Origin: a virus
IMG/VR virus record: IMGVR_UViG_3300025133_000255
Location: 1-40,975 of that record
Direction: 5' to 3' (one strand)
Length of the DNA stretch: 40,975 nt
The position numbers and the translations under genes were made by a program. The notes beneath the pieces are model-generated. The model was not told the DNA's origin, did not search any database, and worked only from the letters and a program-made list of their open reading frames with translations. Within the stretch, counting starts at the first letter, position 1. Each line of letters begins with the position of its first letter. This document shows positions 1-40,975 of the stretch, one piece after another.

Positions 1-467
1 CAAGGGCATCAGGCCCCCCTTTCTTTTTCCGTGCTTTTCCGCGTCCCCAGGAAGATCCCCAGGGCGACGTCGAAGTCCATCATATCCGAATCCATTTCCC
101 CGCATCTGAAACACTGATCGACCGCTTCCGCGTCCCCGGTTCCGTCGTCCCGATAGGTGTGGATCCAGTCCCGGCCGCGTCGGACGTCCAGACAGTTCAG
201 ACAGACCTTCGGCTTCGGATTCGACCTTCGGCCCCGGATCGCCTTCCGGATCCGCTTCGACCAGATCGACGCCTTCAGATCCCGGCCGAATAGGATCCAG
301 GATCCAGTGATCGACAGGACCGTCCATTTCGCCTTCAGGATCCCCAGGTTCATCCAGAAGGGACTGAAAACCCTTCCCCCCCCTGTAGTCCCCCCCCTTC
401 CCTTTTTGGATCCAGGGCGGACGACGTCCTTCGATCCGCAAGTCTGACAACCGTCTTCGAAGTCATA
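1..467. repeat. Left copy of the terminal direct repeat
   Basis: This block aligns without gaps to 40509..40975 at a constant offset of 40,508 bases. Bases 1-367 are roughly four-fifths identical by eye, with many third-position differences. Bases 368-467 are identical. It covers the 3' part of a zinc-ribbon gene and the first codons of the next gene (Met-Pro-Leu here, Met-Ala-Leu in the right copy). It is best explained as the overlap of a circular or terminally redundant genome assembled from two strain variants. A true gene duplication is the alternative. Confidence 0.9.
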
Positions 468-725
468 GTGAAACGGATATGTCCATTCGTGACAGTCGCG
501 ACAAAGCCATTCCCCATGATAACAGGCGCAACCGTTGAAGACGTCCAGGCGACAGGATCGACAGATCAATTCCCCGCCCAGGCGTTCCGCGGTTTCCCCG
601 TCCGGGATCTTCCTTGTCCGGCGAAGATGAAGGCCGACGGCCGACGCGGCCGCGCAATAGGCGACCCCGGCCAGGGCCAGGATCCCAGGTTCCATTCCCC
701 CGCATACATGACAGGCCAGAATCAT
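9..725 (-). CDS. Zinc-ribbon protein with N-terminal membrane segment (left allele)
   Basis: 238 residues, function not recognised. A CxxC (CHVC) lies at the extreme N-terminus, followed by a hydrophobic stretch at about residues 14-33 that could span the membrane. Further Cys pairs follow: CRSC, CRDC, CQTC, CLNC and CFRC, the pattern of several zinc ribbons. A Gly-rich linker near residue 110 is encoded by the G-run tract at 371..402, and a second semi-hydrophobic stretch (SITGSWILFG) follows. The ATG at 725 overlaps the stop of the upstream 59-residue gene. Its own TGA overlaps the ATG of a gene leaving the window at base 1. The same gene in variant form is at 40517..40975, so the two are probably alleles of one locus. 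Metal binding is inferred from the Cys spacing only. Confidence 0.85.
   Translation of the reverse strand: MILACHVCGGMEPGILALAGVAYCAAASAVGLHLRRTRKIPDGETAERLGGELICRSCRLDVFNGCACYHGEWLCRDCHEWTYPFHYDFEDGCQTCGSKDVVRPGSKKGRGGTTGGGRVFSPFWMNLGILKAKWTVLSITGSWILFGRDLKASIWSKRIRKAIRGRRSNPKPKVCLNCLDVRRGRDWIHTYRDDGTGDAEAVDQCFRCGEMDSDMMDFDVALGIFLGTRKSTEKERGA
371..402 (-). other. G-quadruplex/mirror-repeat tract, left copy
   Basis: Read on the minus strand this is G3-AA-G8-ACTACA-G8-AA-G3. It is nearly mirror-symmetric and satisfies the usual four-G-tract quadruplex pattern. It sits inside the zinc-ribbon gene, where it encodes a Lys-Gly-Arg-Gly-Thr linker. It lies in the 100 bases identical in the two terminal copies although the flanks have diverged. 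It also contains matches to GGGNAGGG, the FtsK KOPS consensus. Any structural role is inference. Confidence 0.6.
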
Positions 726-901
726 TTCAGACCCCCTTCCCGGTTCCAGGCTTCGACTTCATCGACCCGAAGGACGACTTCCTTCTTCAGTCCCAGGACG
801 ATCTTCACATAGGGGCCGACGACCGTCTTCACGATCCCCTGGGCCCATCCTTCGGTCCGCTTGTCATTCCGGTCGACCTTGACCGTGTCGCCTTCTTTCA
901 T
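722..901 (-). CDS. Small beta-rich KOW/SH3-like protein, 59 residues
   Basis: The ATG at 901 overlaps the TGA of the replication gene (ATGA) and the stop at 722 overlaps the start of the zinc-ribbon gene, so the frame fits exactly between neighbours. The protein starts MKEGDTVKVDRNDKR and alternates beta-prone stretches (GIVKTVVGPYVKIVLG, EVVLRVDEVEAW). The opening GDTVKV...G.V....G pattern resembles small KOW or SH3-like barrels. No specific function can be assigned. Codon use (GAA only, GTC, ATC) matches the genome, which supports that it is real. Confidence 0.75.
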   Translation of the reverse strand: MKEGDTVKVDRNDKRTEGWAQGIVKTVVGPYVKIVLGLKKEVVLRVDEVEAWNREGGLK

Positions 902-1695
902 TTCATCGCCCCTTTCAGCTTGTTCGTCAGGACGGCCCCGCGGTTGCGGGCATCTTCCCCCGCCCGGATTTCGGCCGCGAAGGTGTCCAGGATCCCGCGG
1001 AAGCTATGGTCCCCGATCTTCTTCAGGGCTTTCCGGTAGAATCCCGCGGCCCGTTTTCCGGATTCAGACTTCCGGTCTTCTTCGGTGATCGCGAAGGCGA
1101 CTTCGATCGGATCCATGTTCGGATCCATTATTGTCCCGGACGATAGCGTCAGAATGTCTTCCGAAGAAAAAGATGATTTATCATCCGACCCGACGCTTCC
1201 TTTCGGTTCATTTCTTTCTTTTCCTTTCGGTTCTTTCTTTCGGGATACCGGACGACCAGTCGCTGGTCGTTCACTGGTAGCGGACGACCAGTTCGATCCC
1301 AGTGTCTGGGTCGTGTCTGGGTCCGGGGTCCCGTCGTCGTCGACCTTTCCCCAGGCGATCCAGGCGATCTTCCGGCCCGTCAGGATCGGAATCGCGTCGT
1401 CGAATATCGCCTTCGGGAATCGGGTCTTCATCGCCAGATCTTCCGTGTCCAGGGGTTCCCCCTTGTCCCATAGAAGTCCGCGGATCGGCATCTTCGCCGC
1501 GACCTGAATGATCAGGATGAAGGCCGTGAAGATTCGACAGGCGTCAGGATCCCCCAGGGTCGCGACCCGTGCGAATCCGTTCCCGTCGTGTGCGTTCGGA
1601 AACGGGACCCATGAAAGGGAATCATATTTCCGGCTTTGTGCGTTTTCGAAGTGTTCATCCCATCCTGGAATGAATAGTGTTTTCCGTGCTGCCAC
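898..1695 (-). CDS. Replisome organizer-like replication initiation protein
   Basis: 265 residues starting with GTG at 1695 behind the strong ribosome site AAGGGGGCAAC. Residues about 25-115 carry the pattern of phage replisome organizers: WVPFPN, ARVATLGDP, a helix with VAAKMPIRGLL, then PLDTEDLAMKTRFP, which resembles a winged-helix recognition segment. A low-complexity polar linker follows (about 125-190), then a helical C-terminal part rich in Lys and Arg. Such proteins bind a phage origin and recruit host replication proteins. No phage helicase or polymerase is visible here, consistent with reliance on the host. It is the penultimate step of the recombination-replication cluster 5.3-0.9 kb. 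The origin itself was not found. Confidence 0.65.
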   Translation of the reverse strand: MAARKTLFIPGWDEHFENAQSRKYDSLSWVPFPNAHDGNGFARVATLGDPDACRIFTAFILIIQVAAKMPIRGLLWDKGEPLDTEDLAMKTRFPKAIFDDAIPILTGRKIAWIAWGKVDDDGTPDPDTTQTLGSNWSSATSERPATGRPVSRKKEPKGKERNEPKGSVGSDDKSSFSSEDILTLSSGTIMDPNMDPIEVAFAITEEDRKSESGKRAAGFYRKALKKIGDHSFRGILDTFAAEIRAGEDARNRGAVLTNKLKGAMK

Positions 1696-1712
1696 GTTGC
1701 CCCCTTGTGTGA

Positions 1713-2111
1713 TTAAGCGTTCCCCCGAAGTCGGAAGAATCCTTGAAGTTCATCGTCCCGCGTCATCGTCCAGATCGCAAGGCGTTTTTTCCAGTTGTTG
1801 TTCACCTTGTAGCCTTCACCGTCCGGCCCGTGTTTCAGGGCCTGTTCCCATCGGATCCGGTTCACGATCGCTTCGATCCCGAAGGTCTTCCATCCCCGGC
1901 GTTTCATCTGAAGGGAATAGCGGACGGTCAGGTTTGCGATTTCGCGGCCCGCGGCCGTGTGACGCCATTCGTCGAATTCGATCCAGTCCCCCAGGGGAAG
2001 CCCGAAGGCCCCCCCGTCTGGATCCAGGTCCTTCGCCTGGATCCATTTGGGGACGTCTGGAAGCGATTCCGGGAACAGGTCCAGGATACCGTTTCCAGAT
2101 TCGTCAGTCAT
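1713..2111 (-). CDS. Conserved phage protein of the replication cluster
   Basis: 132 residues. The C-terminal half contains GWKTFGIEAIVNRIRWEQAL, then NNNWKKRLAIW and GFFRLR. This is the layout of a common uncharacterised phage family that lies near replication genes in many genomes (IxxRIRW...NNN...GFF). No catalytic residues are evident. Its ATG at 2111 lies inside the 3' end of the Cas4-like gene (overlap of 8 bases), which implies translational coupling. The function is unknown. Position suggests a part in replication or recombination. Confidence 0.6.
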   Translation of the reverse strand: MTDESGNGILDLFPESLPDVPKWIQAKDLDPDGGAFGLPLGDWIEFDEWRHTAAGREIANLTVRYSLQMKRRGWKTFGIEAIVNRIRWEQALKHGPDGEGYKVNNNWKKRLAIWTMTRDDELQGFFRLRGNA

Positions 2112-3195
2112 CGCCTTGACCCTTCAGGACGTCTTCCAGGGGAAGGACCTTCTTCGTGACGGACTTCGCGGTCTTCTTCAGGGTGATCCCGAAGTCCTTC
2201 GTGATCAGGACCTTTCCGGATCCGGGCTTTTCGTCGATCATGACGGCCTTCCCGTGTCCCAGGATCCGCTTGTTCGCCGCTTCATAGGCGTCCCGCGGGT
2301 CCTTCGTGTCCGTGAAGATCTGACAGTCTTCGTTCAGGTCATCGTCCGACAGGCGATCGATGATTCCCTGGGCCCGTGTGATGTCCGGGACACACCAGGG
2401 CTGGAAGTCACACTTCGCGCAGATCCCCGGATCGAAGTCGATCCGACCAGGAAGGAAGTCTTCGACCTTTTCCAGAATCGCGGAAGACGGTTCATCCGTG
2501 TCCCAGGTCCCGCGGGCTTCCAGGATCTTCGCGGTCCGTTCCTTGATTTCGACGGCCCTTTCCAGGATGACGTCCATGTCGACCGCGTCCCGCGTGATCA
2601 GGATCTGGCGGTCTTCGTAGGACTGGGCGGACCGGATGAAGATCAGGCCCGCGTCGATCCGTCTGAAGTGCATATAGGTCGCGATCTGGACGGGATAGCA
2701 TCGCATATAGGCGGACGAATGATTCAACATCCATTCGATCGCGTCGACGTCGTCTTCCGGAAGCTTCCCGAAATATCCGTCGTGCATCGACTTCGCTTCG
2801 ACCGGGATCCGGATCGGTCGGGCCTGTCCTTCGATCTGGAAGGAAAGCGTGAAGTCGATCCGGCCCCCGATATCGAATTCGTTCGGCGGGATCTGGACTT
2901 CCTGTTCCAGAATTTCCGCCCCTGGGATAGCCTTCAGGGCTTCCTTCGCTTCCAGGACGATGTCTTCGCCTATGTTCCGCCCCCGTCTGAAGATCCCCAT
3001 CAGACCCGCGTCAGGGTCCCGAAGAAGGTCCCAGAAGGTTCGATGATAGACCAGGGAACGAAGACAGGGATGACCCACCTTCGAAGCGTATGTCGACCGG
3101 ACCGGATAGGTCTGGGATTCGTTGTCCCGCTTGTCGCGGATCGCCTGGGCGATGTTTGGGATCTGTTCCGTGGGAACGTGTGTCAGTTCTGGCAT
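2104..3195 (-). CDS. Cas4/RecB-type PD-(D/E)XK exonuclease with Fe-S cysteines
   Basis: 363 residues. Nuclease motifs appear in the expected order: GHPCLRS (Cys44), GGRIDF (Asp114), PVEAKS (Glu133, Lys135) and the QIATY motif near residue 170. A C-terminal cluster CAKCDFQPWC (Cys259, 262, 268) with Cys44 gives the four cysteines that bind a 4Fe-4S cluster in Cas4 and AddB proteins. The likely role is 5'-3' resection of double-stranded DNA, feeding the annealing-type protein at 4352..5341. About 90 residues after the Fe-S cluster are basic and unassigned. The start at 3195 has the ribosome site GAAAAGGGGCAATC within the repeated leader CACACGAAAAGGGG. No CRISPR array or Cas1/2 is nearby. Confidence 0.82.
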   Translation of the reverse strand: MPELTHVPTEQIPNIAQAIRDKRDNESQTYPVRSTYASKVGHPCLRSLVYHRTFWDLLRDPDAGLMGIFRRGRNIGEDIVLEAKEALKAIPGAEILEQEVQIPPNEFDIGGRIDFTLSFQIEGQARPIRIPVEAKSMHDGYFGKLPEDDVDAIEWMLNHSSAYMRCYPVQIATYMHFRRIDAGLIFIRSAQSYEDRQILITRDAVDMDVILERAVEIKERTAKILEARGTWDTDEPSSAILEKVEDFLPGRIDFDPGICAKCDFQPWCVPDITRAQGIIDRLSDDDLNEDCQIFTDTKDPRDAYEAANKRILGHGKAVMIDEKPGSGKVLITKDFGITLKKTAKSVTKKVLPLEDVLKGQGDD

Positions 3196-3237
3196 GATTG
3201 CCCCTTTTCGTGTGGTTAGGTCGATTCCAGTTTTCAG

Positions 3238-3270
3238 GGACGACCGTCCGACCTTGAACGGCCGTCCCCG
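3238..3270 (-). terminator. Stem-loop between FtsK-gamma and Cas4-like genes
   Basis: On the minus strand GGGACGGCCG pairs with CGGTCGTCCC (one G-U pair) across a 12-base loop. It lies in the only gap between the two genes and has no U-run. It may be an attenuator, an RNA-processing site or a 3'-end protector rather than a classic terminator. The rest of 3196-3281 holds only the leader of the downstream gene. Confidence 0.5.
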
Positions 3271-3281
3271 TGATTGATGTT

Positions 3282-4277
3282 CTATTCCGTTTCGGGTTCG
3301 GTGTCAAGGTCGACCAGGATGTCGCGGGCCCCGCCTTCCGGTCCTGGGGGCGACACGATCTTCCGTTCTTCCAGGACGTCCATGACGCGACAAGCGGCCG
3401 CGAATCCGATCTTCAGGCGACGCTGGATCGACGATGTCGACGCCCGCTTCGTTTCCTTCAGGACCTGGATCGCCGTTTCGACGTGACCTTCGTCGACGTC
3501 TTCCGGCTTCGTGGTTGCCCCTTCAGGCTTCCCGGACGGTTCCGCGGGTGTTTGGGTGTCCGTGTCCCCGTTCGCCCCGTCATCGCCATCCTGGACCCCT
3601 TCCTGACCGTCCTGGGCGTGAAGTTCCGGGAACAGTGTCAGTTCGCGGGCCCGTTCTTCCGATCGGATCGCCCGTTCGTTCGCGATCGTCCCGGTGTCCT
3701 TCCGGATTTCAGTGACGATTCCTTTGTCGAAGTCCGTGATCTGATCGCAATCGACAGACCGGACTTCGTATCCGGCCCGAAGGCGTTCCGATTCGGCTTC
3801 GATCGTGGATTCCGCGGCCTGGACTTCGGACTGGATCTTCTTCTTCACCGTGTCCAGATCCGACTTCCGGGCCTGGATCGTCGCCATCGCGTCCGCGATC
3901 TTGTCCCCGGCTTCCAGGCGTTCGTCCGTCGTCAGTTCGACGCGAAGGGGATTCGTGACCCGCTTCTTTTCGATCGCCCGTTTCCGGATCCGCCCGACCG
4001 GGACGTCGACCAGGACGTCGGCCTGGGCCGTGACGACGCGACGATCGCCTTCCGGCGTGACTTCTTCGACGTCCAGGACATCCAGGGTCCCCCGGATGAT
4101 CTTCGCGACGATCGACAGGCCGTCCGCGACTTTCCCCAGGACCTGGGCCCCTTCGACGATGACGCCTATCCATCGGGCCCCGTCGTCCCCCATGACGGAC
4201 ACTTCGGTCGCCCGCGGGTGTTCAGTGTTCCAGGCTTCCGCCTGGGCCTTCGCTTCGCTCTTTTTCAGGTTTCCCAT
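3282..4277 (-). CDS. Coiled-coil phage protein with C-terminal FtsK-gamma DNA-binding domain
   Basis: 331 residues from the ATG at 4277, preceded by CACACGAAAGGGGGG. Residues about 115-225 form a long helical segment (ARKSDLDTVKKK, AESERLRAGYEVRSVDCD, NERAIRSEERA), like a common phage protein family found beside recombinases. An acidic low-complexity linker of about 35 residues follows. The last 65 residues match the FtsK gamma winged helix closely: KRASTSSIQRRLKIGF, VLEERKIVSPPG, GGARDILV. In FtsK this domain reads the octamer GGGNAGGG and activates XerCD. There is no motor domain, so the gene supplies only the DNA reader. A role in directing recombination or in using host XerCD or FtsK is inference. 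Confidence 0.7.
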   Translation of the reverse strand: MGNLKKSEAKAQAEAWNTEHPRATEVSVMGDDGARWIGVIVEGAQVLGKVADGLSIVAKIIRGTLDVLDVEEVTPEGDRRVVTAQADVLVDVPVGRIRKRAIEKKRVTNPLRVELTTDERLEAGDKIADAMATIQARKSDLDTVKKKIQSEVQAAESTIEAESERLRAGYEVRSVDCDQITDFDKGIVTEIRKDTGTIANERAIRSEERARELTLFPELHAQDGQEGVQDGDDGANGDTDTQTPAEPSGKPEGATTKPEDVDEGHVETAIQVLKETKRASTSSIQRRLKIGFAAACRVMDVLEERKIVSPPGPEGGARDILVDLDTEPETE

Positions 4278-4312
4278 GATAGGGTCCCCCCTTTCGTGTG
4301 TTGTGGTGTTGT

Positions 4313-4341
4313 GGGGCCCCCAGGCGAATCCCAGGGGCCCC
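4313..4341 (-). terminator. GC-rich stem-loop downstream of annealing-type gene
   Basis: GGGGCCCC is repeated in inverted order around a 13-base loop, directly after the stop of the gene at 4352 and before the next leader. No U-run follows on the transcribed strand. It belongs to a set of GC hairpins that punctuate the early operons (5715, 9570, 10295, 11551). Confidence 0.5.
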
Positions 4342-4351
4342 GTGTGAATGA

Positions 4352-5341
4352 TTACCAGGGAAGATCTTCCCCACCATCGGCCGGGGGCGTCCCGTCCGGG
4401 GGCGGACCATCCTGGGGGGCTTCCTGGGCCGGGGCCGGATCCGCGGCCTGGGATCCGACGACGGATTCGAAGGTCTTCTTCACTTGTTCGAAGGTGATCT
4501 TCAGACCGTTCGCGGAAATGCCCTTGATCGATCGCCATCCCTTGAATTTGTCGGACGTGGTGATCGTCTGACAAACCGCGTCGGCCGTCGTCGGTTGCGG
4601 AAGGCCTTCGCGGGTGAATCCGGCTTGAAGAAGGGCCTGACACATTCGGGCGATTTCGCCCTTCTGATCAGACTGTTCCCCGTTGTCCGTGTTCCCCCCC
4701 TGGGATCCCTTCTGGAACGTGTGTCCCTTCATGGATCCGGCGTTCTTCCCGACGCGGTTCATTTCTTCTTCGTTCGAATCGCCCGACAGGCCCAGAAGGG
4801 CCAGGATCCCTTTCTTCCGACATTCGGTCGCGGCCATCTGACGGATGAATCGTTCGTCGACTTCGGACACGTCCAGCTTCCCACCGCGGGAAAGGAATTT
4901 GTCCCGCGAAGACGCGGCCCCAGAACATTCGATCGATACCATCCCAGGGATCGACGCGATTCCGAAACATTCATAAACATAGTACGGCCCGACGTCGTCC
5001 TGGTAGTTGACCCGTGTGAACAAGGGTCGACCGTCCGGGTCCTTCAGATAGGCGAAGGACGCCCCGATCGTCGCGGCGACGACGTCCGAATAGTTCTTAT
5101 TCCGTCGGATCGTCATTCCCTTCCCAGGGTCTTCGAAACGATCGAAACAGTCCGGACTGACGCGGTGATCGATGACCGCTTTGATCCGGTCAAGAAGCTG
5201 GACGCGGGTGTCGACGGCCGCTTCCATTTCCTTCAGGTGTGCAAGGGACAACGCGGTCGATCCGGTTGTCGTGAGTGATCCCCCGTCGCGTTCCGCGGGA
5301 AGGATTTCGGGGACGTGTGCCCCGTCGTTCGGTGTGGTCAT
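4352..5341 (-). CDS. Putative single-strand annealing/recombination protein
   Basis: 329 residues. The core (about 70-190) holds DVVAATIGASFAYLKDPDG, a YECFG strand, and FIRQMAATECRKKGILALLGL, a helix pattern seen in phage annealing and ssDNA-binding proteins that lie next to exonucleases. From about residue 275 the protein becomes Pro, Gly and Asp rich and ends GGEDLPW, much like the acidic-hydrophobic tip of SSB proteins. It lies between the Rad50-like ATPase and the FtsK-gamma and Cas4-like genes, which supports a recombination role. The exact fold family (RecT, Erf, Rad52 or other) is not clear from reading. It is the first gene after the candidate promoter at 5428..5456. Confidence 0.55.
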   Translation of the reverse strand: MTTPNDGAHVPEILPAERDGGSLTTTGSTALSLAHLKEMEAAVDTRVQLLDRIKAVIDHRVSPDCFDRFEDPGKGMTIRRNKNYSDVVAATIGASFAYLKDPDGRPLFTRVNYQDDVGPYYVYECFGIASIPGMVSIECSGAASSRDKFLSRGGKLDVSEVDERFIRQMAATECRKKGILALLGLSGDSNEEEMNRVGKNAGSMKGHTFQKGSQGGNTDNGEQSDQKGEIARMCQALLQAGFTREGLPQPTTADAVCQTITTSDKFKGWRSIKGISANGLKITFEQVKKTFESVVGSQAADPAPAQEAPQDGPPPDGTPPADGGEDLPW

Positions 5342-5427
5342 ATTGACCCCCTTCGTGTGATGTTCCGGCCGTCCCAGGTTCGGCCGTTGCTCCGTGTCCG
5401 TCGGACCCCTGGGCGATCCGAATTCAA

Positions 5428-5456
5428 TTTATATCCGTTTATCATTTGACCGTCAA
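5428..5456 (-). promoter_or_regulatory. Candidate promoter P5.4
   Basis: On the minus strand TTGACG is followed after 17 bases by TATAAA. The AT-rich stretch stands out from its GC-rich surroundings and sits in the gap 5342-5452. The 17-mer GATAAACGGATATAAAT (5427..5443) recurs exactly at 7808..7824 upstream of the ribbon-helix-helix gene, so it may be a shared operator as well as the -10 region. Predicted transcripts begin about 80 bases before the ATG at 5341. The -35 overlaps the last codons of the upstream gene. Confidence 0.65.
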
Positions 5457-5698
5457 GTCGTCTTCGCGATGTCGTCCGTCGGAAGGGTCAGGCCTTCGAC
5501 CAGGGCTTCGATCGTCGGCCGGGAATGTCCGCCCCAGGATACCGTTTCGGGGTTCACGGGGATCCGGATGTCCAGATCCGCTTCGAAGGTTTCCGGTCCA
5601 GATCCCCGGTGATCGTGTTCAAAGGCGTCCGCCTTCGCCTGATCGGTCGTCGCCTGGGTGTCCAGGCCTGACGATGTCTTTGAAAAGAAGATCTTCAC
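5453..5698 (-). CDS. Hypothetical 81-residue protein
   Basis: The GTG at 5698 is chosen because the ribosome site AGAAAGGACG lies just upstream and the earlier in-frame ATG falls inside the preceding hairpin and the ATPase gene. It starts VKIFFSKTSSGLD, is Thr, Asp and Glu rich, and contains HDHRGSG and RIPVNPETVSW. No family is recognised. It follows the Rad50-like ATPase gene and is probably in the same operon. Confidence 0.6.
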   Translation of the reverse strand: MKIFFSKTSSGLDTQATTDQAKADAFEHDHRGSGPETFEADLDIRIPVNPETVSWGGHSRPTIEALVEGLTLPTDDIAKTT

Positions 5699-5714
5699 GT
5701 CTGACGTCCTTTCT

Positions 5715-5734
5715 GGGGGCCCCGAAGGGCCCCC
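5715..5734 (-). terminator. UUCG-capped stem-loop after the ATPase gene
   Basis: The minus-strand RNA would read GGGGGCCCUUCGGGGCCCCC: an 8-bp GC stem closed by a C(UUCG)G tetraloop, one of the most stable RNA hairpins. It lies 13 bases after the ATPase stop and 16 bases before the next GTG, without a U-run. Transcript protection or attenuation is more likely than full termination. Confidence 0.6.
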
Positions 5735-5747
5735 TGACGGGGTTTCC

Positions 5748-7289
5748 CTAGTTGAACAGTTCAAAGGCCGGGGGCTTCGGTTCCGCGTCGTCTTCGGCTT
5801 CCTGGGCCGCGTTTCGCTTCGCCAGTTCTTCCCGGATCAGATCCGCGTCGGTCTTCTTCGCGGCCTTCTTCGTTTCGGCCTGGGCCTTTTCGACTTTCGC
5901 CTGGGCCGCTTTGACTTCTTCGGTCAGTTCGGCCCCGTCGTCCGCGGGCTTCATCTTCGGATCCGTTTCCAGATCCGGGGCTTCCCCGAATTCCCCGGTC
6001 CCGTCGACGATTTCGACTTCGGGTCCATAGGCGTCCCGCTTGAAGACGGATTCGATCCAGACCTGGGCGTCGGCCGCTTCCGCGGTTTCCAGAATCGCCC
6101 GAAGGTTGTTCCGGTCCAGGTCGTTCCCGGCCTTGATCAGAAGGACCTTCAGTTTCGGATTCATCGCGATCGCGATCTGGGTCGCGACCCGAAGGCGTTT
6201 CCCGGTCCCCAGGTTTGCCAGGGGGAAGCCTTCGAAGGTCAGGCCCGTGTCATCGAATCCGATCCCTTCCAGGCCATCAGGAAGGCCCGCCTGGGCGATC
6301 CTGTCCTTCTTCGCCTGTTCGATCCCGGACAGTTCGTTCGTGAATTCCAGGACCTTCGCTTCCGCCTTGTCGATCTGGACGGCCAGGGCCGCTTTCGCCT
6401 TCTTCGCCCGGACGTTGATGTTCACCGTTTCCGCCTGGGCGATCTGGGCCTTGATCGGTTCCGGATCCGCGGGGATGTCGACCTTCGTCAGACGGTCTTC
6501 GGCCGCGGTCTGTTCGTCCTGGGCCGCTTTGATGTCGTTCTGGGTCCGCTGATATTCGTCTTCCGCGTCCTTCATGGACTTCCGAAGACTGTCCAGGCGT
6601 TCCGCTTGTGTCCGGGCCCGGATCTGGAAAGCTTCGACCGCGTCGACGGCCTGGGTGACTTCCCGTTCCCCGTCCTTCCGGGCTTCCCCCTGGGCCGCGA
6701 TCGTTTCCAGATCCGTCATCAGGTCCTGGACGACGACTTCTTCGTCCGGGGCGTTGTCCAGATCCGGATCGAAAGCCTTCAGGGTTCCCTTCTGATCCCG
6801 GATCCAGACGTTTCCCTTCCGCCTGGATTCGTAGACGTCCGCGAATCGCCTGTCCAGATCCCCCAGGTCGATCCCCAGGGCGTCCTGGACCGCTTCGGCC
6901 TGTTTGATCGGATCCATGTTCGCCAGGGCGACCGGATCGATCCCTATGGCCCCGACAAGCTTGTCCAGGGACGCCTGGGACCCGACCATCCCGTCGGCCG
7001 TCTTCACGATCAGACGGGGGGCCTGTCCTTCCTTGAATACCTTCCGGACGGTCAGGTCGACTTCATCGTCGCCCAGGGCGATCCGGATTTCCCCCTGGGT
7101 TTCCCCGCGACGGATCGGATCCGCGATCCGGCCCCCGCAAAGGGCCATCAGGATCGAATCCAGTGTCGTCGATTTGCCTTCGTCATTATTCCCGACGATG
7201 AAGACAGGGCCTTCGTCTTCGGGGTTCAGGTTGATCCGGACGGCCTTCAGGCGTCGGATCCGTTCCGCTTCCAGTGATAGGATCTTCAT
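5748..7289 (-). CDS. Rad50/SMC/RecF-like ATPase
   Basis: 513 residues from the ATG at 7289 (ribosome site GAAGGGGAATCG). The start IRRLKAVRINL and Walker A GNNDEGKST (33-41) are typical of Rad50, SbcC and RecF ATPases. Residues about 200-330 are coiled coil, shorter than in cellular Rad50. The ABC signature region is LGTGKRLRVA (360-369) and the Walker B region KVLLIKAGNDLD (381-392); both depart from consensus, with no clear DE pair. A charged coiled tail (about 455-500) follows, then PPAFELFN. Probably a DNA-end or recombination ATPase acting with the Cas4-like nuclease and annealing-type protein. No Mre11-like partner is visible, so the nuclease may replace it. Confidence 0.78.
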   Translation of the reverse strand: MKILSLEAERIRRLKAVRINLNPEDEGPVFIVGNNDEGKSTTLDSILMALCGGRIADPIRRGETQGEIRIALGDDEVDLTVRKVFKEGQAPRLIVKTADGMVGSQASLDKLVGAIGIDPVALANMDPIKQAEAVQDALGIDLGDLDRRFADVYESRRKGNVWIRDQKGTLKAFDPDLDNAPDEEVVVQDLMTDLETIAAQGEARKDGEREVTQAVDAVEAFQIRARTQAERLDSLRKSMKDAEDEYQRTQNDIKAAQDEQTAAEDRLTKVDIPADPEPIKAQIAQAETVNINVRAKKAKAALAVQIDKAEAKVLEFTNELSGIEQAKKDRIAQAGLPDGLEGIGFDDTGLTFEGFPLANLGTGKRLRVATQIAIAMNPKLKVLLIKAGNDLDRNNLRAILETAEAADAQVWIESVFKRDAYGPEVEIVDGTGEFGEAPDLETDPKMKPADDGAELTEEVKAAQAKVEKAQAETKKAAKKTDADLIREELAKRNAAQEAEDDAEPKPPAFELFN

Positions 7290-7320
7290 GTTCGATTCCC
7301 CTTCGTGTGTTGTGTGTTGT

Positions 7321-7512
7321 TCAGTGTCCGTTCGTGTGCATTGTCCCGGCCGGGGCCGGATAGGATTCATGATCGAAGCATCGGGCCCCCATGATCCCCA
7401 GGGCGACGACCAGGGCCGCGACCGCGACGGCCAGGATCCAGGTCCTGACGACAGGCGGACGCTTTTCCAGATCGGTCTTCAGGATCCGGGACACGTCTTC
7501 GACCCGGATCAT
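7321..7512 (-). CDS. Small single-pass membrane protein
   Basis: 63 residues. A charged N-terminus (MIRVEDVSRILKTDLEKR) precedes one transmembrane helix at about residues 24-42 (WILAVAVAALVVALGIMG), then a short polar tail with HESYPAPAG. The ATG at 7512 overlaps the TGA of the upstream ribbon-helix-helix gene. Function unknown. With no other lysis gene in this region, an early membrane role such as exclusion is as likely as a holin. Confidence 0.6.
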   Translation of the reverse strand: MIRVEDVSRILKTDLEKRPPVVRTWILAVAVAALVVALGIMGARCFDHESYPAPAGTMHTNGH

Positions 7513-7682
7513 CGGATCCCCTGACGGTCCGCGTCTTCCTGGATCAAGATCCGAAGAAGGGCCGTCCGGCTTCGTAGACCCCTTTTCAGTTTCAGCTTGT
7601 CCAGACGTCGACGAAGACGCTGATCTTCTTTGCTTGTGGTGATCGGAAGTCCGATCGTGGTCGTCCCTGTTGCTTTCGGCAT
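7509..7682 (-). CDS. Ribbon-helix-helix (CopG/Arc-like) regulator
   Basis: 57 residues from the ATG at 7682 (ribosome site GAAAGGGGCAACC). A beta-prone stretch TTTIGLPIT is followed by two basic helices (SKEDQRLRRRLDKLKLK, RSRTALLRILIQEDADRQG), the size and order of ribbon-helix-helix DNA-binding proteins. It lies directly downstream of the candidate promoter with the inverted repeat at 7804..7817, and the same 17-mer occurs at the 5.4 kb promoter. Autoregulation and control of the recombination operon are inferred. An in-frame upstream ATG at 7802 exists, but its 40-residue extension looks like translated leader. Confidence 0.6.
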   Translation of the reverse strand: MPKATGTTTIGLPITTSKEDQRLRRRLDKLKLKRGLRSRTALLRILIQEDADRQGIR

Positions 7683-7718
7683 GGTTGCCCCTTTCGTGTG
7701 ATGACAGACCGATCCCGC

Positions 7719-7740
7719 AAGGCTTCGAACGCGAAGCCTT
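7719..7740 (-). promoter_or_regulatory. Perfect leader hairpin upstream of the ribbon-helix-helix gene
   Basis: AAGGCTTCG and CGAAGCCTT form a perfect 9-bp stem around a 4-base loop in the roughly 110-base leader between the candidate promoter and the ATG at 7682. It could regulate translation or mRNA stability. The rest of the gap 7683-7839 holds the promoter and no convincing gene. Confidence 0.5.
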
Positions 7741-7802
7741 TCCCCGGAAGACATCGTCCCCCGGCCGCGGTCAGTGTGTCGTGTTGTGTGAACATGAATC
7801 AT

Positions 7803-7831
7803 AGGATATTTATATCCGTTTATCTTTGCAA
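7803..7831 (-). promoter_or_regulatory. Candidate promoter P7.8 with operator-like inverted repeat
   Basis: On the minus strand TTGCAA, 17 bases, then TATCCT. Bases 7804..7817 form the inverted repeat GGATAT-AA-ATATCC over the -10 region. The 17-mer GATAAACGGATATAAAT is shared with P5.4. The AT content is far above the surroundings. It would drive the ribbon-helix-helix gene and probably the membrane protein and ATPase genes beyond. The -10 is only a moderate match, and TATAAA five bases upstream is an alternative. Confidence 0.55.
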
Positions 7832-7839
7832 GTCTTTAT

Positions 7840-8712
7840 TCAATCCAGAAGCGTCGCGAAGTCGGCTTTCAGTTCTGCCCGGAATTCCGCTTGTTCGCGA
7901 TCTTCTTCGTCTTTCAGGGCTTCATATAGGTCCCGGTCGAAAACATCTTCCAGGGCCCCTTCCAGAAGGTCCTTGATCTTTTCAGGCCGGACCGCGTCCA
8001 GTTCGACCTGTCCGATCCCGTCCCAGTTCGCGGCCCGCGAATCCTTCGACTTCGTCGGGGCCGGGGGAAGGTTCCAGTCCAGGACCTGATCTTCCATCAG
8101 GGCGATCCGTCGGACTTCGACACTGACCCCCATCTTGAAAAGGGATTCCCCTATCGATCGGGGAATATCTTCCCCGGAACAGTCGTAATCCCCGAAGTAA
8201 AGGATGACGGGATCCTTCCCTAGATCCTGGGCGTCCCGGAAGCGGACGGCCGCGTCATTCAGAAACGTGATCGACGGATATCCCTTGCAAGGGTTCAGGG
8301 CGACGTCCCAATGAAGACAGGGCCTTTCGAAGACCGTCTGAAGGGCTTTCTTTTCGATGAACACTTCGGGGAATATGGGTTGATTTTCCCATCGGTTTTT
8401 CGAATAGCTTGTCGCCCAGATCCGGATCTGGGACTTCGCCTTCGCGGCCGCTTCCGCGACGTTCGTTTCGTCGGCTTCGGTGATCCCCATCGTTTCCCGG
8501 TCGTGATCGACGAAGGCGTCGAAGGACAGGTCCCGCGACCATCGGGCCGCGATCATCGCGGACACGACTTTCTTATAGTGCCGGATGTCGTTCGTCATCC
8601 CCAAGGCGACCAGTTGATAGTGAAGGGCCCGAAGCGTCAGGCCCCCGTGATAGCTTTCCACAATGGGAAGCCCTTCCGCCATGATCCAGGCGCGATCGAA
8701 TACTGATTTCAT
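7840..8712 (-). CDS. TOPRIM protein related to topoisomerase VI subunit A/Spo11
   Basis: 290 residues. The N-terminal LTLRALHYQLV resembles the CAP-domain segment of TopoVI-A and Spo11, whose tyrosine attacks DNA; Tyr32 is in that position. A TOPRIM domain follows: FIEKKAL (Glu120) and LYFGDYDCSG (Asp175, Asp177). The C-terminal part has DQVLDWNLPPAP and VELDAVRPEKIKDLL, seen in a phage and prophage TOPRIM family. Catalysis is inferred from motifs; no TopoVI-B (GHKL ATPase) gene is visible, so it may act alone or be a nuclease. It lies between the methyltransferase gene and the ribbon-helix-helix promoter. The last 40 residues are very acidic. Confidence 0.65.
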   Translation of the reverse strand: MKSVFDRAWIMAEGLPIVESYHGGLTLRALHYQLVALGMTNDIRHYKKVVSAMIAARWSRDLSFDAFVDHDRETMGITEADETNVAEAAAKAKSQIRIWATSYSKNRWENQPIFPEVFIEKKALQTVFERPCLHWDVALNPCKGYPSITFLNDAAVRFRDAQDLGKDPVILYFGDYDCSGEDIPRSIGESLFKMGVSVEVRRIALMEDQVLDWNLPPAPTKSKDSRAANWDGIGQVELDAVRPEKIKDLLEGALEDVFDRDLYEALKDEEDREQAEFRAELKADFATLLD

Positions 8713-8724
8713 GTCCGTCCCTTT

Positions 8725-9519
8725 CTATTGCCCGTTAGCTTCAAAGAAGGCCTGGGCGAAGCCTTCCGGAGTGTTTGACCGAAGTTCCTTCGTCTTGTCC
8801 GACTTCCCGCCCAGGCGCATCAGGGGGGATCCCTGTTTGCAGCATCGGACCGGATCGATCGATCGCTTCGTCGGGAATTTGAAGTCGCCCCATAGTCCGG
8901 TCCGCTTCGTGTAAGCGTTCCAGTCGACGACGAATTCAGTTTCCGCGGCCGTGACATCGGCCCCGCCCTTTTTCCGGATCCGGTCCAGTTCGTCCAGGAT
9001 GTCCTGGGACGGGTTCAGGTGTCCGGCGAATTCGTGGGGCTGAAAATACTGGGGGCGGAAGGGGGCGTCGGTCCATCCGTAGAATCCGCCAGGGCCCCCG
9101 GCCTGTTCGTCCAGGTCCGCGCAAGGCCAGACGTCGACCAGGGACGGCAAGCGGCCGACAGGGTTTTCCAGGGCCCAGAAGAAGGATCCCCCGTCGTCAT
9201 AGAAGTCCGGATCCGTCGGCCGGAACAGATCGACGATCTGGAAACTGATCTGAAGAAGTTCCAGGGCTTCCGCGGTTGTCCCGGCCGCGTCCTTCGCGGG
9301 CCAGTATTGCGATCCGGAAACGCTGAAGTCCGTGCAAGGGACCGCGCTCAGGATCCCGTCGATCGTGTCCCATCGTTCGAAACAAGCTTCGGCCGAATCC
9401 AGGTCCCGGATGTCGTCCCCATCCTTCAGGTCGAAATTATAGACGTCCCATTTTCCAGAATCCCAGAAGGGCCTGGACCATGCTCCGGAGTAGTCAAAGA
9501 AGGAAAGAAGTGTTTTCAT
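8725..9519 (-). CDS. C5-cytosine DNA methyltransferase family protein
   Basis: 264 residues from the ATG at 9519. Motif I is represented by LLSFFDYSGAWSRPF, motif IV by ILSAVPCTDFS (Pro61-Cys62, the catalytic pair), and motif VI by WALENPVGR (118-123). A region with RPQYFQPHEF and the C-terminal NTPEGFAQAFFEANG correspond to late motifs. It is short for a C5 methyltransferase (usually above 300), so the target-recognition region is small. It probably modifies phage DNA against restriction; the target cannot be read from the sequence. Three of the rare GAG/CTC trinucleotides of this genome lie in this gene (about 8769, 9347, 9483). The ribosome site is weak (ACACGAAAGCGACGACG). Confidence 0.7.
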   Translation of the reverse strand: MKTLLSFFDYSGAWSRPFWDSGKWDVYNFDLKDGDDIRDLDSAEACFERWDTIDGILSAVPCTDFSVSGSQYWPAKDAAGTTAEALELLQISFQIVDLFRPTDPDFYDDGGSFFWALENPVGRLPSLVDVWPCADLDEQAGGPGGFYGWTDAPFRPQYFQPHEFAGHLNPSQDILDELDRIRKKGGADVTAAETEFVVDWNAYTKRTGLWGDFKFPTKRSIDPVRCCKQGSPLMRLGGKSDKTKELRSNTPEGFAQAFFEANGQ

Positions 9520-9569
9520 CGTCGTCGCTTTCGTGTAGGTTGTTGCCGTCCGTTCAATCCCCGTCGTGT

Positions 9570-9601
9570 GGGGGGGGGCCCCTTCGGGGGCCCCTTTTTT
9601 T
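9570..9601 (+). terminator. Intrinsic-type terminator facing against the genes
   Basis: On the plus strand a GGGGCCCC arm, a TTCG loop and a GGGG-G-CCCC arm are followed by seven T's. This is a textbook intrinsic terminator for plus-strand transcription, although every gene is on the minus strand. For minus-strand RNA the A-run comes before the hairpin. It lies immediately after the stop of the gene at 9603..9992, so it could act in both directions with different strength. The rest of 9520-9602 is the leader of the methyltransferase gene. Confidence 0.6.
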
Positions 9602-9602
9602 G

Positions 9603-9992
9603 TCATCCTTCCAGGGCGTTCTGGATCCCGTCCAGTTCCGCTTTGATCCCTTCGACCGCGTCCAGCTTCCGAAGAAGTTCCGCCTTCCGGGCGACCAGGG
9701 TCCGGACGTCGTTCTTTTCCAGGTCCGCGATCCGGTCTTCCAGGGCCGCGATTTCGTGTTTGTGGATCAGGTCCTTTTCCTTCGCCTGGGCCTTCAGGTG
9801 TCCGACCTGGGCTTCGACCTGGGCGTCCAGGGTGAAGATCCCGCAAAAGGCGGGGAAGTCGTTCGCGATGTTCTGACAGACCTTCGCTTCGGTCCCGATC
9901 AGGTCGTCGAAATAGGTCCCGCAATCATCCTTTGCGATGTCCGTGATCGTCGCGATGAATTCCCGATAGGCGTTCTGTTCCAGCTTCTTCAT
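9603..9992 (-). CDS. Coiled-coil protein, 129 residues
   Basis: The ATG at 9992 is preceded by CACACGAAGGGGGCCGGA, a strong ribosome site. The N-terminal half includes CGTYFDDLIGTEAKVCQNIAND. The C-terminal half is a heptad-rich coiled coil (about residues 60-125). A second in-frame ATG at 10037 would add the 15 residues MKNGTHNTNHTKGAG and lies only 2-4 bases from the predicted transcript start, so a longer leaderless form is possible. Function unknown. It is the first gene after promoter P10. Confidence 0.6.
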   Translation of the reverse strand: MKKLEQNAYREFIATITDIAKDDCGTYFDDLIGTEAKVCQNIANDFPAFCGIFTLDAQVEAQVGHLKAQAKEKDLIHKHEIAALEDRIADLEKNDVRTLVARKAELLRKLDAVEGIKAELDGIQNALEG

Positions 9993-10046
9993 TCCGGCCC
10001 CCTTCGTGTGGTTTGTGTTGTGTGTCCCGTTCTTCATGTCGCGGGC

Positions 10047-10075
10047 ATTATGACCCCAGGGGGACGGGGTGTCAA
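10047..10075 (-). promoter_or_regulatory. Strong sigma70-type promoter P10
   Basis: Minus strand: consensus TTGACA, exactly 17 bases, then CATAAT. The spacer holds CCCC-N7-GGGG, an inverted repeat that could be an operator. Upstream lies AAAGATAAAGAAATGCAAAA, an A-rich UP-like element that recurs at P12. The predicted +1 is near 10040, only 2-4 bases before an ATG at 10037. The gap 9993-10105 otherwise holds only the leader of the downstream gene. Confidence 0.85.
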
Positions 10076-10105
10076 TAGACTTTTTGCATTTCTTTATCTT
10101 TTTAT

Positions 10106-10279
10106 TCACGCCCCGGAAGGGGTGATTCCCTGGGGTGTTTCCCAGGTCCGCGGAAAGGCGTGATTCTTCGCGGCCGTGACTTCGACGACGATCCATCGTT
10201 TCCCGTCCGGTTCGACCGTCGCCAGGATCCCCGCTTTGAACAGGCGTCGCTTCAGTTGTGTCGCTTGTGCTTTCGTCAT
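10106..10279 (-). CDS. Small basic protein, 57 residues
   Basis: The ATG at 10279 follows AGAAAGGGGATCAG. The N-terminal helix MTKAQATQLKRRLFKAG is basic and amphipathic, followed by beta-prone WIVVEVTAAKN. Small size and charge suggest nucleic-acid or protein binding, but no family is recognised. The gene ends just before the UP-like element of promoter P10. Confidence 0.5.
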   Translation of the reverse strand: MTKAQATQLKRRLFKAGILATVEPDGKRWIVVEVTAAKNHAFPRTWETPQGITPSGA

Positions 10280-10294
10280 TCTGATCCCCTTTCT

Positions 10295-10317
10295 GGGGGG
10301 CCTGTCCAGGGCCCCCC
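10295..10317 (-). terminator. GC stem-loop downstream of the 401-residue gene
   Basis: GGGGGGCCT and AGGGCCCCCC form a stem with one bulge and a 4-base loop between the stop at 10332 and the next ribosome site. No U-run follows. It is part of the early-region set of GC hairpins. Confidence 0.5.
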
Positions 10318-10331
10318 GTTGTGTCGTGTGG

Positions 10332-11537
10332 TTAGTCTTCGATGAAGATGGAAACATGGATCCCGCCCAGGTTCGCGGCCGCGTCCTGAAGGAAGTCCGG
10401 GCCGATCGTGTCCAGGATCTGTTTCGCGACGTCCAGGGGATGACCAGGGATCGCGGTGTCGGCCATTTGCTGACCCGTGTCCGCCTGGACCCGGACCCGG
10501 ACCTTCTGGGACGCCCAGGAAGACGTCAAATTCGTCCGTGACGGGGTTTTCCCGTCCTGGGCCGTGTCTTTACCCTTCCCGGCCAGATCCCGCTTCGCCA
10601 GGGCCGCGTCGGCTTCAGGATCGGATCCGTCGAATTCAGTTTCCCAGGCCTGATAAAGTTCGACCTTCCTGACGTCGTCCCGGTTCATGTAATGGATCCC
10701 GCCTTCGTCGGCCTTGATCTTCAGCATGGTCCCGGCCCAGGGAAGGATCGTCCCCGTGTGTTCCGCCTGAAGGACGCGATAGGCGACGCGGTCCCCTTCC
10801 TTCAGGTTCCGGGCGTCCAGGATCCCCTTCGCGACCGTGTCCCCCTGGGACGCCCGGATGACCAGTTCGTCCGTCGCCCGTTCCCGTTCGTCGTGAAGCT
10901 GATCCCAGTCTTCGGCCGACGACCATCCGACGACCTTTCCAGATTCGTCGATCTTCAGGAAGGCCCATCCGATCGCGTCCATGACCTGGGCGTCGGTCGC
11001 GTCATCCTGGGGGATCCATCCGTCGGCCCGCTGAATCGTTTCCGGATCCGTTCCTTCCATGATCGCGACGACGTTGTCCAGGTGATCGTTTTCTTCGGCT
11101 TCGCTTTTGAATCCGGACTTCGTCATCGTGTCCGGATCCGGGGCGTCCGTCGGGACGCCCAGTTCGTCGGCCAGGGCGTCGCCCAGGTCGTGACGGATGT
11201 CCGCGGCCGGGACGGGGCCTTCGCCCCAGATCCCCGCGATTTCCGCCCAGATGTCCGCGGACGGTTCTTCCGATCCCATCCGACCGCGACCTTCCGCCAG
11301 GAAGGCGAAGGCCTGTCCAGGCGTCAAGGTCGGACCCAGGGGCCCGTCGTCGATCTGGACGGGATAGGCGAAGCGGTCGTCCCCGAAGGCCTGGGCCATG
11401 ACTTTGTCCAGTTCAGTGTCGCCCCATTCATTCGGGACGTGATAGTCGTCGCGGACCTTCGCGACCGTCGTCCGGTCCCCCTTCGGGTCCTTCAGTGTGA
11501 TCGTGATCGTCGTCGTGTTGTTCGTTCCGTTCTTCAT
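10332..11537 (-). CDS. Hypothetical acidic protein, 401 residues
   Basis: The ATG at 11537 follows AGAAGGGAACACC. The N-terminal MKNGTNNTTTITITL carries the MKNG start also found after promoters P10 and P12. The body is rich in Asp, Ala and Trp (WAEIAGIWGEGP, WSSAEDWDQL) with a barrel-like segment EGDRVAYRVLQAEHTGTILP around residue 250 that resembles a small SH3/KOW unit. The C-terminal 60 residues (KVRVRVQADTG to GGIHVSIFIED) are beta-rich and may form a separate domain. No known family was recognised. Strongly acidic early phage proteins often mimic DNA or bind host enzymes; that is speculation here. Confidence 0.6.
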   Translation of the reverse strand: MKNGTNNTTTITITLKDPKGDRTTVAKVRDDYHVPNEWGDTELDKVMAQAFGDDRFAYPVQIDDGPLGPTLTPGQAFAFLAEGRGRMGSEEPSADIWAEIAGIWGEGPVPAADIRHDLGDALADELGVPTDAPDPDTMTKSGFKSEAEENDHLDNVVAIMEGTDPETIQRADGWIPQDDATDAQVMDAIGWAFLKIDESGKVVGWSSAEDWDQLHDERERATDELVIRASQGDTVAKGILDARNLKEGDRVAYRVLQAEHTGTILPWAGTMLKIKADEGGIHYMNRDDVRKVELYQAWETEFDGSDPEADAALAKRDLAGKGKDTAQDGKTPSRTNLTSSWASQKVRVRVQADTGQQMADTAIPGHPLDVAKQILDTIGPDFLQDAAANLGGIHVSIFIED

Positions 11538-11550
11538 GGTGTTCCCTTCT

Positions 11551-11566
11551 GGGCCCCGAAGGGCCC
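11551..11566 (-). terminator. UUCG-capped stem-loop in the leader of the 401-residue gene
   Basis: The minus-strand RNA reads GGGCCCUUCGGGGCCC, a 6-bp GC stem with a UUCG tetraloop, 10-15 bases upstream of the ATG at 11537. It could insulate the ribosome site or slow transcription. Confidence 0.5.
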
Positions 11567-11582
11567 GTCGTGTGGTTTGTGG

Positions 11583-12113
11583 TTACTTCTTCGACAGTTG
11601 ACAAGTCTTCCGCATTGCCCGACGGACGATCCGGATCAGGTGATCCATTTCTTCGTCGGTCTTCCCTTTGACGTCTTCAGGGCGAAGGGTGTTCGCGACG
11701 ACCAGGGCTTCGGCCGGATGGATCGACCAGTTCTTCGCGGCCCGTTCGATCGCGGTCTTCAGGATGACGGCCGGATCCGTTTTCTTCGTGGTCTTCTTCC
11801 CGGCCAGGGTCTTCTTCACTTTCTGGATCGTGACGAATTCCAGATCCGCGGCCGACTTCGGGGCCTTCGCCTTCAGACCCTTCCGGATCTTCGCGGCCGC
11901 TTTGTTCGCTTTGATTTGTAGATCGTGCCAGTCGACCGTCAGATCCCCGTCGACCTGGACGATGATCATCTTCGCGGTCGCTTCGGTGATCTTCCCGTCG
12001 GATTCATTCAGGGCCCAGTCCGTGGCGACCTTCAAGGCTTCGGCGTTCTTCGCTTTGACGAAGGCCTTTTCGGCGTTCCCCAGTGTGTTCCCCATTGCGG
12101 CGTTGTCGTTCAT
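11583..12113 (-). CDS. Hypothetical basic protein, 176 residues
   Basis: The ATG at 12113 has the strong site CACACGAAGGGGGACGGG. The protein is Lys and Ala rich with several predicted helices (EKAFVKAKNAEALKVATDWAL, AAKIRKGLKAKAPKSA, MDHLIRIVRRAMRKTC). An in-frame ATG at 12149 would add MKNGSQHTKGDG and lies next to the predicted start of the P12 transcript, as at P10. It is the first gene after P12 and so may be among the earliest expressed. Function unknown; basic charge hints at nucleic-acid binding. Confidence 0.6.
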   Translation of the reverse strand: MNDNAAMGNTLGNAEKAFVKAKNAEALKVATDWALNESDGKITEATAKMIIVQVDGDLTVDWHDLQIKANKAAAKIRKGLKAKAPKSAADLEFVTIQKVKKTLAGKKTTKKTDPAVILKTAIERAAKNWSIHPAEALVVANTLRPEDVKGKTDEEMDHLIRIVRRAMRKTCQLSKK

Positions 12114-12158
12114 CCCGTCCCCCTTCGTGTGTTGTGAACCGTTCTTCATTTCGGGGAC

Positions 12159-12187
12159 AGTATAGCGGGGGCCCTTCCCCCTTGCAA
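12159..12187 (-). promoter_or_regulatory. Strong sigma70-type promoter P12
   Basis: Minus strand: TTGCAA, exactly 17 bases, then TATACT. The spacer contains GGGGG-N5-CCCCC, an inverted repeat comparable to the one in P10. Upstream lies the same AAAGATAAAGAAATGCAAAA element, extending to about 12217. The predicted +1 near 12152 is 2-4 bases from an in-frame ATG at 12149. It is probably the leading early promoter, placed right after the late block. Bases 12218-12333 hold no gene I can support. Confidence 0.85.
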
Positions 12188-12333
12188 TAGCTTTTTTGCA
12201 TTTCTTTATCTTTTTTTCGGGGGCGTGAAACGGCCCCAGGGAAGGGGCGGGCCAGGGATGACCAGGAAGGGGGCCAGGATCCCCGTCAGGACGTCGACAG
12301 GGTTCGGGCCTTGTGCTGATACCAGGGGAAAGG

Positions 12334-12972
12334 TCAGGCGATCGTCGGGGGCGTCAGGGCCGGATCCCCGATCTGGATCAGGTGTTTCGTCCCAGGCGTC
12401 AGGAAGTGCCCGCAATAGATAGGCGACGACATTCCCAGGACGGCCAGGAATAGACCTTCAGGCGTGAAGGCCTTCGGGGCGTCGATCGGAATCTGGGGGA
12501 TCCGGCCCGCCAGGATCCCGACGGCCGTTTCGTTGCAAGTAAAACGATCCGGATCGTCCAGGCGGAAGATGAAGTCCGCGAATTTCGATTTCCCGAAGTA
12601 TCGTCCCCAGATCAGATAAAGGATCAGAAGTCGCTTGTCGTATCCTTTCCCGTGGAAGGCTTCCGCGGCCGTCCAGATCGCCCCCAGGGCGTCTTCGTCC
12701 AGGGGAAGGACATATTCGATCAGGCGAAGGACACGATCGTCCTGAAGGGCCGTCTGAAGGTGTTTGAAGGGTGACGTCGTGACGCCTTTATCGAACAGGG
12801 CTTCGACGATCATGTCCGGGCCGTTGTGGAAGATGAAATGAAGAAGGACGTGATTGATCATCGACGGGATCCGGTTTCCAGATTCGTCGCGGGCGTAGTC
12901 CAGGGCCCGGATCCGCTTCGACAGTTTCGCGGTCCCGGCCGTCCATCCCAGGCGGACTTCCTTCACGATCAT
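12334..12972 (-). CDS. Permuted papain-like (NlpC/P60, YiiX-type) cysteine hydrolase
   Basis: 212 residues. The order of motifs is that of circularly permuted NlpC/P60 enzymes: MINHVLLHF with the catalytic His near residue 40, then MIVEALFDKGV, and late in the protein RFTCNETAVGILAG with the catalytic Cys. LLILYLIWGRYFG lies between. Such enzymes cut amide or ester bonds in peptidoglycan or lipids. It follows the tail genes and overlaps the transglutaminase-like gene by 4 bases, which fits a wall-degrading or lysis role, but no lysozyme or conventional endolysin is present to compare. Catalysis is inferred from motifs. It is the last gene before promoter P12. Confidence 0.55.
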   Translation of the reverse strand: MIVKEVRLGWTAGTAKLSKRIRALDYARDESGNRIPSMINHVLLHFIFHNGPDMIVEALFDKGVTTSPFKHLQTALQDDRVLRLIEYVLPLDEDALGAIWTAAEAFHGKGYDKRLLILYLIWGRYFGKSKFADFIFRLDDPDRFTCNETAVGILAGRIPQIPIDAPKAFTPEGLFLAVLGMSSPIYCGHFLTPGTKHLIQIGDPALTPPTIA

Positions 12973-13679
12973 CCTTCGACCCTTTCAGCTTTCCGGATCC
13001 GCCCCTTCAGACTGACCGCGGATTCGTGTGTCCAGGCGTGAAGGTGATTGAATGAAAACCAGACCCGATCCCCGGCGAAGTATTCGTCCCGACCCTTCAG
13101 GGGGATCTTGTTCGGGACCTGGACGTCCGCGTCCGGATAATAGCACCAGTCCAGGGCGACCCAGGCGTCATCCGATTCCCGGCGATATGTCGCCCAGGCG
13201 TGACCCCCGGCCGCGGCCCCCCGGCCAGGGTCGACCCATCCGGCCGCGACGCGGATCCGGTCCGCGGGGATCCCCAGGGCCAGACAAAGGGAAACGGTCA
13301 GGATCGCCCCATCTTCACAATCCCCGCGACGACGCTTCAGGGTTTCGGCCGGGAACAACCAGAATTCCCCGCGGTCCGGGGAAAGGTCTTCGTCCCCGAC
13401 ATAGACGATATTCTGAACGACCCATTTCTGAATCATCCAGGCGACGATGTCCGGGCCCGACGCTTCGCGGGCCGCTTCCATCCAGGGATCCCCGGATCTG
13501 GAAAAGGCGTCCAGGATGACGTCCGGGGCCCAGATGAATCTTCGGACGTCGACGGGATACTGGATCCGGGTCCCTGGGATCGATCGCCCTTCGTATATGA
13601 TCGGGGCCTTCGGGTGTTTCGTGTCCCAGTATTCGGCCGGGATAGTTTCCGGATCCGGGCTTTTGCGGAATTCAGTCAT
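12969..13679 (-). CDS. Transglutaminase-like cysteine protein
   Basis: 236 residues from the ATG at 13679. The triad appears in family order: RRGDCEDGAIL (Cys), AAGGHAWATY (His) and VALDW (Asp), with hydrophobic spacing typical of bacterial transglutaminase-like cysteine proteins. The N-terminal 110 residues include YPVDVRRFIWAPDV. Its start overlaps the TGA of the membrane protein gene. Similar proteins occur beside tail genes in phages and may act on the envelope or mature virion proteins. It may form a functional pair with the papain-like protein downstream. Confidence 0.7.
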   Translation of the reverse strand: MTEFRKSPDPETIPAEYWDTKHPKAPIIYEGRSIPGTRIQYPVDVRRFIWAPDVILDAFSRSGDPWMEAAREASGPDIVAWMIQKWVVQNIVYVGDEDLSPDRGEFWLFPAETLKRRRGDCEDGAILTVSLCLALGIPADRIRVAAGWVDPGRGAAAGGHAWATYRRESDDAWVALDWCYYPDADVQVPNKIPLKGRDEYFAGDRVWFSFNHLHAWTHESAVSLKGRIRKAERVEG

Positions 13680-14050
13680 CAGAATAGATCCTTCACGTCC
13701 AGGCCGTTGATCTTCAGAAGGACGATCGACAGGAAGATCAGGGCCGTCGCCAGGGGGGCGTGATCGGCCAGACCCCAGGCCCAATCCGTGAAGGTCCGGG
13801 GATGACGGGATCCGCGGCGTTCGACCAGGATACACAATCCGGCCGCGGTCGTTTCGTGGATTTCCAGAAGGGCTTCCCAGGCGTCCCGGATACCCATCGC
13901 CGGACAGTCCGCGAAGTCGTTCGAATCGATGATATGTTTCGCCCGCTTCAGGCGATTCTTCACACGGTCGATCGTGAAGTTCCCCAGGGCTTCCGCGAAG
14001 GTGTCGTCGTGTTCATGTCCTGGGGCCATGATGATCGCTTCCTGGGACAT
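13679..14050 (-). CDS. Membrane protein, possible holin-like component
   Basis: 123 residues from the ATG at 14050 (GGGGGACCT just upstream; a later ATG at 14029 is possible). A soluble helical part (DRVKNRLKRAKHIIDSND, IRDAWEALLEIHE) is followed by one strong transmembrane helix near the C-terminus (about 99-113, PLATALIFLSIVLLKI). Position after the tail genes and before two hydrolases fits a lysis module, but a single C-terminal helix is unusual for a holin. A C-tail-anchored spanin or scaffold is an alternative. Confidence 0.5.
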   Translation of the reverse strand: MSQEAIIMAPGHEHDDTFAEALGNFTIDRVKNRLKRAKHIIDSNDFADCPAMGIRDAWEALLEIHETTAAGLCILVERRGSRHPRTFTDWAWGLADHAPLATALIFLSIVLLKINGLDVKDLF

Positions 14051-14062
14051 AGGTCCCCCGGT

Positions 14063-14104
14063 AAAACGCGGACCCTGTCATCGATGACGACGGGGCCCCG
14101 TTTT
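14063..14104 (-). terminator. Stem-loop with U-tract after the beta-helix gene
   Basis: The arms AAAACG-GG-CCC and GGG-CC-CGTTTT pair with bulges, and the loop contains the perfect palindrome GTCATCGATGAC (14077..14088). The minus-strand RNA ends the stem in a short U-run (UUUU). It lies 11 bases after the stop at 14115 and before the leader of the next gene, so it is the best candidate for a late-transcript terminator. Confidence 0.6.
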
Positions 14105-14114
14105 GTTTCAGTTT

Positions 14115-15410
14115 CTACGGACGTGTGAATTCAGTCGCGGTTGTCCACGTCCCGGACACGCGAACTTGAATCACGAAGTTCGAGTTCACGACGCCGATTC
14201 GCCAATTGTCGTTCGCGTCTTTCCCTTCGCCCCATTCCCGGAACGAAGCGAGATCCCCGAGTTCGTCGTCTTCGTTGACGAGCGTCCCGTCGGCGAAGTA
14301 GCAATTCTTCACGGTTCCGTCAAGTTGGGTTGCGGTGATAGGCGAGCATCTTGTAAAGACCGCGCCGGAATCGACTGTCGATCCGAAGCTACCCGCGCTC
14401 CCGCCGTCACAGTCGATAAAGGTTCCGCTTGCTGTGCCGGAGTTTCCGAAACTGTAGGCGTCGACGATGCACCGAATAAATACACCGCTTGCGTCCTGAC
14501 CCGACCAGTCGGAAGCGAAGCAATAATTCCCACCTACGCAATCGGTGAAGTTTCCGTTTGCTACGCTGTTATTCCCACCAGAGCCGAAGCACTCGCCACC
14601 CCCACTAGTGTTGCACCGAATAAAGTCCCCGCTTGCAATGGCACCATTACCAGCACCGAAGGATTTGGTCCCACCTACGCAATCGGTAAAGGTTCCGCTT
14701 GCAATACTGTTGGTTGTGATATTCTGGCCCCCTGCAAAGCTCCATCCGCCACCGTCTACCCGTGTATAGGTTCCCGCATATTCAATTCCAATACGCATCG
14801 GAATACCATAGCCCATTGACGTGTTTCCTAGGCAAATAACGTCAGACATTACCGTATTTGTCAAAGCCGTTGCCGGAAAGTAGGCGGCTGGATCTGGGTT
14901 CTGCATAGTCGGGCTAACCGACGAAACGATTTCCATCGTCAGGAAGCCGATCTTCACGTCGTCGGCCGTTTGTTCGACCGTGCCGCGTGAAGCGACCGTG
15001 ATCGCGGACGTTAAGACGACGTCTTCACGGTTGCCCGTCATTCCTACCAGATCGACGAATTCGGTGTCCAGTTCCAGACCGTGATTCGATCCGTCGCCTG
15101 TCCCGAAGTCGTAGCGTCCGGCCGGGATATATACGACGGCGCGATTGTCTGCCGCCAATGCGTTCCCGCCGGGAGTCAAAGCGGCCGCGGCCGTGTATGC
15201 TGTTCGAAGATTCGCGGCCGACAGAATATCGTTCGTCCCACGCTGGACCGTGACCATCGAATCGGGAGCGTAGTAACCACTCCCCCCGGCCGTCGTCTGT
15301 TCCGTGTCGTCCCCGAAAATGATCTTGTCGGACTTGACCCCGGCGAAAGCGTGGTTCGTGAATAGTGCGATCGCGATGACCGCGGCGAATACTGTGAATG
15401 ACTTCTTCAT
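14115..15410 (-). CDS. Exported beta-helix tail appendage/receptor-binding protein
   Basis: 431 residues with a clear Sec signal peptide (MKKSFTVFAAVIAIALFTNHAFA, cut after residue 23). Residues 60-220 resemble the start of a right-handed beta-helix (PAGRYDFGTGDG). Residues about 236-365 are six repeats of roughly 22 residues with the pattern SGxFxxC...SFG, which would stack cysteines and phenylalanines in columns. The last 30 residues (NWRIG, IQVRVSGTWT, EFTRP) resemble the C-terminus of the upstream gene, suggesting a shared attachment or trimer unit. The gene holds about 10 of the genome's rare GAG/CTC trinucleotides and more TAC/GCA-type triplets, so it looks recently acquired. Export is surprising for a virion protein. 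Alternatively it is a cargo protein. Confidence 0.65.
   Translation of the reverse strand: MKKSFTVFAAVIAIALFTNHAFAGVKSDKIIFGDDTEQTTAGGSGYYAPDSMVTVQRGTNDILSAANLRTAYTAAAALTPGGNALAADNRAVVYIPAGRYDFGTGDGSNHGLELDTEFVDLVGMTGNREDVVLTSAITVASRGTVEQTADDVKIGFLTMEIVSSVSPTMQNPDPAAYFPATALTNTVMSDVICLGNTSMGYGIPMRIGIEYAGTYTRVDGGGWSFAGGQNITTNSIASGTFTDCVGGTKSFGAGNGAIASGDFIRCNTSGGGECFGSGGNNSVANGNFTDCVGGNYCFASDWSGQDASGVFIRCIVDAYSFGNSGTASGTFIDCDGGSAGSFGSTVDSGAVFTRCSPITATQLDGTVKNCYFADGTLVNEDDELGDLASFREWGEGKDANDNWRIGVVNSNFVIQVRVSGTWTTATEFTRP
14529..14687. repeat. Intragenic direct repeats in the beta-helix gene
   Basis: The 18-mer CCCACCTACGCAATCGGT occurs at 14529..14546 and 14670..14687, each followed by a near-identical AAG-TTCCG-TTGC stretch. 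Coils of the helix have duplicated recently at the DNA level, and repeat number may vary between strains. Confidence 0.75.
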
Positions 15411-15455
15411 CCTGTCCCCCTTCTATGTTACCCCCCGCGACATACAGGGGAAATT

Positions 15456-16175
15456 CTATGGTCGCAAAAACTGAACACTGTTCGACCAGGATCCGCCCAG
15501 GCGGACCTGAATATGGATGTTCGTCGTCGTGGGATCCCATCCCAGACGCCAGGACTGATCCGTCGATTCGTTCCCGTGAAGATAGGCCCAGGCGTCGACG
15601 TGTTCGGTTTCCGGATCCCCGTCCTGTTTCGCGTCCCAGGACGCGATGTCCCCCGCGTCAATTCCGGCCGCGGCCGACGCCCCGAAGATAGGATCCGATT
15701 CCGCCCCGCCCCCGGTCAGGTCCAGGCCGATCCCGCCATATAGCAAGGGGGGGACATAATCCAGGAATAGACGTCCGGGCCCGAAGCGATAGATCTTCCC
15801 CAGGTCATTCGTGACGACGACCTGGGCGATGAATTGTCCATTCGTCGCGGTCTTCGCGACGTCGAAAGCATAGTCGACCCAGTTCGATCCGGCCGCGGAC
15901 GACGTGACTTCGACCCAGTTCGTCGCGGCCCAGTCTTCGCCATAATAGAAGAATTTCCCGCCCCAGGTCCCGTTCGTCATTGACGCCCAGGATTCCCCGT
16001 CGGCCAGGGTGTAAAGGCGGACGGTCGGGGTCGATCCCGCGGCGTCCCGCATATAGAATTCCCTTTGCGGGTTCAGGACGTCCCCATAGATGACGTGTGC
16101 GGGGACGGATTCATCCTGGGCGTGTCCGGATCCGGCGATCATCAGGATCGCGATCGCGTGAAGAAGTCTTTTCAT
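15456..16175 (-). CDS. Exported tail-appendage protein with shared C-terminal module
   Basis: 239 residues from the ATG at 16175; an in-frame ATG at 16193 would only lengthen the n-region. Residues 1-19 form a Sec signal peptide ending SGHAQ. The body is beta-rich (FFYYGEDWAATNWVEV, FIAQVVVTNDLGKIYRFG) with a Gly-rich stretch GGGAESDPIFGASAAAG. The end (SWRLGWDP, NIHIQVRLGGSWS, QFLRP) matches the end of the beta-helix protein. Position after tape measure and tail-tip genes suggests a fibre or baseplate accessory, but no family was recognised and the signal peptide is unexpected. Confidence 0.6.
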   Translation of the reverse strand: MKRLLHAIAILMIAGSGHAQDESVPAHVIYGDVLNPQREFYMRDAAGSTPTVRLYTLADGESWASMTNGTWGGKFFYYGEDWAATNWVEVTSSAAGSNWVDYAFDVAKTATNGQFIAQVVVTNDLGKIYRFGPGRLFLDYVPPLLYGGIGLDLTGGGAESDPIFGASAAAGIDAGDIASWDAKQDGDPETEHVDAWAYLHGNESTDQSWRLGWDPTTTNIHIQVRLGGSWSNSVQFLRP

Positions 16176-16209
16176 CGTGCTTTTCCTTTTCATCCCCGGC
16201 CCTTTCATT

Positions 16210-16230
16210 GACGGCCAGGATTTCCGATCA
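16210..16230 (-). promoter_or_regulatory. Intercistronic leader element, copy 1
   Basis: Minus strand TGATCGGAAATCCTGGCCGTC between the stop of the 856-residue gene and the next ribosome site. The same core recurs at 23637, 35130 and, less exactly, 24724 and 33554. All copies lie in the late region, close to the GAAAGG ribosome site of the next gene. Confidence 0.55.
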
Positions 16231-18798
16231 TTTGAATTCGAAGTCGGTCCATTTGACGACGGCCTTCGGGCTTCGGATCGCGAAGCCTTTCGACGTGTCC
16301 CCGATATCCCATTCCCCGGCGAAAGGCCCATTCGTGTGCATCCCCCAGTCCCAGGCGACCCAGGAATTCGTCCCGCGGTCCAGGGAAACAAGTCGCGTCA
16401 TATTCGAATGGGTCAGGCTTTCCAGATCCGTCTGGGCGTCCGGGACGGTCCAGACGTGGGGCGGATCGTTCGTCGCCAGATAGTCCGGGTTCAGTTCGTA
16501 AAGCTGATTTAATGAGGCCGACGAATAGTCCCAGGACTTCAGGACGCCCGTCGGATACATTCGCCAGGGTTCCAGGGACATCGGATCCCAGGTCCAAGTC
16601 GTATATTTCCCGACCGCGTAAAGGTCGACCGTCTTGTCGAAGTTCGTGACCCCGTCTTCGTTGAACATGAATCCGATCGGCCAGTTTATCGCCAGACCAT
16701 AGACGTCGGCCCCGACATATTCACATGACAGAATTTCGACTTTGATTTCGGCTTCCCCTTCCCCGGAATCGGTCGTCGCCAGGACCTTGACCTTCAGATC
16801 GTCCGGGTCGTCGCACATCACGCGATTCGTCGCGGTCAGGGTGTCCCCGATATCCGTGAATTGATCCTGGACTATGATGTCATAATATCCGGTGACTTCA
16901 TGGAACGTGACCCAGGGATCCGCGGATCCGGAATCCGGCCGGGACACGAAGGTCGCCTTCGCGACGACGTCGAAAGTGTAAGACCAGGGATCGTTCACAT
17001 ATTTCCATCGCGTGAATTCGATATCTTCGAAGGTCGGTTCAAACCAGACTTCATCGTCCCCGTTCCAGGGGTCAGGACTGTCCCCGACCGTGTCCGTTTC
17101 CGAATAGGCCGAATCGTATCCGGACGGTTCGTCCGCGGTTTCCCAGGACGCCCCGATCTGATCCCGTTCCCAATGCCAGGGGGATCCGGGCGGGGGATAC
17201 CAGTACGACGTGACGGGGTTCGACGATCCGCCCCAGTATCCCCAGGCGGAAACGGTCCCTGAATTCGTCTTCATCGCGTAGACTTCCGGGATGTCGGACC
17301 AGGGCGAATCCCCAGGGCGGACGATCCCGGCCGTCTTGTGTGTCCAGTTCATCGCCTTCAGGGCCGCGACACGTTCGTCGACGTCCTGGGCGTATAGGCG
17401 GAAGGGTTGATCCCCGAAAAGGCCGACAGGGCCGTCCCAGGCGACCGTGATGACGTCCCCAGTCATTCCCGCGGGATTCGTGGGGGCGATAATGCCGGGA
17501 AGGTTCAACCAGGACTTATTCGTCCCTTCCAGATCATACCAGGTAAGGGACAGGTTCGTCGTCCCTTCGTATAGGCCCAGGGCGTTCGTTTCCATCATGT
17601 CCCCGGTGACGGTGACGGTTTCCGACGTGAAGACCAGGGACTGATCTTCCTGGTCGATGATCCATCCGATCAGTTCGACGTCCCCGGAAAGGCCGTCGTT
17701 CGTGTAGGACAAGAAACGAAGCTTCGGAAGTTCGGCCGAATAGAATTTCCGATCGAAGGTCCCCAGGTCGCGGTGACGCCAGTCGTTCGTCGGGCCGCGG
17801 GAAATGTGATCGGCCAGGACGACGGTCTGGGTCGTTTCCGGTTGCCGCGTCCAGTAAAAATCCCCGCCCGTGACGAAGTCGATCGCGTTCGTTTCCGGAT
17901 CGAAGGAATATCCCGTCCGGTTCGTGACGTATCCGATCCCCAGGCGATCGCCCAGGCCCGCCATCGAATTGACCGGAAGCGTCAAAAGAAGGTTTGTCGA
18001 ATCGACGACCGGGGGATCCCCGGCGAAGGTGTGATAGGTGTTTGTGAACCAGGAATCGAAGGACCCGTCCGGATCCGCTTCGTTCGTCGCGACCGTGTAT
18101 CCGGCCAGGGTCGCGATCTTCGAATCCATCGCGGCCAGGAAGGCCCGCGTGACCAGGGGATAGGCCGTCCGCGTGACGTCGTCCGAATCCTGATAGGTGA
18201 AGGGCCCGATCGCGTTCGTCGTCGTGACGTTCGTCCAGGCGGGGACGTCGAAGGTCCATTCATAGGGATAGATCCCCCCGATAGGTTCCGCCCCTTCATA
18301 GGCCGTTCCGACCCCGGTGACGCCATTCGACGGGACGCCCGAATAGTAGATGATCGAATCGTCCCAGTCGTCGATCCAGGCCGTGTCAGGTGTTTCCGGA
18401 TCCCCGTCATCCCAAAACCACAAAGCCAGATCGACCCACCATTCCGAATCATCGTCCCCATATTTCAACCAGAAGGACGGGGCCGTCGGGTCCTGGACAT
18501 AGAATCCATTCACGTCCGCGGATCCGAATCCGAAGGCGACAAGGCCGTTTGTCGTGACTTCGACCGGGACGTCGGGACAGGTCCATTCCTGGACGACGTT
18601 CGGGGGCGTGACGTCCCAGGCTTCGCATCGTTCGACGATCGCGGAATATATCTGTCCGGCGAAATGATTTTGTTCCGACATCTGATAGGCTGACGGACTG
18701 GAATTCGTGAAGGGATATCCAGACCAGTCCGCCCAGGCGTCAGGCGATAGGTGTATCCAGATTAACGTCGCCAATATTGCAAGCCCGCGATAGGACAT
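16228..18798 (-). CDS. Large exported protein, putative tail-tip/adhesion protein
   Basis: 856 residues. The ATG at 18798 (GGGGGAACCT upstream) opens a signal peptide of about 23 residues ending DAWA. The mature part is rich in Trp, Tyr, Asp, Asn and Thr, with repeated short beta motifs (WKYVNDPWSYTFDVVAKATF, DKTVDLYAVGKYTTWTW) and very few Lys, typical of extracellular beta-sandwich proteins. No catalytic motif is seen. Its start overlaps the upstream gene by 59 bases. Its place at the end of the tail cluster suggests host contact. The Asn/Thr/Trp-rich style resembles surface proteins of some Verrucomicrobiota-Kiritimatiellota relatives, a weak impression and not evidence of host. Confidence 0.55.
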   Translation of the reverse strand: MSYRGLAILATLIWIHLSPDAWADWSGYPFTNSSPSAYQMSEQNHFAGQIYSAIVERCEAWDVTPPNVVQEWTCPDVPVEVTTNGLVAFGFGSADVNGFYVQDPTAPSFWLKYGDDDSEWWVDLALWFWDDGDPETPDTAWIDDWDDSIIYYSGVPSNGVTGVGTAYEGAEPIGGIYPYEWTFDVPAWTNVTTTNAIGPFTYQDSDDVTRTAYPLVTRAFLAAMDSKIATLAGYTVATNEADPDGSFDSWFTNTYHTFAGDPPVVDSTNLLLTLPVNSMAGLGDRLGIGYVTNRTGYSFDPETNAIDFVTGGDFYWTRQPETTQTVVLADHISRGPTNDWRHRDLGTFDRKFYSAELPKLRFLSYTNDGLSGDVELIGWIIDQEDQSLVFTSETVTVTGDMMETNALGLYEGTTNLSLTWYDLEGTNKSWLNLPGIIAPTNPAGMTGDVITVAWDGPVGLFGDQPFRLYAQDVDERVAALKAMNWTHKTAGIVRPGDSPWSDIPEVYAMKTNSGTVSAWGYWGGSSNPVTSYWYPPPGSPWHWERDQIGASWETADEPSGYDSAYSETDTVGDSPDPWNGDDEVWFEPTFEDIEFTRWKYVNDPWSYTFDVVAKATFVSRPDSGSADPWVTFHEVTGYYDIIVQDQFTDIGDTLTATNRVMCDDPDDLKVKVLATTDSGEGEAEIKVEILSCEYVGADVYGLAINWPIGFMFNEDGVTNFDKTVDLYAVGKYTTWTWDPMSLEPWRMYPTGVLKSWDYSSASLNQLYELNPDYLATNDPPHVWTVPDAQTDLESLTHSNMTRLVSLDRGTNSWVAWDWGMHTNGPFAGEWDIGDTSKGFAIRSPKAVVKWTDFEFK

Positions 18799-19249
18799 AG
18801 GTTCCCCCAGGGTTTCGGATGAATTGGAAAAGCGGGATCCGAAGATAGATCGTGTCCGATTCCGGTTCCATCGCTTGAAATGTGACGGCCGTCGTCGTGT
18901 GATCCCGTTTGTGTTTCAGATAGACCCAGGCTTCCGCCCCTTCCAGATCCAGGTCGTCCTGGTCGACGTGATAGTTTCCGATTCCGTGGATCCGAAGCGT
19001 CCCCGCATAGATCCGGACAGTGTCCGCGGCGATCAGGCTGAAACCGAAGGCCATATCCGTCCAGGGGAACGCGGCCCCCCCGGCGTCGATCTGGATCCCG
19101 GCCGCGGTCCATCGGACGGTCGTTCCGTTTGCCCCGTGCATCATAGACAGGGCCCGGACGATCGTGTTCATATCGCGGGCCGATAGTGACGCGTTCCTTC
19201 GATATTGTTGGGCCAGTTGACGGCCCAGTCCTGAATCGGCCCGCGGCAT
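18740..19249 (-). CDS. Minor tail protein, 169 residues
   Basis: The ATG at 19249 is chosen because the upstream gene stops at 19252 and GGGGATG serves as ribosome site; longer in-frame starts would overlap that gene entirely. The N-terminal helix ADSGLGRQLAQQYRRNASL precedes beta-rich segments (TTVRWTAAGIQIDAGG, TVRIYAGTLRIHGIGNYHV, EAWVYLKHKRDHTTTAV). This resembles small tail-tip or fibre-base proteins. Function is inferred from position between tape measure and appendage genes. Confidence 0.5.
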   Translation of the reverse strand: MPRADSGLGRQLAQQYRRNASLSARDMNTIVRALSMMHGANGTTVRWTAAGIQIDAGGAAFPWTDMAFGFSLIAADTVRIYAGTLRIHGIGNYHVDQDDLDLEGAEAWVYLKHKRDHTTTAVTFQAMEPESDTIYLRIPLFQFIRNPGGTYVLSRACNIGDVNLDTPIA

Positions 19250-19251
19250 GG

Positions 19252-19602
19252 TTAGACATCCCCCCATCCGTCCGGGGCGTCTTCCCAGGGGCCATAATAT
19301 TCCCAGACCTGTTCCCGGATGACATAGTCCCCAGGCGTCCCAGGTTGTTCCGGTGACGTCCCGTCCCTGACGCAAATATATTTCGCCCCGCCATTTCCGA
19401 CGATCGTCTTCTGATAGGCCTGATTTCCGACCCAATACTGGACGCTTTGGGAAGTGTCCCCGACGTCAGACTGGGCGACCGCGGCCGACGCCAGGACTTT
19501 CTTGTATCGGGAAAAGACCTTGTGATGACGGATCTGGACTTCGCCCCCGATTTCCGACGTGTCCAGATTGTCCGACCAGTCGCCTAACATCCATGAATTC
19601 AT
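19252..19602 (-). CDS. Minor tail protein, 116 residues
   Basis: It starts MNSWMLGDWSDNLD, contains QIRHHKVFSRYKKVLASAAV and ends in the acidic-aromatic EYYGPWEDAPDGWGDV. Unknown family. The start overlaps the tape measure stop by 4 bases, so it is translationally coupled to it. Position suggests a distal tail component. Confidence 0.5.
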   Translation of the reverse strand: MNSWMLGDWSDNLDTSEIGGEVQIRHHKVFSRYKKVLASAAVAQSDVGDTSQSVQYWVGNQAYQKTIVGNGGAKYICVRDGTSPEQPGTPGDYVIREQVWEYYGPWEDAPDGWGDV

Positions 19603-21761
19603 GGGTTCATCCCGCCTTTCCCTTCAATCTTGTCCAAGACCTTCTTCACGTCCTTCAGAATGACGACCTGTTCTTCCTGGGGATCCTTCTTTCCGGATCC
19701 CTGTCCGTGGATCCGCGTGAAGATGTCGCCCAGGCCGATCGACGATCGCCCCTTCTGACCCTTCTTCGCGATCGCGTTCTGGATCCCCTGAAGGTTTTCC
19801 ATTTCCGCCTGGATCTTCCCGGCCAGATCGATCTTCTTTTCCGGATCCGTTTCCTTCGCGTGTTTCCCTTTCAGGTCGTCCAGATTCTTCTGGGTCGCGT
19901 CCCGGCGTTTTTCCGGTGTCATCAGGGACAGGGCGAAGCGGCGTTTCCGTTCTTCCAGGGATTCCTTCTTCGACTTGACCCGATCGGCCTTCGCTTCCTG
20001 TTCGGACGCGATCTTCTTCCCTTCGGATCCCATCAGTTTCGTCATTCGCTTCCAGTCTGCGACAGACTTCGGATCGTGTCCCAGTTCTTTCCGGGCCCGC
20101 CCGAAGGCTTCCTTCCCGTTGTCCCCCTGGAAAAGCTTCTTCGCTTCGGCCTTCAGCTTTTTGATGTTGTCCAGTTCCTGGGCGTCCAGATCCGCCTTCG
20201 CGTCCGCGGCCAGTTTTTCCGCGGCGATCCGGTCCTTCATGAATTGATCATATTCGGCCCGGAAGGATCCGGCCCCGGTGTCCGCCCCCCAGGTCGATTC
20301 CATCCCGTCGACCATCTTTTCGAAGGCCTTGATCAAAGCGGGTTGATCCTTTTCGTCCGCGTTCCGGATCTGTTTCTTCGCGGCGTCGATCTTCCCCATC
20401 CGGTTCTTCATCGCGGTATCGCGGGCCGTCGCCTGGATGTCTTCGAATGACTTCGCCCCCAGGGACGCCAGGGCTTTCTTCCCCCGTTCGAATTGTTCCT
20501 GGGGCGACGTGTTCCGACTAATGATCCGGGCCGCGGCCCGACTTCCGGCGTCCGCCTTCATTTGAAGGATTTCGTCGCGACGCTTCTTCCGTTCCGCGGC
20601 CTGTTCTTTGTTCATCAGGGTCATCGGTAACGCTTCCTGGGCCGCGTTGATCAGGCCGTCGGATCGCATCGACGCCAGGGCTTCCTTGTCGGCCGCGTAG
20701 AATTCTTTCGGATCCATCGCGGCCTTCGCGGCCTTCCCGATCAGTCGTCCGATCGTCCCGGACGCTTTGACCAGGATTTCCGCGGCCTTCTGGGCCCCCA
20801 TGCGAAGGGCCCCGATCAGGATGTCCCCCAGGGCCCCCAGGGCCTTCGTTCGACCTTCCCCCCCGCCCGCGATAGCCTTCGCGACTTCCGCGGCCAGGGA
20901 CAGGGCTTCGCGGGCCTTCGTCGCCCAGGCTTCGATCGATCCGTCGGACCGTAGCTTTTGAAGCCATTCGATCATCCGGATCAGGGCCCCCTTCGCGTCT
21001 TCGACGAAGACGTTTCCGAAGTCGGCCAGGGCCAGACCCAGGTTGTCCTTCAGGGTCGACACAAGGCCTTCCCCGGTCCGGGACGCTTCAGCCATTCCGC
21101 CTTCGAATTTCCGAAGGTCCCCGGTCAGGATCGCGAAGACGTCGGCCGCGGATCCGCCCGACTTCTGAAGATCTTCCATCGCGTTCCGGCCCTTCGCGGA
21201 CAGGACGCCCATTTCCTGAAGTCGCATCGCCGCTTCCCCGAAGGGACGGCCCGCCTTGATCATGGAATAGGCCCGCCCGACCCACATAGCGACGGACGAA
21301 AGGTCTTGTCCGACGGCCGCGGCCGCGTCCCCGACCATGCGAAGCGATTCGACGCCCCCCATGACGGATTCGGTGAAGACGTAAAGGGACCGGGAAGCTT
21401 CGACGATCCCCCCGATCTGGAAAGGCGTCCGGGCCGCGAAGTCCTGAAGGTCTTTCAGGTGTGCCTGGGCTTTCGCCATATCCCGGAAAAGGATCTTAAA
21501 CTGGACTGTATAGCGTTCGAAGGTGAAGGCCTTCTTCAGCGTGACGGCCAGGGCCCCCGCGGCCAGGGCGACGCCCGCGGCTACTTTGATGAAGGTCGTC
21601 CGGACGGATCCCCAGACTTTCCCCAGGCCCCGCCCGACGGCCGTCAGGCGATCCGCGGTCCGCTTCAGGCCCGACAGTTCAGCCTTCGCGGCCATCGCGC
21701 CACGTCGGACCATATTCGCGGCCCAGATCTTGAATTCTAAAACCCTATTTCCGGACGGCAT
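19599..21761 (-). CDS. Tail tape measure protein
   Basis: 720 residues. After a basic start there is a hydrophobic helix at about 57-75 (FIKVAAGVALAAGALAVTL). Residues about 75-200 match the conserved N-terminal domain of tape measure proteins (FERYTVQFKILFRDM, DLQDFAARTPFQIGGIVEAS). More hydrophobic Ala/Gly helices follow (about 285-345) and the remainder is long charged helix, rich in Lys, Ala and Glu. Length implies a tail of roughly 110 nm if 0.15 nm per residue applies. It overlaps the upstream gene by 17 bases. The function is to set tail length and help DNA entry. Confidence 0.88.
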   Translation of the reverse strand: MPSGNRVLEFKIWAANMVRRGAMAAKAELSGLKRTADRLTAVGRGLGKVWGSVRTTFIKVAAGVALAAGALAVTLKKAFTFERYTVQFKILFRDMAKAQAHLKDLQDFAARTPFQIGGIVEASRSLYVFTESVMGGVESLRMVGDAAAAVGQDLSSVAMWVGRAYSMIKAGRPFGEAAMRLQEMGVLSAKGRNAMEDLQKSGGSAADVFAILTGDLRKFEGGMAEASRTGEGLVSTLKDNLGLALADFGNVFVEDAKGALIRMIEWLQKLRSDGSIEAWATKAREALSLAAEVAKAIAGGGEGRTKALGALGDILIGALRMGAQKAAEILVKASGTIGRLIGKAAKAAMDPKEFYAADKEALASMRSDGLINAAQEALPMTLMNKEQAAERKKRRDEILQMKADAGSRAAARIISRNTSPQEQFERGKKALASLGAKSFEDIQATARDTAMKNRMGKIDAAKKQIRNADEKDQPALIKAFEKMVDGMESTWGADTGAGSFRAEYDQFMKDRIAAEKLAADAKADLDAQELDNIKKLKAEAKKLFQGDNGKEAFGRARKELGHDPKSVADWKRMTKLMGSEGKKIASEQEAKADRVKSKKESLEERKRRFALSLMTPEKRRDATQKNLDDLKGKHAKETDPEKKIDLAGKIQAEMENLQGIQNAIAKKGQKGRSSIGLGDIFTRIHGQGSGKKDPQEEQVVILKDVKKVLDKIEGKGGMNP

Positions 21762-22551
21762 TGTCGGCCCCCTTCTTTTCTTCGACGATCTTGTCCATGT
21801 ATCCCCGAAGGGCGTGATGTGCCCGGATATAGGTCTTGTCCGGATCCTGGGCGAAAGCTTCGCCCGCCTTCGCCTTTTGACGACTTTCCTTTTCGGTCCG
21901 TTCCAGGAAAGCGGACGCGATCAGTTCGACTTCATCCATCGGGACCCGCCAGATCCAGAATTCCGGGGCCGTCATCCCGTCCGGGACCTGGGACGAATAG
22001 GTCGCGGCCAGAAGTTCGACAAGGCCCCCCAGGTTTCCAGATCCGTCTTCGTCGGGATCCTTCTGGGCCTGGGACTTCGGTCCTTCGCCTTTTTGAAGAA
22101 GGGCGTTCAGGTCGTCGACTTCGTTCTGGAATTCCTGGACGGCCTGGATCAGTTCAGCTTCTGAACATTTCAGGGATCGCTTCCATCGCTTCAGGGTCTT
22201 CTTCCAGGTCCTGGGGTTTCCCCTATGGATCCAGATTTCCGCGGGATCGGCCGCGTGTGCGTGACAGAAGGCGAAGGACAGGGCCGTCCAGATTGATCCG
22301 GGATCGTACCAGTCCGCGACTTCGTTCTGAAGGAAGTCGTTCGACCCCATCGCAAGGCGACGAAGGGTCAGGCCTGGGACGTGTTTGACCGGATGAAGAA
22401 GGGCTTCGGTTCGAAGGTCTTTCTGGACACGGACGACACGATCGGCCAGATCCTTCAGGGTCAGGATATGGTGAAGGTCGTCCAGGGGATCAAGTTCGAC
22501 CCCCTGGGCGTCGCGAAGTTCGCGGATCGACGATCGAAGAAGCGGATTCAT
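21745..22551 (-). CDS. Putative tail assembly chaperone
   Basis: 268 residues, directly between major tail protein and tape measure, the place of tail chaperones. It starts MNPLLRSSIRELRDAQG and continues with a helical domain (TLKDLADRVVRVQKDLRTEALLHPV). The C-terminal part (GLVELLAATYSS, FWIWRVPMDEVELIASAF) resembles the second domain of chaperone fusions. The usual programmed -1 frameshift is not evident; the two halves are read in one frame here. Assignment rests mainly on position and length. Confidence 0.5.
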   Translation of the reverse strand: MNPLLRSSIRELRDAQGVELDPLDDLHHILTLKDLADRVVRVQKDLRTEALLHPVKHVPGLTLRRLAMGSNDFLQNEVADWYDPGSIWTALSFAFCHAHAADPAEIWIHRGNPRTWKKTLKRWKRSLKCSEAELIQAVQEFQNEVDDLNALLQKGEGPKSQAQKDPDEDGSGNLGGLVELLAATYSSQVPDGMTAPEFWIWRVPMDEVELIASAFLERTEKESRQKAKAGEAFAQDPDKTYIRAHHALRGYMDKIVEEKKGADNAVRK

Positions 22552-22566
22552 TCATGTCCCCGGATC

Positions 22567-23229
22567 CTAGATCGCGTCCAGATACAACCAGAACGACTTC
22601 GCGAAGATCTTCCATCCATCCCGGCTTTCGCGGGTGTCTGAATCCGTGACCTTCCCGGTCGCGGCTTCGGTGATCGCCCCATAGGCTTCGACGGACACTT
22701 CCTTTTTGAAGCCATAGTGATAGATCCCGTCGTCCAGGTAGTCGCCCGACGTTTCTTCCATCGCTTCCAGGGTTTGCATCGTGATATTGCACGAAGACGA
22801 AAGGAAGGCGGACGACGATGTCGCCCCGAAGGCATCGACGATCCCGAATCCCCCGGACATCGTGAAGGTGATCGCGGATCCGTAGGCCTTGACCTTCGCC
22901 GCGGCCGACGGTTTGATCGCGGTGACTTGAACGGTCGGACGTGCATCGGGCCCGCAAGACGCGGACAGGGACGTCACGATATAATCAGTATTCACCAGGG
23001 CCCCGAAGGCGACACTGAAGGACGCGGTGTCCAGAAGTTCATACTGGATCGACCATTCTTCGATCGGGCGAAGTGCCTTCACGGCCGAATTGATAAACTT
23101 TCCAGACGACGCCAGGACTTCGTGAAAGTCCGACCGGGGTCCCCCCGAAATGTCGACGATGTTGATGACCCCGCCAGTGATGCTTCCGATCCCCAGGGGA
23201 TCCGATCCGGCAATATGTACGTTCGGCAT
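22567..23229 (-). CDS. Major tail tube protein
   Basis: 220 residues, beta-rich with few charged stretches (TGGVINIVDISGG, VTSLSASCGPDARPTVQVTAIKP, ITFTMSGGFGIVDAF). Late segments EEWSIQYE and YLDDGIYHYGFKKEVSVEAYG fit tube proteins. Position upstream of the chaperone-like and tape measure genes is canonical. Two cysteines lie in the middle. The call is from context and composition; no motif proves it. Confidence 0.6.
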   Translation of the reverse strand: MPNVHIAGSDPLGIGSITGGVINIVDISGGPRSDFHEVLASSGKFINSAVKALRPIEEWSIQYELLDTASFSVAFGALVNTDYIVTSLSASCGPDARPTVQVTAIKPSAAAKVKAYGSAITFTMSGGFGIVDAFGATSSSAFLSSSCNITMQTLEAMEETSGDYLDDGIYHYGFKKEVSVEAYGAITEAATGKVTDSDTRESRDGWKIFAKSFWLYLDAI

Positions 23230-23256
23230 GATTTGACCTTCCTTCTTTGTCGGTGA

Positions 23257-23616
23257 TTAGCTGATTTCCACGATCGCGATATATAGAATTTCCGACGACG
23301 CGGACGCCCCCTTCGCGTAGGGAACGGAAGACCCTGTCCACATTGCCGGGATCCCGGCTGGTTCAAGGTTCATGACGGGGCCTTGACCGAAGCCGACTTC
23401 GATGTCGTTTTCCCCAACATTGAAAAGGATCCAGGACCAGGGCGTTCCGACTTCCCCGGCGTCCAGGGTTGTCCAGTTGTTCGCGGTCAGACTGACCCGC
23501 TTCCGGACAAAGTCGTCGCCTTTTGCGATCGACGAAAAGATCGGGCCGACGTGTTCTTCGTTCAGGCCATCGATGACCGAAGGCTTCGCGATATCCAGAT
23601 TCAACGTGATCGACAT
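23257..23616 (-). CDS. Beta-rich structural protein, 119 residues
   Basis: Follows the intercistronic leader GGAAATCCTGGCCGTCA and the ribosome site GAAAGGAAGGG. Content is beta-sandwich-like (SLTANNWTTLDAG, WSWILFNVGENDIEVGFGQGP, ILYIAIVEIS). It might be a tail or head decoration protein. Unknown family; position between tail terminator and tube gene. Confidence 0.5.
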   Translation of the reverse strand: MSITLNLDIAKPSVIDGLNEEHVGPIFSSIAKGDDFVRKRVSLTANNWTTLDAGEVGTPWSWILFNVGENDIEVGFGQGPVMNLEPAGIPAMWTGSSVPYAKGASASSEILYIAIVEIS

Positions 23617-23636
23617 TTGGGACCCTTCCTTTCAGT

Positions 23637-23657
23637 GACGGCCAGGATTTCCGGTCA
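23637..23657 (-). promoter_or_regulatory. Intercistronic leader element, copy 2
   Basis: The core CCGGAAATCCTGGCCGTCAC lies between the tail terminator stop and the leader GAAAGGAAGGG of the 119-residue gene. It is nearly identical to copy 1. Confidence 0.55.
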
Positions 23658-24173
23658 GACGTCGGTCCATGTATTGAAGACCAGTTCCGCCCCGATCTTC
23701 AGAATCCAGACCAGACAGGATTCCCCGTCCCCTTCGTTTCCGATTTGCTTCGGCCCCAGGTAGACGTCCAGATTTCCCCCGGATCGCATCCGGAAAGCCT
23801 GGACCCTATGGGGATCCGCCTGGGCGACCTGGGCCCCGTCGTCGTCGATCCATCGCATCCCGGCCCCCATCCCCTGGATCAGCTTCATCCCGACTTCGTC
23901 GGCCGTTTCCTGTTCCCTGAAGGCCCCTTCAATATCCGCGTTGACGTGCATTTCCCAGGGGATCGTGTTCCAGGTCTGACGGACGTCGCCCCCGCCCCCG
24001 AAGGTGATCCCCCAGATGTCGAAGGCCGGGGGAAGGAATCCGGAAAAGGAATTCTTCCCGTTTTCCGCGGTCCATCCCGGAAGGGTTGTCAATGTTCCGA
24101 CCGTCGCGATCAGGCGTTCGAAGACCAGTCGCTTCGCGGTCGAAAAGGTTGTCGGATCGTATGTCATAGCCAT
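23655..24173 (-). CDS. Putative tail terminator/completion protein
   Basis: 172 residues: STAKRLVFERLIATVGTL, then beta segments NTIPWEMHVNADIEGAFRE, and MKLIQGMGAGMRW. Size, helix-then-beta order and position between the gp10-like protein and the tail tube gene fit terminator proteins. It begins immediately after the gp10-like gene. Confidence 0.5.
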   Translation of the reverse strand: MAMTYDPTTFSTAKRLVFERLIATVGTLTTLPGWTAENGKNSFSGFLPPAFDIWGITFGGGGDVRQTWNTIPWEMHVNADIEGAFREQETADEVGMKLIQGMGAGMRWIDDDGAQVAQADPHRVQAFRMRSGGNLDVYLGPKQIGNEGDGESCLVWILKIGAELVFNTWTDV

Positions 24174-24174
24174 A

Positions 24175-24702
24175 TCAAGCGGCCTTCCATGCTTTCGTCT
24201 GTTCGTCGACCAGGATCGCGAAAGACTGTTTCGAATGATCGACGATCCCCCTGGGGATAAAGTCGTCGTCGGCCTTCGGTCCTTTGCTGATCGTTCCGAC
24301 GCCCCTGTTTTGCCATTCGACGCCCTTCAGATTGTGGATCATGAAGGCATAGGCCCCGGCTTCGGAGTTCGCCGCGACAAAGATCGCCGCGTTCGCCGCG
24401 GACGTGTCGACTTCGATCGATCGTTCCAGGCCCCCAGGATGGACCCTTCGATGAATCTTCTTCGCGGTGAATTGCCCCTTCGTGTTCCGGCCTTGTTTTC
24501 CCTTCACGCCCGACTTTTTCAGATCGGCAATCGTGGGGGACCTGGGGGCGTATTTCTGACGGATCGCGTCCCGGTTCAGTGTTCCTATCCGGTGCATCGT
24601 CCGCGCCATGACCTTTTCGGATCCGGCCGCGGTCGCGAAAAGAAGTTTGATCGCTTCGTCCAGGCCGTGAAGCGTGACGGCGAAGTCTTGATTCGGATTC
24701 AT
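24175..24702 (-). CDS. HK97 gp10-like connector/tail protein
   Basis: 175 residues from the ATG at 24702, chosen because GAAAGGGATCCC is correctly spaced; the upstream TTG in frame is less likely. The N-terminus FAVTLHGLDEAIKLLFATA and following AMARTMHRIG-like helix match the gp10 family, with a basic loop (GVKGKQGRNTKGQF) and YAFMIHNLKGVEW. Such proteins join head and tail. Context on both sides agrees. Confidence 0.6.
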   Translation of the reverse strand: MNPNQDFAVTLHGLDEAIKLLFATAAGSEKVMARTMHRIGTLNRDAIRQKYAPRSPTIADLKKSGVKGKQGRNTKGQFTAKKIHRRVHPGGLERSIEVDTSAANAAIFVAANSEAGAYAFMIHNLKGVEWQNRGVGTISKGPKADDDFIPRGIVDHSKQSFAILVDEQTKAWKAA

Positions 24703-24723
24703 TCCTGGGATCCCTTTCGACAA

Positions 24724-24741
24724 GGGCCAGGAATTCCGTCA
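24724..24741 (-). promoter_or_regulatory. Intercistronic leader element, copy 3 (degenerate)
   Basis: The core GGAATTCCTGGCCC lies between the HNH stop and the gp10-like ribosome site. It keeps CCTGGCC and has a palindromic GGAATTCC. Confidence 0.4.
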
Positions 24742-25092
24742 GGCCGGACCGATCTGACGAAGGCGGATCAGGTGATGAAGGTTCCGGATCCATTTCTTCC
24801 AGTTCCCGGCGTGACCTATGACAAGGTGATTCCGTCGGGCCCCCAGGGACCGGAAGTTCGACGGATCCGCGGCCAGATCCGGCCGGACGTGGATCGGTTC
24901 GACGTGATGGACTTCGACAGGCGACGTTTTCCCGTCCCATTCACAAATAGGATGGTCCAGGCGATAGGCCTTCATCGCTTTCCGGGTCGCCCAGGCCCGC
25001 CTGGGATCCTTCGCGGTCGCGACTGGGTGTCTGACCAGGAAGTCCAGGTCCAGGGCGACCAGGGGATGACGAAGGGCGTCCAGGGGCTTCAT
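24739..25092 (-). CDS. HNH endonuclease family protein
   Basis: 117 residues. HPICEWDG, then EVHHVEPIHVRPDLAADPSN and HLVIGHAGNWK give the HNH metal finger (His-His, Asn, His). Only one cysteine of the usual zinc knuckles is left. In cos phages HNH proteins work with terminase, but this one lies in the connector-tail region, so a homing-type or structural co-option is possible. It overlaps the upstream 72-residue gene by 4 bases. Confidence 0.7.
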   Translation of the reverse strand: MKPLDALRHPLVALDLDFLVRHPVATAKDPRRAWATRKAMKAYRLDHPICEWDGKTSPVEVHHVEPIHVRPDLAADPSNFRSLGARRNHLVIGHAGNWKKWIRNLHHLIRLRQIGPA

Positions 25093-25307
25093 GATGCCGG
25101 ATTCCCATCGTCCGGGATCCGGATCATGTTATAGCGGGCCAGGACCCCGTCAGGGGGATCCGCGTCAGTCATCGGAATCGTCCGGATGTCCGCGACCGTC
25201 CAGGAATCATGTTCGAAGCGTAGATTCACCGAAAGGATTTCTTCCTTCGGTCGCCCGATCAGATCCGCGACCCAGTCAGGGATCCCCATCATCAGCTTCT
25301 GGGCCAT
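25089..25307 (-). CDS. Hypothetical 72-residue protein
   Basis: MAQKLMMGIPDWVADLIGR is helical, the rest mixed (ILSVNLRFEHDSWTVADIRTI). Overlaps neighbours at both ends, with its ATG sharing a base with the upstream stop. Unknown; perhaps a connector accessory. Confidence 0.5.
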   Translation of the reverse strand: MAQKLMMGIPDWVADLIGRPKEEILSVNLRFEHDSWTVADIRTIPMTDADPPDGVLARYNMIRIPDDGNPAS

Positions 25308-25867
25308 CAGTTCCCCCTTTCCAGGATCGTCGTGACAACGGTCCAGACTGTCCGGATCCCCAGGAAGACCAGGACCCCCGCAACCAGGAAAGCGACAAAA
25401 CGTCCAGCGTCCCCCAGGACGGCCTTCTTCCCCGCGGGGATCCCGACGTCCCCCGGCGTCGCCTTGACGACCCTGGGGGCCGTTTCCGGCGATCCCTGGG
25501 CCTTCTGACGCTTCTTCGCCCGTGCGATGACCTTCCAGGCCCGACCCTTCAGGACTTCGTCGACGTTCGGGAAGATCCAGGCCGCGTTCGTCAGGTCGTG
25601 GATCCGCTTCCAGTCGAAGGCCCCGGACGGCCCTTCCGCGATGATCGCGGCCGCGTATGCTTTGACCAGGACATCGAAGTCCTTCTTCGCGATCGCCGCT
25701 TCCGCGACAGTCTGAAGACCCCTTTCGTCATCCGGGCGATCGATCCAGTCGATCGTGACGTCCCGTTTCAGGGCGTTCAGTTCGCGGGCGATCTTCTTCC
25801 GGGCTTCCGCCTGGGCGTTCTTTTCCATCCGGGCCTGGGCCCGCTTCGCTTGTCGTGATTGCTTCAT
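25307..25867 (-). CDS. Membrane-anchored protein, 186 residues
   Basis: A strongly basic N-terminal helix (QAKRAQARMEKNAQAEARKK) is followed by a mixed domain and an Ala/Lys/Gln-rich linker. One C-terminal transmembrane helix lies at about 156-178 (GRFVAFLVAGVLVFLGIRTVWTVV). No family recognised. A membrane protein in the middle of connector genes is unusual; it may aid infection or lysis timing. Confidence 0.55.
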   Translation of the reverse strand: MKQSRQAKRAQARMEKNAQAEARKKIARELNALKRDVTIDWIDRPDDERGLQTVAEAAIAKKDFDVLVKAYAAAIIAEGPSGAFDWKRIHDLTNAAWIFPNVDEVLKGRAWKVIARAKKRQKAQGSPETAPRVVKATPGDVGIPAGKKAVLGDAGRFVAFLVAGVLVFLGIRTVWTVVTTILERGN

Positions 25868-26247
25868 CAGTCGCCCCCATCATATGCGACCCCGAAGGAA
25901 GGCGTCCTGGGATCCCCGTTCGGGGCGAATTGTCCCCGCTGATAATCGCGGGCGACAGTCCAGACGGCCATCATGAAGTCATGAAGTTCATCGTCTTCGA
26001 TCGCCCCTTTGAAGTTCGAATAGTCGATCCGGGAAGCGGCCGCGGCCGCGTAGGACGTCCAGCGTTTCCTGTCCATGAAGATCCGGAAGCCATAGTCGGC
26101 CCCCGGCGTGTCCTGGATCCCCGGAAGTTCTTCCGGCTTCAGGATGTTTTCCAGATCGGCCCGACGTCGGGCCCGTACCAGGACGACGGTTTCGTCATCC
26201 CTGTCTTGAACGACGGAAAAGAATCCGTCTTTTGTGAAGATCCACAT
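25867..26247 (-). CDS. Conserved phage protein with MW(I)FTKDGFFSVV start
   Basis: 126 residues. The start IFTKDGFFSVVQDRDD, then VVLVRARRRADLENIL, GADYGFRIFMDRKRW and DYSNFKGAI match an uncharacterised protein common in phages and bacteria. The end DFMMAVWTVARDY fits the same family. No enzymatic motif is known. Ribosome site GAAAGGGGAAGTCC within the CACACGAAAGGGG leader, the only late-region copy of that leader. Confidence 0.6.
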   Translation of the reverse strand: MWIFTKDGFFSVVQDRDDETVVLVRARRRADLENILKPEELPGIQDTPGADYGFRIFMDRKRWTSYAAAAASRIDYSNFKGAIEDDELHDFMMAVWTVARDYQRGQFAPNGDPRTPSFGVAYDGGD

Positions 26248-26273
26248 ATGGACTTCCCCTTTCGTGTGTCGCG

Positions 26274-26627
26274 TCAGGCGGGAAGGTGTCCGTTCCGTTC
26301 CAGAATCGCCCGCGCATTTGTTCGACCGTAGCGTCGCCCCCTTTTCGTGTCAAGGAAGGCTTTCCAGGCGTTCAGTTCGTGACACTCCGGATCCCCGTGT
26401 TCGATCGGCCTGATCGTGAAGTCCCCGATCTTCCAGGGTCCGGATCCGGAAAGCTTCCCTGGGACGTCGTGAACGGGATTCCATCCGATCGCCGCTTCGT
26501 GATGGACGTCCAGGAAGACCAGTCCGTCGGGCGTCTTGAATGTATAGGCCATGATTCGGCCCGCGGCTTCCCCAGGGCCGCGGATCGTCAGATCGATGTC
26601 GGCCGCGATTGCTTCCCAGATTGTCAT
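26274..26627 (-). CDS. Hypothetical 117-residue protein
   Basis: Contains ADIDLTIRGPGEAAGRIMAYTF, then FLDVHHEAAIGWNPVHD and a basic C-terminus DTKRGRRYGRTNARAILER. Not recognised. Its ATG shares a base with the stop of the MuF gene, so it may be translated with it and could be a partner or immunity-like protein for the toxin-like domains; that is inference. Confidence 0.5.
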   Translation of the reverse strand: MTIWEAIAADIDLTIRGPGEAAGRIMAYTFKTPDGLVFLDVHHEAAIGWNPVHDVPGKLSGSGPWKIGDFTIRPIEHGDPECHELNAWKAFLDTKRGRRYGRTNARAILERNGHLPA

Positions 26628-29600
26628 CAGTATCCCCCCACGATCTGAATCACGTCGTCGACCGTCCGACCGGATCCATCCGGCCAGGGGTCCGTCGCGT
26701 TCCAGTTGTGTTTTTTGAAGACGGCCAGGGCCTTCTTCTTTTCGGCCGCGTCCCGGACCCCGAAGAAGTCCAGTTCGTCGAAGATGGAAATGGAATTCTT
26801 GAAGTTCGTTTCATTCCCCCCGCCAGACGATCGTCGCCAGTCGGACAGGGAAGGGATCCGGTTCGTGAAGATGTCTTCGATCCCGTCCTTCGTTCGCCCG
26901 TAGCGGTCCCCAGGATATCGAAGGGCGTCGACCCGTCGGAAGTGCGTCGCCTTCCAGGTGATCCCCCGCGTCCGGGTTGCCGATTCGCGGATCCGGCCGA
27001 AGACGAAATTCGCCCCGCCCGATCGCATATCCGGGGCCGGGGATCCACCGTCGGCCGAAGGCGGGATCCCGCGACGAAGTCGGTCCGTGGTTGACGCCAT
27101 ATGTCCCCCGGAATTCAGGATCCGGTCCAGTTTTTCCAGTTGATTCCCGCCCCCATATTCCAGGTCGTGATATAGGCGATATCCCTTTTCGAAGTCGTCC
27201 CAATCTTTCCCGAATAGGTCCGCCCGTTCCCGGACGTTGATTCCATGTCCGAAGTGTTGAAGCTTCCCTTCCGGCCGATAGATCGGGCTTTTCGTGATGT
27301 CTTTTTTGAAATAGGTATTCAGCCAGTCCTGGGCCGCTTTGATCTTGTCGGCCTGGGCGTCGCCCGCGGCCGCGACGACCCTTTCGAAGTCCCTGAATTC
27401 GGAAAGATGTCGCGTCCCGTTGTGCGCGATTTGTCGAAGATATAATTCTTCCATATCCCCGGCCCGCGCCCGGACGGAATCCAGGCCCAGGTCCCCCATC
27501 GTTTTCCGGATCCGTTCCGCGGACGCCAGATCCTGACCCTGGGAAATGATTTCGACGCGGCCCCTTTGAGCATAGGCCCCATTTCCAGGCCAGATCCGGA
27601 CGATGACCCCGTCCCCGGCGTCGGCTTCATAGAACGGGAATTCATCATCGAAGGATCCCATCCCGCCTTTCCCAGTGACGCGGGGGAAACCCTTGTCGGT
27701 CGTCTTCGTTTCGTATAGACCTTCTTTCCTGAAGGTCAGTTTTCCCGGTTCCCGCTTGATCGGTTTCAGCTTCAGATCCCCGAAGGCGTTCTTCGTGAAC
27801 CATTCGCCCTTCGTCGCGGCCAGGGAAGCTTTCGTCCCTTCCCCTTTTTGGACGATTGCTTCGACACGTTCGACCCAGGGCTTGAAGGCTTTCTGGAATC
27901 GCGTCAGTTCCGTCTTCGCGACCTTCCCGTCCGCGACCAGGGACCGAAGTGTCGTCATCCGATCCCCAAACATCGCCCGGACTTCGCGGGCCCGTTCCAG
28001 ATCCTTCGCCCGAAGAAGGCCGTCCCCGGATCCGGTCTTCAGGTCCAGTTCCAGACGGCCGATCCCCTTCAGGGTTTCTTCGATCTTGTTGTCCAGGGTC
28101 CCGACATCGATGTCCGGAAGCTTCGCGGCCTTCGCCCCCAGAAGGTCGTCCAGTTTGTCCAGGGCCTTCCCGTGTGCCTTGAACGTCGCGGCCATGACGG
28201 GGCGATTCGCCGCGTCGACTTCCATCCAGAAATGGACGTTTTGATCTTCGATGTCGGCTTTGTCGATCCGGACCGTGACCCCGTTCTGACGTGCGTCTTT
28301 GATCATCGCGATTTCATTGTTCGTCAGGGATTCGGAAAGGGAAGCGTCGGCCGCTTTCGTGACCTGGGCCTGGGCCTTTTCTTTGACGGCCTTCTTTCCC
28401 AGGTAGCGTTCCGTCAGGAATTTCTTCCGGGCCAGAAGTGTCTTTTCCAGATCGTCGATCGTGACGTCATCCCATCCCGTCGCTTCCAGGATCGCCCGGA
28501 TGTCTTTTTTCGGGGCCAGTTTCCGAAGCTGAAGGACGGCCTTTCGGATGTCTTCATCCGTGACGTGTTGGAACAGTTGGGCCGTCTGGGGATTCATCCC
28601 GGATCGAAAGCTTTCCAGTTCCTGGACGACGCGACCCCAGTCCTTCCCCTTCAATTCCCCCATTGCCCGATATTTCAGGGATCCACCTTGATCGATTCGA
28701 AGGATCGACTTCTTCACGCCTGGGGTCAGAAGGACATTGTCCCAGTCGGCCCCCGCGACGTCCCAGTTTGCAAGCCAGGAATCCGCCACGAATCCCCGGC
28801 GAAGGGTCAGGGTTTCGGACGCGAAGTCGACATATTTGGACCGCATTTCGACGACCCCGTCGACCCGCTTCGAACAGAAGACCAGATCCCCGTCGACGCG
28901 GCCGATCCGGCCCGTCGGGACCTTCACGCCAAGTTGATCATAAAGGCGATTCGCGGCCCATTCGCTTCGGACCCGATCAGGGTCGCCCCGGTAGGACTTG
29001 ACGATCCATTCCTGACCCGTCGGGTCTTTCATGACGATCGACCCCTGGGATCCCCCGACGGTCTTGTTCGTCTTCGTCAGAAGGGTCCCGAATTCATCGG
29101 CCCCGCCCATCCCCATCGTTTCCAGGTCTTCCGCGTTCAGGACATCGTCCAGGCGGGCCGCTTTTGCCGCTTCCTGGGCTTTCTTTGCTTCGGCCAAGGC
29201 CTTCGCCTTCGCGGCCGCTTCGGCCGCTTCCTGGGCTTCTTGGGCCGCTTTCAGTTCGGCCGCTTCTTTCGCGGCCTGTTCCTTCGCTTCCTGGATCGCT
29301 TTCGCCTTCGCGGCCGCTTTCTTCTTCGCCGCGGTCAGGTCCAGCTTCGGAAGCGGGGGGGCGACCTTCGGGAAGGCCTTCTTCTGGAAAGCGTCCCAGT
29401 CCCCAGGGGAAGACTTCTTCCCTTTGTCTTTCATGTCGCCCAGGGACGCCTTCGCGGGTTTCGCCCCCTTCTTCTTCGTGATATTCGCCTTGTATTTGTC
29501 GACCGCGTCCGGGTCATTCCAGTCGACGTTCTTCGTTTTCTTCTGACGTTCGATGTCGGCCGCGTGGACCGTTTCGTCGATCCGGGAACATAGGCAATCA

Positions 29601-30418
29601 CAATTAGGATGAAACATCCCGGCCGTCAGGGTTTGCTGATAGGACGGGAAGTTCGGATTCTTTCCGGATATGGAAACGATGATCCCGATCCAGCGTCGAC
29701 AGACGGGACAGGAATCCCCGGAAGGACCGATCCGGGCCAGATCGTCCCCGTTCTGGATCAGGGTGTCGAAGTAGGAATCGCGGGCGACGCGGGCCGTCGT
29801 CGTTCTGGCAAGCATGGAAATATATCGATCGTTCGCCCAGGGGCGTCCGGCCGCGTCGACGAATTTATGGGATCCCAGGTTCCCGCCGATCGTTTCCCAG
29901 GCGGAATAAAGTCGCTTGTGATATTCCGCTTGTGTCCAGGATTCCAGGGCCCGCTGACGATAGGTGTCCACGAAGGCGGACCGAAGGGCCTGGATGTCCG
30001 TCGCGGCCATCTTGTTCGTATAGACCGCGGCCAGATGTTGGGCGTTGTCCGGGTGAATGATTTCCCAGTAACGGTTCACACGTTGACGGGAAAAGCGAAG
30101 GGTGTTTGCTTTGACGGCCGCGGATCCGGAAAGGTTTTTGATGTCGGTGATCGCGGCCCCGTGATAGTCGGCCGCGACTTTCCCGGTCAGTTCCTTCCCC
30201 CAGGCGTCCAGTTCTTTCCCTATGACTTCATAATGGGATCCGACCTGATTGAAGAATTGTTCCCGGACTTTCTTGTCCCAGATCGGATAATCTTCGGGGC
30301 GAAGTCCCTGGATCTTCTTCGCGATCCGGACCTGGGCTTTCTTGATCCGGGTCTTCAGTTCGGCCTGGGCGTCGTGTTGATGACGCTTCAGCTTCGCGAT
30401 CGCTTTCTTGTTCGGCAT
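26627..30418 (-). CDS. MuF-type minor head protein fused to kinase-like and toxin-like domains
   Basis: 1263 residues. Residues 1-290 are a MuF/SPP1 gp7-like minor head domain, with SCPVCRRWIG (236-244) and GMFHPNCDC (267-275) as the conserved end. An Ala/Lys/Glu helix (360-425) links to a HipA/phosphoinositide-kinase-like domain (about 435-675): GGSQGSIVMKDP, Lys474 in WIVKSYRG, LANWDVAGADWDN (549-561) and LRIDQGGSLKYRA (573-585). The C-terminal 400 residues include GGHMASTTDRLRRG, SGGANFVFGRIRES, RRVDALRYPGDRYGR and GNETNFKNSISIFDE, reminiscent of ADP-ribosyltransferase-type effector tails. MuF proteins with C-terminal toxins are a known class, and this one may be injected with the DNA. Activities are inferred; only the MuF and kinase-like parts look firm. 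Confidence 0.7.
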   Translation of the reverse strand: MPNKKAIAKLKRHQHDAQAELKTRIKKAQVRIAKKIQGLRPEDYPIWDKKVREQFFNQVGSHYEVIGKELDAWGKELTGKVAADYHGAAITDIKNLSGSAAVKANTLRFSRQRVNRYWEIIHPDNAQHLAAVYTNKMAATDIQALRSAFVDTYRQRALESWTQAEYHKRLYSAWETIGGNLGSHKFVDAAGRPWANDRYISMLARTTTARVARDSYFDTLIQNGDDLARIGPSGDSCPVCRRWIGIIVSISGKNPNFPSYQQTLTAGMFHPNCDCLCSRIDETVHAADIERQKKTKNVDWNDPDAVDKYKANITKKKGAKPAKASLGDMKDKGKKSSPGDWDAFQKKAFPKVAPPLPKLDLTAAKKKAAAKAKAIQEAKEQAAKEAAELKAAQEAQEAAEAAAKAKALAEAKKAQEAAKAARLDDVLNAEDLETMGMGGADEFGTLLTKTNKTVGGSQGSIVMKDPTGQEWIVKSYRGDPDRVRSEWAANRLYDQLGVKVPTGRIGRVDGDLVFCSKRVDGVVEMRSKYVDFASETLTLRRGFVADSWLANWDVAGADWDNVLLTPGVKKSILRIDQGGSLKYRAMGELKGKDWGRVVQELESFRSGMNPQTAQLFQHVTDEDIRKAVLQLRKLAPKKDIRAILEATGWDDVTIDDLEKTLLARKKFLTERYLGKKAVKEKAQAQVTKAADASLSESLTNNEIAMIKDARQNGVTVRIDKADIEDQNVHFWMEVDAANRPVMAATFKAHGKALDKLDDLLGAKAAKLPDIDVGTLDNKIEETLKGIGRLELDLKTGSGDGLLRAKDLERAREVRAMFGDRMTTLRSLVADGKVAKTELTRFQKAFKPWVERVEAIVQKGEGTKASLAATKGEWFTKNAFGDLKLKPIKREPGKLTFRKEGLYETKTTDKGFPRVTGKGGMGSFDDEFPFYEADAGDGVIVRIWPGNGAYAQRGRVEIISQGQDLASAERIRKTMGDLGLDSVRARAGDMEELYLRQIAHNGTRHLSEFRDFERVVAAAGDAQADKIKAAQDWLNTYFKKDITKSPIYRPEGKLQHFGHGINVRERADLFGKDWDDFEKGYRLYHDLEYGGGNQLEKLDRILNSGGHMASTTDRLRRGIPPSADGGSPAPDMRSGGANFVFGRIRESATRTRGITWKATHFRRVDALRYPGDRYGRTKDGIEDIFTNRIPSLSDWRRSSGGGNETNFKNSISIFDELDFFGVRDAAEKKKALAVFKKHNWNATDPWPDGSGRTVDDVIQIVGGY

Positions 30419-30430
30419 GACGCCCGCTTC

Positions 30431-30817
30431 CTATCCGCGGGTCATCATAATCCGCCCGCGAAACTGCCATCGCATAGCTTCAGGGGCCAGGACGTCTTCG
30501 GACCGTTCCCGCGCTTCGTCGGTCTTTGTCCGGCCCGCGATGAATTTCGTCGTCGCCAGGGATCCGTCCGCGATGATTCCGTTTTCCAGATCGAACAGGG
30601 CCTGTTCGAAGATGGTCAAGTCATCCCTGGGGAATTCCGTGACGTCGTCCCCGTCTTCCGGTTCAGACATTTCCCGCTGAAGGACGCGGCCCCAGGTTCG
30701 CTTCGCCTGGGCGATCGACGCGGATTTCAGGTCGTCCCCGAATCCGTTCCACACGGAAGCCCGCGGGTGATTGTTTGCGGCGAAATAGATGTCGGCCGCG
30801 GTCAGGTCGATCGCCAT
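30431..30817 (-). CDS. Head completion/connector protein
   Basis: 128 residues. The start MAIDLTAADIYFAANNHPRASVWNGFGD and the following AQAKRTWGRVLQRE match a common phage head-completion family. DDLTIFEQALFDLENG continues the pattern. It precedes the MuF gene. It probably closes the portal ring or links it to the tail. Confidence 0.6.
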   Translation of the reverse strand: MAIDLTAADIYFAANNHPRASVWNGFGDDLKSASIAQAKRTWGRVLQREMSEPEDGDDVTEFPRDDLTIFEQALFDLENGIIADGSLATTKFIAGRTKTDEARERSEDVLAPEAMRWQFRGRIMMTRG

Positions 30818-30826
30818 GACGTTCCC

Positions 30827-30961
30827 CTATTTCTTCGCCGCGGTCGATTTCGCGGTCGTCTTCGGGGCCTGTTTCCATCCGGCCTTTTCATACCCCTTGA
30901 CGGCCTTCGGGTTCACGTCGGCCCGACAAGTGTCTTTGATCATTGTGACAAGCTTCGGCAT
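30827..30961 (-). CDS. Small basic head-region protein, 44 residues
   Basis: ATG at 30961 behind GGGGGCAAT. MPKLVTMIKDTCRADVNPKA, then VKGYEKAGWK and a Lys/Thr/Ala tail. Similar very short proteins lie between capsid and connector genes in many phages. Unknown role. Confidence 0.6.
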   Translation of the reverse strand: MPKLVTMIKDTCRADVNPKAVKGYEKAGWKQAPKTTAKSTAAKK

Positions 30962-30975
30962 ATTGCCCCCAGTGT

Positions 30976-31113
30976 TTATTCCGCCAGACAGACGTCCGCG
31001 GCGTTGATGTCGTGAAGTTCTTTCGGTTCGGTCTTCCAGGCCACACTGACCAGGACAGATCCGACGACCAGGATCCCGGCCGTGATTGCCTTCAGTGTTC
31101 GGATCTTTGTCAT
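30976..31113 (-). CDS. Single-pass membrane peptide, 45 residues
   Basis: ATG at 31113 after GGAAGCGGGGAAGCG. A basic start MTKIRTLKAIT is followed by a hydrophobic helix AGILVVGSVLVSVAW (12-26) and an acidic tail ending CLAE. It looks like a small inner-membrane or signal-anchor peptide. It is too short for standard gene calling. It lies between the hairpin at 31137 and the 44-residue gene. Confidence 0.55.
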   Translation of the reverse strand: MTKIRTLKAITAGILVVGSVLVSVAWKTEPKELHDINAADVCLAE

Positions 31114-31136
31114 CGCTTCCCCGCTTCCGAAGGTTG

Positions 31137-31167
31137 ACCTGGGCCCGTTGTGAAACGGGACCCAGGT
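31137..31167 (-). terminator. Strong 13-bp stem-loop downstream of the capsid-associated gene
   Basis: ACCTGGG-CCCGTT pairs with AACGGG-A-CCCAGGT (one bulge) around a 4-base loop. It follows the end of the 31243 reading frame, including its possible extension. No U-run. Its place after the capsid genes suggests it limits read-through so that capsid mRNA is in excess, or protects the 3' end. Confidence 0.6.
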
Positions 31168-31242
31168 TCGGCTTCATTATGCGGTCAGGGTTGCGTCTTC
31201 CGATTGCCCGAAGGCCCGGATGAAGGCTTCCCCGGCCTTAAA

Positions 31243-31605
31243 TTATCCCTGGATCGCTTCGACGATCTTCGCCTGGGCTTCCGGATCTTCCGGCCAGGAT
31301 CCCGACGCCTTGATCGCGGTGATCCGGCCTTCGTTGTTCTTCACGCCTTCCAGGTCGATTTCCAGGAAGGACGCGATCGCCTTCAGTTCCCCGGCTTTCA
31401 GCTTGTCCAGGTTGACCGTGACGGGGCTTTCGTCCCCGGCCGGGGCCTGGACATCGCCCGCGGCTTCGACCGCTTCCTGGACGGCCTTGAAGCCCATCCC
31501 GGCGACATCGATTCCCAGGGCCTTCGCCTTTTTGAAGGCGTCCGCCTGGACTTTGCGGGCTTCGCGTTTCGCCGCGACCCGTTCGGATAGTTTTTCCTTC
31601 GCCAT
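31243..31605 (-). CDS. Capsid-associated protein, 120 residues (possible stop read-through)
   Basis: ATG at 31605 after GAAAGGGGCCGTC. Highly charged helical N-terminus (MAKEKLSERVAAKREARK), then a compact domain (VTVNLDKLKAGELKAIASFLEI, EGRITAIKASGSWP). The layout suggests a head decoration or connector protein. The TAA at 31243 is followed in frame by 21 sense codons with native codon use (FKAGEAFIRAFGQSEDATLTA) before a second TAA at 31177. So either the gene was recently shortened or a read-through form exists. Confidence 0.6.
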   Translation of the reverse strand: MAKEKLSERVAAKREARKVQADAFKKAKALGIDVAGMGFKAVQEAVEAAGDVQAPAGDESPVTVNLDKLKAGELKAIASFLEIDLEGVKNNEGRITAIKASGSWPEDPEAQAKIVEAIQG

Positions 31606-31628
31606 GACGGCCCCTTTCAATGGGTTCG

Positions 31629-31650
31629 CCCCCGGCCCGAAGGCCAGGGG
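31629..31650 (-). terminator. UUCG-capped stem-loop after the major capsid gene
   Basis: The minus-strand RNA forms CCCC-U-GGCC UUCG GGCC-GGGGG with one bulge. It lies between the capsid stop (31669) and the start at 31605, without a U-run. Likely an mRNA-stabilising or attenuating hairpin. Confidence 0.5.
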
Positions 31651-31668
31651 CTTCGCCCGTGTGGTCGT

Positions 31669-32739
31669 TTAACCGTTTGTAACCAGGGACGCGATCCGGA
31701 CGTTCTTCCGTTCGAAGACGCGGTCCCAGTTCGCGGCCAGGGCCAGATTCGCGTTCGACGGGTTCCGGGGTGACGTATTGCTGACCGTGGTGTCGGTCCA
31801 CTTCACGCCCCGCGGGTGAAGGATCATGTGACGACGGGTGATCAGGTACGTTTCCGAAGCCAGACCGTCGCGATCGGTTTCGACCGCTTCGCCCGCGTCC
31901 AGGGTCTTGTCGCCCCGTGCGATCGCGCCACGTCCAAACAGATAAGACGTGTATTTCGTCCCGGACGTCGCCCCGGCGACGGTCGGACAGTTGTCGTTCA
32001 CGATCAGGGAAAGCCCCATGAAGGTCCGCTTCACGATCGTCCCGGTCGAATCGCGTTCGTATTCGATCAGGTCGTTCTTCGCCAGGGTCGATTCGACCAG
32101 GGAATGGATCGCCATCGCGGTCAGTTTGTCCTTGTTGTCGCCCATCGTCTGGGCGGCATCGATGACGGCCGATCCGCTGATCAGGTTCGCGGCCGTTCCG
32201 GCCCCGACGTAATCTTCCGACGCGATGTCCGAAGTCATATCGCCCGAATCGTTCGCGGCGTTGTCCGCGAAGACGCCCGCCAGGACGTTGATCAGGATTT
32301 GCTGTTCCCGGCGATCCCACCAGGACGCGACCAGATCCGCGATTTCCTTCGCGGGATCGCTTCCGGCCAGATACTTCGCCAGATCGTTGACGCCCCAGGC
32401 CTTCCCGCGGATCAGCTTCGTCGCCATATCCTGGGAAGCGTCGATCGCCGCGGGTGTCAGATCCGCGTCGTCCTGAAGTGCTTCTTCTTCACCGTCCAGG
32501 TCAGTCCAGAACGGAAGATCGATCAGGCGTCCGCCTTCGTTGATAAGACGGTTGATTTCCGGATCCGATTCGACGATCCCCATCCCGATCAGGGACGAAA
32601 GTTCGGCCGTCCGTTCCGTCATATACGGGGCCCAGACTTCGGGCTGAATGACATCGGAAACCTTCGTCGATGTCGCGACTACGCCCAGGACTGAAAACAG
32701 TCCAAAGACGCCCAGAATTGAAAACAATGATTCGAACAT
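31669..32739 (-). CDS. Major capsid protein (HK97-like fold) with hydrophobic N-terminal extension
   Basis: 356 residues. From residue 24 the protein is a recognisable phage major capsid type: TSTKVSDVIQPEVWAPYMTERTAELSSLI, EGGRLIDLPFWTDLDGEEE, KLIRGKAWGVNDLAKYLAGSDP, WWDRREQQILINVLAGVF. Before it stands MFESLFSILGVFGLFSVLGVVA, a hydrophobic stretch like a signal peptide with a VVA cut site. Codons there are unusually AT-rich and contain an internal repeat (TTTTCA-T-CTGGGCGT twice). No ATG, GTG or TTG occurs at the usual start, and GAAGGGATAGGGTT supports the upstream ATG at 32739. Cleavage or membrane contact is unproven. Confidence 0.85.
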   Translation of the reverse strand: MFESLFSILGVFGLFSVLGVVATSTKVSDVIQPEVWAPYMTERTAELSSLIGMGIVESDPEINRLINEGGRLIDLPFWTDLDGEEEALQDDADLTPAAIDASQDMATKLIRGKAWGVNDLAKYLAGSDPAKEIADLVASWWDRREQQILINVLAGVFADNAANDSGDMTSDIASEDYVGAGTAANLISGSAVIDAAQTMGDNKDKLTAMAIHSLVESTLAKNDLIEYERDSTGTIVKRTFMGLSLIVNDNCPTVAGATSGTKYTSYLFGRGAIARGDKTLDAGEAVETDRDGLASETYLITRRHMILHPRGVKWTDTTVSNTSPRNPSNANLALAANWDRVFERKNVRIASLVTNG

Positions 32740-32769
32740 AACCCTATCCCTTCGCTTGTTTTGACCAGA

Positions 32770-33465
32770 CTATCCGGCCGCTTGTTTCTTCAGTTTTTCG
32801 GCAAGTGCGGGATCCGCCTTCGTGATCTGGCCTTGAAGGGTCAGGTTGAAGGTTTCTTTCCCCCAGGGGTTCGTGATAGTGGATCCCTGGAAAGTGATCC
32901 GGCCATTCGGTTCGCTTCCCGATCCTGATCCTGAATTGTCCAGAATGATCGCTTCGTTCGCGGTCTTGAACGATTCCACGATCGGGGCGATCTGGGCGTC
33001 GTCGTCCAGGTCTTCCAGGGACAGGGCCCCGAATCCCGATTTGAAAAGGTTCGCCATCGCGTCCGCGTCGACCTTGTCCACGAATTGAAGTCCGGCCGTC
33101 CGGATAACCGCGTCCAGTTTCGCTTCGCGGGTCAGACCTTCCTTGTCTTTCGACAGGGCTTCGATCTGGGTGTCCCGTTCCGCGATCTGTTCCTTCAGCT
33201 TTTCGTTTTCAGCCTGAAGTTTTTCCAGTTCCGGTTTGCCTTCGTCGTTCTTCGCGTCCAGGGCGTCCTGGGCTTCCTTCGCTTTCGCTTCAGCTTCAGC
33301 CTTCGCCGCTTCCGCGGTCTTCAGCTTTTCGTCGGCTTTGCGTCGGGCGTTCGCCGCGACCGTATCGATCGCCGCTTGATGATCGTATTCCGCCAGGAAG
33401 TTCTTTTCGGCTTCGGAAAGTTCTTCGCCGCGGTTGATCTTGTCCAGTATTGCCTTCAGGTTCAT
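32770..33465 (-). CDS. Scaffold protein
   Basis: 231 residues. Long charged coiled coil (about 35-110: RRKADEKLKTAEAAKAEAEAK, LEKLQAENEKLKEQIAERD). Residues 115-170 are acidic. The C-terminal region NPWGKETFNLTLQGQITKADP with LAEKLKKQAA is the pattern typical of phage scaffold proteins next to capsid genes. It directs procapsid assembly and would leave before packaging. No protease gene is visible. Confidence 0.8.
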   Translation of the reverse strand: MNLKAILDKINRGEELSEAEKNFLAEYDHQAAIDTVAANARRKADEKLKTAEAAKAEAEAKAKEAQDALDAKNDEGKPELEKLQAENEKLKEQIAERDTQIEALSKDKEGLTREAKLDAVIRTAGLQFVDKVDADAMANLFKSGFGALSLEDLDDDAQIAPIVESFKTANEAIILDNSGSGSGSEPNGRITFQGSTITNPWGKETFNLTLQGQITKADPALAEKLKKQAAG

Positions 33466-33553
33466 ATCTTGTTCCCCTACCAGGATTTTAGAATCCGGAT
33501 CCCGATCCGGTCGCGGCCTGTTTCGTCGGGTCGCGTCGACGTGTTCTTAAACT

Positions 33554-33570
33554 GGGCCAGGAATTCCGGA
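33554..33570 (-). promoter_or_regulatory. Intercistronic leader element, copy 4 (degenerate)
   Basis: TCCGGAATTCCTGGCCC in the 131-base gap between portal and scaffold genes. This gap holds no gene that I can support. Confidence 0.4.
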
Positions 33571-33596
33571 AAGGTCAAGGGGATAGTCTGGGTCGA

Positions 33597-35111
33597 CTAT
33601 TCTTCGACGACGTCTTCTTCGTCATCCTGGGCCCCTGGAAGGGGGGCCGTGACCATAGCCTGAAGATCCGCGAAGTCCATGTCGTCGATTTCCTGATTTG
33701 CTTCTTCCAGGGTCGTTTCGTCCAGGTGATAGACTTTGTCCAGGACCTTGACTTTCACCTTCGCGATCGCCCGAAGGATCGTTTCCGGAAGGTTCGACGT
33801 GTTTTCCATTTCGGTCAGGATCCGCCAGTCGTTTTCCAGATCCGGAAGATCAAATTGACGGGGATACGAAGGGACATAGTCGTCGAAGGTCGTGTCCAGT
33901 TGCCGGGAAATGTCGACGGCCTTCGTTTCGGATTCTTCCAGTTCTTCGGCATTGTCGGCCAGGGACGCTTCGACGTCTTGATGGTCCCAGGCTTTCGAAT
34001 CCGCGGACTGGACCTGTTTCGTGTCGGTTCCCCGAAGGGCCTGTCCGACGACTTCAAACAGTTCGCCCCGGCGTCGCTTCAGTTCGTCCGGGATCGCCTT
34101 CATGTCGGCCGCGTTCGGCATGATCAGACGGGTCAGGCCCTTGTCTTCGGTCGGTTCCATCATGGGGAATTCGATCCCGCGGACCATTTCCAGGGCTTCG
34201 TCGAAGGTCCTGGATGACATCGCCATCAGTTCCCGGATCAGGGAAGACGGGATGATCAACTGGGGGAAGACCGCTTTGATCAGGTTTTCATGGTGTGCGG
34301 ATTCCAGATTCAACATTGACGCCTGGATCCGTTCGACATCGTCAAACCAATGGGGGGCCGTCGACGGTCGACCGTGAAGGACGAAGGGGACGACCTTCGC
34401 GGAAAGCTTGAATTCTTCTTCCCGTTCGATGTCGGTCGACGTTCCCGGCTTCATGAACATCCGGACGCCTTCGCCTTCTTCCCAAAGTGTCCGGACGCGA
34501 CGGGTTTCCGGATCCCCGGCCGGATCCGCGTTGTCATATTCGTCGGTTTGGGTGATCAACCATTTCAGGGTCCCGTCCGAATTGAAGCACCAGTCGACGA
34601 CTTCGTCCGCCCGCCAGTGTGTCCAGAAGATCCGATCCCCGGCCTGTTTCCGGGCCGCGACAGATCGACGCCCAGGCTTCCCGGTTGCCGGATCGATCCC
34701 TGGGGTCCCGCGGTCGATCCCGATCCAGGACCATTGACCCGCGATCTGATTCCGGCCGACTTGTTTCATCAGATTATCGATCGTCATCCCCGTCTTCGTC
34801 GCGTCCTTCCGGAAGACGGCGTCGATTCCGTCGCGGGCGACCCCCTGGGAAAAGACGTATTGAATGATCTTCGTCGTGACGCGGCCCGCGTAATTGATCA
34901 GGAAGGCCCGTTCCTTCCGGGACCGGATCGTCCCGTCAGAAGACCCTTCCCAGGAAAGCTTCGATTCGGAAGGGAATCGGGTCAGTCGGTCGTTTATGTA
35001 CGGCCCGCCCCCGGCGTCGGCCATCAGATTCCGCTGAATCTGGGTTTTCCGGTCCGTCAGGATCAGGTGTTCCCGTGTCGCCCGCTTGTCGCTTTGTTTC
35101 TTGCCCGCCAT
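33597..35111 (-). CDS. Portal protein
   Basis: 504 residues, correct length and position between large terminase and scaffold. Segments include INYAGRVTTKIIQYVFSQGV, IFWTHWRADEVVDWCFN, KVVPFVLHGRPSTAPHWFDDVERIQASMLNLES and ELKRRRGELFEVVGQALRG, typical of siphovirus portals. An acidic tail ends the protein. It forms the dodecameric DNA gate. Preceded by one copy of the GAAATCCTGGCC intercistronic leader. The gap 33466-33596 after it holds another copy and no gene. Confidence 0.82.
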   Translation of the reverse strand: MAGKKQSDKRATREHLILTDRKTQIQRNLMADAGGGPYINDRLTRFPSESKLSWEGSSDGTIRSRKERAFLINYAGRVTTKIIQYVFSQGVARDGIDAVFRKDATKTGMTIDNLMKQVGRNQIAGQWSWIGIDRGTPGIDPATGKPGRRSVAARKQAGDRIFWTHWRADEVVDWCFNSDGTLKWLITQTDEYDNADPAGDPETRRVRTLWEEGEGVRMFMKPGTSTDIEREEEFKLSAKVVPFVLHGRPSTAPHWFDDVERIQASMLNLESAHHENLIKAVFPQLIIPSSLIRELMAMSSRTFDEALEMVRGIEFPMMEPTEDKGLTRLIMPNAADMKAIPDELKRRRGELFEVVGQALRGTDTKQVQSADSKAWDHQDVEASLADNAEELEESETKAVDISRQLDTTFDDYVPSYPRQFDLPDLENDWRILTEMENTSNLPETILRAIAKVKVKVLDKVYHLDETTLEEANQEIDDMDFADLQAMVTAPLPGAQDDEEDVVEE

Positions 35112-35129
35112 GATAGACCCTTTCGTCTT

Positions 35130-35151
35130 CGGCCAGGATTTCCGGTCGTCA
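35130..35151 (-). promoter_or_regulatory. Intercistronic leader element, copy 5
   Basis: CGACCGGAAATCCTGGCCG between large terminase and portal, followed by GAAAGGGTC as the portal ribosome site. Confidence 0.55.
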
Positions 35152-36690
35152 GTTCCCGGCCAAGTGCCGGAAGAATTCCGGGGACGCGATCCCCGCCTTC
35201 GTTTTCATGAATCCGTCGAACATGACGGCCGTCGCGTCGACCGCGTCGTCGTGGGACCCATCTGGGAATTGTGTGAAGTGCTGTTTCCAGAAGTCATTCC
35301 AGGGGGCCCGAAGGACGTGGACGCGGCCCGCGTTGAACGCTTCTTCCATCGGTGACGCCTTCGCGACCTTGTCCCCAGGCATCCGGGAAGGTTCGACCAG
35401 GACGACGCCCCGCAAAAGCTTTTTGAACGACGTGAAGGCGTCTTTATAGGCCCCGAAGGCTTCCATGTGATGACTTGTCGATCGCCCGTCCCGGATGACC
35501 GTGTCCAGGATCGTCTTGTCCCGCCCAGGGGCTTCCGCCTGAAGATGGACGACGTCCGCGATCCATAGGTCGACCGATCGAAGTTCGACCCCCTGGACGT
35601 GTTCCGTGTGAATCTGGACAAACCCTTTCGTCCCGACCGTGAAGTCCGGATCGTCCTTCGCCCTTTGTTTTTCGGATGACGCCAGATCCCATCCCCGCTT
35701 GTATCCCCGAAGACTGAAGGATCCGTCGTCCATTTCGACCGCGTTCGGGAAGTCGGCCAGGGTGTCGTGATAGACGATCTTCGTCATTTCGAACATATTC
35801 CCGCCTTCCATGACGGGATCGCAATCCAGAAGGGCCGGGGCGAAGGTCCCCTGGGCGGAATATTGTCCGCGATACCATTCCGGGGGGAATCGCTTTTCGA
35901 ACAGGAAGGACCCATCCCAGGCCCCGGTCTTCGGGTGTTTGTTCTTCGCGGGGAAGGTCAGTTCTTCGAATCGCGGGAAGTCCGGGTCGTCGGCCATCGC
36001 TTTCTTGATCCGGCCGCGGACGTCGTCGACGTGCCAGGGCGTCGCGACGACCAGGACGATCGAATTCGGGGCCCGCCTGGAAATAAGATCCTGGAATCGG
36101 GCCCAGGTCTTCTTCCGATAGGTTTCCGATCGGGCTTCGTCGCGGTTCTTGCAATAGTCATCCAGGACGATCAGATCCCCGCCCTTTCCCGTCATCCCCC
36201 CGCCCAGGGCGACGGCATAGACCCGACCCGTCGACCCGTCGACACTCCATTCGTGGACGGCCCGTTCGTATCTGGAAAGTTTGATGTCCGGGAACAGGGC
36301 CTGGAATTTCGGGGACTGGATGATTCCCATCGCGTCTTTGCTGAATCCCTGGACCAGTGTGTCGCCATATCCGGACATCATGACATCCGGATCCAGGCCC
36401 GCTTCGCGACACTTCGCCAGGAAGAAGGGCGGAAGGGCCCGCGACGATATGTCAGATTTCCCGTGTCTGAAGGGGACCGCGATCAGAAGGAAGGTCGACT
36501 TCCCCTTGAAATAGTCCGCGATCGCTTTGTCGATCCTGGAACAGATCGCCTTCGTGTGACGGCCGATCAGAAGGGTCCAGGGCTTCCACCAGACCCCCTT
36601 CAGGAAGCCTTCCAGGGTTGCCCGTGCCTTCTTCCGGTCCGCCCGGATCTTCGCGATCCGCTTCCGGATCCGGCTTCGCTTGTCAGGCAT
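35149..36690 (-). CDS. Terminase large subunit
   Basis: 513 residues. ATPase motifs: Walker A VPFRHGKS (72-79), Walker B DLIVLDDYCKN, and the coupling-type VLVVATPWH. The nuclease domain shows YKRGWDLASSEK and DGSHDDAVDA with metal-binding acids. It packages DNA into the prohead with the small subunit upstream, which it overlaps by 8 bases. Circular map overlap at the ends is compatible with headful (pac) packaging, but the type cannot be fixed by reading. Confidence 0.92.
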   Translation of the reverse strand: MPDKRSRIRKRIAKIRADRKKARATLEGFLKGVWWKPWTLLIGRHTKAICSRIDKAIADYFKGKSTFLLIAVPFRHGKSDISSRALPPFFLAKCREAGLDPDVMMSGYGDTLVQGFSKDAMGIIQSPKFQALFPDIKLSRYERAVHEWSVDGSTGRVYAVALGGGMTGKGGDLIVLDDYCKNRDEARSETYRKKTWARFQDLISRRAPNSIVLVVATPWHVDDVRGRIKKAMADDPDFPRFEELTFPAKNKHPKTGAWDGSFLFEKRFPPEWYRGQYSAQGTFAPALLDCDPVMEGGNMFEMTKIVYHDTLADFPNAVEMDDGSFSLRGYKRGWDLASSEKQRAKDDPDFTVGTKGFVQIHTEHVQGVELRSVDLWIADVVHLQAEAPGRDKTILDTVIRDGRSTSHHMEAFGAYKDAFTSFKKLLRGVVLVEPSRMPGDKVAKASPMEEAFNAGRVHVLRAPWNDFWKQHFTQFPDGSHDDAVDATAVMFDGFMKTKAGIASPEFFRHLAGN

Positions 36691-37213
36691 CCGAAAGGCC
36701 TTCCAGTTCGGCCAGTTCGTCGTCGGTCATTTCTTCCAGGGACTTCCGGCGAAGGTTGATATTCTTCGGGGCTTCCCATCCTTCCAGTTTCGCCATCGTC
36801 CCGATCAGGGATTCGAAGGAATGGATCCGGACGGTTTGATGAAGGCCGTCGGCATGGTTGACGACTTCCTTGATCGCGTGAAGAAGTTCCGGGCGATTCT
36901 TCAGGACCTGGGACTTCAGGGTCAGAAGACCTTTCCCCTGGATGTCGGTCGCTTCCCGGATCAGTTCGAAGGCGGATCGGGCCCCCAGGGAAAGCATTTC
37001 CAGGGCTTCGGTCTTGTCCATGATCGCCCGACGTTCGATCTTCCCGTTCAGTTCCCGGATCCGGGCCTGGACGTCGGGTCGGTTCGCGATCTTCGAAGCG
37101 TTCTTTTCAGGGTTGCCCGTGAATCCCGCCCGTTTGTATGCCGTGATTTCCTTCCGACCCTTGAACAGTTCCTGGGCCATTCGTTCGTGACGCTGATTCT
37201 TCATCTTCGGCAT
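36683..37213 (-). CDS. Terminase small subunit
   Basis: 176 residues from the ATG at 37213 (GGAAGGAAGGTCCC upstream). The N-terminal part is the usual DNA-binding helical domain (AQELFKGRKEITAYKRAGFTGNPEKNASKIANRPDVQARI). A middle helical segment for oligomerisation follows, then a C-terminal LEEMTDDELAELEGL. It recognises the packaging site and recruits the large subunit. The first 107 bases are shared with a membrane-protein reading frame upstream. Confidence 0.82.
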   Translation of the reverse strand: MPKMKNQRHERMAQELFKGRKEITAYKRAGFTGNPEKNASKIANRPDVQARIRELNGKIERRAIMDKTEALEMLSLGARSAFELIREATDIQGKGLLTLKSQVLKNRPELLHAIKEVVNHADGLHQTVRIHSFESLIGTMAKLEGWEAPKNINLRRKSLEEMTDDELAELEGLSDA

Positions 37214-37352
37214 ATCGGGACCTTCCTTCCGCGAAGTCGTGGATCGACGCGACGATGAAACCCAGGACGACCAGGATGACCCCGGCCAGTTCGATCCAGT
37301 TATTCGTGAATACGTCGGTTTTCATTCCCTGGGCCATATCAAGGGCCATCAT
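37107..37352 (-). CDS. Membrane protein overlapping the small terminase start
   Basis: Up to 81 residues from the ATG at 37352, which overlaps the stop of the regulator gene by 14 bases; ATGs at 37337 and 37325 are alternatives. One transmembrane helix (NWIELAGVILVVLGFIVASI). The C-terminal 35 residues are encoded within the small terminase gene in another frame and are polar and low-complexity. The membrane part fills the only space between two genes and has native codon use, so expression is plausible; the overlap tail may just be what follows. Confidence 0.5.
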   Translation of the reverse strand: MMALDMAQGMKTDVFTNNWIELAGVILVVLGFIVASIHDFAEGRSRYAEDEESASRTNGPGTVQGSEGNHGIQTGGIHGQP

Positions 37353-38070
37353 TTCCGCGGTCCGGATCCCAGGTCCAGGACTTCATGGGGATCGCATAGG
37401 CCAGGGCGGGCCAGTCTTCGCGGGCCCGCTTCAGGTGATCATGGACCGTCGATCGGGCGACGCCCAGGCGATCGGCCGTTTCCACGATCGGCCGTTCCGG
37501 ATAGGCCAGACGATCCAGGACGACTTCGCGGGTGACGCGGGGAAGACTGACCAGGGCCTTCGCGATGAAGGACATCGCCGCGACCGAAGGCGTCAGGTGA
37601 TTTCTATGGGGCTTTGCCGGATCCTGGGGGGAAAAGACGGGGTGATGGTCGTCCGGGTCCCCGGTTTCTTCCGTGTCAGACGCTTCCGCGGCCGTGTCGT
37701 GACGGTTCGGATCAAATTCGACGTGTGTCCGGCCGTGATGTGAAAGCGGGTCGTGTTCGTAGTAGTGACGACAATCCGCGCAAGGGGTTTGATGGAACGG
37801 GATCCCCATCAGTTCCCCGGTGTCGATCTTGACCTGGGTCGGACACGATCGACAGGCCGGGGATCGCCTGGACGACAGACAGGCCGCGCAAGGCGTATCT
37901 TCCCAGGCCTTTCCCGCATAGGCCCCGGCTTCGACTTTCTTCGATTCTGGACACTTGTGACAATCTTTCAACGGATCCCCATCCCTTTCCGCCCGTTCAG
38001 AAGCGTCGTGTGGGATCCAGTTCTTCAGATCTTCCAGACAGTAACCAGGGCCCCTTCGTCGTCGGACCAT
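37339..38070 (-). CDS. Zinc-finger protein with sigma region 4-like helix-turn-helix
   Basis: 243 residues. The N-terminal half has nine or more cysteines in pairs (CHKCP, CAACL, CRSCP, CADCRHYY), suggesting two or three zinc sites. A polar linker with many Asp/His (about 115-155) leads to a C-terminal HTH: SLPRVTREVVLDRLAYP, then ETADRLGVARSTVHDHLKRARE, the pattern of sigma factor region 4. It sits directly upstream of the terminase and late genes, so a late-gene activator or packaging regulator is plausible. The start overlaps RusA by 46 bases and its ribosome site is very close; the true start is uncertain. Confidence 0.6.
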   Translation of the reverse strand: MVRRRRGPGYCLEDLKNWIPHDASERAERDGDPLKDCHKCPESKKVEAGAYAGKAWEDTPCAACLSSRRSPACRSCPTQVKIDTGELMGIPFHQTPCADCRHYYEHDPLSHHGRTHVEFDPNRHDTAAEASDTEETGDPDDHHPVFSPQDPAKPHRNHLTPSVAAMSFIAKALVSLPRVTREVVLDRLAYPERPIVETADRLGVARSTVHDHLKRAREDWPALAYAIPMKSWTWDPDRGNDGP

Positions 38071-38456
38071 TCCTTCCCGGCCTGATTCTGGACGACCAGG
38101 ACGTCGTCCCGCCAGACGATTCCGGTCAGGGCGTCCCAGACGTTCCGTTCCAGCTTGTCCAGGTCCGGATAGTTCCGGTCCCCGATCGGGAAAGGCATTT
38201 CCCGCCCCGGCTTCGTCAGGCCCGTCTTCCCCAGGTGTGACTTCGGCCGCTTGAACATGAAGCGGATCCGGATCCCGACGGGACGGTCCCAGGGATCCCC
38301 GGTCATCCGGACCCGTGCGAAGATCGCGACGGCCTTCGCCCAGGGGGCGGATCGTTTATTGTCCGGGATCAGTCTTGTCCGGCCCCCGATCGTGATCGGT
38401 TTCCAGGATCCCTTCGGCCGCGGCCGTCCAGGGACGAAGAATTCGATCGCGTTCAT
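38025..38456 (-). CDS. rusA: RusA-type Holliday junction resolvase
   Basis: 143 residues from the ATG at 38456 (GCGAAAGGTGAAACC). N-terminal FFVPGRPRPKGSWK, then VGIRIRFMFKRP, and the conserved YPDLDKLERNVWDALTGIVWRDD with its aspartates identify RusA. It cuts four-way junctions during recombination or before packaging. Length is slightly above the 120 residues of E. coli RusA. Confidence 0.85.
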   Translation of the reverse strand: MNAIEFFVPGRPRPKGSWKPITIGGRTRLIPDNKRSAPWAKAVAIFARVRMTGDPWDRPVGIRIRFMFKRPKSHLGKTGLTKPGREMPFPIGDRNYPDLDKLERNVWDALTGIVWRDDVLVVQNQAGKEWSDDEGALVTVWKI

Positions 38457-38626
38457 GGTTTCACCTTTCGCAAGGCCCGCCTGGACGTGACTTCTTCCTG
38501 ACCGTTGTCCAGGAATCGGATGAAGGCCGAATCCATCTTCAGGCATTTCAGAAGGTGACAGGCCCGCCCCTTCATCGTCGCCCGCTTCGGGTTGTTCCCC
38601 CAGGCGTAAATATAGACCTGATTCAT
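38453..38626 (-). CDS. Small basic protein, 57 residues
   Basis: MNQVYIYAWGNNPKRATMKGRACHLLKCLKMDSAFIRFLDNG, then RRALRKVKP. The pattern GR.CHLL......SAFIRFLDNGQ....SRRALR resembles a small family of phage and prophage proteins that often precede RusA. Unknown role. Start and stop overlap its neighbours by 4 bases. Confidence 0.55.
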   Translation of the reverse strand: MNQVYIYAWGNNPKRATMKGRACHLLKCLKMDSAFIRFLDNGQEEVTSRRALRKVKP

Positions 38627-38925
38627 GATCGCCCCCGGTTCAGGAAGTCCCAGTCGATCCGATCGTCGGCCAGGGCGTCCCCGCAATTCGGACAGAAAAG
38701 GGCCGGATCCGTTCCTGGGTCCATGTATCCGCCCGGATCCCCGTCGTCGAATTCCAGGATCCCAGGACATCCGGATTCAGGACATGGATCCCCTGGGCGA
38801 TATCCGTCCCGGCCGGGGAAATGGATCCCTTCGAAGTTCTTCGCGTATCGGTCCAGATCCATCCGACAGGACAGATCCCCTTTCCCCTGGGTCGCCAGGG
38901 TGTTCGTTTCGCGTCTATGCGGCAT
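38623..38925 (-). CDS. Zinc-ribbon protein, 100 residues
   Basis: CPESGCPGILEF and, 25 residues on, FCPNCGDAL form a four-cysteine zinc ribbon. The N-terminal MPHRRETNTLATQGKG is basic. A role in nucleic-acid binding is likely but unproven. Two 4-base or longer overlaps join it to adjacent small genes. Confidence 0.6.
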   Translation of the reverse strand: MPHRRETNTLATQGKGDLSCRMDLDRYAKNFEGIHFPGRDGYRPGDPCPESGCPGILEFDDGDPGGYMDPGTDPALFCPNCGDALADDRIDWDFLNRGRS

Positions 38926-39160
38926 GATCGGCCCTTTCGATTGTGGTGACTTCCAGTCGCTTCCGATCCCAGGGCGGACCCCCGATCTGGACGACCGATC
39001 CTTCCAGGCGTCCGGTCAGGAAGCGGACGGCCCGTCGACGGGTTTCCGTGTCCATCCTGGGCCGCTTGTGTTCATCGTGAGACTTCCGGAATTCGGCCCC
39101 CAGGCCCAGGGGATCGAAGGTCCAGTCCCTTCGCGTCGTCGTCTTCGTGTAGGTTGTCAC
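38915..39160 (-). CDS. Hypothetical 81-residue protein (GTG start)
   Basis: GTG at 39160 behind AGGGGGCAAC. Opening MTTYTKTTTRRDWTFDPLGLG is followed by a charged region and RFLTGRLEGSVVQIGG. Unknown family. One of the few GAG trinucleotides lies at about 39069. Confidence 0.5.
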   Translation of the reverse strand: MTTYTKTTTRRDWTFDPLGLGAEFRKSHDEHKRPRMDTETRRRAVRFLTGRLEGSVVQIGGPPWDRKRLEVTTIERADHAA

Positions 39161-39672
39161 GTTGCCCCCTGTCCGGCCGTGGACGGCCCCAGGACTTTGA
39201 TTCCGTCCGGACCCTGATCCACGTCCAGGGCGATCCGGAAAAGGCCTTGTCGACCCTTTACCGGGAACGGAGTGAAGTCCAGGTCGATCGGTTGCGTCAT
39301 CCAGATATATCGGCCGCGGGTGTAGTCCCCGAAGAAGGCTTCATTCATCGGAAGATTGTCCCAGGCCGCGGGCGTCGCGAAGTGATCCGTCCGGACGACC
39401 CGTTTCACGTTGACCAGGGCGACGGCCTGTCCGAAGTTCCAGATCGGCCGGGATGACCAGGGGGCCCCGTTAGTGTCCCCCAGGACTTCCGTCAGGCTTT
39501 TGTCCAGGGATGGATCCCCGGCGATCGCGTTGACGCCCTTCTTCGTCTTCGCCGCGCATATCAGAAGGGGCCCCAGGTGACACGTCCCCCAGGACCGCGT
39601 TTCGTTTCGCTTTTCCCCGGCCCGCATCAGTGACGCCCAGGGTTCCCATAGTGTGATCCCGTTGACGATCAT
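39157..39672 (-). CDS. ASCH/PUA-like domain protein
   Basis: 171 residues. The start ITLWEPWASLMRAGEKRNETRSW is the hallmark of ASCH-domain proteins, with GQAVALVNVKRVVRTDHF and the later GRYIWMTQPIDLDFTPFPVKGRQGLF fitting the beta-barrel. ASCH domains bind RNA or modified nucleotides; in phages the job is unknown. It lies in the small-gene cluster upstream of RusA. Ribosome site GAAGGTGAATC. Confidence 0.75.
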   Translation of the reverse strand: MIVNGITLWEPWASLMRAGEKRNETRSWGTCHLGPLLICAAKTKKGVNAIAGDPSLDKSLTEVLGDTNGAPWSSRPIWNFGQAVALVNVKRVVRTDHFATPAAWDNLPMNEAFFGDYTRGRYIWMTQPIDLDFTPFPVKGRQGLFRIALDVDQGPDGIKVLGPSTAGQGAT

Positions 39673-39920
39673 GATTCACCTTCGATCATTTCGTCGCGGT
39701 CAATACTGATCCGGGAAGGTGTCAAAGCCTTCCCGAAGGTCCAGAGGCTTAACCAGACGCGGCCAGTGACGAAGACCTTGAATCGTTCACGCCAGGAAAG
39801 CTTCCAACATGATACGACTTCGCCAGTGACCCCCGGCTTTTTCATGACGGGAAGCGGAAGGTATTCCGGTTGATCCTTCGCATAAACACAATTCACTTCT
39901 TCGAATTCGATCGGCTTCAT
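39669..39920 (-). CDS. Conserved small phage protein, 83 residues
   Basis: EFEEVNCVYAKDQPEYLPLPVMK, then EVVSCWKLSWRERFKVFVTGRVWLSLWTFGKALTPSRI. The segment CWKLSWRER..V..TG.VW......G..L.PS is typical of a widely distributed, uncharacterised phage protein. Function unknown. Overlaps both neighbours by 4 bases. Confidence 0.6.
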   Translation of the reverse strand: MKPIEFEEVNCVYAKDQPEYLPLPVMKKPGVTGEVVSCWKLSWRERFKVFVTGRVWLSLWTFGKALTPSRISIDRDEMIEGES

Positions 39921-40024
39921 GACTTTCCCTTCCGTTTGATCAGGACGATCAGGATCGCGGCCAGAAGGCCGACAACCAGGACAGGAAAGACCAGGGCGAC
40001 GATCAGGGCTTCATATTGACCCAT
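39917..40024 (-). CDS. Small membrane protein, 35 residues
   Basis: The ATG at 40024 (or 40027) follows CGGGGGAACCG. MGQYEALIVALVFPVLVVGL continues the single transmembrane helix to residue 29 and ends KRKGKS. The positive C-terminal tail implies a cytoplasmic C-terminus. Possibly a toxin-like or lysis-modulating membrane peptide. Confidence 0.55.
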   Translation of the reverse strand: MGQYEALIVALVFPVLVVGLLAAILIVLIKRKGKS

Positions 40025-40269
40025 CATCGGTTCCCCCGATCGTCCGCGGTTTCCCGCGGTTTCCGGAATCGGTCCGCGTCCGGACAGGTCGCGAAGTGCG
40101 ACGTGTGTCCTTCGACCTGGGTCCAGTCCCCAGGATCCCCGACCAGATCGGCCGGACCCTGTTTCCAGATCCGGACAGGATCCGCGTCGACCGGATGACT
40201 TTTCCCCCTGGGCGTCCGGATGAAAAAGATCCGGGCCCGACAGGATCGACAATTCACGATTTTCTTCAT
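40024..40269 (-). CDS. Zinc-ribbon-like protein, 81 residues
   Basis: MKKIVNCRSCRARIFFIRTP, then GKSHPVDADPV and, near the end, HTSHFATCPDADRFRK. The pattern CxxCxAxIxF..T..GK..PVD...SHFATCP is common in small phage proteins thought to bind zinc. Exact role unknown. Confidence 0.65.
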   Translation of the reverse strand: MKKIVNCRSCRARIFFIRTPRGKSHPVDADPVRIWKQGPADLVGDPGDWTQVEGHTSHFATCPDADRFRKPRETADDRGNR

Positions 40270-40517
40270 CGGAAGTTCCCCCTGGGCGGGACGACGATCG
40301 GCCCGCGGTTCGGATCGTCGAAGATCCCCGCCTTTTCAAACAGGGCTTTGACGACCCGCATCGTCTGATCGGCTTTCGCGTGAAGGGAAGGCGTCGCCCC
40401 GATCGCCCCCAGTTTGACTTCGCCCGTCGCGGGATTCATCGCGATCGTGACCAGGACCGGGATCCCGTGTTTCTCTGCTATCATCTTCAGATCTTGCGTC
40501 GCTTCTGACAAGGCCAT
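40266..40517 (-). CDS. Hypothetical 83-residue protein
   Basis: ATG at 40517 sharing a base with the upstream stop, with GAAAGGGGGGCCTG before it. MALSEATQDLKMIAEKHGI, then VLVTIAMNPATGEVKLGAIG and RVVKALFEKAGIFDD. Not recognised. The start of the left-end counterpart (Met-Pro-Leu, bases 9-1) belongs to the same gene in variant form. Confidence 0.6.
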   Translation of the reverse strand: MALSEATQDLKMIAEKHGIPVLVTIAMNPATGEVKLGAIGATPSLHAKADQTMRVVKALFEKAGIFDDPNRGPIVVPPRGNFR

Positions 40518-40975
40518 CAGGCCCCCCTTTCGTGTTCCGTGTTTTTCCGCGTCCCCAGGAAGATCCGAAGTCCGACATCGAAGTCCATCATGTCCGAATC
40601 TTCTTCCCCACATTTCCAGCATTGATCTATCGGTTCGACATCATCCCGGCCGTCGCTTCGATAGGTGTGAAGCCAGTCCCGGCCCCGACGGATGTCCAGA
40701 CAGTTCGAACAGATCTTCGGTTTCGGATTCGACCTTCGGCCCCGGATCGCTTTTCGGATTCGGTTTCGGGAAATGGATTCCTTCAGATCGCGACCGAATA
40801 GGATCCAGGATCCAGTGATCGACAGGAAGGTCCATTTCGCCTTCAGGATCCCCAGGTTCATCCAGAAGCGTCCAGAAACCCTTCCCCCCCCTGTAGTCCC
40901 CCCCCTTCCCTTTTTGGATCCAGGGCGGACGACGTCCTTCGATCCGCAAGTCTGACAACCGTCTTCGAAGTCATA
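40517..40975 (-). CDS. Zinc-ribbon protein, right allele (5' end cut by the window)
   Basis: 153 codons are open up to the window edge and correspond to residues 86-238 of the left-end gene. Cysteine pairs CQTC, CSNC and CWKC are kept; many third positions and some residues differ (KASIWSKR against KESISRNR). The true start lies outside the right edge or, on a circular map, at position 725. Same Gly linker and G-tract (40879..40910). Differences are mostly silent or conservative, so both versions are under selection as working genes. Confidence 0.85.
   Translation of the reverse strand, partial: YDFEDGCQTCGSKDVVRPGSKKGRGGTTGGGRVSGRFWMNLGILKAKWTFLSITGSWILFGRDLKESISRNRIRKAIRGRRSNPKPKICSNCLDIRRGRDWLHTYRSDGRDDVEPIDQCWKCGEEDSDMMDFDVGLRIFLGTRKNTEHERGA
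40879..40910 (-). other. G-quadruplex/mirror-repeat tract, right copy
   Basis: Identical to 371..402, inside the 100-base identical block of the terminal repeats. Confidence 0.6.

Follow-up and report, generated by a model that had tools for sequence, protein, structure and literature searches.

Near-complete loss of GAG/CTC and of further short words from an uncultivated phage genome is consistent with avoidance of a restriction-like host arsenal

Introduction

The Ssp phosphorothioate defence reads a short asymmetric motif of three bases, CCA, and acts through nicking of phage DNA. Asymmetric 3-bp targets are also described for the nicking enzymes Nt.CviQXI (R/AG) and Nt.CviPII (/CCD) of chloroviruses, which infect algae, in the available excerpt of that work (PMC7019647). 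Restriction-site avoidance, as set out in excerpts of the reports on HF1-group haloviruses (PMC7230728) and of a virus and prokaryote survey (PMC4687349), affects both strands and several words, in sets that vary between relatives and with some words wholly absent, the words being mainly palindromes of 4-6 bp. Phages are further reported, in portions of two studies (PMC4246573, PMC12174588), to shed short asymmetric PAM words through selection at the DNA level.

Here we describe an uncultivated phage contig of 40,975 bp (positions 1-40975 of IMG/VR virus record IMGVR_UViG_3300025133_000255, hereafter the window) which is depleted of GAG/CTC, GCAG/CTGC, GCGC and TTGG/CCAA. It resembles the restriction-site avoidance of the above excerpts in strand symmetry, number of words, variation between relatives and complete absence of some words, but its strongest loss falls on an asymmetric 3-mer accompanied by asymmetric 4-mers. 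It resembles PAM depletion in the avoidance of a short asymmetric word at the DNA level, whereas the effects in those excerpts are far weaker than the 98% loss found here, which extends to several words, one of them palindromic. The chlorovirus target R/AG covers GAG, yet AAG is not avoided in the window, and the Ssp motif is a different word. Our literature search found no account of a purge of GAG/CTC or of any trinucleotide in phages, and megablast of positions 1-25000 against named phages returned no match.

Results and Discussion

Depletion of GAG/CTC in the window

The whole window holds 29 GAG/CTC where about 1597 are expected (ratio 0.018), namely 18 GAG and 11 CTC against dinucleotide expectations of 852 and 745. 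The preliminary description had put the number outside 14.1-15.4 kb at about 16 (9 GAG and 7 CTC) and the chance expectation above one thousand; the first count proved exact and the second is borne out. By the same dinucleotide expectation the next-lowest trinucleotides were TTA (0.32), CAC (0.34) and GCA (0.39), none of them near GAG/CTC. A separate tally of the window gave moderately low values for GCA (0.30), GTA (0.40) and TAA (0.27).

Nearly all genes lie on the minus strand, and the loss is balanced between the two orientations and affects every codon phase. In 49 genes selected by us, with the cassette gene at 14115-15410 excluded, glutamate is written GAA 785 times and GAG twice and leucine is written CTC in 2 of 920 codons; the comparison codons gave AAG/AAA 549/263 for lysine and CAG/CAA 288/94 for glutamine. 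Under a codon-preserving shuffle of these genes, cross-codon GAG occurred 4 times against 196.9 expected (z -19.8) and cross-codon CTC 7 times against 218.5 (z -19.6), so neither the codon nor the dinucleotide model accounts for the depletion, on either strand, and the earlier remarks on GAA, CTC and cross-codon sites agree with this null. Since the loss spans either orientation and every codon phase and proceeds at silent positions (see below), a pressure on DNA and not on mRNA, as first proposed, is the best-supported reading.

Outside the cassette all 16 NGAGN contexts were depleted under an order-1 Markov model, the highest being GGAGT (6/89) and TGAGC (2/42) and among the lowest CGAGG (0/196), and therefore no single 4- or 5-mer accounts for the signal.

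Loss of sites relative to the sister phage

Only 3 of the 158 GAG/CTC sites of the sister phage G001 are kept in the window. Retention was 0/31 for GCAG, 1/57 for TTGG and 6/88 for GCGC, while control 4-mers, nine distinct words once GACG and CGTC are counted as one, were retained at 0.29-0.61. A point against the explanation favoured here is that rare words in general are retained less between these two genomes (GCA 56/338, TAA 13/161) and occur more frequently in just one of them.

The base altered at lost GAG/CTC sites is usually silent, and transversions are included. The 30 in-frame CTC became CTG in 15 cases and CTT in 4, while the 18 sites of the form xCT|C became CCC (7), CAC (4) and CGC (2); loss thus proceeds through silent changes and not through one mutation type, as restriction-site avoidance would have it. 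A mutational bias or hypermutation that removes GAG/CTC, raised earlier as an alternative, draws on the over-representation of AAG/CTT in the window, which C-to-T change at CTC would yield. We rejected this CTC-to-CTT deamination signature because the changes follow the silent codon base: replacements are mostly other than C-to-T, no single substitution class independent of codon phase appears, and host-class relatives are unaffected, which together make this alternative extremely unlikely.

The cassette gene and longer words

The cassette gene (14115-15410, minus strand; 431 aa with a signal-peptide-like start) holds 13 of the 29 GAG/CTC of the window, 9 GAG and 4 CTC against 35.2 expected, and is partly unpurged. 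G001 carries different genes at this place, no relatives of the gene were found in the viral contig collection, and it reads as recently acquired. Twelve of its 13 sites are GAGY.

This composition bears on the proposal that several ordinary asymmetric 4-bp restriction systems (GAGG, CGAG, GGAG and others) jointly remove GAG in the absence of any 3-bp enzyme. The cassette uses 1 of 45 possible GAGR sites and 12 of 49 GAGY sites (Fisher p 0.002), and in G001 GAGG is the most depleted extension (0.19 by codon shuffle, with TGAG at 0.80 and GAGT at 0.64). As both the cassette and, in part, G001 avoid GAGG and GAGA more than GAGC and GAGT, several 4-bp systems may act together, and GAGG is a known motif in the excerpt of PMC3936762. 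Such a union would, however, need at least four 4-mers with a common core to lower all 16 contexts in the window, and we consider it unlikely. An extended footprint, GnCGAGGGGnnTTT, seemed present in G001, L024 and L002 but is not claimed here, as other words show equal flank effects; from that analysis only the preference for GAGR over GAGY avoidance is kept, as a caution.

Other purged words

GCAG (7 observed, 288 expected), GCGC (18, 217) and TTGG (39, 274) are purged from the window nearly as strongly as GAG and were missed by the preliminary description. These three fall within the usual 4-8 bp of restriction targets, and GAG lies below it, a point which counts against the explanation favoured here. 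TAAG was dropped as a target, as deficits of TAAG, TTAA and TAAC also occur in GC-rich loci lacking the other purges (L026, L149). GCAG, GCGC, GAGG and GTAC are methylated R-M motifs in Helicobacter pylori according to the available part of PMC3936762, and these four matched in our comparison of motifs; the GAG 3-mer, CGA and TTGG had no match in the excerpts of literature covered. The H. pylori phage KHP30 lacks GTAC, TCGA and ACGT and is not depleted of GCAG or GAGG at the cut-off used.

Were GAG the PAM of a host CRISPR-Cas system, the phage would shed PAMs, as published for other phages in the excerpts of PMC4246573 and PMC12174588; an asymmetric 3-nt word suits a type I PAM, and each further site would add a little to the cost. 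But the largest median log-ratio given in the excerpt of PMC4246573 is -0.59 against about -4 here, GAG is not the sole depleted word, and GCGC, the 4-mers and the palindromes lost by relatives stay unexplained. None of ten short host-class matches, which were confined to the late half of the phage, showed CRISPR-like repeats. We regard a PAM as very unlikely.

Relatives and hosts

In a tree of the portal protein (33597-35111, minus strand), which also served as query for the family search, GAG depletion marks one clade of six contigs in five lineages with moderate support. A sister lineage of the window, L304/L305, is depleted of a second trinucleotide, CGA, as well. L304 and L305 are identical over 11.7 kb and L011 and L012 are near copies (99.98%), and each pair is therefore one lineage. 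Other members of the portal family are depleted of GATC, GGCC, CCGG or AGCT instead, some relatives lack a palindrome altogether (CCGG 0/60, GGCC 0/66, TCGA 0/89, GATC 0/42), and distant relatives miss other asymmetric sets. A word survey over 138 sequences, with loci below 9000 bp or 7000 coding bases dropped, gave 15 with a word under 0.2. Word sets thus switch between related phages, as restriction-site avoidance predicts. A shared-host reading of L011/L012, based on composition, gave way to one of a shared word purge.

The earlier idea of a defence or modification system that targets GAG remains the best supported, and GAG depletion does recur in close relatives; but as several words besides GAG have been purged and the sets differ between relatives, an arsenal of restriction-like systems is preferred over one GAG-centred system. 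PVC-group bacteria are the probable hosts. GAG is not depleted in host-class sequence or in host-class relatives (19 loci, 0.75-1.05).

Phage genes

The terminase large subunit (35149-36690, minus strand) is 82% identical in G001 and 51% in the host-class genome G329, and the major capsid protein (31669-32739, minus strand) is Gp13-like. A scan with two early proteins returned G001 alone. L012 shares a methylase and distant capsid (33%) and terminase (22%). The C5-methylase-like protein of the window (8725-9519, minus strand; phrog_757, E 1.3e-35, Pfam under its cut-off) was rejected as the cause of GAG loss, as its relatives occur in 13 loci without GAG depletion (0.73-0.98).

A small HNH endonuclease-like protein (24739-25092, minus strand; phrog_144) is the candidate if a phage-encoded nuclease attacks GAG in host DNA while the absence of GAG from its own genome keeps the phage safe. 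Viral nickases with 3-bp targets are known (R/AG and /CCD in chloroviruses, in the excerpt of PMC7019647), and HNH relatives among the 60 family sequences searched were restricted to G001, L304 and L305, all GAG-depleted; L002 and L024 were too short for this comparison. The terminase small subunit gives the same three hits, however, and plain relatedness therefore explains the pattern, while GCAG, GCGC, TTGG and the palindromes lost by relatives are left unexplained. We judge a phage nuclease quite unlikely. Searches of named phages gave no match to the HNH and sigma-like proteins.

An ORF at 3282-4643 (minus strand, true start probably near 4.28 kb) ends in an FtsK-gamma domain close to that of PVC-group FtsK. 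As this host-like domain would also bind host KOPS, the phage might avoid their core, and the 8-mer with the strongest strand skew in 400 kb of the host-class genome G286 is GAGCAGGG (41 vs 5). But GGGNAGGG occurs about as often as expected both in the window (13, expected 14.4) and in G001 (10, expected 8.7), and a KOPS purge is likewise absent from five further records that carry gamma domains; we find KOPS avoidance hardly credible. The PAM, mutational and KOPS readings all fit worse than site avoidance.

Proposed explanation and significance

With moderate confidence, we favour avoidance of the sites read by an arsenal of restriction-like host systems, one of them with an asymmetric 3-bp target. 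We infer that the agent is a set of candidate host enzymes, one of which would read GAG, in PVC-group bacteria. The clade may long have been under purifying selection against the recognition words of such systems, which for the window would comprise at least GAG/CTC, GCAG/CTGC, GCGC and TTGG/CCAA. A new GAG would enter through mutation or gene import, would make cleavage or nicking of the DNA by a restricting host slightly more likely, and would then be lost by whichever silent change is available.

Tentatively, the hosts of the clade could direct one defence against DNA at GAG, whether by restriction, by nicking or by sensing of modification, and a related defence at CGA. If so, unpurged DNA of such composition would offer a target roughly once in 25 bp. 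This would place these systems among the most frequently cutting defences so far known, and they would have come to light without cultivation, through the words that phages lack. Site avoidance here reaches an asymmetric 3-bp word at 98%, far past the PAM-depletion medians in the published excerpts. GAG, CGA, GCAG, TTGG, TCAG and others are predicted as recognition words of enzymes in uncultivated hosts, and some of them are shorter than one would expect for restriction enzymes. The case suggests that host restriction specificities may be readable from the words missing in their phages.

Depletion of GAG and other words

The purge of GAG and its complement CTC from this phage is real, extreme, lineage-specific and selective. 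The 40975-bp virus record holds exactly 18 GAG and 11 CTC (29 together) where dinucleotide composition predicts 852 and 745, and our recount reproduced the 9 GAG and 7 CTC that the preliminary description had placed outside 14.1-15.4 kb. Across 49 genes, cross-codon GAG and CTC numbered 4 and 7 against 196.9 and 218.5 in a codon-preserving shuffle, and glutamate was encoded by GAA 785 times and by GAG twice, unlike lysine and glutamine, for which AAG (549/263) and CAG (288/94) were favoured. All 16 one-base contexts (NGAGN) were depleted in the window, so the purge is directed either at GAG as such or at a minimum of four 4-mers with GAG in common. The classic ribosome-binding word GGAGG has zero copies in the window, and GAAGGG-type stretches take its place at gene starts (39 starts, read by eye).

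Under the codon-preserving null, GCAG/CTGC (7 vs 288 expected), GCGC (18 vs 217) and TTGG/CCAA (39 vs 274) were also purged from the window, with weaker depletion in the sister phage G001 (0.21, 0.53 and 0.34, respectively) and in the capsid relative L024 (0.15, 0.17 and 0.26). Type III restriction systems can be evaded by keeping sites in one orientation; the balanced gene-relative orientation of the words in the window (GAG 7/9, TTGG 20/16, GCAG 5/2) argues against such evasion.

The gene at 14115-15410 (minus strand) carries 13 of the 29 GAG/CTC, about one third of the 35.2 expected, along with 3 GCAG (5.7 expected), 6 TTGG (9.0) and 3 GCGC (9.0). Different genes occupy this place in G001. 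The gene has the look of a cassette acquired recently, with its purge still incomplete. Within it GAGR is avoided more than GAGY, and GAGG is the most avoided GAG extension in G001, as would be expected if a union of 4-bp restriction systems rather than a single 3-bp enzyme were acting, an account that we consider unlikely. Signal-peptide-like N-terminal stretches, unusual for genes of a phage structural region, were read by eye in the products of 14115-15410 and 15456-16391 and of G001 3703-4323 and 27774-28544.

The window also encodes a 1263-aa protein (26627-30418, minus strand) that contains a minor-capsid domain and, under the Pfam cut-off, weakly matches the kinase-like HipA_C, and a TOPRIM-like protein (7840-8712, minus strand; phrog_6247, named DNA topoisomerase) for which no counterpart was found in G001. 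A 469-bp stretch recurs at both contig ends (1-467 and 40509-40975), its two copies matching at 87%; a gene duplication or a terminal overlap that has diverged may account for it.

Loss of sites between sister phages

In G001 (IMG/VR 3300035698_006555, 39491 bp), whose layout largely follows that of the window, GAG stands at 0.18-0.20 of expectation. Over 37 gene pairs (26349 aligned coding bases, 72% identity), the window retained 3 of 158 G001 GAG/CTC sites, the lowest retention among the rare words compared, of which others were also poorly kept (GCA 56/338, GTA 35/200, TAA 13/161). Of 52 in-frame GAG, 28 had turned into GAA, in-frame CTC (n=30) became CTG 15 and CTT 4 times, and xCT|C (n=18) became CCC 7, CAC 4 and CGC 2 times; third codon positions made up 121 of the 209 changed bases at lost sites, transversions included. 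The loss usually ran through the silent base, as expected of selection rather than mutation. Since every amino-acid pair can be encoded without GAG and CTC, the purge requires no protein change.

Retention was 0/31 for GCAG, 1/57 for TTGG and 6/88 for GCGC; nine distinct control 4-mers kept 0.29-0.61 of their sites, and CAGC (0.17), CCAC (0.20) and GTGC (0.06) fell in between. An alignment of four genomes has 55 GAG/CTC positions, 50 of which occur in a single genome only; this fits young, transient sites, albeit weakly because rare words are often private anyway (TAG 13/13, TAA 15/16, GCA 70/90, GTG 33/43). For GAA the figure is 152/352.

Distribution among relatives

Among 79 capsid relatives plus L002-L004, only L002 (0.104), L024 (0.079) and G001 (0.18) were GAG-depleted, the next-lowest being L028 and L044 (0.48-0.49). 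The portal search gave 52 loci, and the 50 new locus ids were examined; L303 is G001 again. At 54% identity to the window, L304 and L305, counted as one lineage as they are identical across 11.7 kb, had low GAG (0.22 and 0.24) and a second depleted trinucleotide, CGA (0.24 and 0.26); the next-lowest locus for GAG was L348 (0.57). GATC and GCTG are depleted in the L304/L305 lineage too. In the portal tree (36 rows) all six rows with GAG depletion cluster together (support 86/89; 86% of 200 bootstrap trees), and GAG depletion thus appears, with moderate support, to mark a single group.

The small HNH protein at 24739-25092, a candidate phage nuclease that might itself target GAG, had relatives only in the GAG-depleted G001, L304 and L305 among 60 family sequences searched; the small terminase subunit has the same pattern, and we regard this explanation as slightly less probable than the union of 4-bp systems.

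Elsewhere in the portal family several restriction palindromes are missing together, some with zero copies: CCGG 0/60, GGCC 0/66, AGCT 0/34 and GTAC 0/31 in L325, AGCT 1/54 and GATC 3/48 in L328, and TCGA 0/89 in L322, with L336 also lacking several. GATC is at 0/41, 0/31 and 0/42 in L316, L317 and L319, and GGCC at 2/94 in L323. In the wider set, 15 of 138 sequences had a word below 0.2. Distantly related phages among these 15 lacked GCAG in common: the near copies L011/L012 (G005; also TTGG, TCAG), L067/L071 (also ACAG, CCAG, CCAC) and L100 (also GATG). L012 is only a distant relative of the window, with 41% identity in the methylase, 33% in the capsid and 22% in the terminase; its GAG is normal, yet both avoid GCAG and TTGG.

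Host affiliation

The phage protein at 3282-4643 (minus strand) has a host-like FtsK-gamma domain. It shares 57% identity with the FtsK encoded by a genome labelled 'PVC group bacterium', and 29-48% with that of five genomes from other groups. Matches occurred in 194 of 194 genomes drawn from the phylum of that genome (best 57-63%). In one class of this phylum (345 genomes), which we take, as a guess, to be Kiritimatiellia, window 976-20975 matched 28 genomes at the DNA level, 12 of which were hit at the gamma domain. Relatives lie in genomes of the class (terminase 51% in G329; portal 39-45% in G329, G410, G259 and G252), and none of 19 stretches read from it was GAG-depleted (0.75-1.05). In Vibrio phages a similar gamma domain lies inside genes annotated as recombination-associated exonuclease. 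The most strand-skewed 8-mer of G286 (L271-L290, 400 kb), a genome of the class, is GAGCAGGG, likely an FtsK-orienting sequence. KOPS avoidance was tested as the cause of the GAG purge and failed.

Probable restriction avoidance

Short, strand-symmetric words that are exchanged among relatives and partly coincide with known R-M motifs form the pattern that restriction avoidance yields; GCAG (type III), GCGC, GAGG and GTAC are among the H. pylori motifs in the relevant part of PMC3936762. The H. pylori phage KHP30, our positive control, was without GTAC, TCGA and ACGT, with GCAG and GAGG not depleted at the same cut-off, and in lambda only CTAG and one CTAG-containing 5-mer were depleted. Depletion of a CRISPR PAM is a very improbable cause, as it leaves GCGC unexplained and is far weaker in the literature (median log-ratio -0.59 at most in the pertinent section of PMC4246573; likewise much weaker in phages in that of PMC12174588).

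The GAG purge is most likely restriction-site avoidance in kind, and we infer a putative 3-bp GAG-reading enzyme, for which the chlorovirus nickases R/AG and /CCD, as presented in part of PMC7019647, are precedents with 3-bp asymmetric targets. The cost per GAG site would probably be small, because 29 sites are tolerated, 13 of them in one gene. A 3-bp asymmetric word together with a set of asymmetric 4-mers would constitute an unusual variant of restriction-site avoidance that deserves a direct test.

Follow-up and report, generated by a model that had tools for sequence, protein, structure and literature searches.

Three successive genes in the tail region of an uncultivated tailed phage encode proteins of 856, 239 and 431 residues that begin with Sec signal peptides. 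The phage is represented by the 40,975-base IMG/VR record IMGVR_UViG_3300025133_000255, the whole of which was analysed and is referred to here as the window. The three genes may well encode receptor-binding tail appendages that are exported via Sec late in infection and join the virion outside the cytoplasm, a reading to which we assign about an even chance. Assembly of tailed phages is taught as being cytoplasmic until lysis; export signals on virion-type proteins are thus unexpected. Virion proteins with Sec signals that are processed by signal peptidase do occur among the filamentous phages—the coat proteins pIII and pVIII—and these phages build their particles at the membrane, without lysis. 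The phage described here, in contrast, is tailed, with an SPP1 gp13-like capsid and tape measure genes. If the proposal is true, it would alter the picture of how phenotypic mixing, host range and fibres with disulfide bonds or glycosylation can come about in these phages, and the export signal would be an easy way to recognise such systems in genome sequences.

Gene order and signal peptides in the tail region

The minus-strand gene order is of the siphophage type, with TerL (phrog_38), portal (phrog_145), scaffold, major capsid protein (phrog_247), minor head protein and tail genes. These are followed on the same strand by the tape measure gene, the genes for the 116-, 169-, 856-, 239- and 431-residue proteins, a small membrane protein and a transglutaminase-fold protein. 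The features discussed below are as follows:

31669..32739 (-): major capsid protein, the first 22 residues of which form a hydrophobic extension seen only in this clade
19599..21761 (-): tape measure protein (phrog_973, E 1.5e-18), which marks the tail module
19252..19602 (-): conserved 116-residue protein without a signal, encoded after the tape measure gene and before the signal-bearing group
18740..19249 (-): 169-residue protein upstream of the 856-residue gene, whose start is overlapped by the last 59 bases in a different frame
16228..18798 (-): 856-residue protein with a Sec signal; the N-terminal half is kept and the C-terminal half divergent in the single relative
15456..16175 (-): 239-residue protein with a Sec signal and then a predicted BppU-like beta-sandwich domain (residues 28–141); longer in-frame starts lie at 16193 and 16208
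14115..15410 (-): 431-residue protein with a Sec signal, a tail-fibre-like FGDDTEQTT motif and a Cys-rich repeat region
13679..14050 (-): 123-residue protein with a C-terminal membrane segment in a holin-like position, immediately following the last signal-bearing gene; also conserved in G001, the relative described below
12969..13676 (-): transglutaminase/papain-fold protein (PF01841, E 2.9e-11) at the end of the late operon segment

Family searches gave no match for the 123-residue membrane protein. The transglutaminase/papain-fold protein is possibly a lysis or entry enzyme. Between 13600 and 19700, no promoter-like site was found on the gene strand with a consensus that may not be that of the host's sigma factors, and terminator-like sites fell below the shuffle mean.

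Signal peptides were scored by rules for n-region charge, hydrophobic core and the -3/-1 positions. On a segment of the E. coli genome the score recovered four exported controls (ybgS, modA, ybhC and ybhG), and cytosolic proteins reached at most 1.3; two inner-membrane proteins also scored highly, so that the scan alone cannot separate cleaved signals from membrane anchors. The 431-, 239- and 856-residue proteins scored 4.45, 3.88 and 3.59, respectively, and the next best of the 44 gene calls in the window reached 1.58. Each of the three has the pattern expected for Sec and signal peptidase I—a charged n-region, a hydrophobic core and small residues at -3 and -1 within about 18–30 residues—and a Shine-Dalgarno-like site lies at the named start of each gene. 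Random N-termini matched to the composition of each protein reached a score of 2.5 in 0.3–1.0% of cases; no more than 0.035% attained the score observed.

With the predicted cut marked by an arrow, the signals read MSYRGLAILATLIWIHLSPDAWA↓DWSGYP in the 856-residue protein, where the signal is the weakest of the three, MKRLLHAIAILMIAGSGHA↓QDESVP in the 239-residue protein and MKKSFTVFAAVIAIALFTNHAFA↓GVKSDK in the 431-residue protein. The signal peptides had been described in an earlier note as ending in DAWA, SGHAQ and NHAFA. The first and last of these endings agree with the predicted cuts (DAWA↓DW and NHAFA↓GV), while the second is off by one, the likely cut being SGHA↓QD. The signal lengths of 19–25 residues suggest a diderm-type host.

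A single full-length relative was found, the 39.5 kb record IMGVR_UViG_3300035698_006555 (G001), whose TerL is 82% identical. Its homologue of the 856-residue protein spans the contig ends and was read as one protein of 812 residues thanks to a 127-base end repeat. The two are 42% identical overall; the signal of the G001 protein, MQYRGFAMWATLTWTLLSGNAQA↓GFVGYP, is weaker (score 2.62) and weakly hydrophobic, and both AxA alanines fall at the same columns. The counterpart of the 239-residue protein has 572 residues and the signal MKKRIILYSAMLIGATIAAA↓QDLSVP, with the A↓QD junction conserved. The gene for the 431-residue protein, for which no homologue was detected, is absent from G001; its slot holds genes for proteins of 206 and 509 residues which have strong signals of their own and no detected homologue in the window. 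The earlier claim of three successive tail-region genes with Sec signal peptides is therefore upheld: they are the only gene calls in the window that score, and the signal is kept in both G001 homologues.

When viral contigs were scanned with the three proteins or with alignments of them, G001 alone was returned. The isolate phage collection contained no match for the three proteins, the 169-residue protein or a 220-residue tail protein, and scans of genome contigs with the tape measure and 169-residue proteins likewise gave none. Pfam, PHROGs and NCBIfam yielded no match for the 856-, 239- or 431-residue protein, including with the BppU (PF10651-type) family model, and PDB sequence searches gave chance-level matches only.

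Proposed tail appendages and other possible uses of an export signal

If the proteins are appendages, each would be synthesized late in infection, bear a cleavable Sec signal peptide, cross the inner membrane and be trimmed by signal peptidase I. The host would be of diderm type, with folding taking place in its periplasm or on its surface, and the mature protein would bind the virion when the particle meets the envelope contents, at lysis or at the envelope. Exported appendages added late had been the first of the readings offered in the earlier note. It is the one that fits best, drawing on a predicted BppU-like fold, on tail-fibre motifs and on N-terminal parts that are conserved next to C-terminal parts that are replaced; export, cleavage, attachment to the virion and the host type are the elements that we infer.

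The fold was predicted for the 239-residue protein with an AF2 model built from two sequences, which has a mean pLDDT of 40 (50–60 in the core) and an eight-strand core at residues 28–141. In Foldseek searches with this low-confidence model, NF5, 80alpha and TP901-1-type 4v96 baseplate chains came near the top of the PDB matches, mixed with unrelated beta-sandwich proteins, and many BppU-domain proteins were returned from BFVD. The matches of the model, at pLDDT 40, to BppU and baseplate chains had a probability of 1.00 and E values of 7e-6 to 1e-3. Since two independent libraries agree on one phage family, the likeness is taken to be more than noise, and the mature N-terminus is provisionally assigned as a predicted BppU-type baseplate or tail-fibre domain. 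The 239-residue protein is similar to BppU-type baseplate proteins of the Gram-positive siphophages TP901-1, 80alpha and NF5 in the N-terminal beta-sandwich domain predicted for it, in a gene located after the tape measure gene and in a variable C-terminal part. It differs from them in that it has a Sec signal in front, no sequence-level family match, a model of low confidence and a signal length suggesting a diderm-type host.

Tail fibres usually consist of a conserved attachment part and an exchangeable receptor part. The 239- and 572-residue proteins show the arrangement expected of receptor-binding or tail-fibre proteins, a conserved N-terminal and a variable C-terminal part encoded in a tail module: their first 153 residues are 59% identical and the remainder has been replaced. 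The 572-residue protein contains the stretches DDDHPQY and GGTTAEYYHFT, and the region of the latter matches an annotated tail fibre of a Manatee Spring phage (60% over 25 residues, E 6e-3). The tail fibres of other phages with a GGTTxEYYHxT or DDDHPQY stretch carried no signal. In the 431-residue protein the cut is followed straight away by FGDDTEQTT, which we take to be close to a motif of tail fibres. This protein has ten cysteines in 408 mature residues, compared with 0.4% Cys in eleven other structural-region proteins, and a periplasmic stage would allow disulfides to form. Its C-terminus is similar to that of the 239-residue protein; an AF2 model of it (pLDDT 30) was discarded as unusable. 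The signals carried by the 206- and 509-residue replacements in G001 were also counted in favour of exported appendages.

The proteins could instead remain, once exported, on the infected cell or in its periplasm and serve in superinfection exclusion, in surface modification or as adhesins, with genes that lie within the late operon and are moron-like in the manner of lambda Lom; we consider this appreciably less probable, at about one chance in four. When the annotated genes of lambda, HK97 and T1 were scanned in the same way, the matches were Lom, Bor, Rz/Rz1-type lysis proteins and Cor together with a few weak or membrane-protein matches, so that most of the examples from isolates (lambda and T1) are proteins of the host envelope or of lysis; the sole structural protein found was lambda orf-314, with a marginal score of 2.47. 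Lom, Bor and Cor have a Sec signal and are encoded in the phage late region or nearby, and Lom adjoins the tail-fibre genes. The window and G001 also differ in the genes present at the 3' end of the cluster, as this reading would have it. However, Lom, Bor and Cor are small host-envelope proteins, whereas the proteins described here, one of which is the largest encoded in the tail cluster, have the modular make-up of receptor-binding proteins. The predicted BppU-like fold and the tail-fibre motifs also speak against a cell-surface role, as does the conservation of two of the three genes, with their N-terminal part conserved. The genes lie between the tape measure gene and the putative lysis genes and have no promoter-like site on their strand, in which they differ from self-contained morons. 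In this interval the only signal-less genes are those for the 116- and 169-residue proteins, so that the tail tip would otherwise be left without a large candidate; together with the lack of a promoter-like site, this argues for virion parts.

In another alternative, the hydrophobic N-termini are not Sec substrates; they would be membrane-interacting or assembly segments of virion proteins that either stay uncleaved or are cut off by a different protease, a part that the capsid protein's extension may also play. This is improbable in our estimation. In its favour, all four capsid protein sequences of the same clade have an extension that is hydrophobic and carries no positive charge, and the signal of the 812-residue G001 protein is weakly hydrophobic. 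Against this, the three proteins show the full Sec pattern of positive n-regions, short cores and small residues at -3 and -1, and the capsid extension lacks a positive n-region.

That the true starts lie downstream, with the signals untranslated or due to chance, is largely refuted and very unlikely, although the start of the 856-residue gene does overlap the upstream gene. This overlap has the same length and is in another frame in both the window and G001, and the cleavage site lies outside it. No start codon common to both phages occurs between Met1 and the conserved GYPF..SAY block, so no downstream start could strip the signal of the 856-residue protein, and coding is conserved upstream of the first internal Met. 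The 239-residue gene has three in-frame ATGs (16208, 16193 and 16175), every one of which keeps the signal. Starts downstream of the hydrophobic segments, which the earlier note had named as one observation that would overturn its proposal, were thus not found for these two genes. On synonymous recoding of the end of the 169-residue gene, 0.7% of the open frames in the window and 1.9% of those in G001 encoded a signal; the score of the window's 856-residue protein was reached in 0.013%. A by-product of the overlap should often reappear on recoding; given this rarity, an origin of the signal as an artefact of the overlapping gene was ruled out. The Shine-Dalgarno-like sites and the independent signal-bearing replacements in G001 also argue against an artefact.

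Signal-bearing proteins in other phages and the capsid protein extension

Related capsid genes were found at 80 loci, 20 of which were taken for a survey of roughly 10–20 kb downstream of the capsid gene. Among the 314 collinear genes there were eight signal matches of at least 150 residues. Judged by sequence and position, one looks like a false positive in a tape measure protein and the others like lipoproteins of lysis or membrane anchors of the spanin or another type. None of the 20 contigs encoded several large signal-bearing tail proteins in succession.

The trait is not confined to the tail. G001 encodes two more signal-bearing proteins (140 and 236 residues) immediately downstream of its capsid gene, a place at which none is encoded in the window, and L039, a contig of the wider set with a 50% identical capsid protein, has three around the scaffold and capsid genes. 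Within phrog_11997, the 236-residue G001 protein has a signal and its relative in Pseudomonas phage Rollin, encoded beside a tail fibre gene, does not; within phrog_5335, a 202-residue L039 protein has a signal and the member adjoining the capsid gene in contig G020 does not. Proteins of phage-structural type therefore exist both with and without a signal. The earlier note had proposed a search for relatives lacking the signal peptide, and such relatives were found for these other virion-type proteins; the three proteins it named are not among these families. The co-occurrence of signal-bearing and signal-less members within the same families makes the export idea directly testable. The open-access literature, which was covered in part so that absence is weak evidence, contained no report of Sec signals on virion proteins of tailed phages; where signal peptides were mentioned in it, the subject was lipoprotein spanins, the name of a protease, software or references.

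The four closest major capsid proteins (those of the window, G001 and contigs L018 and L019) have a hydrophobic N-terminal extension: MFESLFSILGVFGLFSVLGVVA, MLNIDVLMGLCGLVGLWGCLGVVA, MNLEALMTIIGILGGFGFLGVV and MNELLLAVGSGGGILGGLLFLVPFCLG, respectively. The sequence of the extension diverges and its hydrophobicity stays, with a maximum 17-residue hydropathy of 2.1–2.5 in all four. The other 26 capsid proteins inspected, all less than 60% identical, have no comparable hydrophobic extension, and most begin at a conserved M(A)xTK. In the window the extension must be translated, as there is no start codon between codon 5 and the conserved core. Lacking a positive n-region, it is not a standard Sec signal. 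Viewed alongside the proposed export of the appendages, the extension makes envelope-associated assembly a possibility: it is conceivable, and rather improbable, that this clade assembles or finishes its particles at the inner membrane, with appendages supplied by Sec from the periplasmic side and the capsid protein brought there by its hydrophobic extension, so that maturation would span the envelope.

Hydrophobic extension of the major capsid protein

The major capsid proteins of the window, its full-length relative (L003) and two further capsid-gene loci (L018 and L019) carry an N-terminal hydrophobic extension of 22–27 residues, in which hydrophobicity is retained despite diverging sequence. 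A comparable extension is absent from 26 other relatives inspected, and is found only in this clade.

Major capsid proteins with the extension:
window 31669-32739 (-)
L003 13946-15019
L018 3554-4597
L019 from 3760

Signal-bearing proteins beside capsid genes

Two proteins scored as bearing Sec signal peptides by a rule-based scan are inserted 3′ of the L003 capsid gene; both are absent from the window. The family of the second, phrog_11997, also has a member that lacks the signal, encoded by Pseudomonas phage Rollin. In L039, a less closely related phage contig (capsid 50% identical), three such proteins lie around the scaffold and capsid genes.

L003 15536-15958, first inserted protein
L003 16026-16736, second (phrog_11997)
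L039 454-1296, 1307-1915 and 4120-4647, signal-bearing proteins

Other proteins of the window

The window and L003 share a conserved small membrane-segment protein, encoded in each a short way 3′ of the capsid gene.

window 30976-31113 (-), 45 aa
L003 16861-17130, 89 aa

The minor head protein shows, after its head morphogenesis domain, a weak, below-cut-off likeness to a HipA-type kinase domain (PF07804, E 1.5e-4); that of the relative has 595 aa and a dissimilar C-terminus. Near-copies of a zinc-finger-like protein (MNLGILKAKW...) occupy the record's ends, one at each.

window 26627-30418 (-), minor head protein, 1263 aa
window 9-725 and 40517-40861 (-), zinc-finger-like proteins
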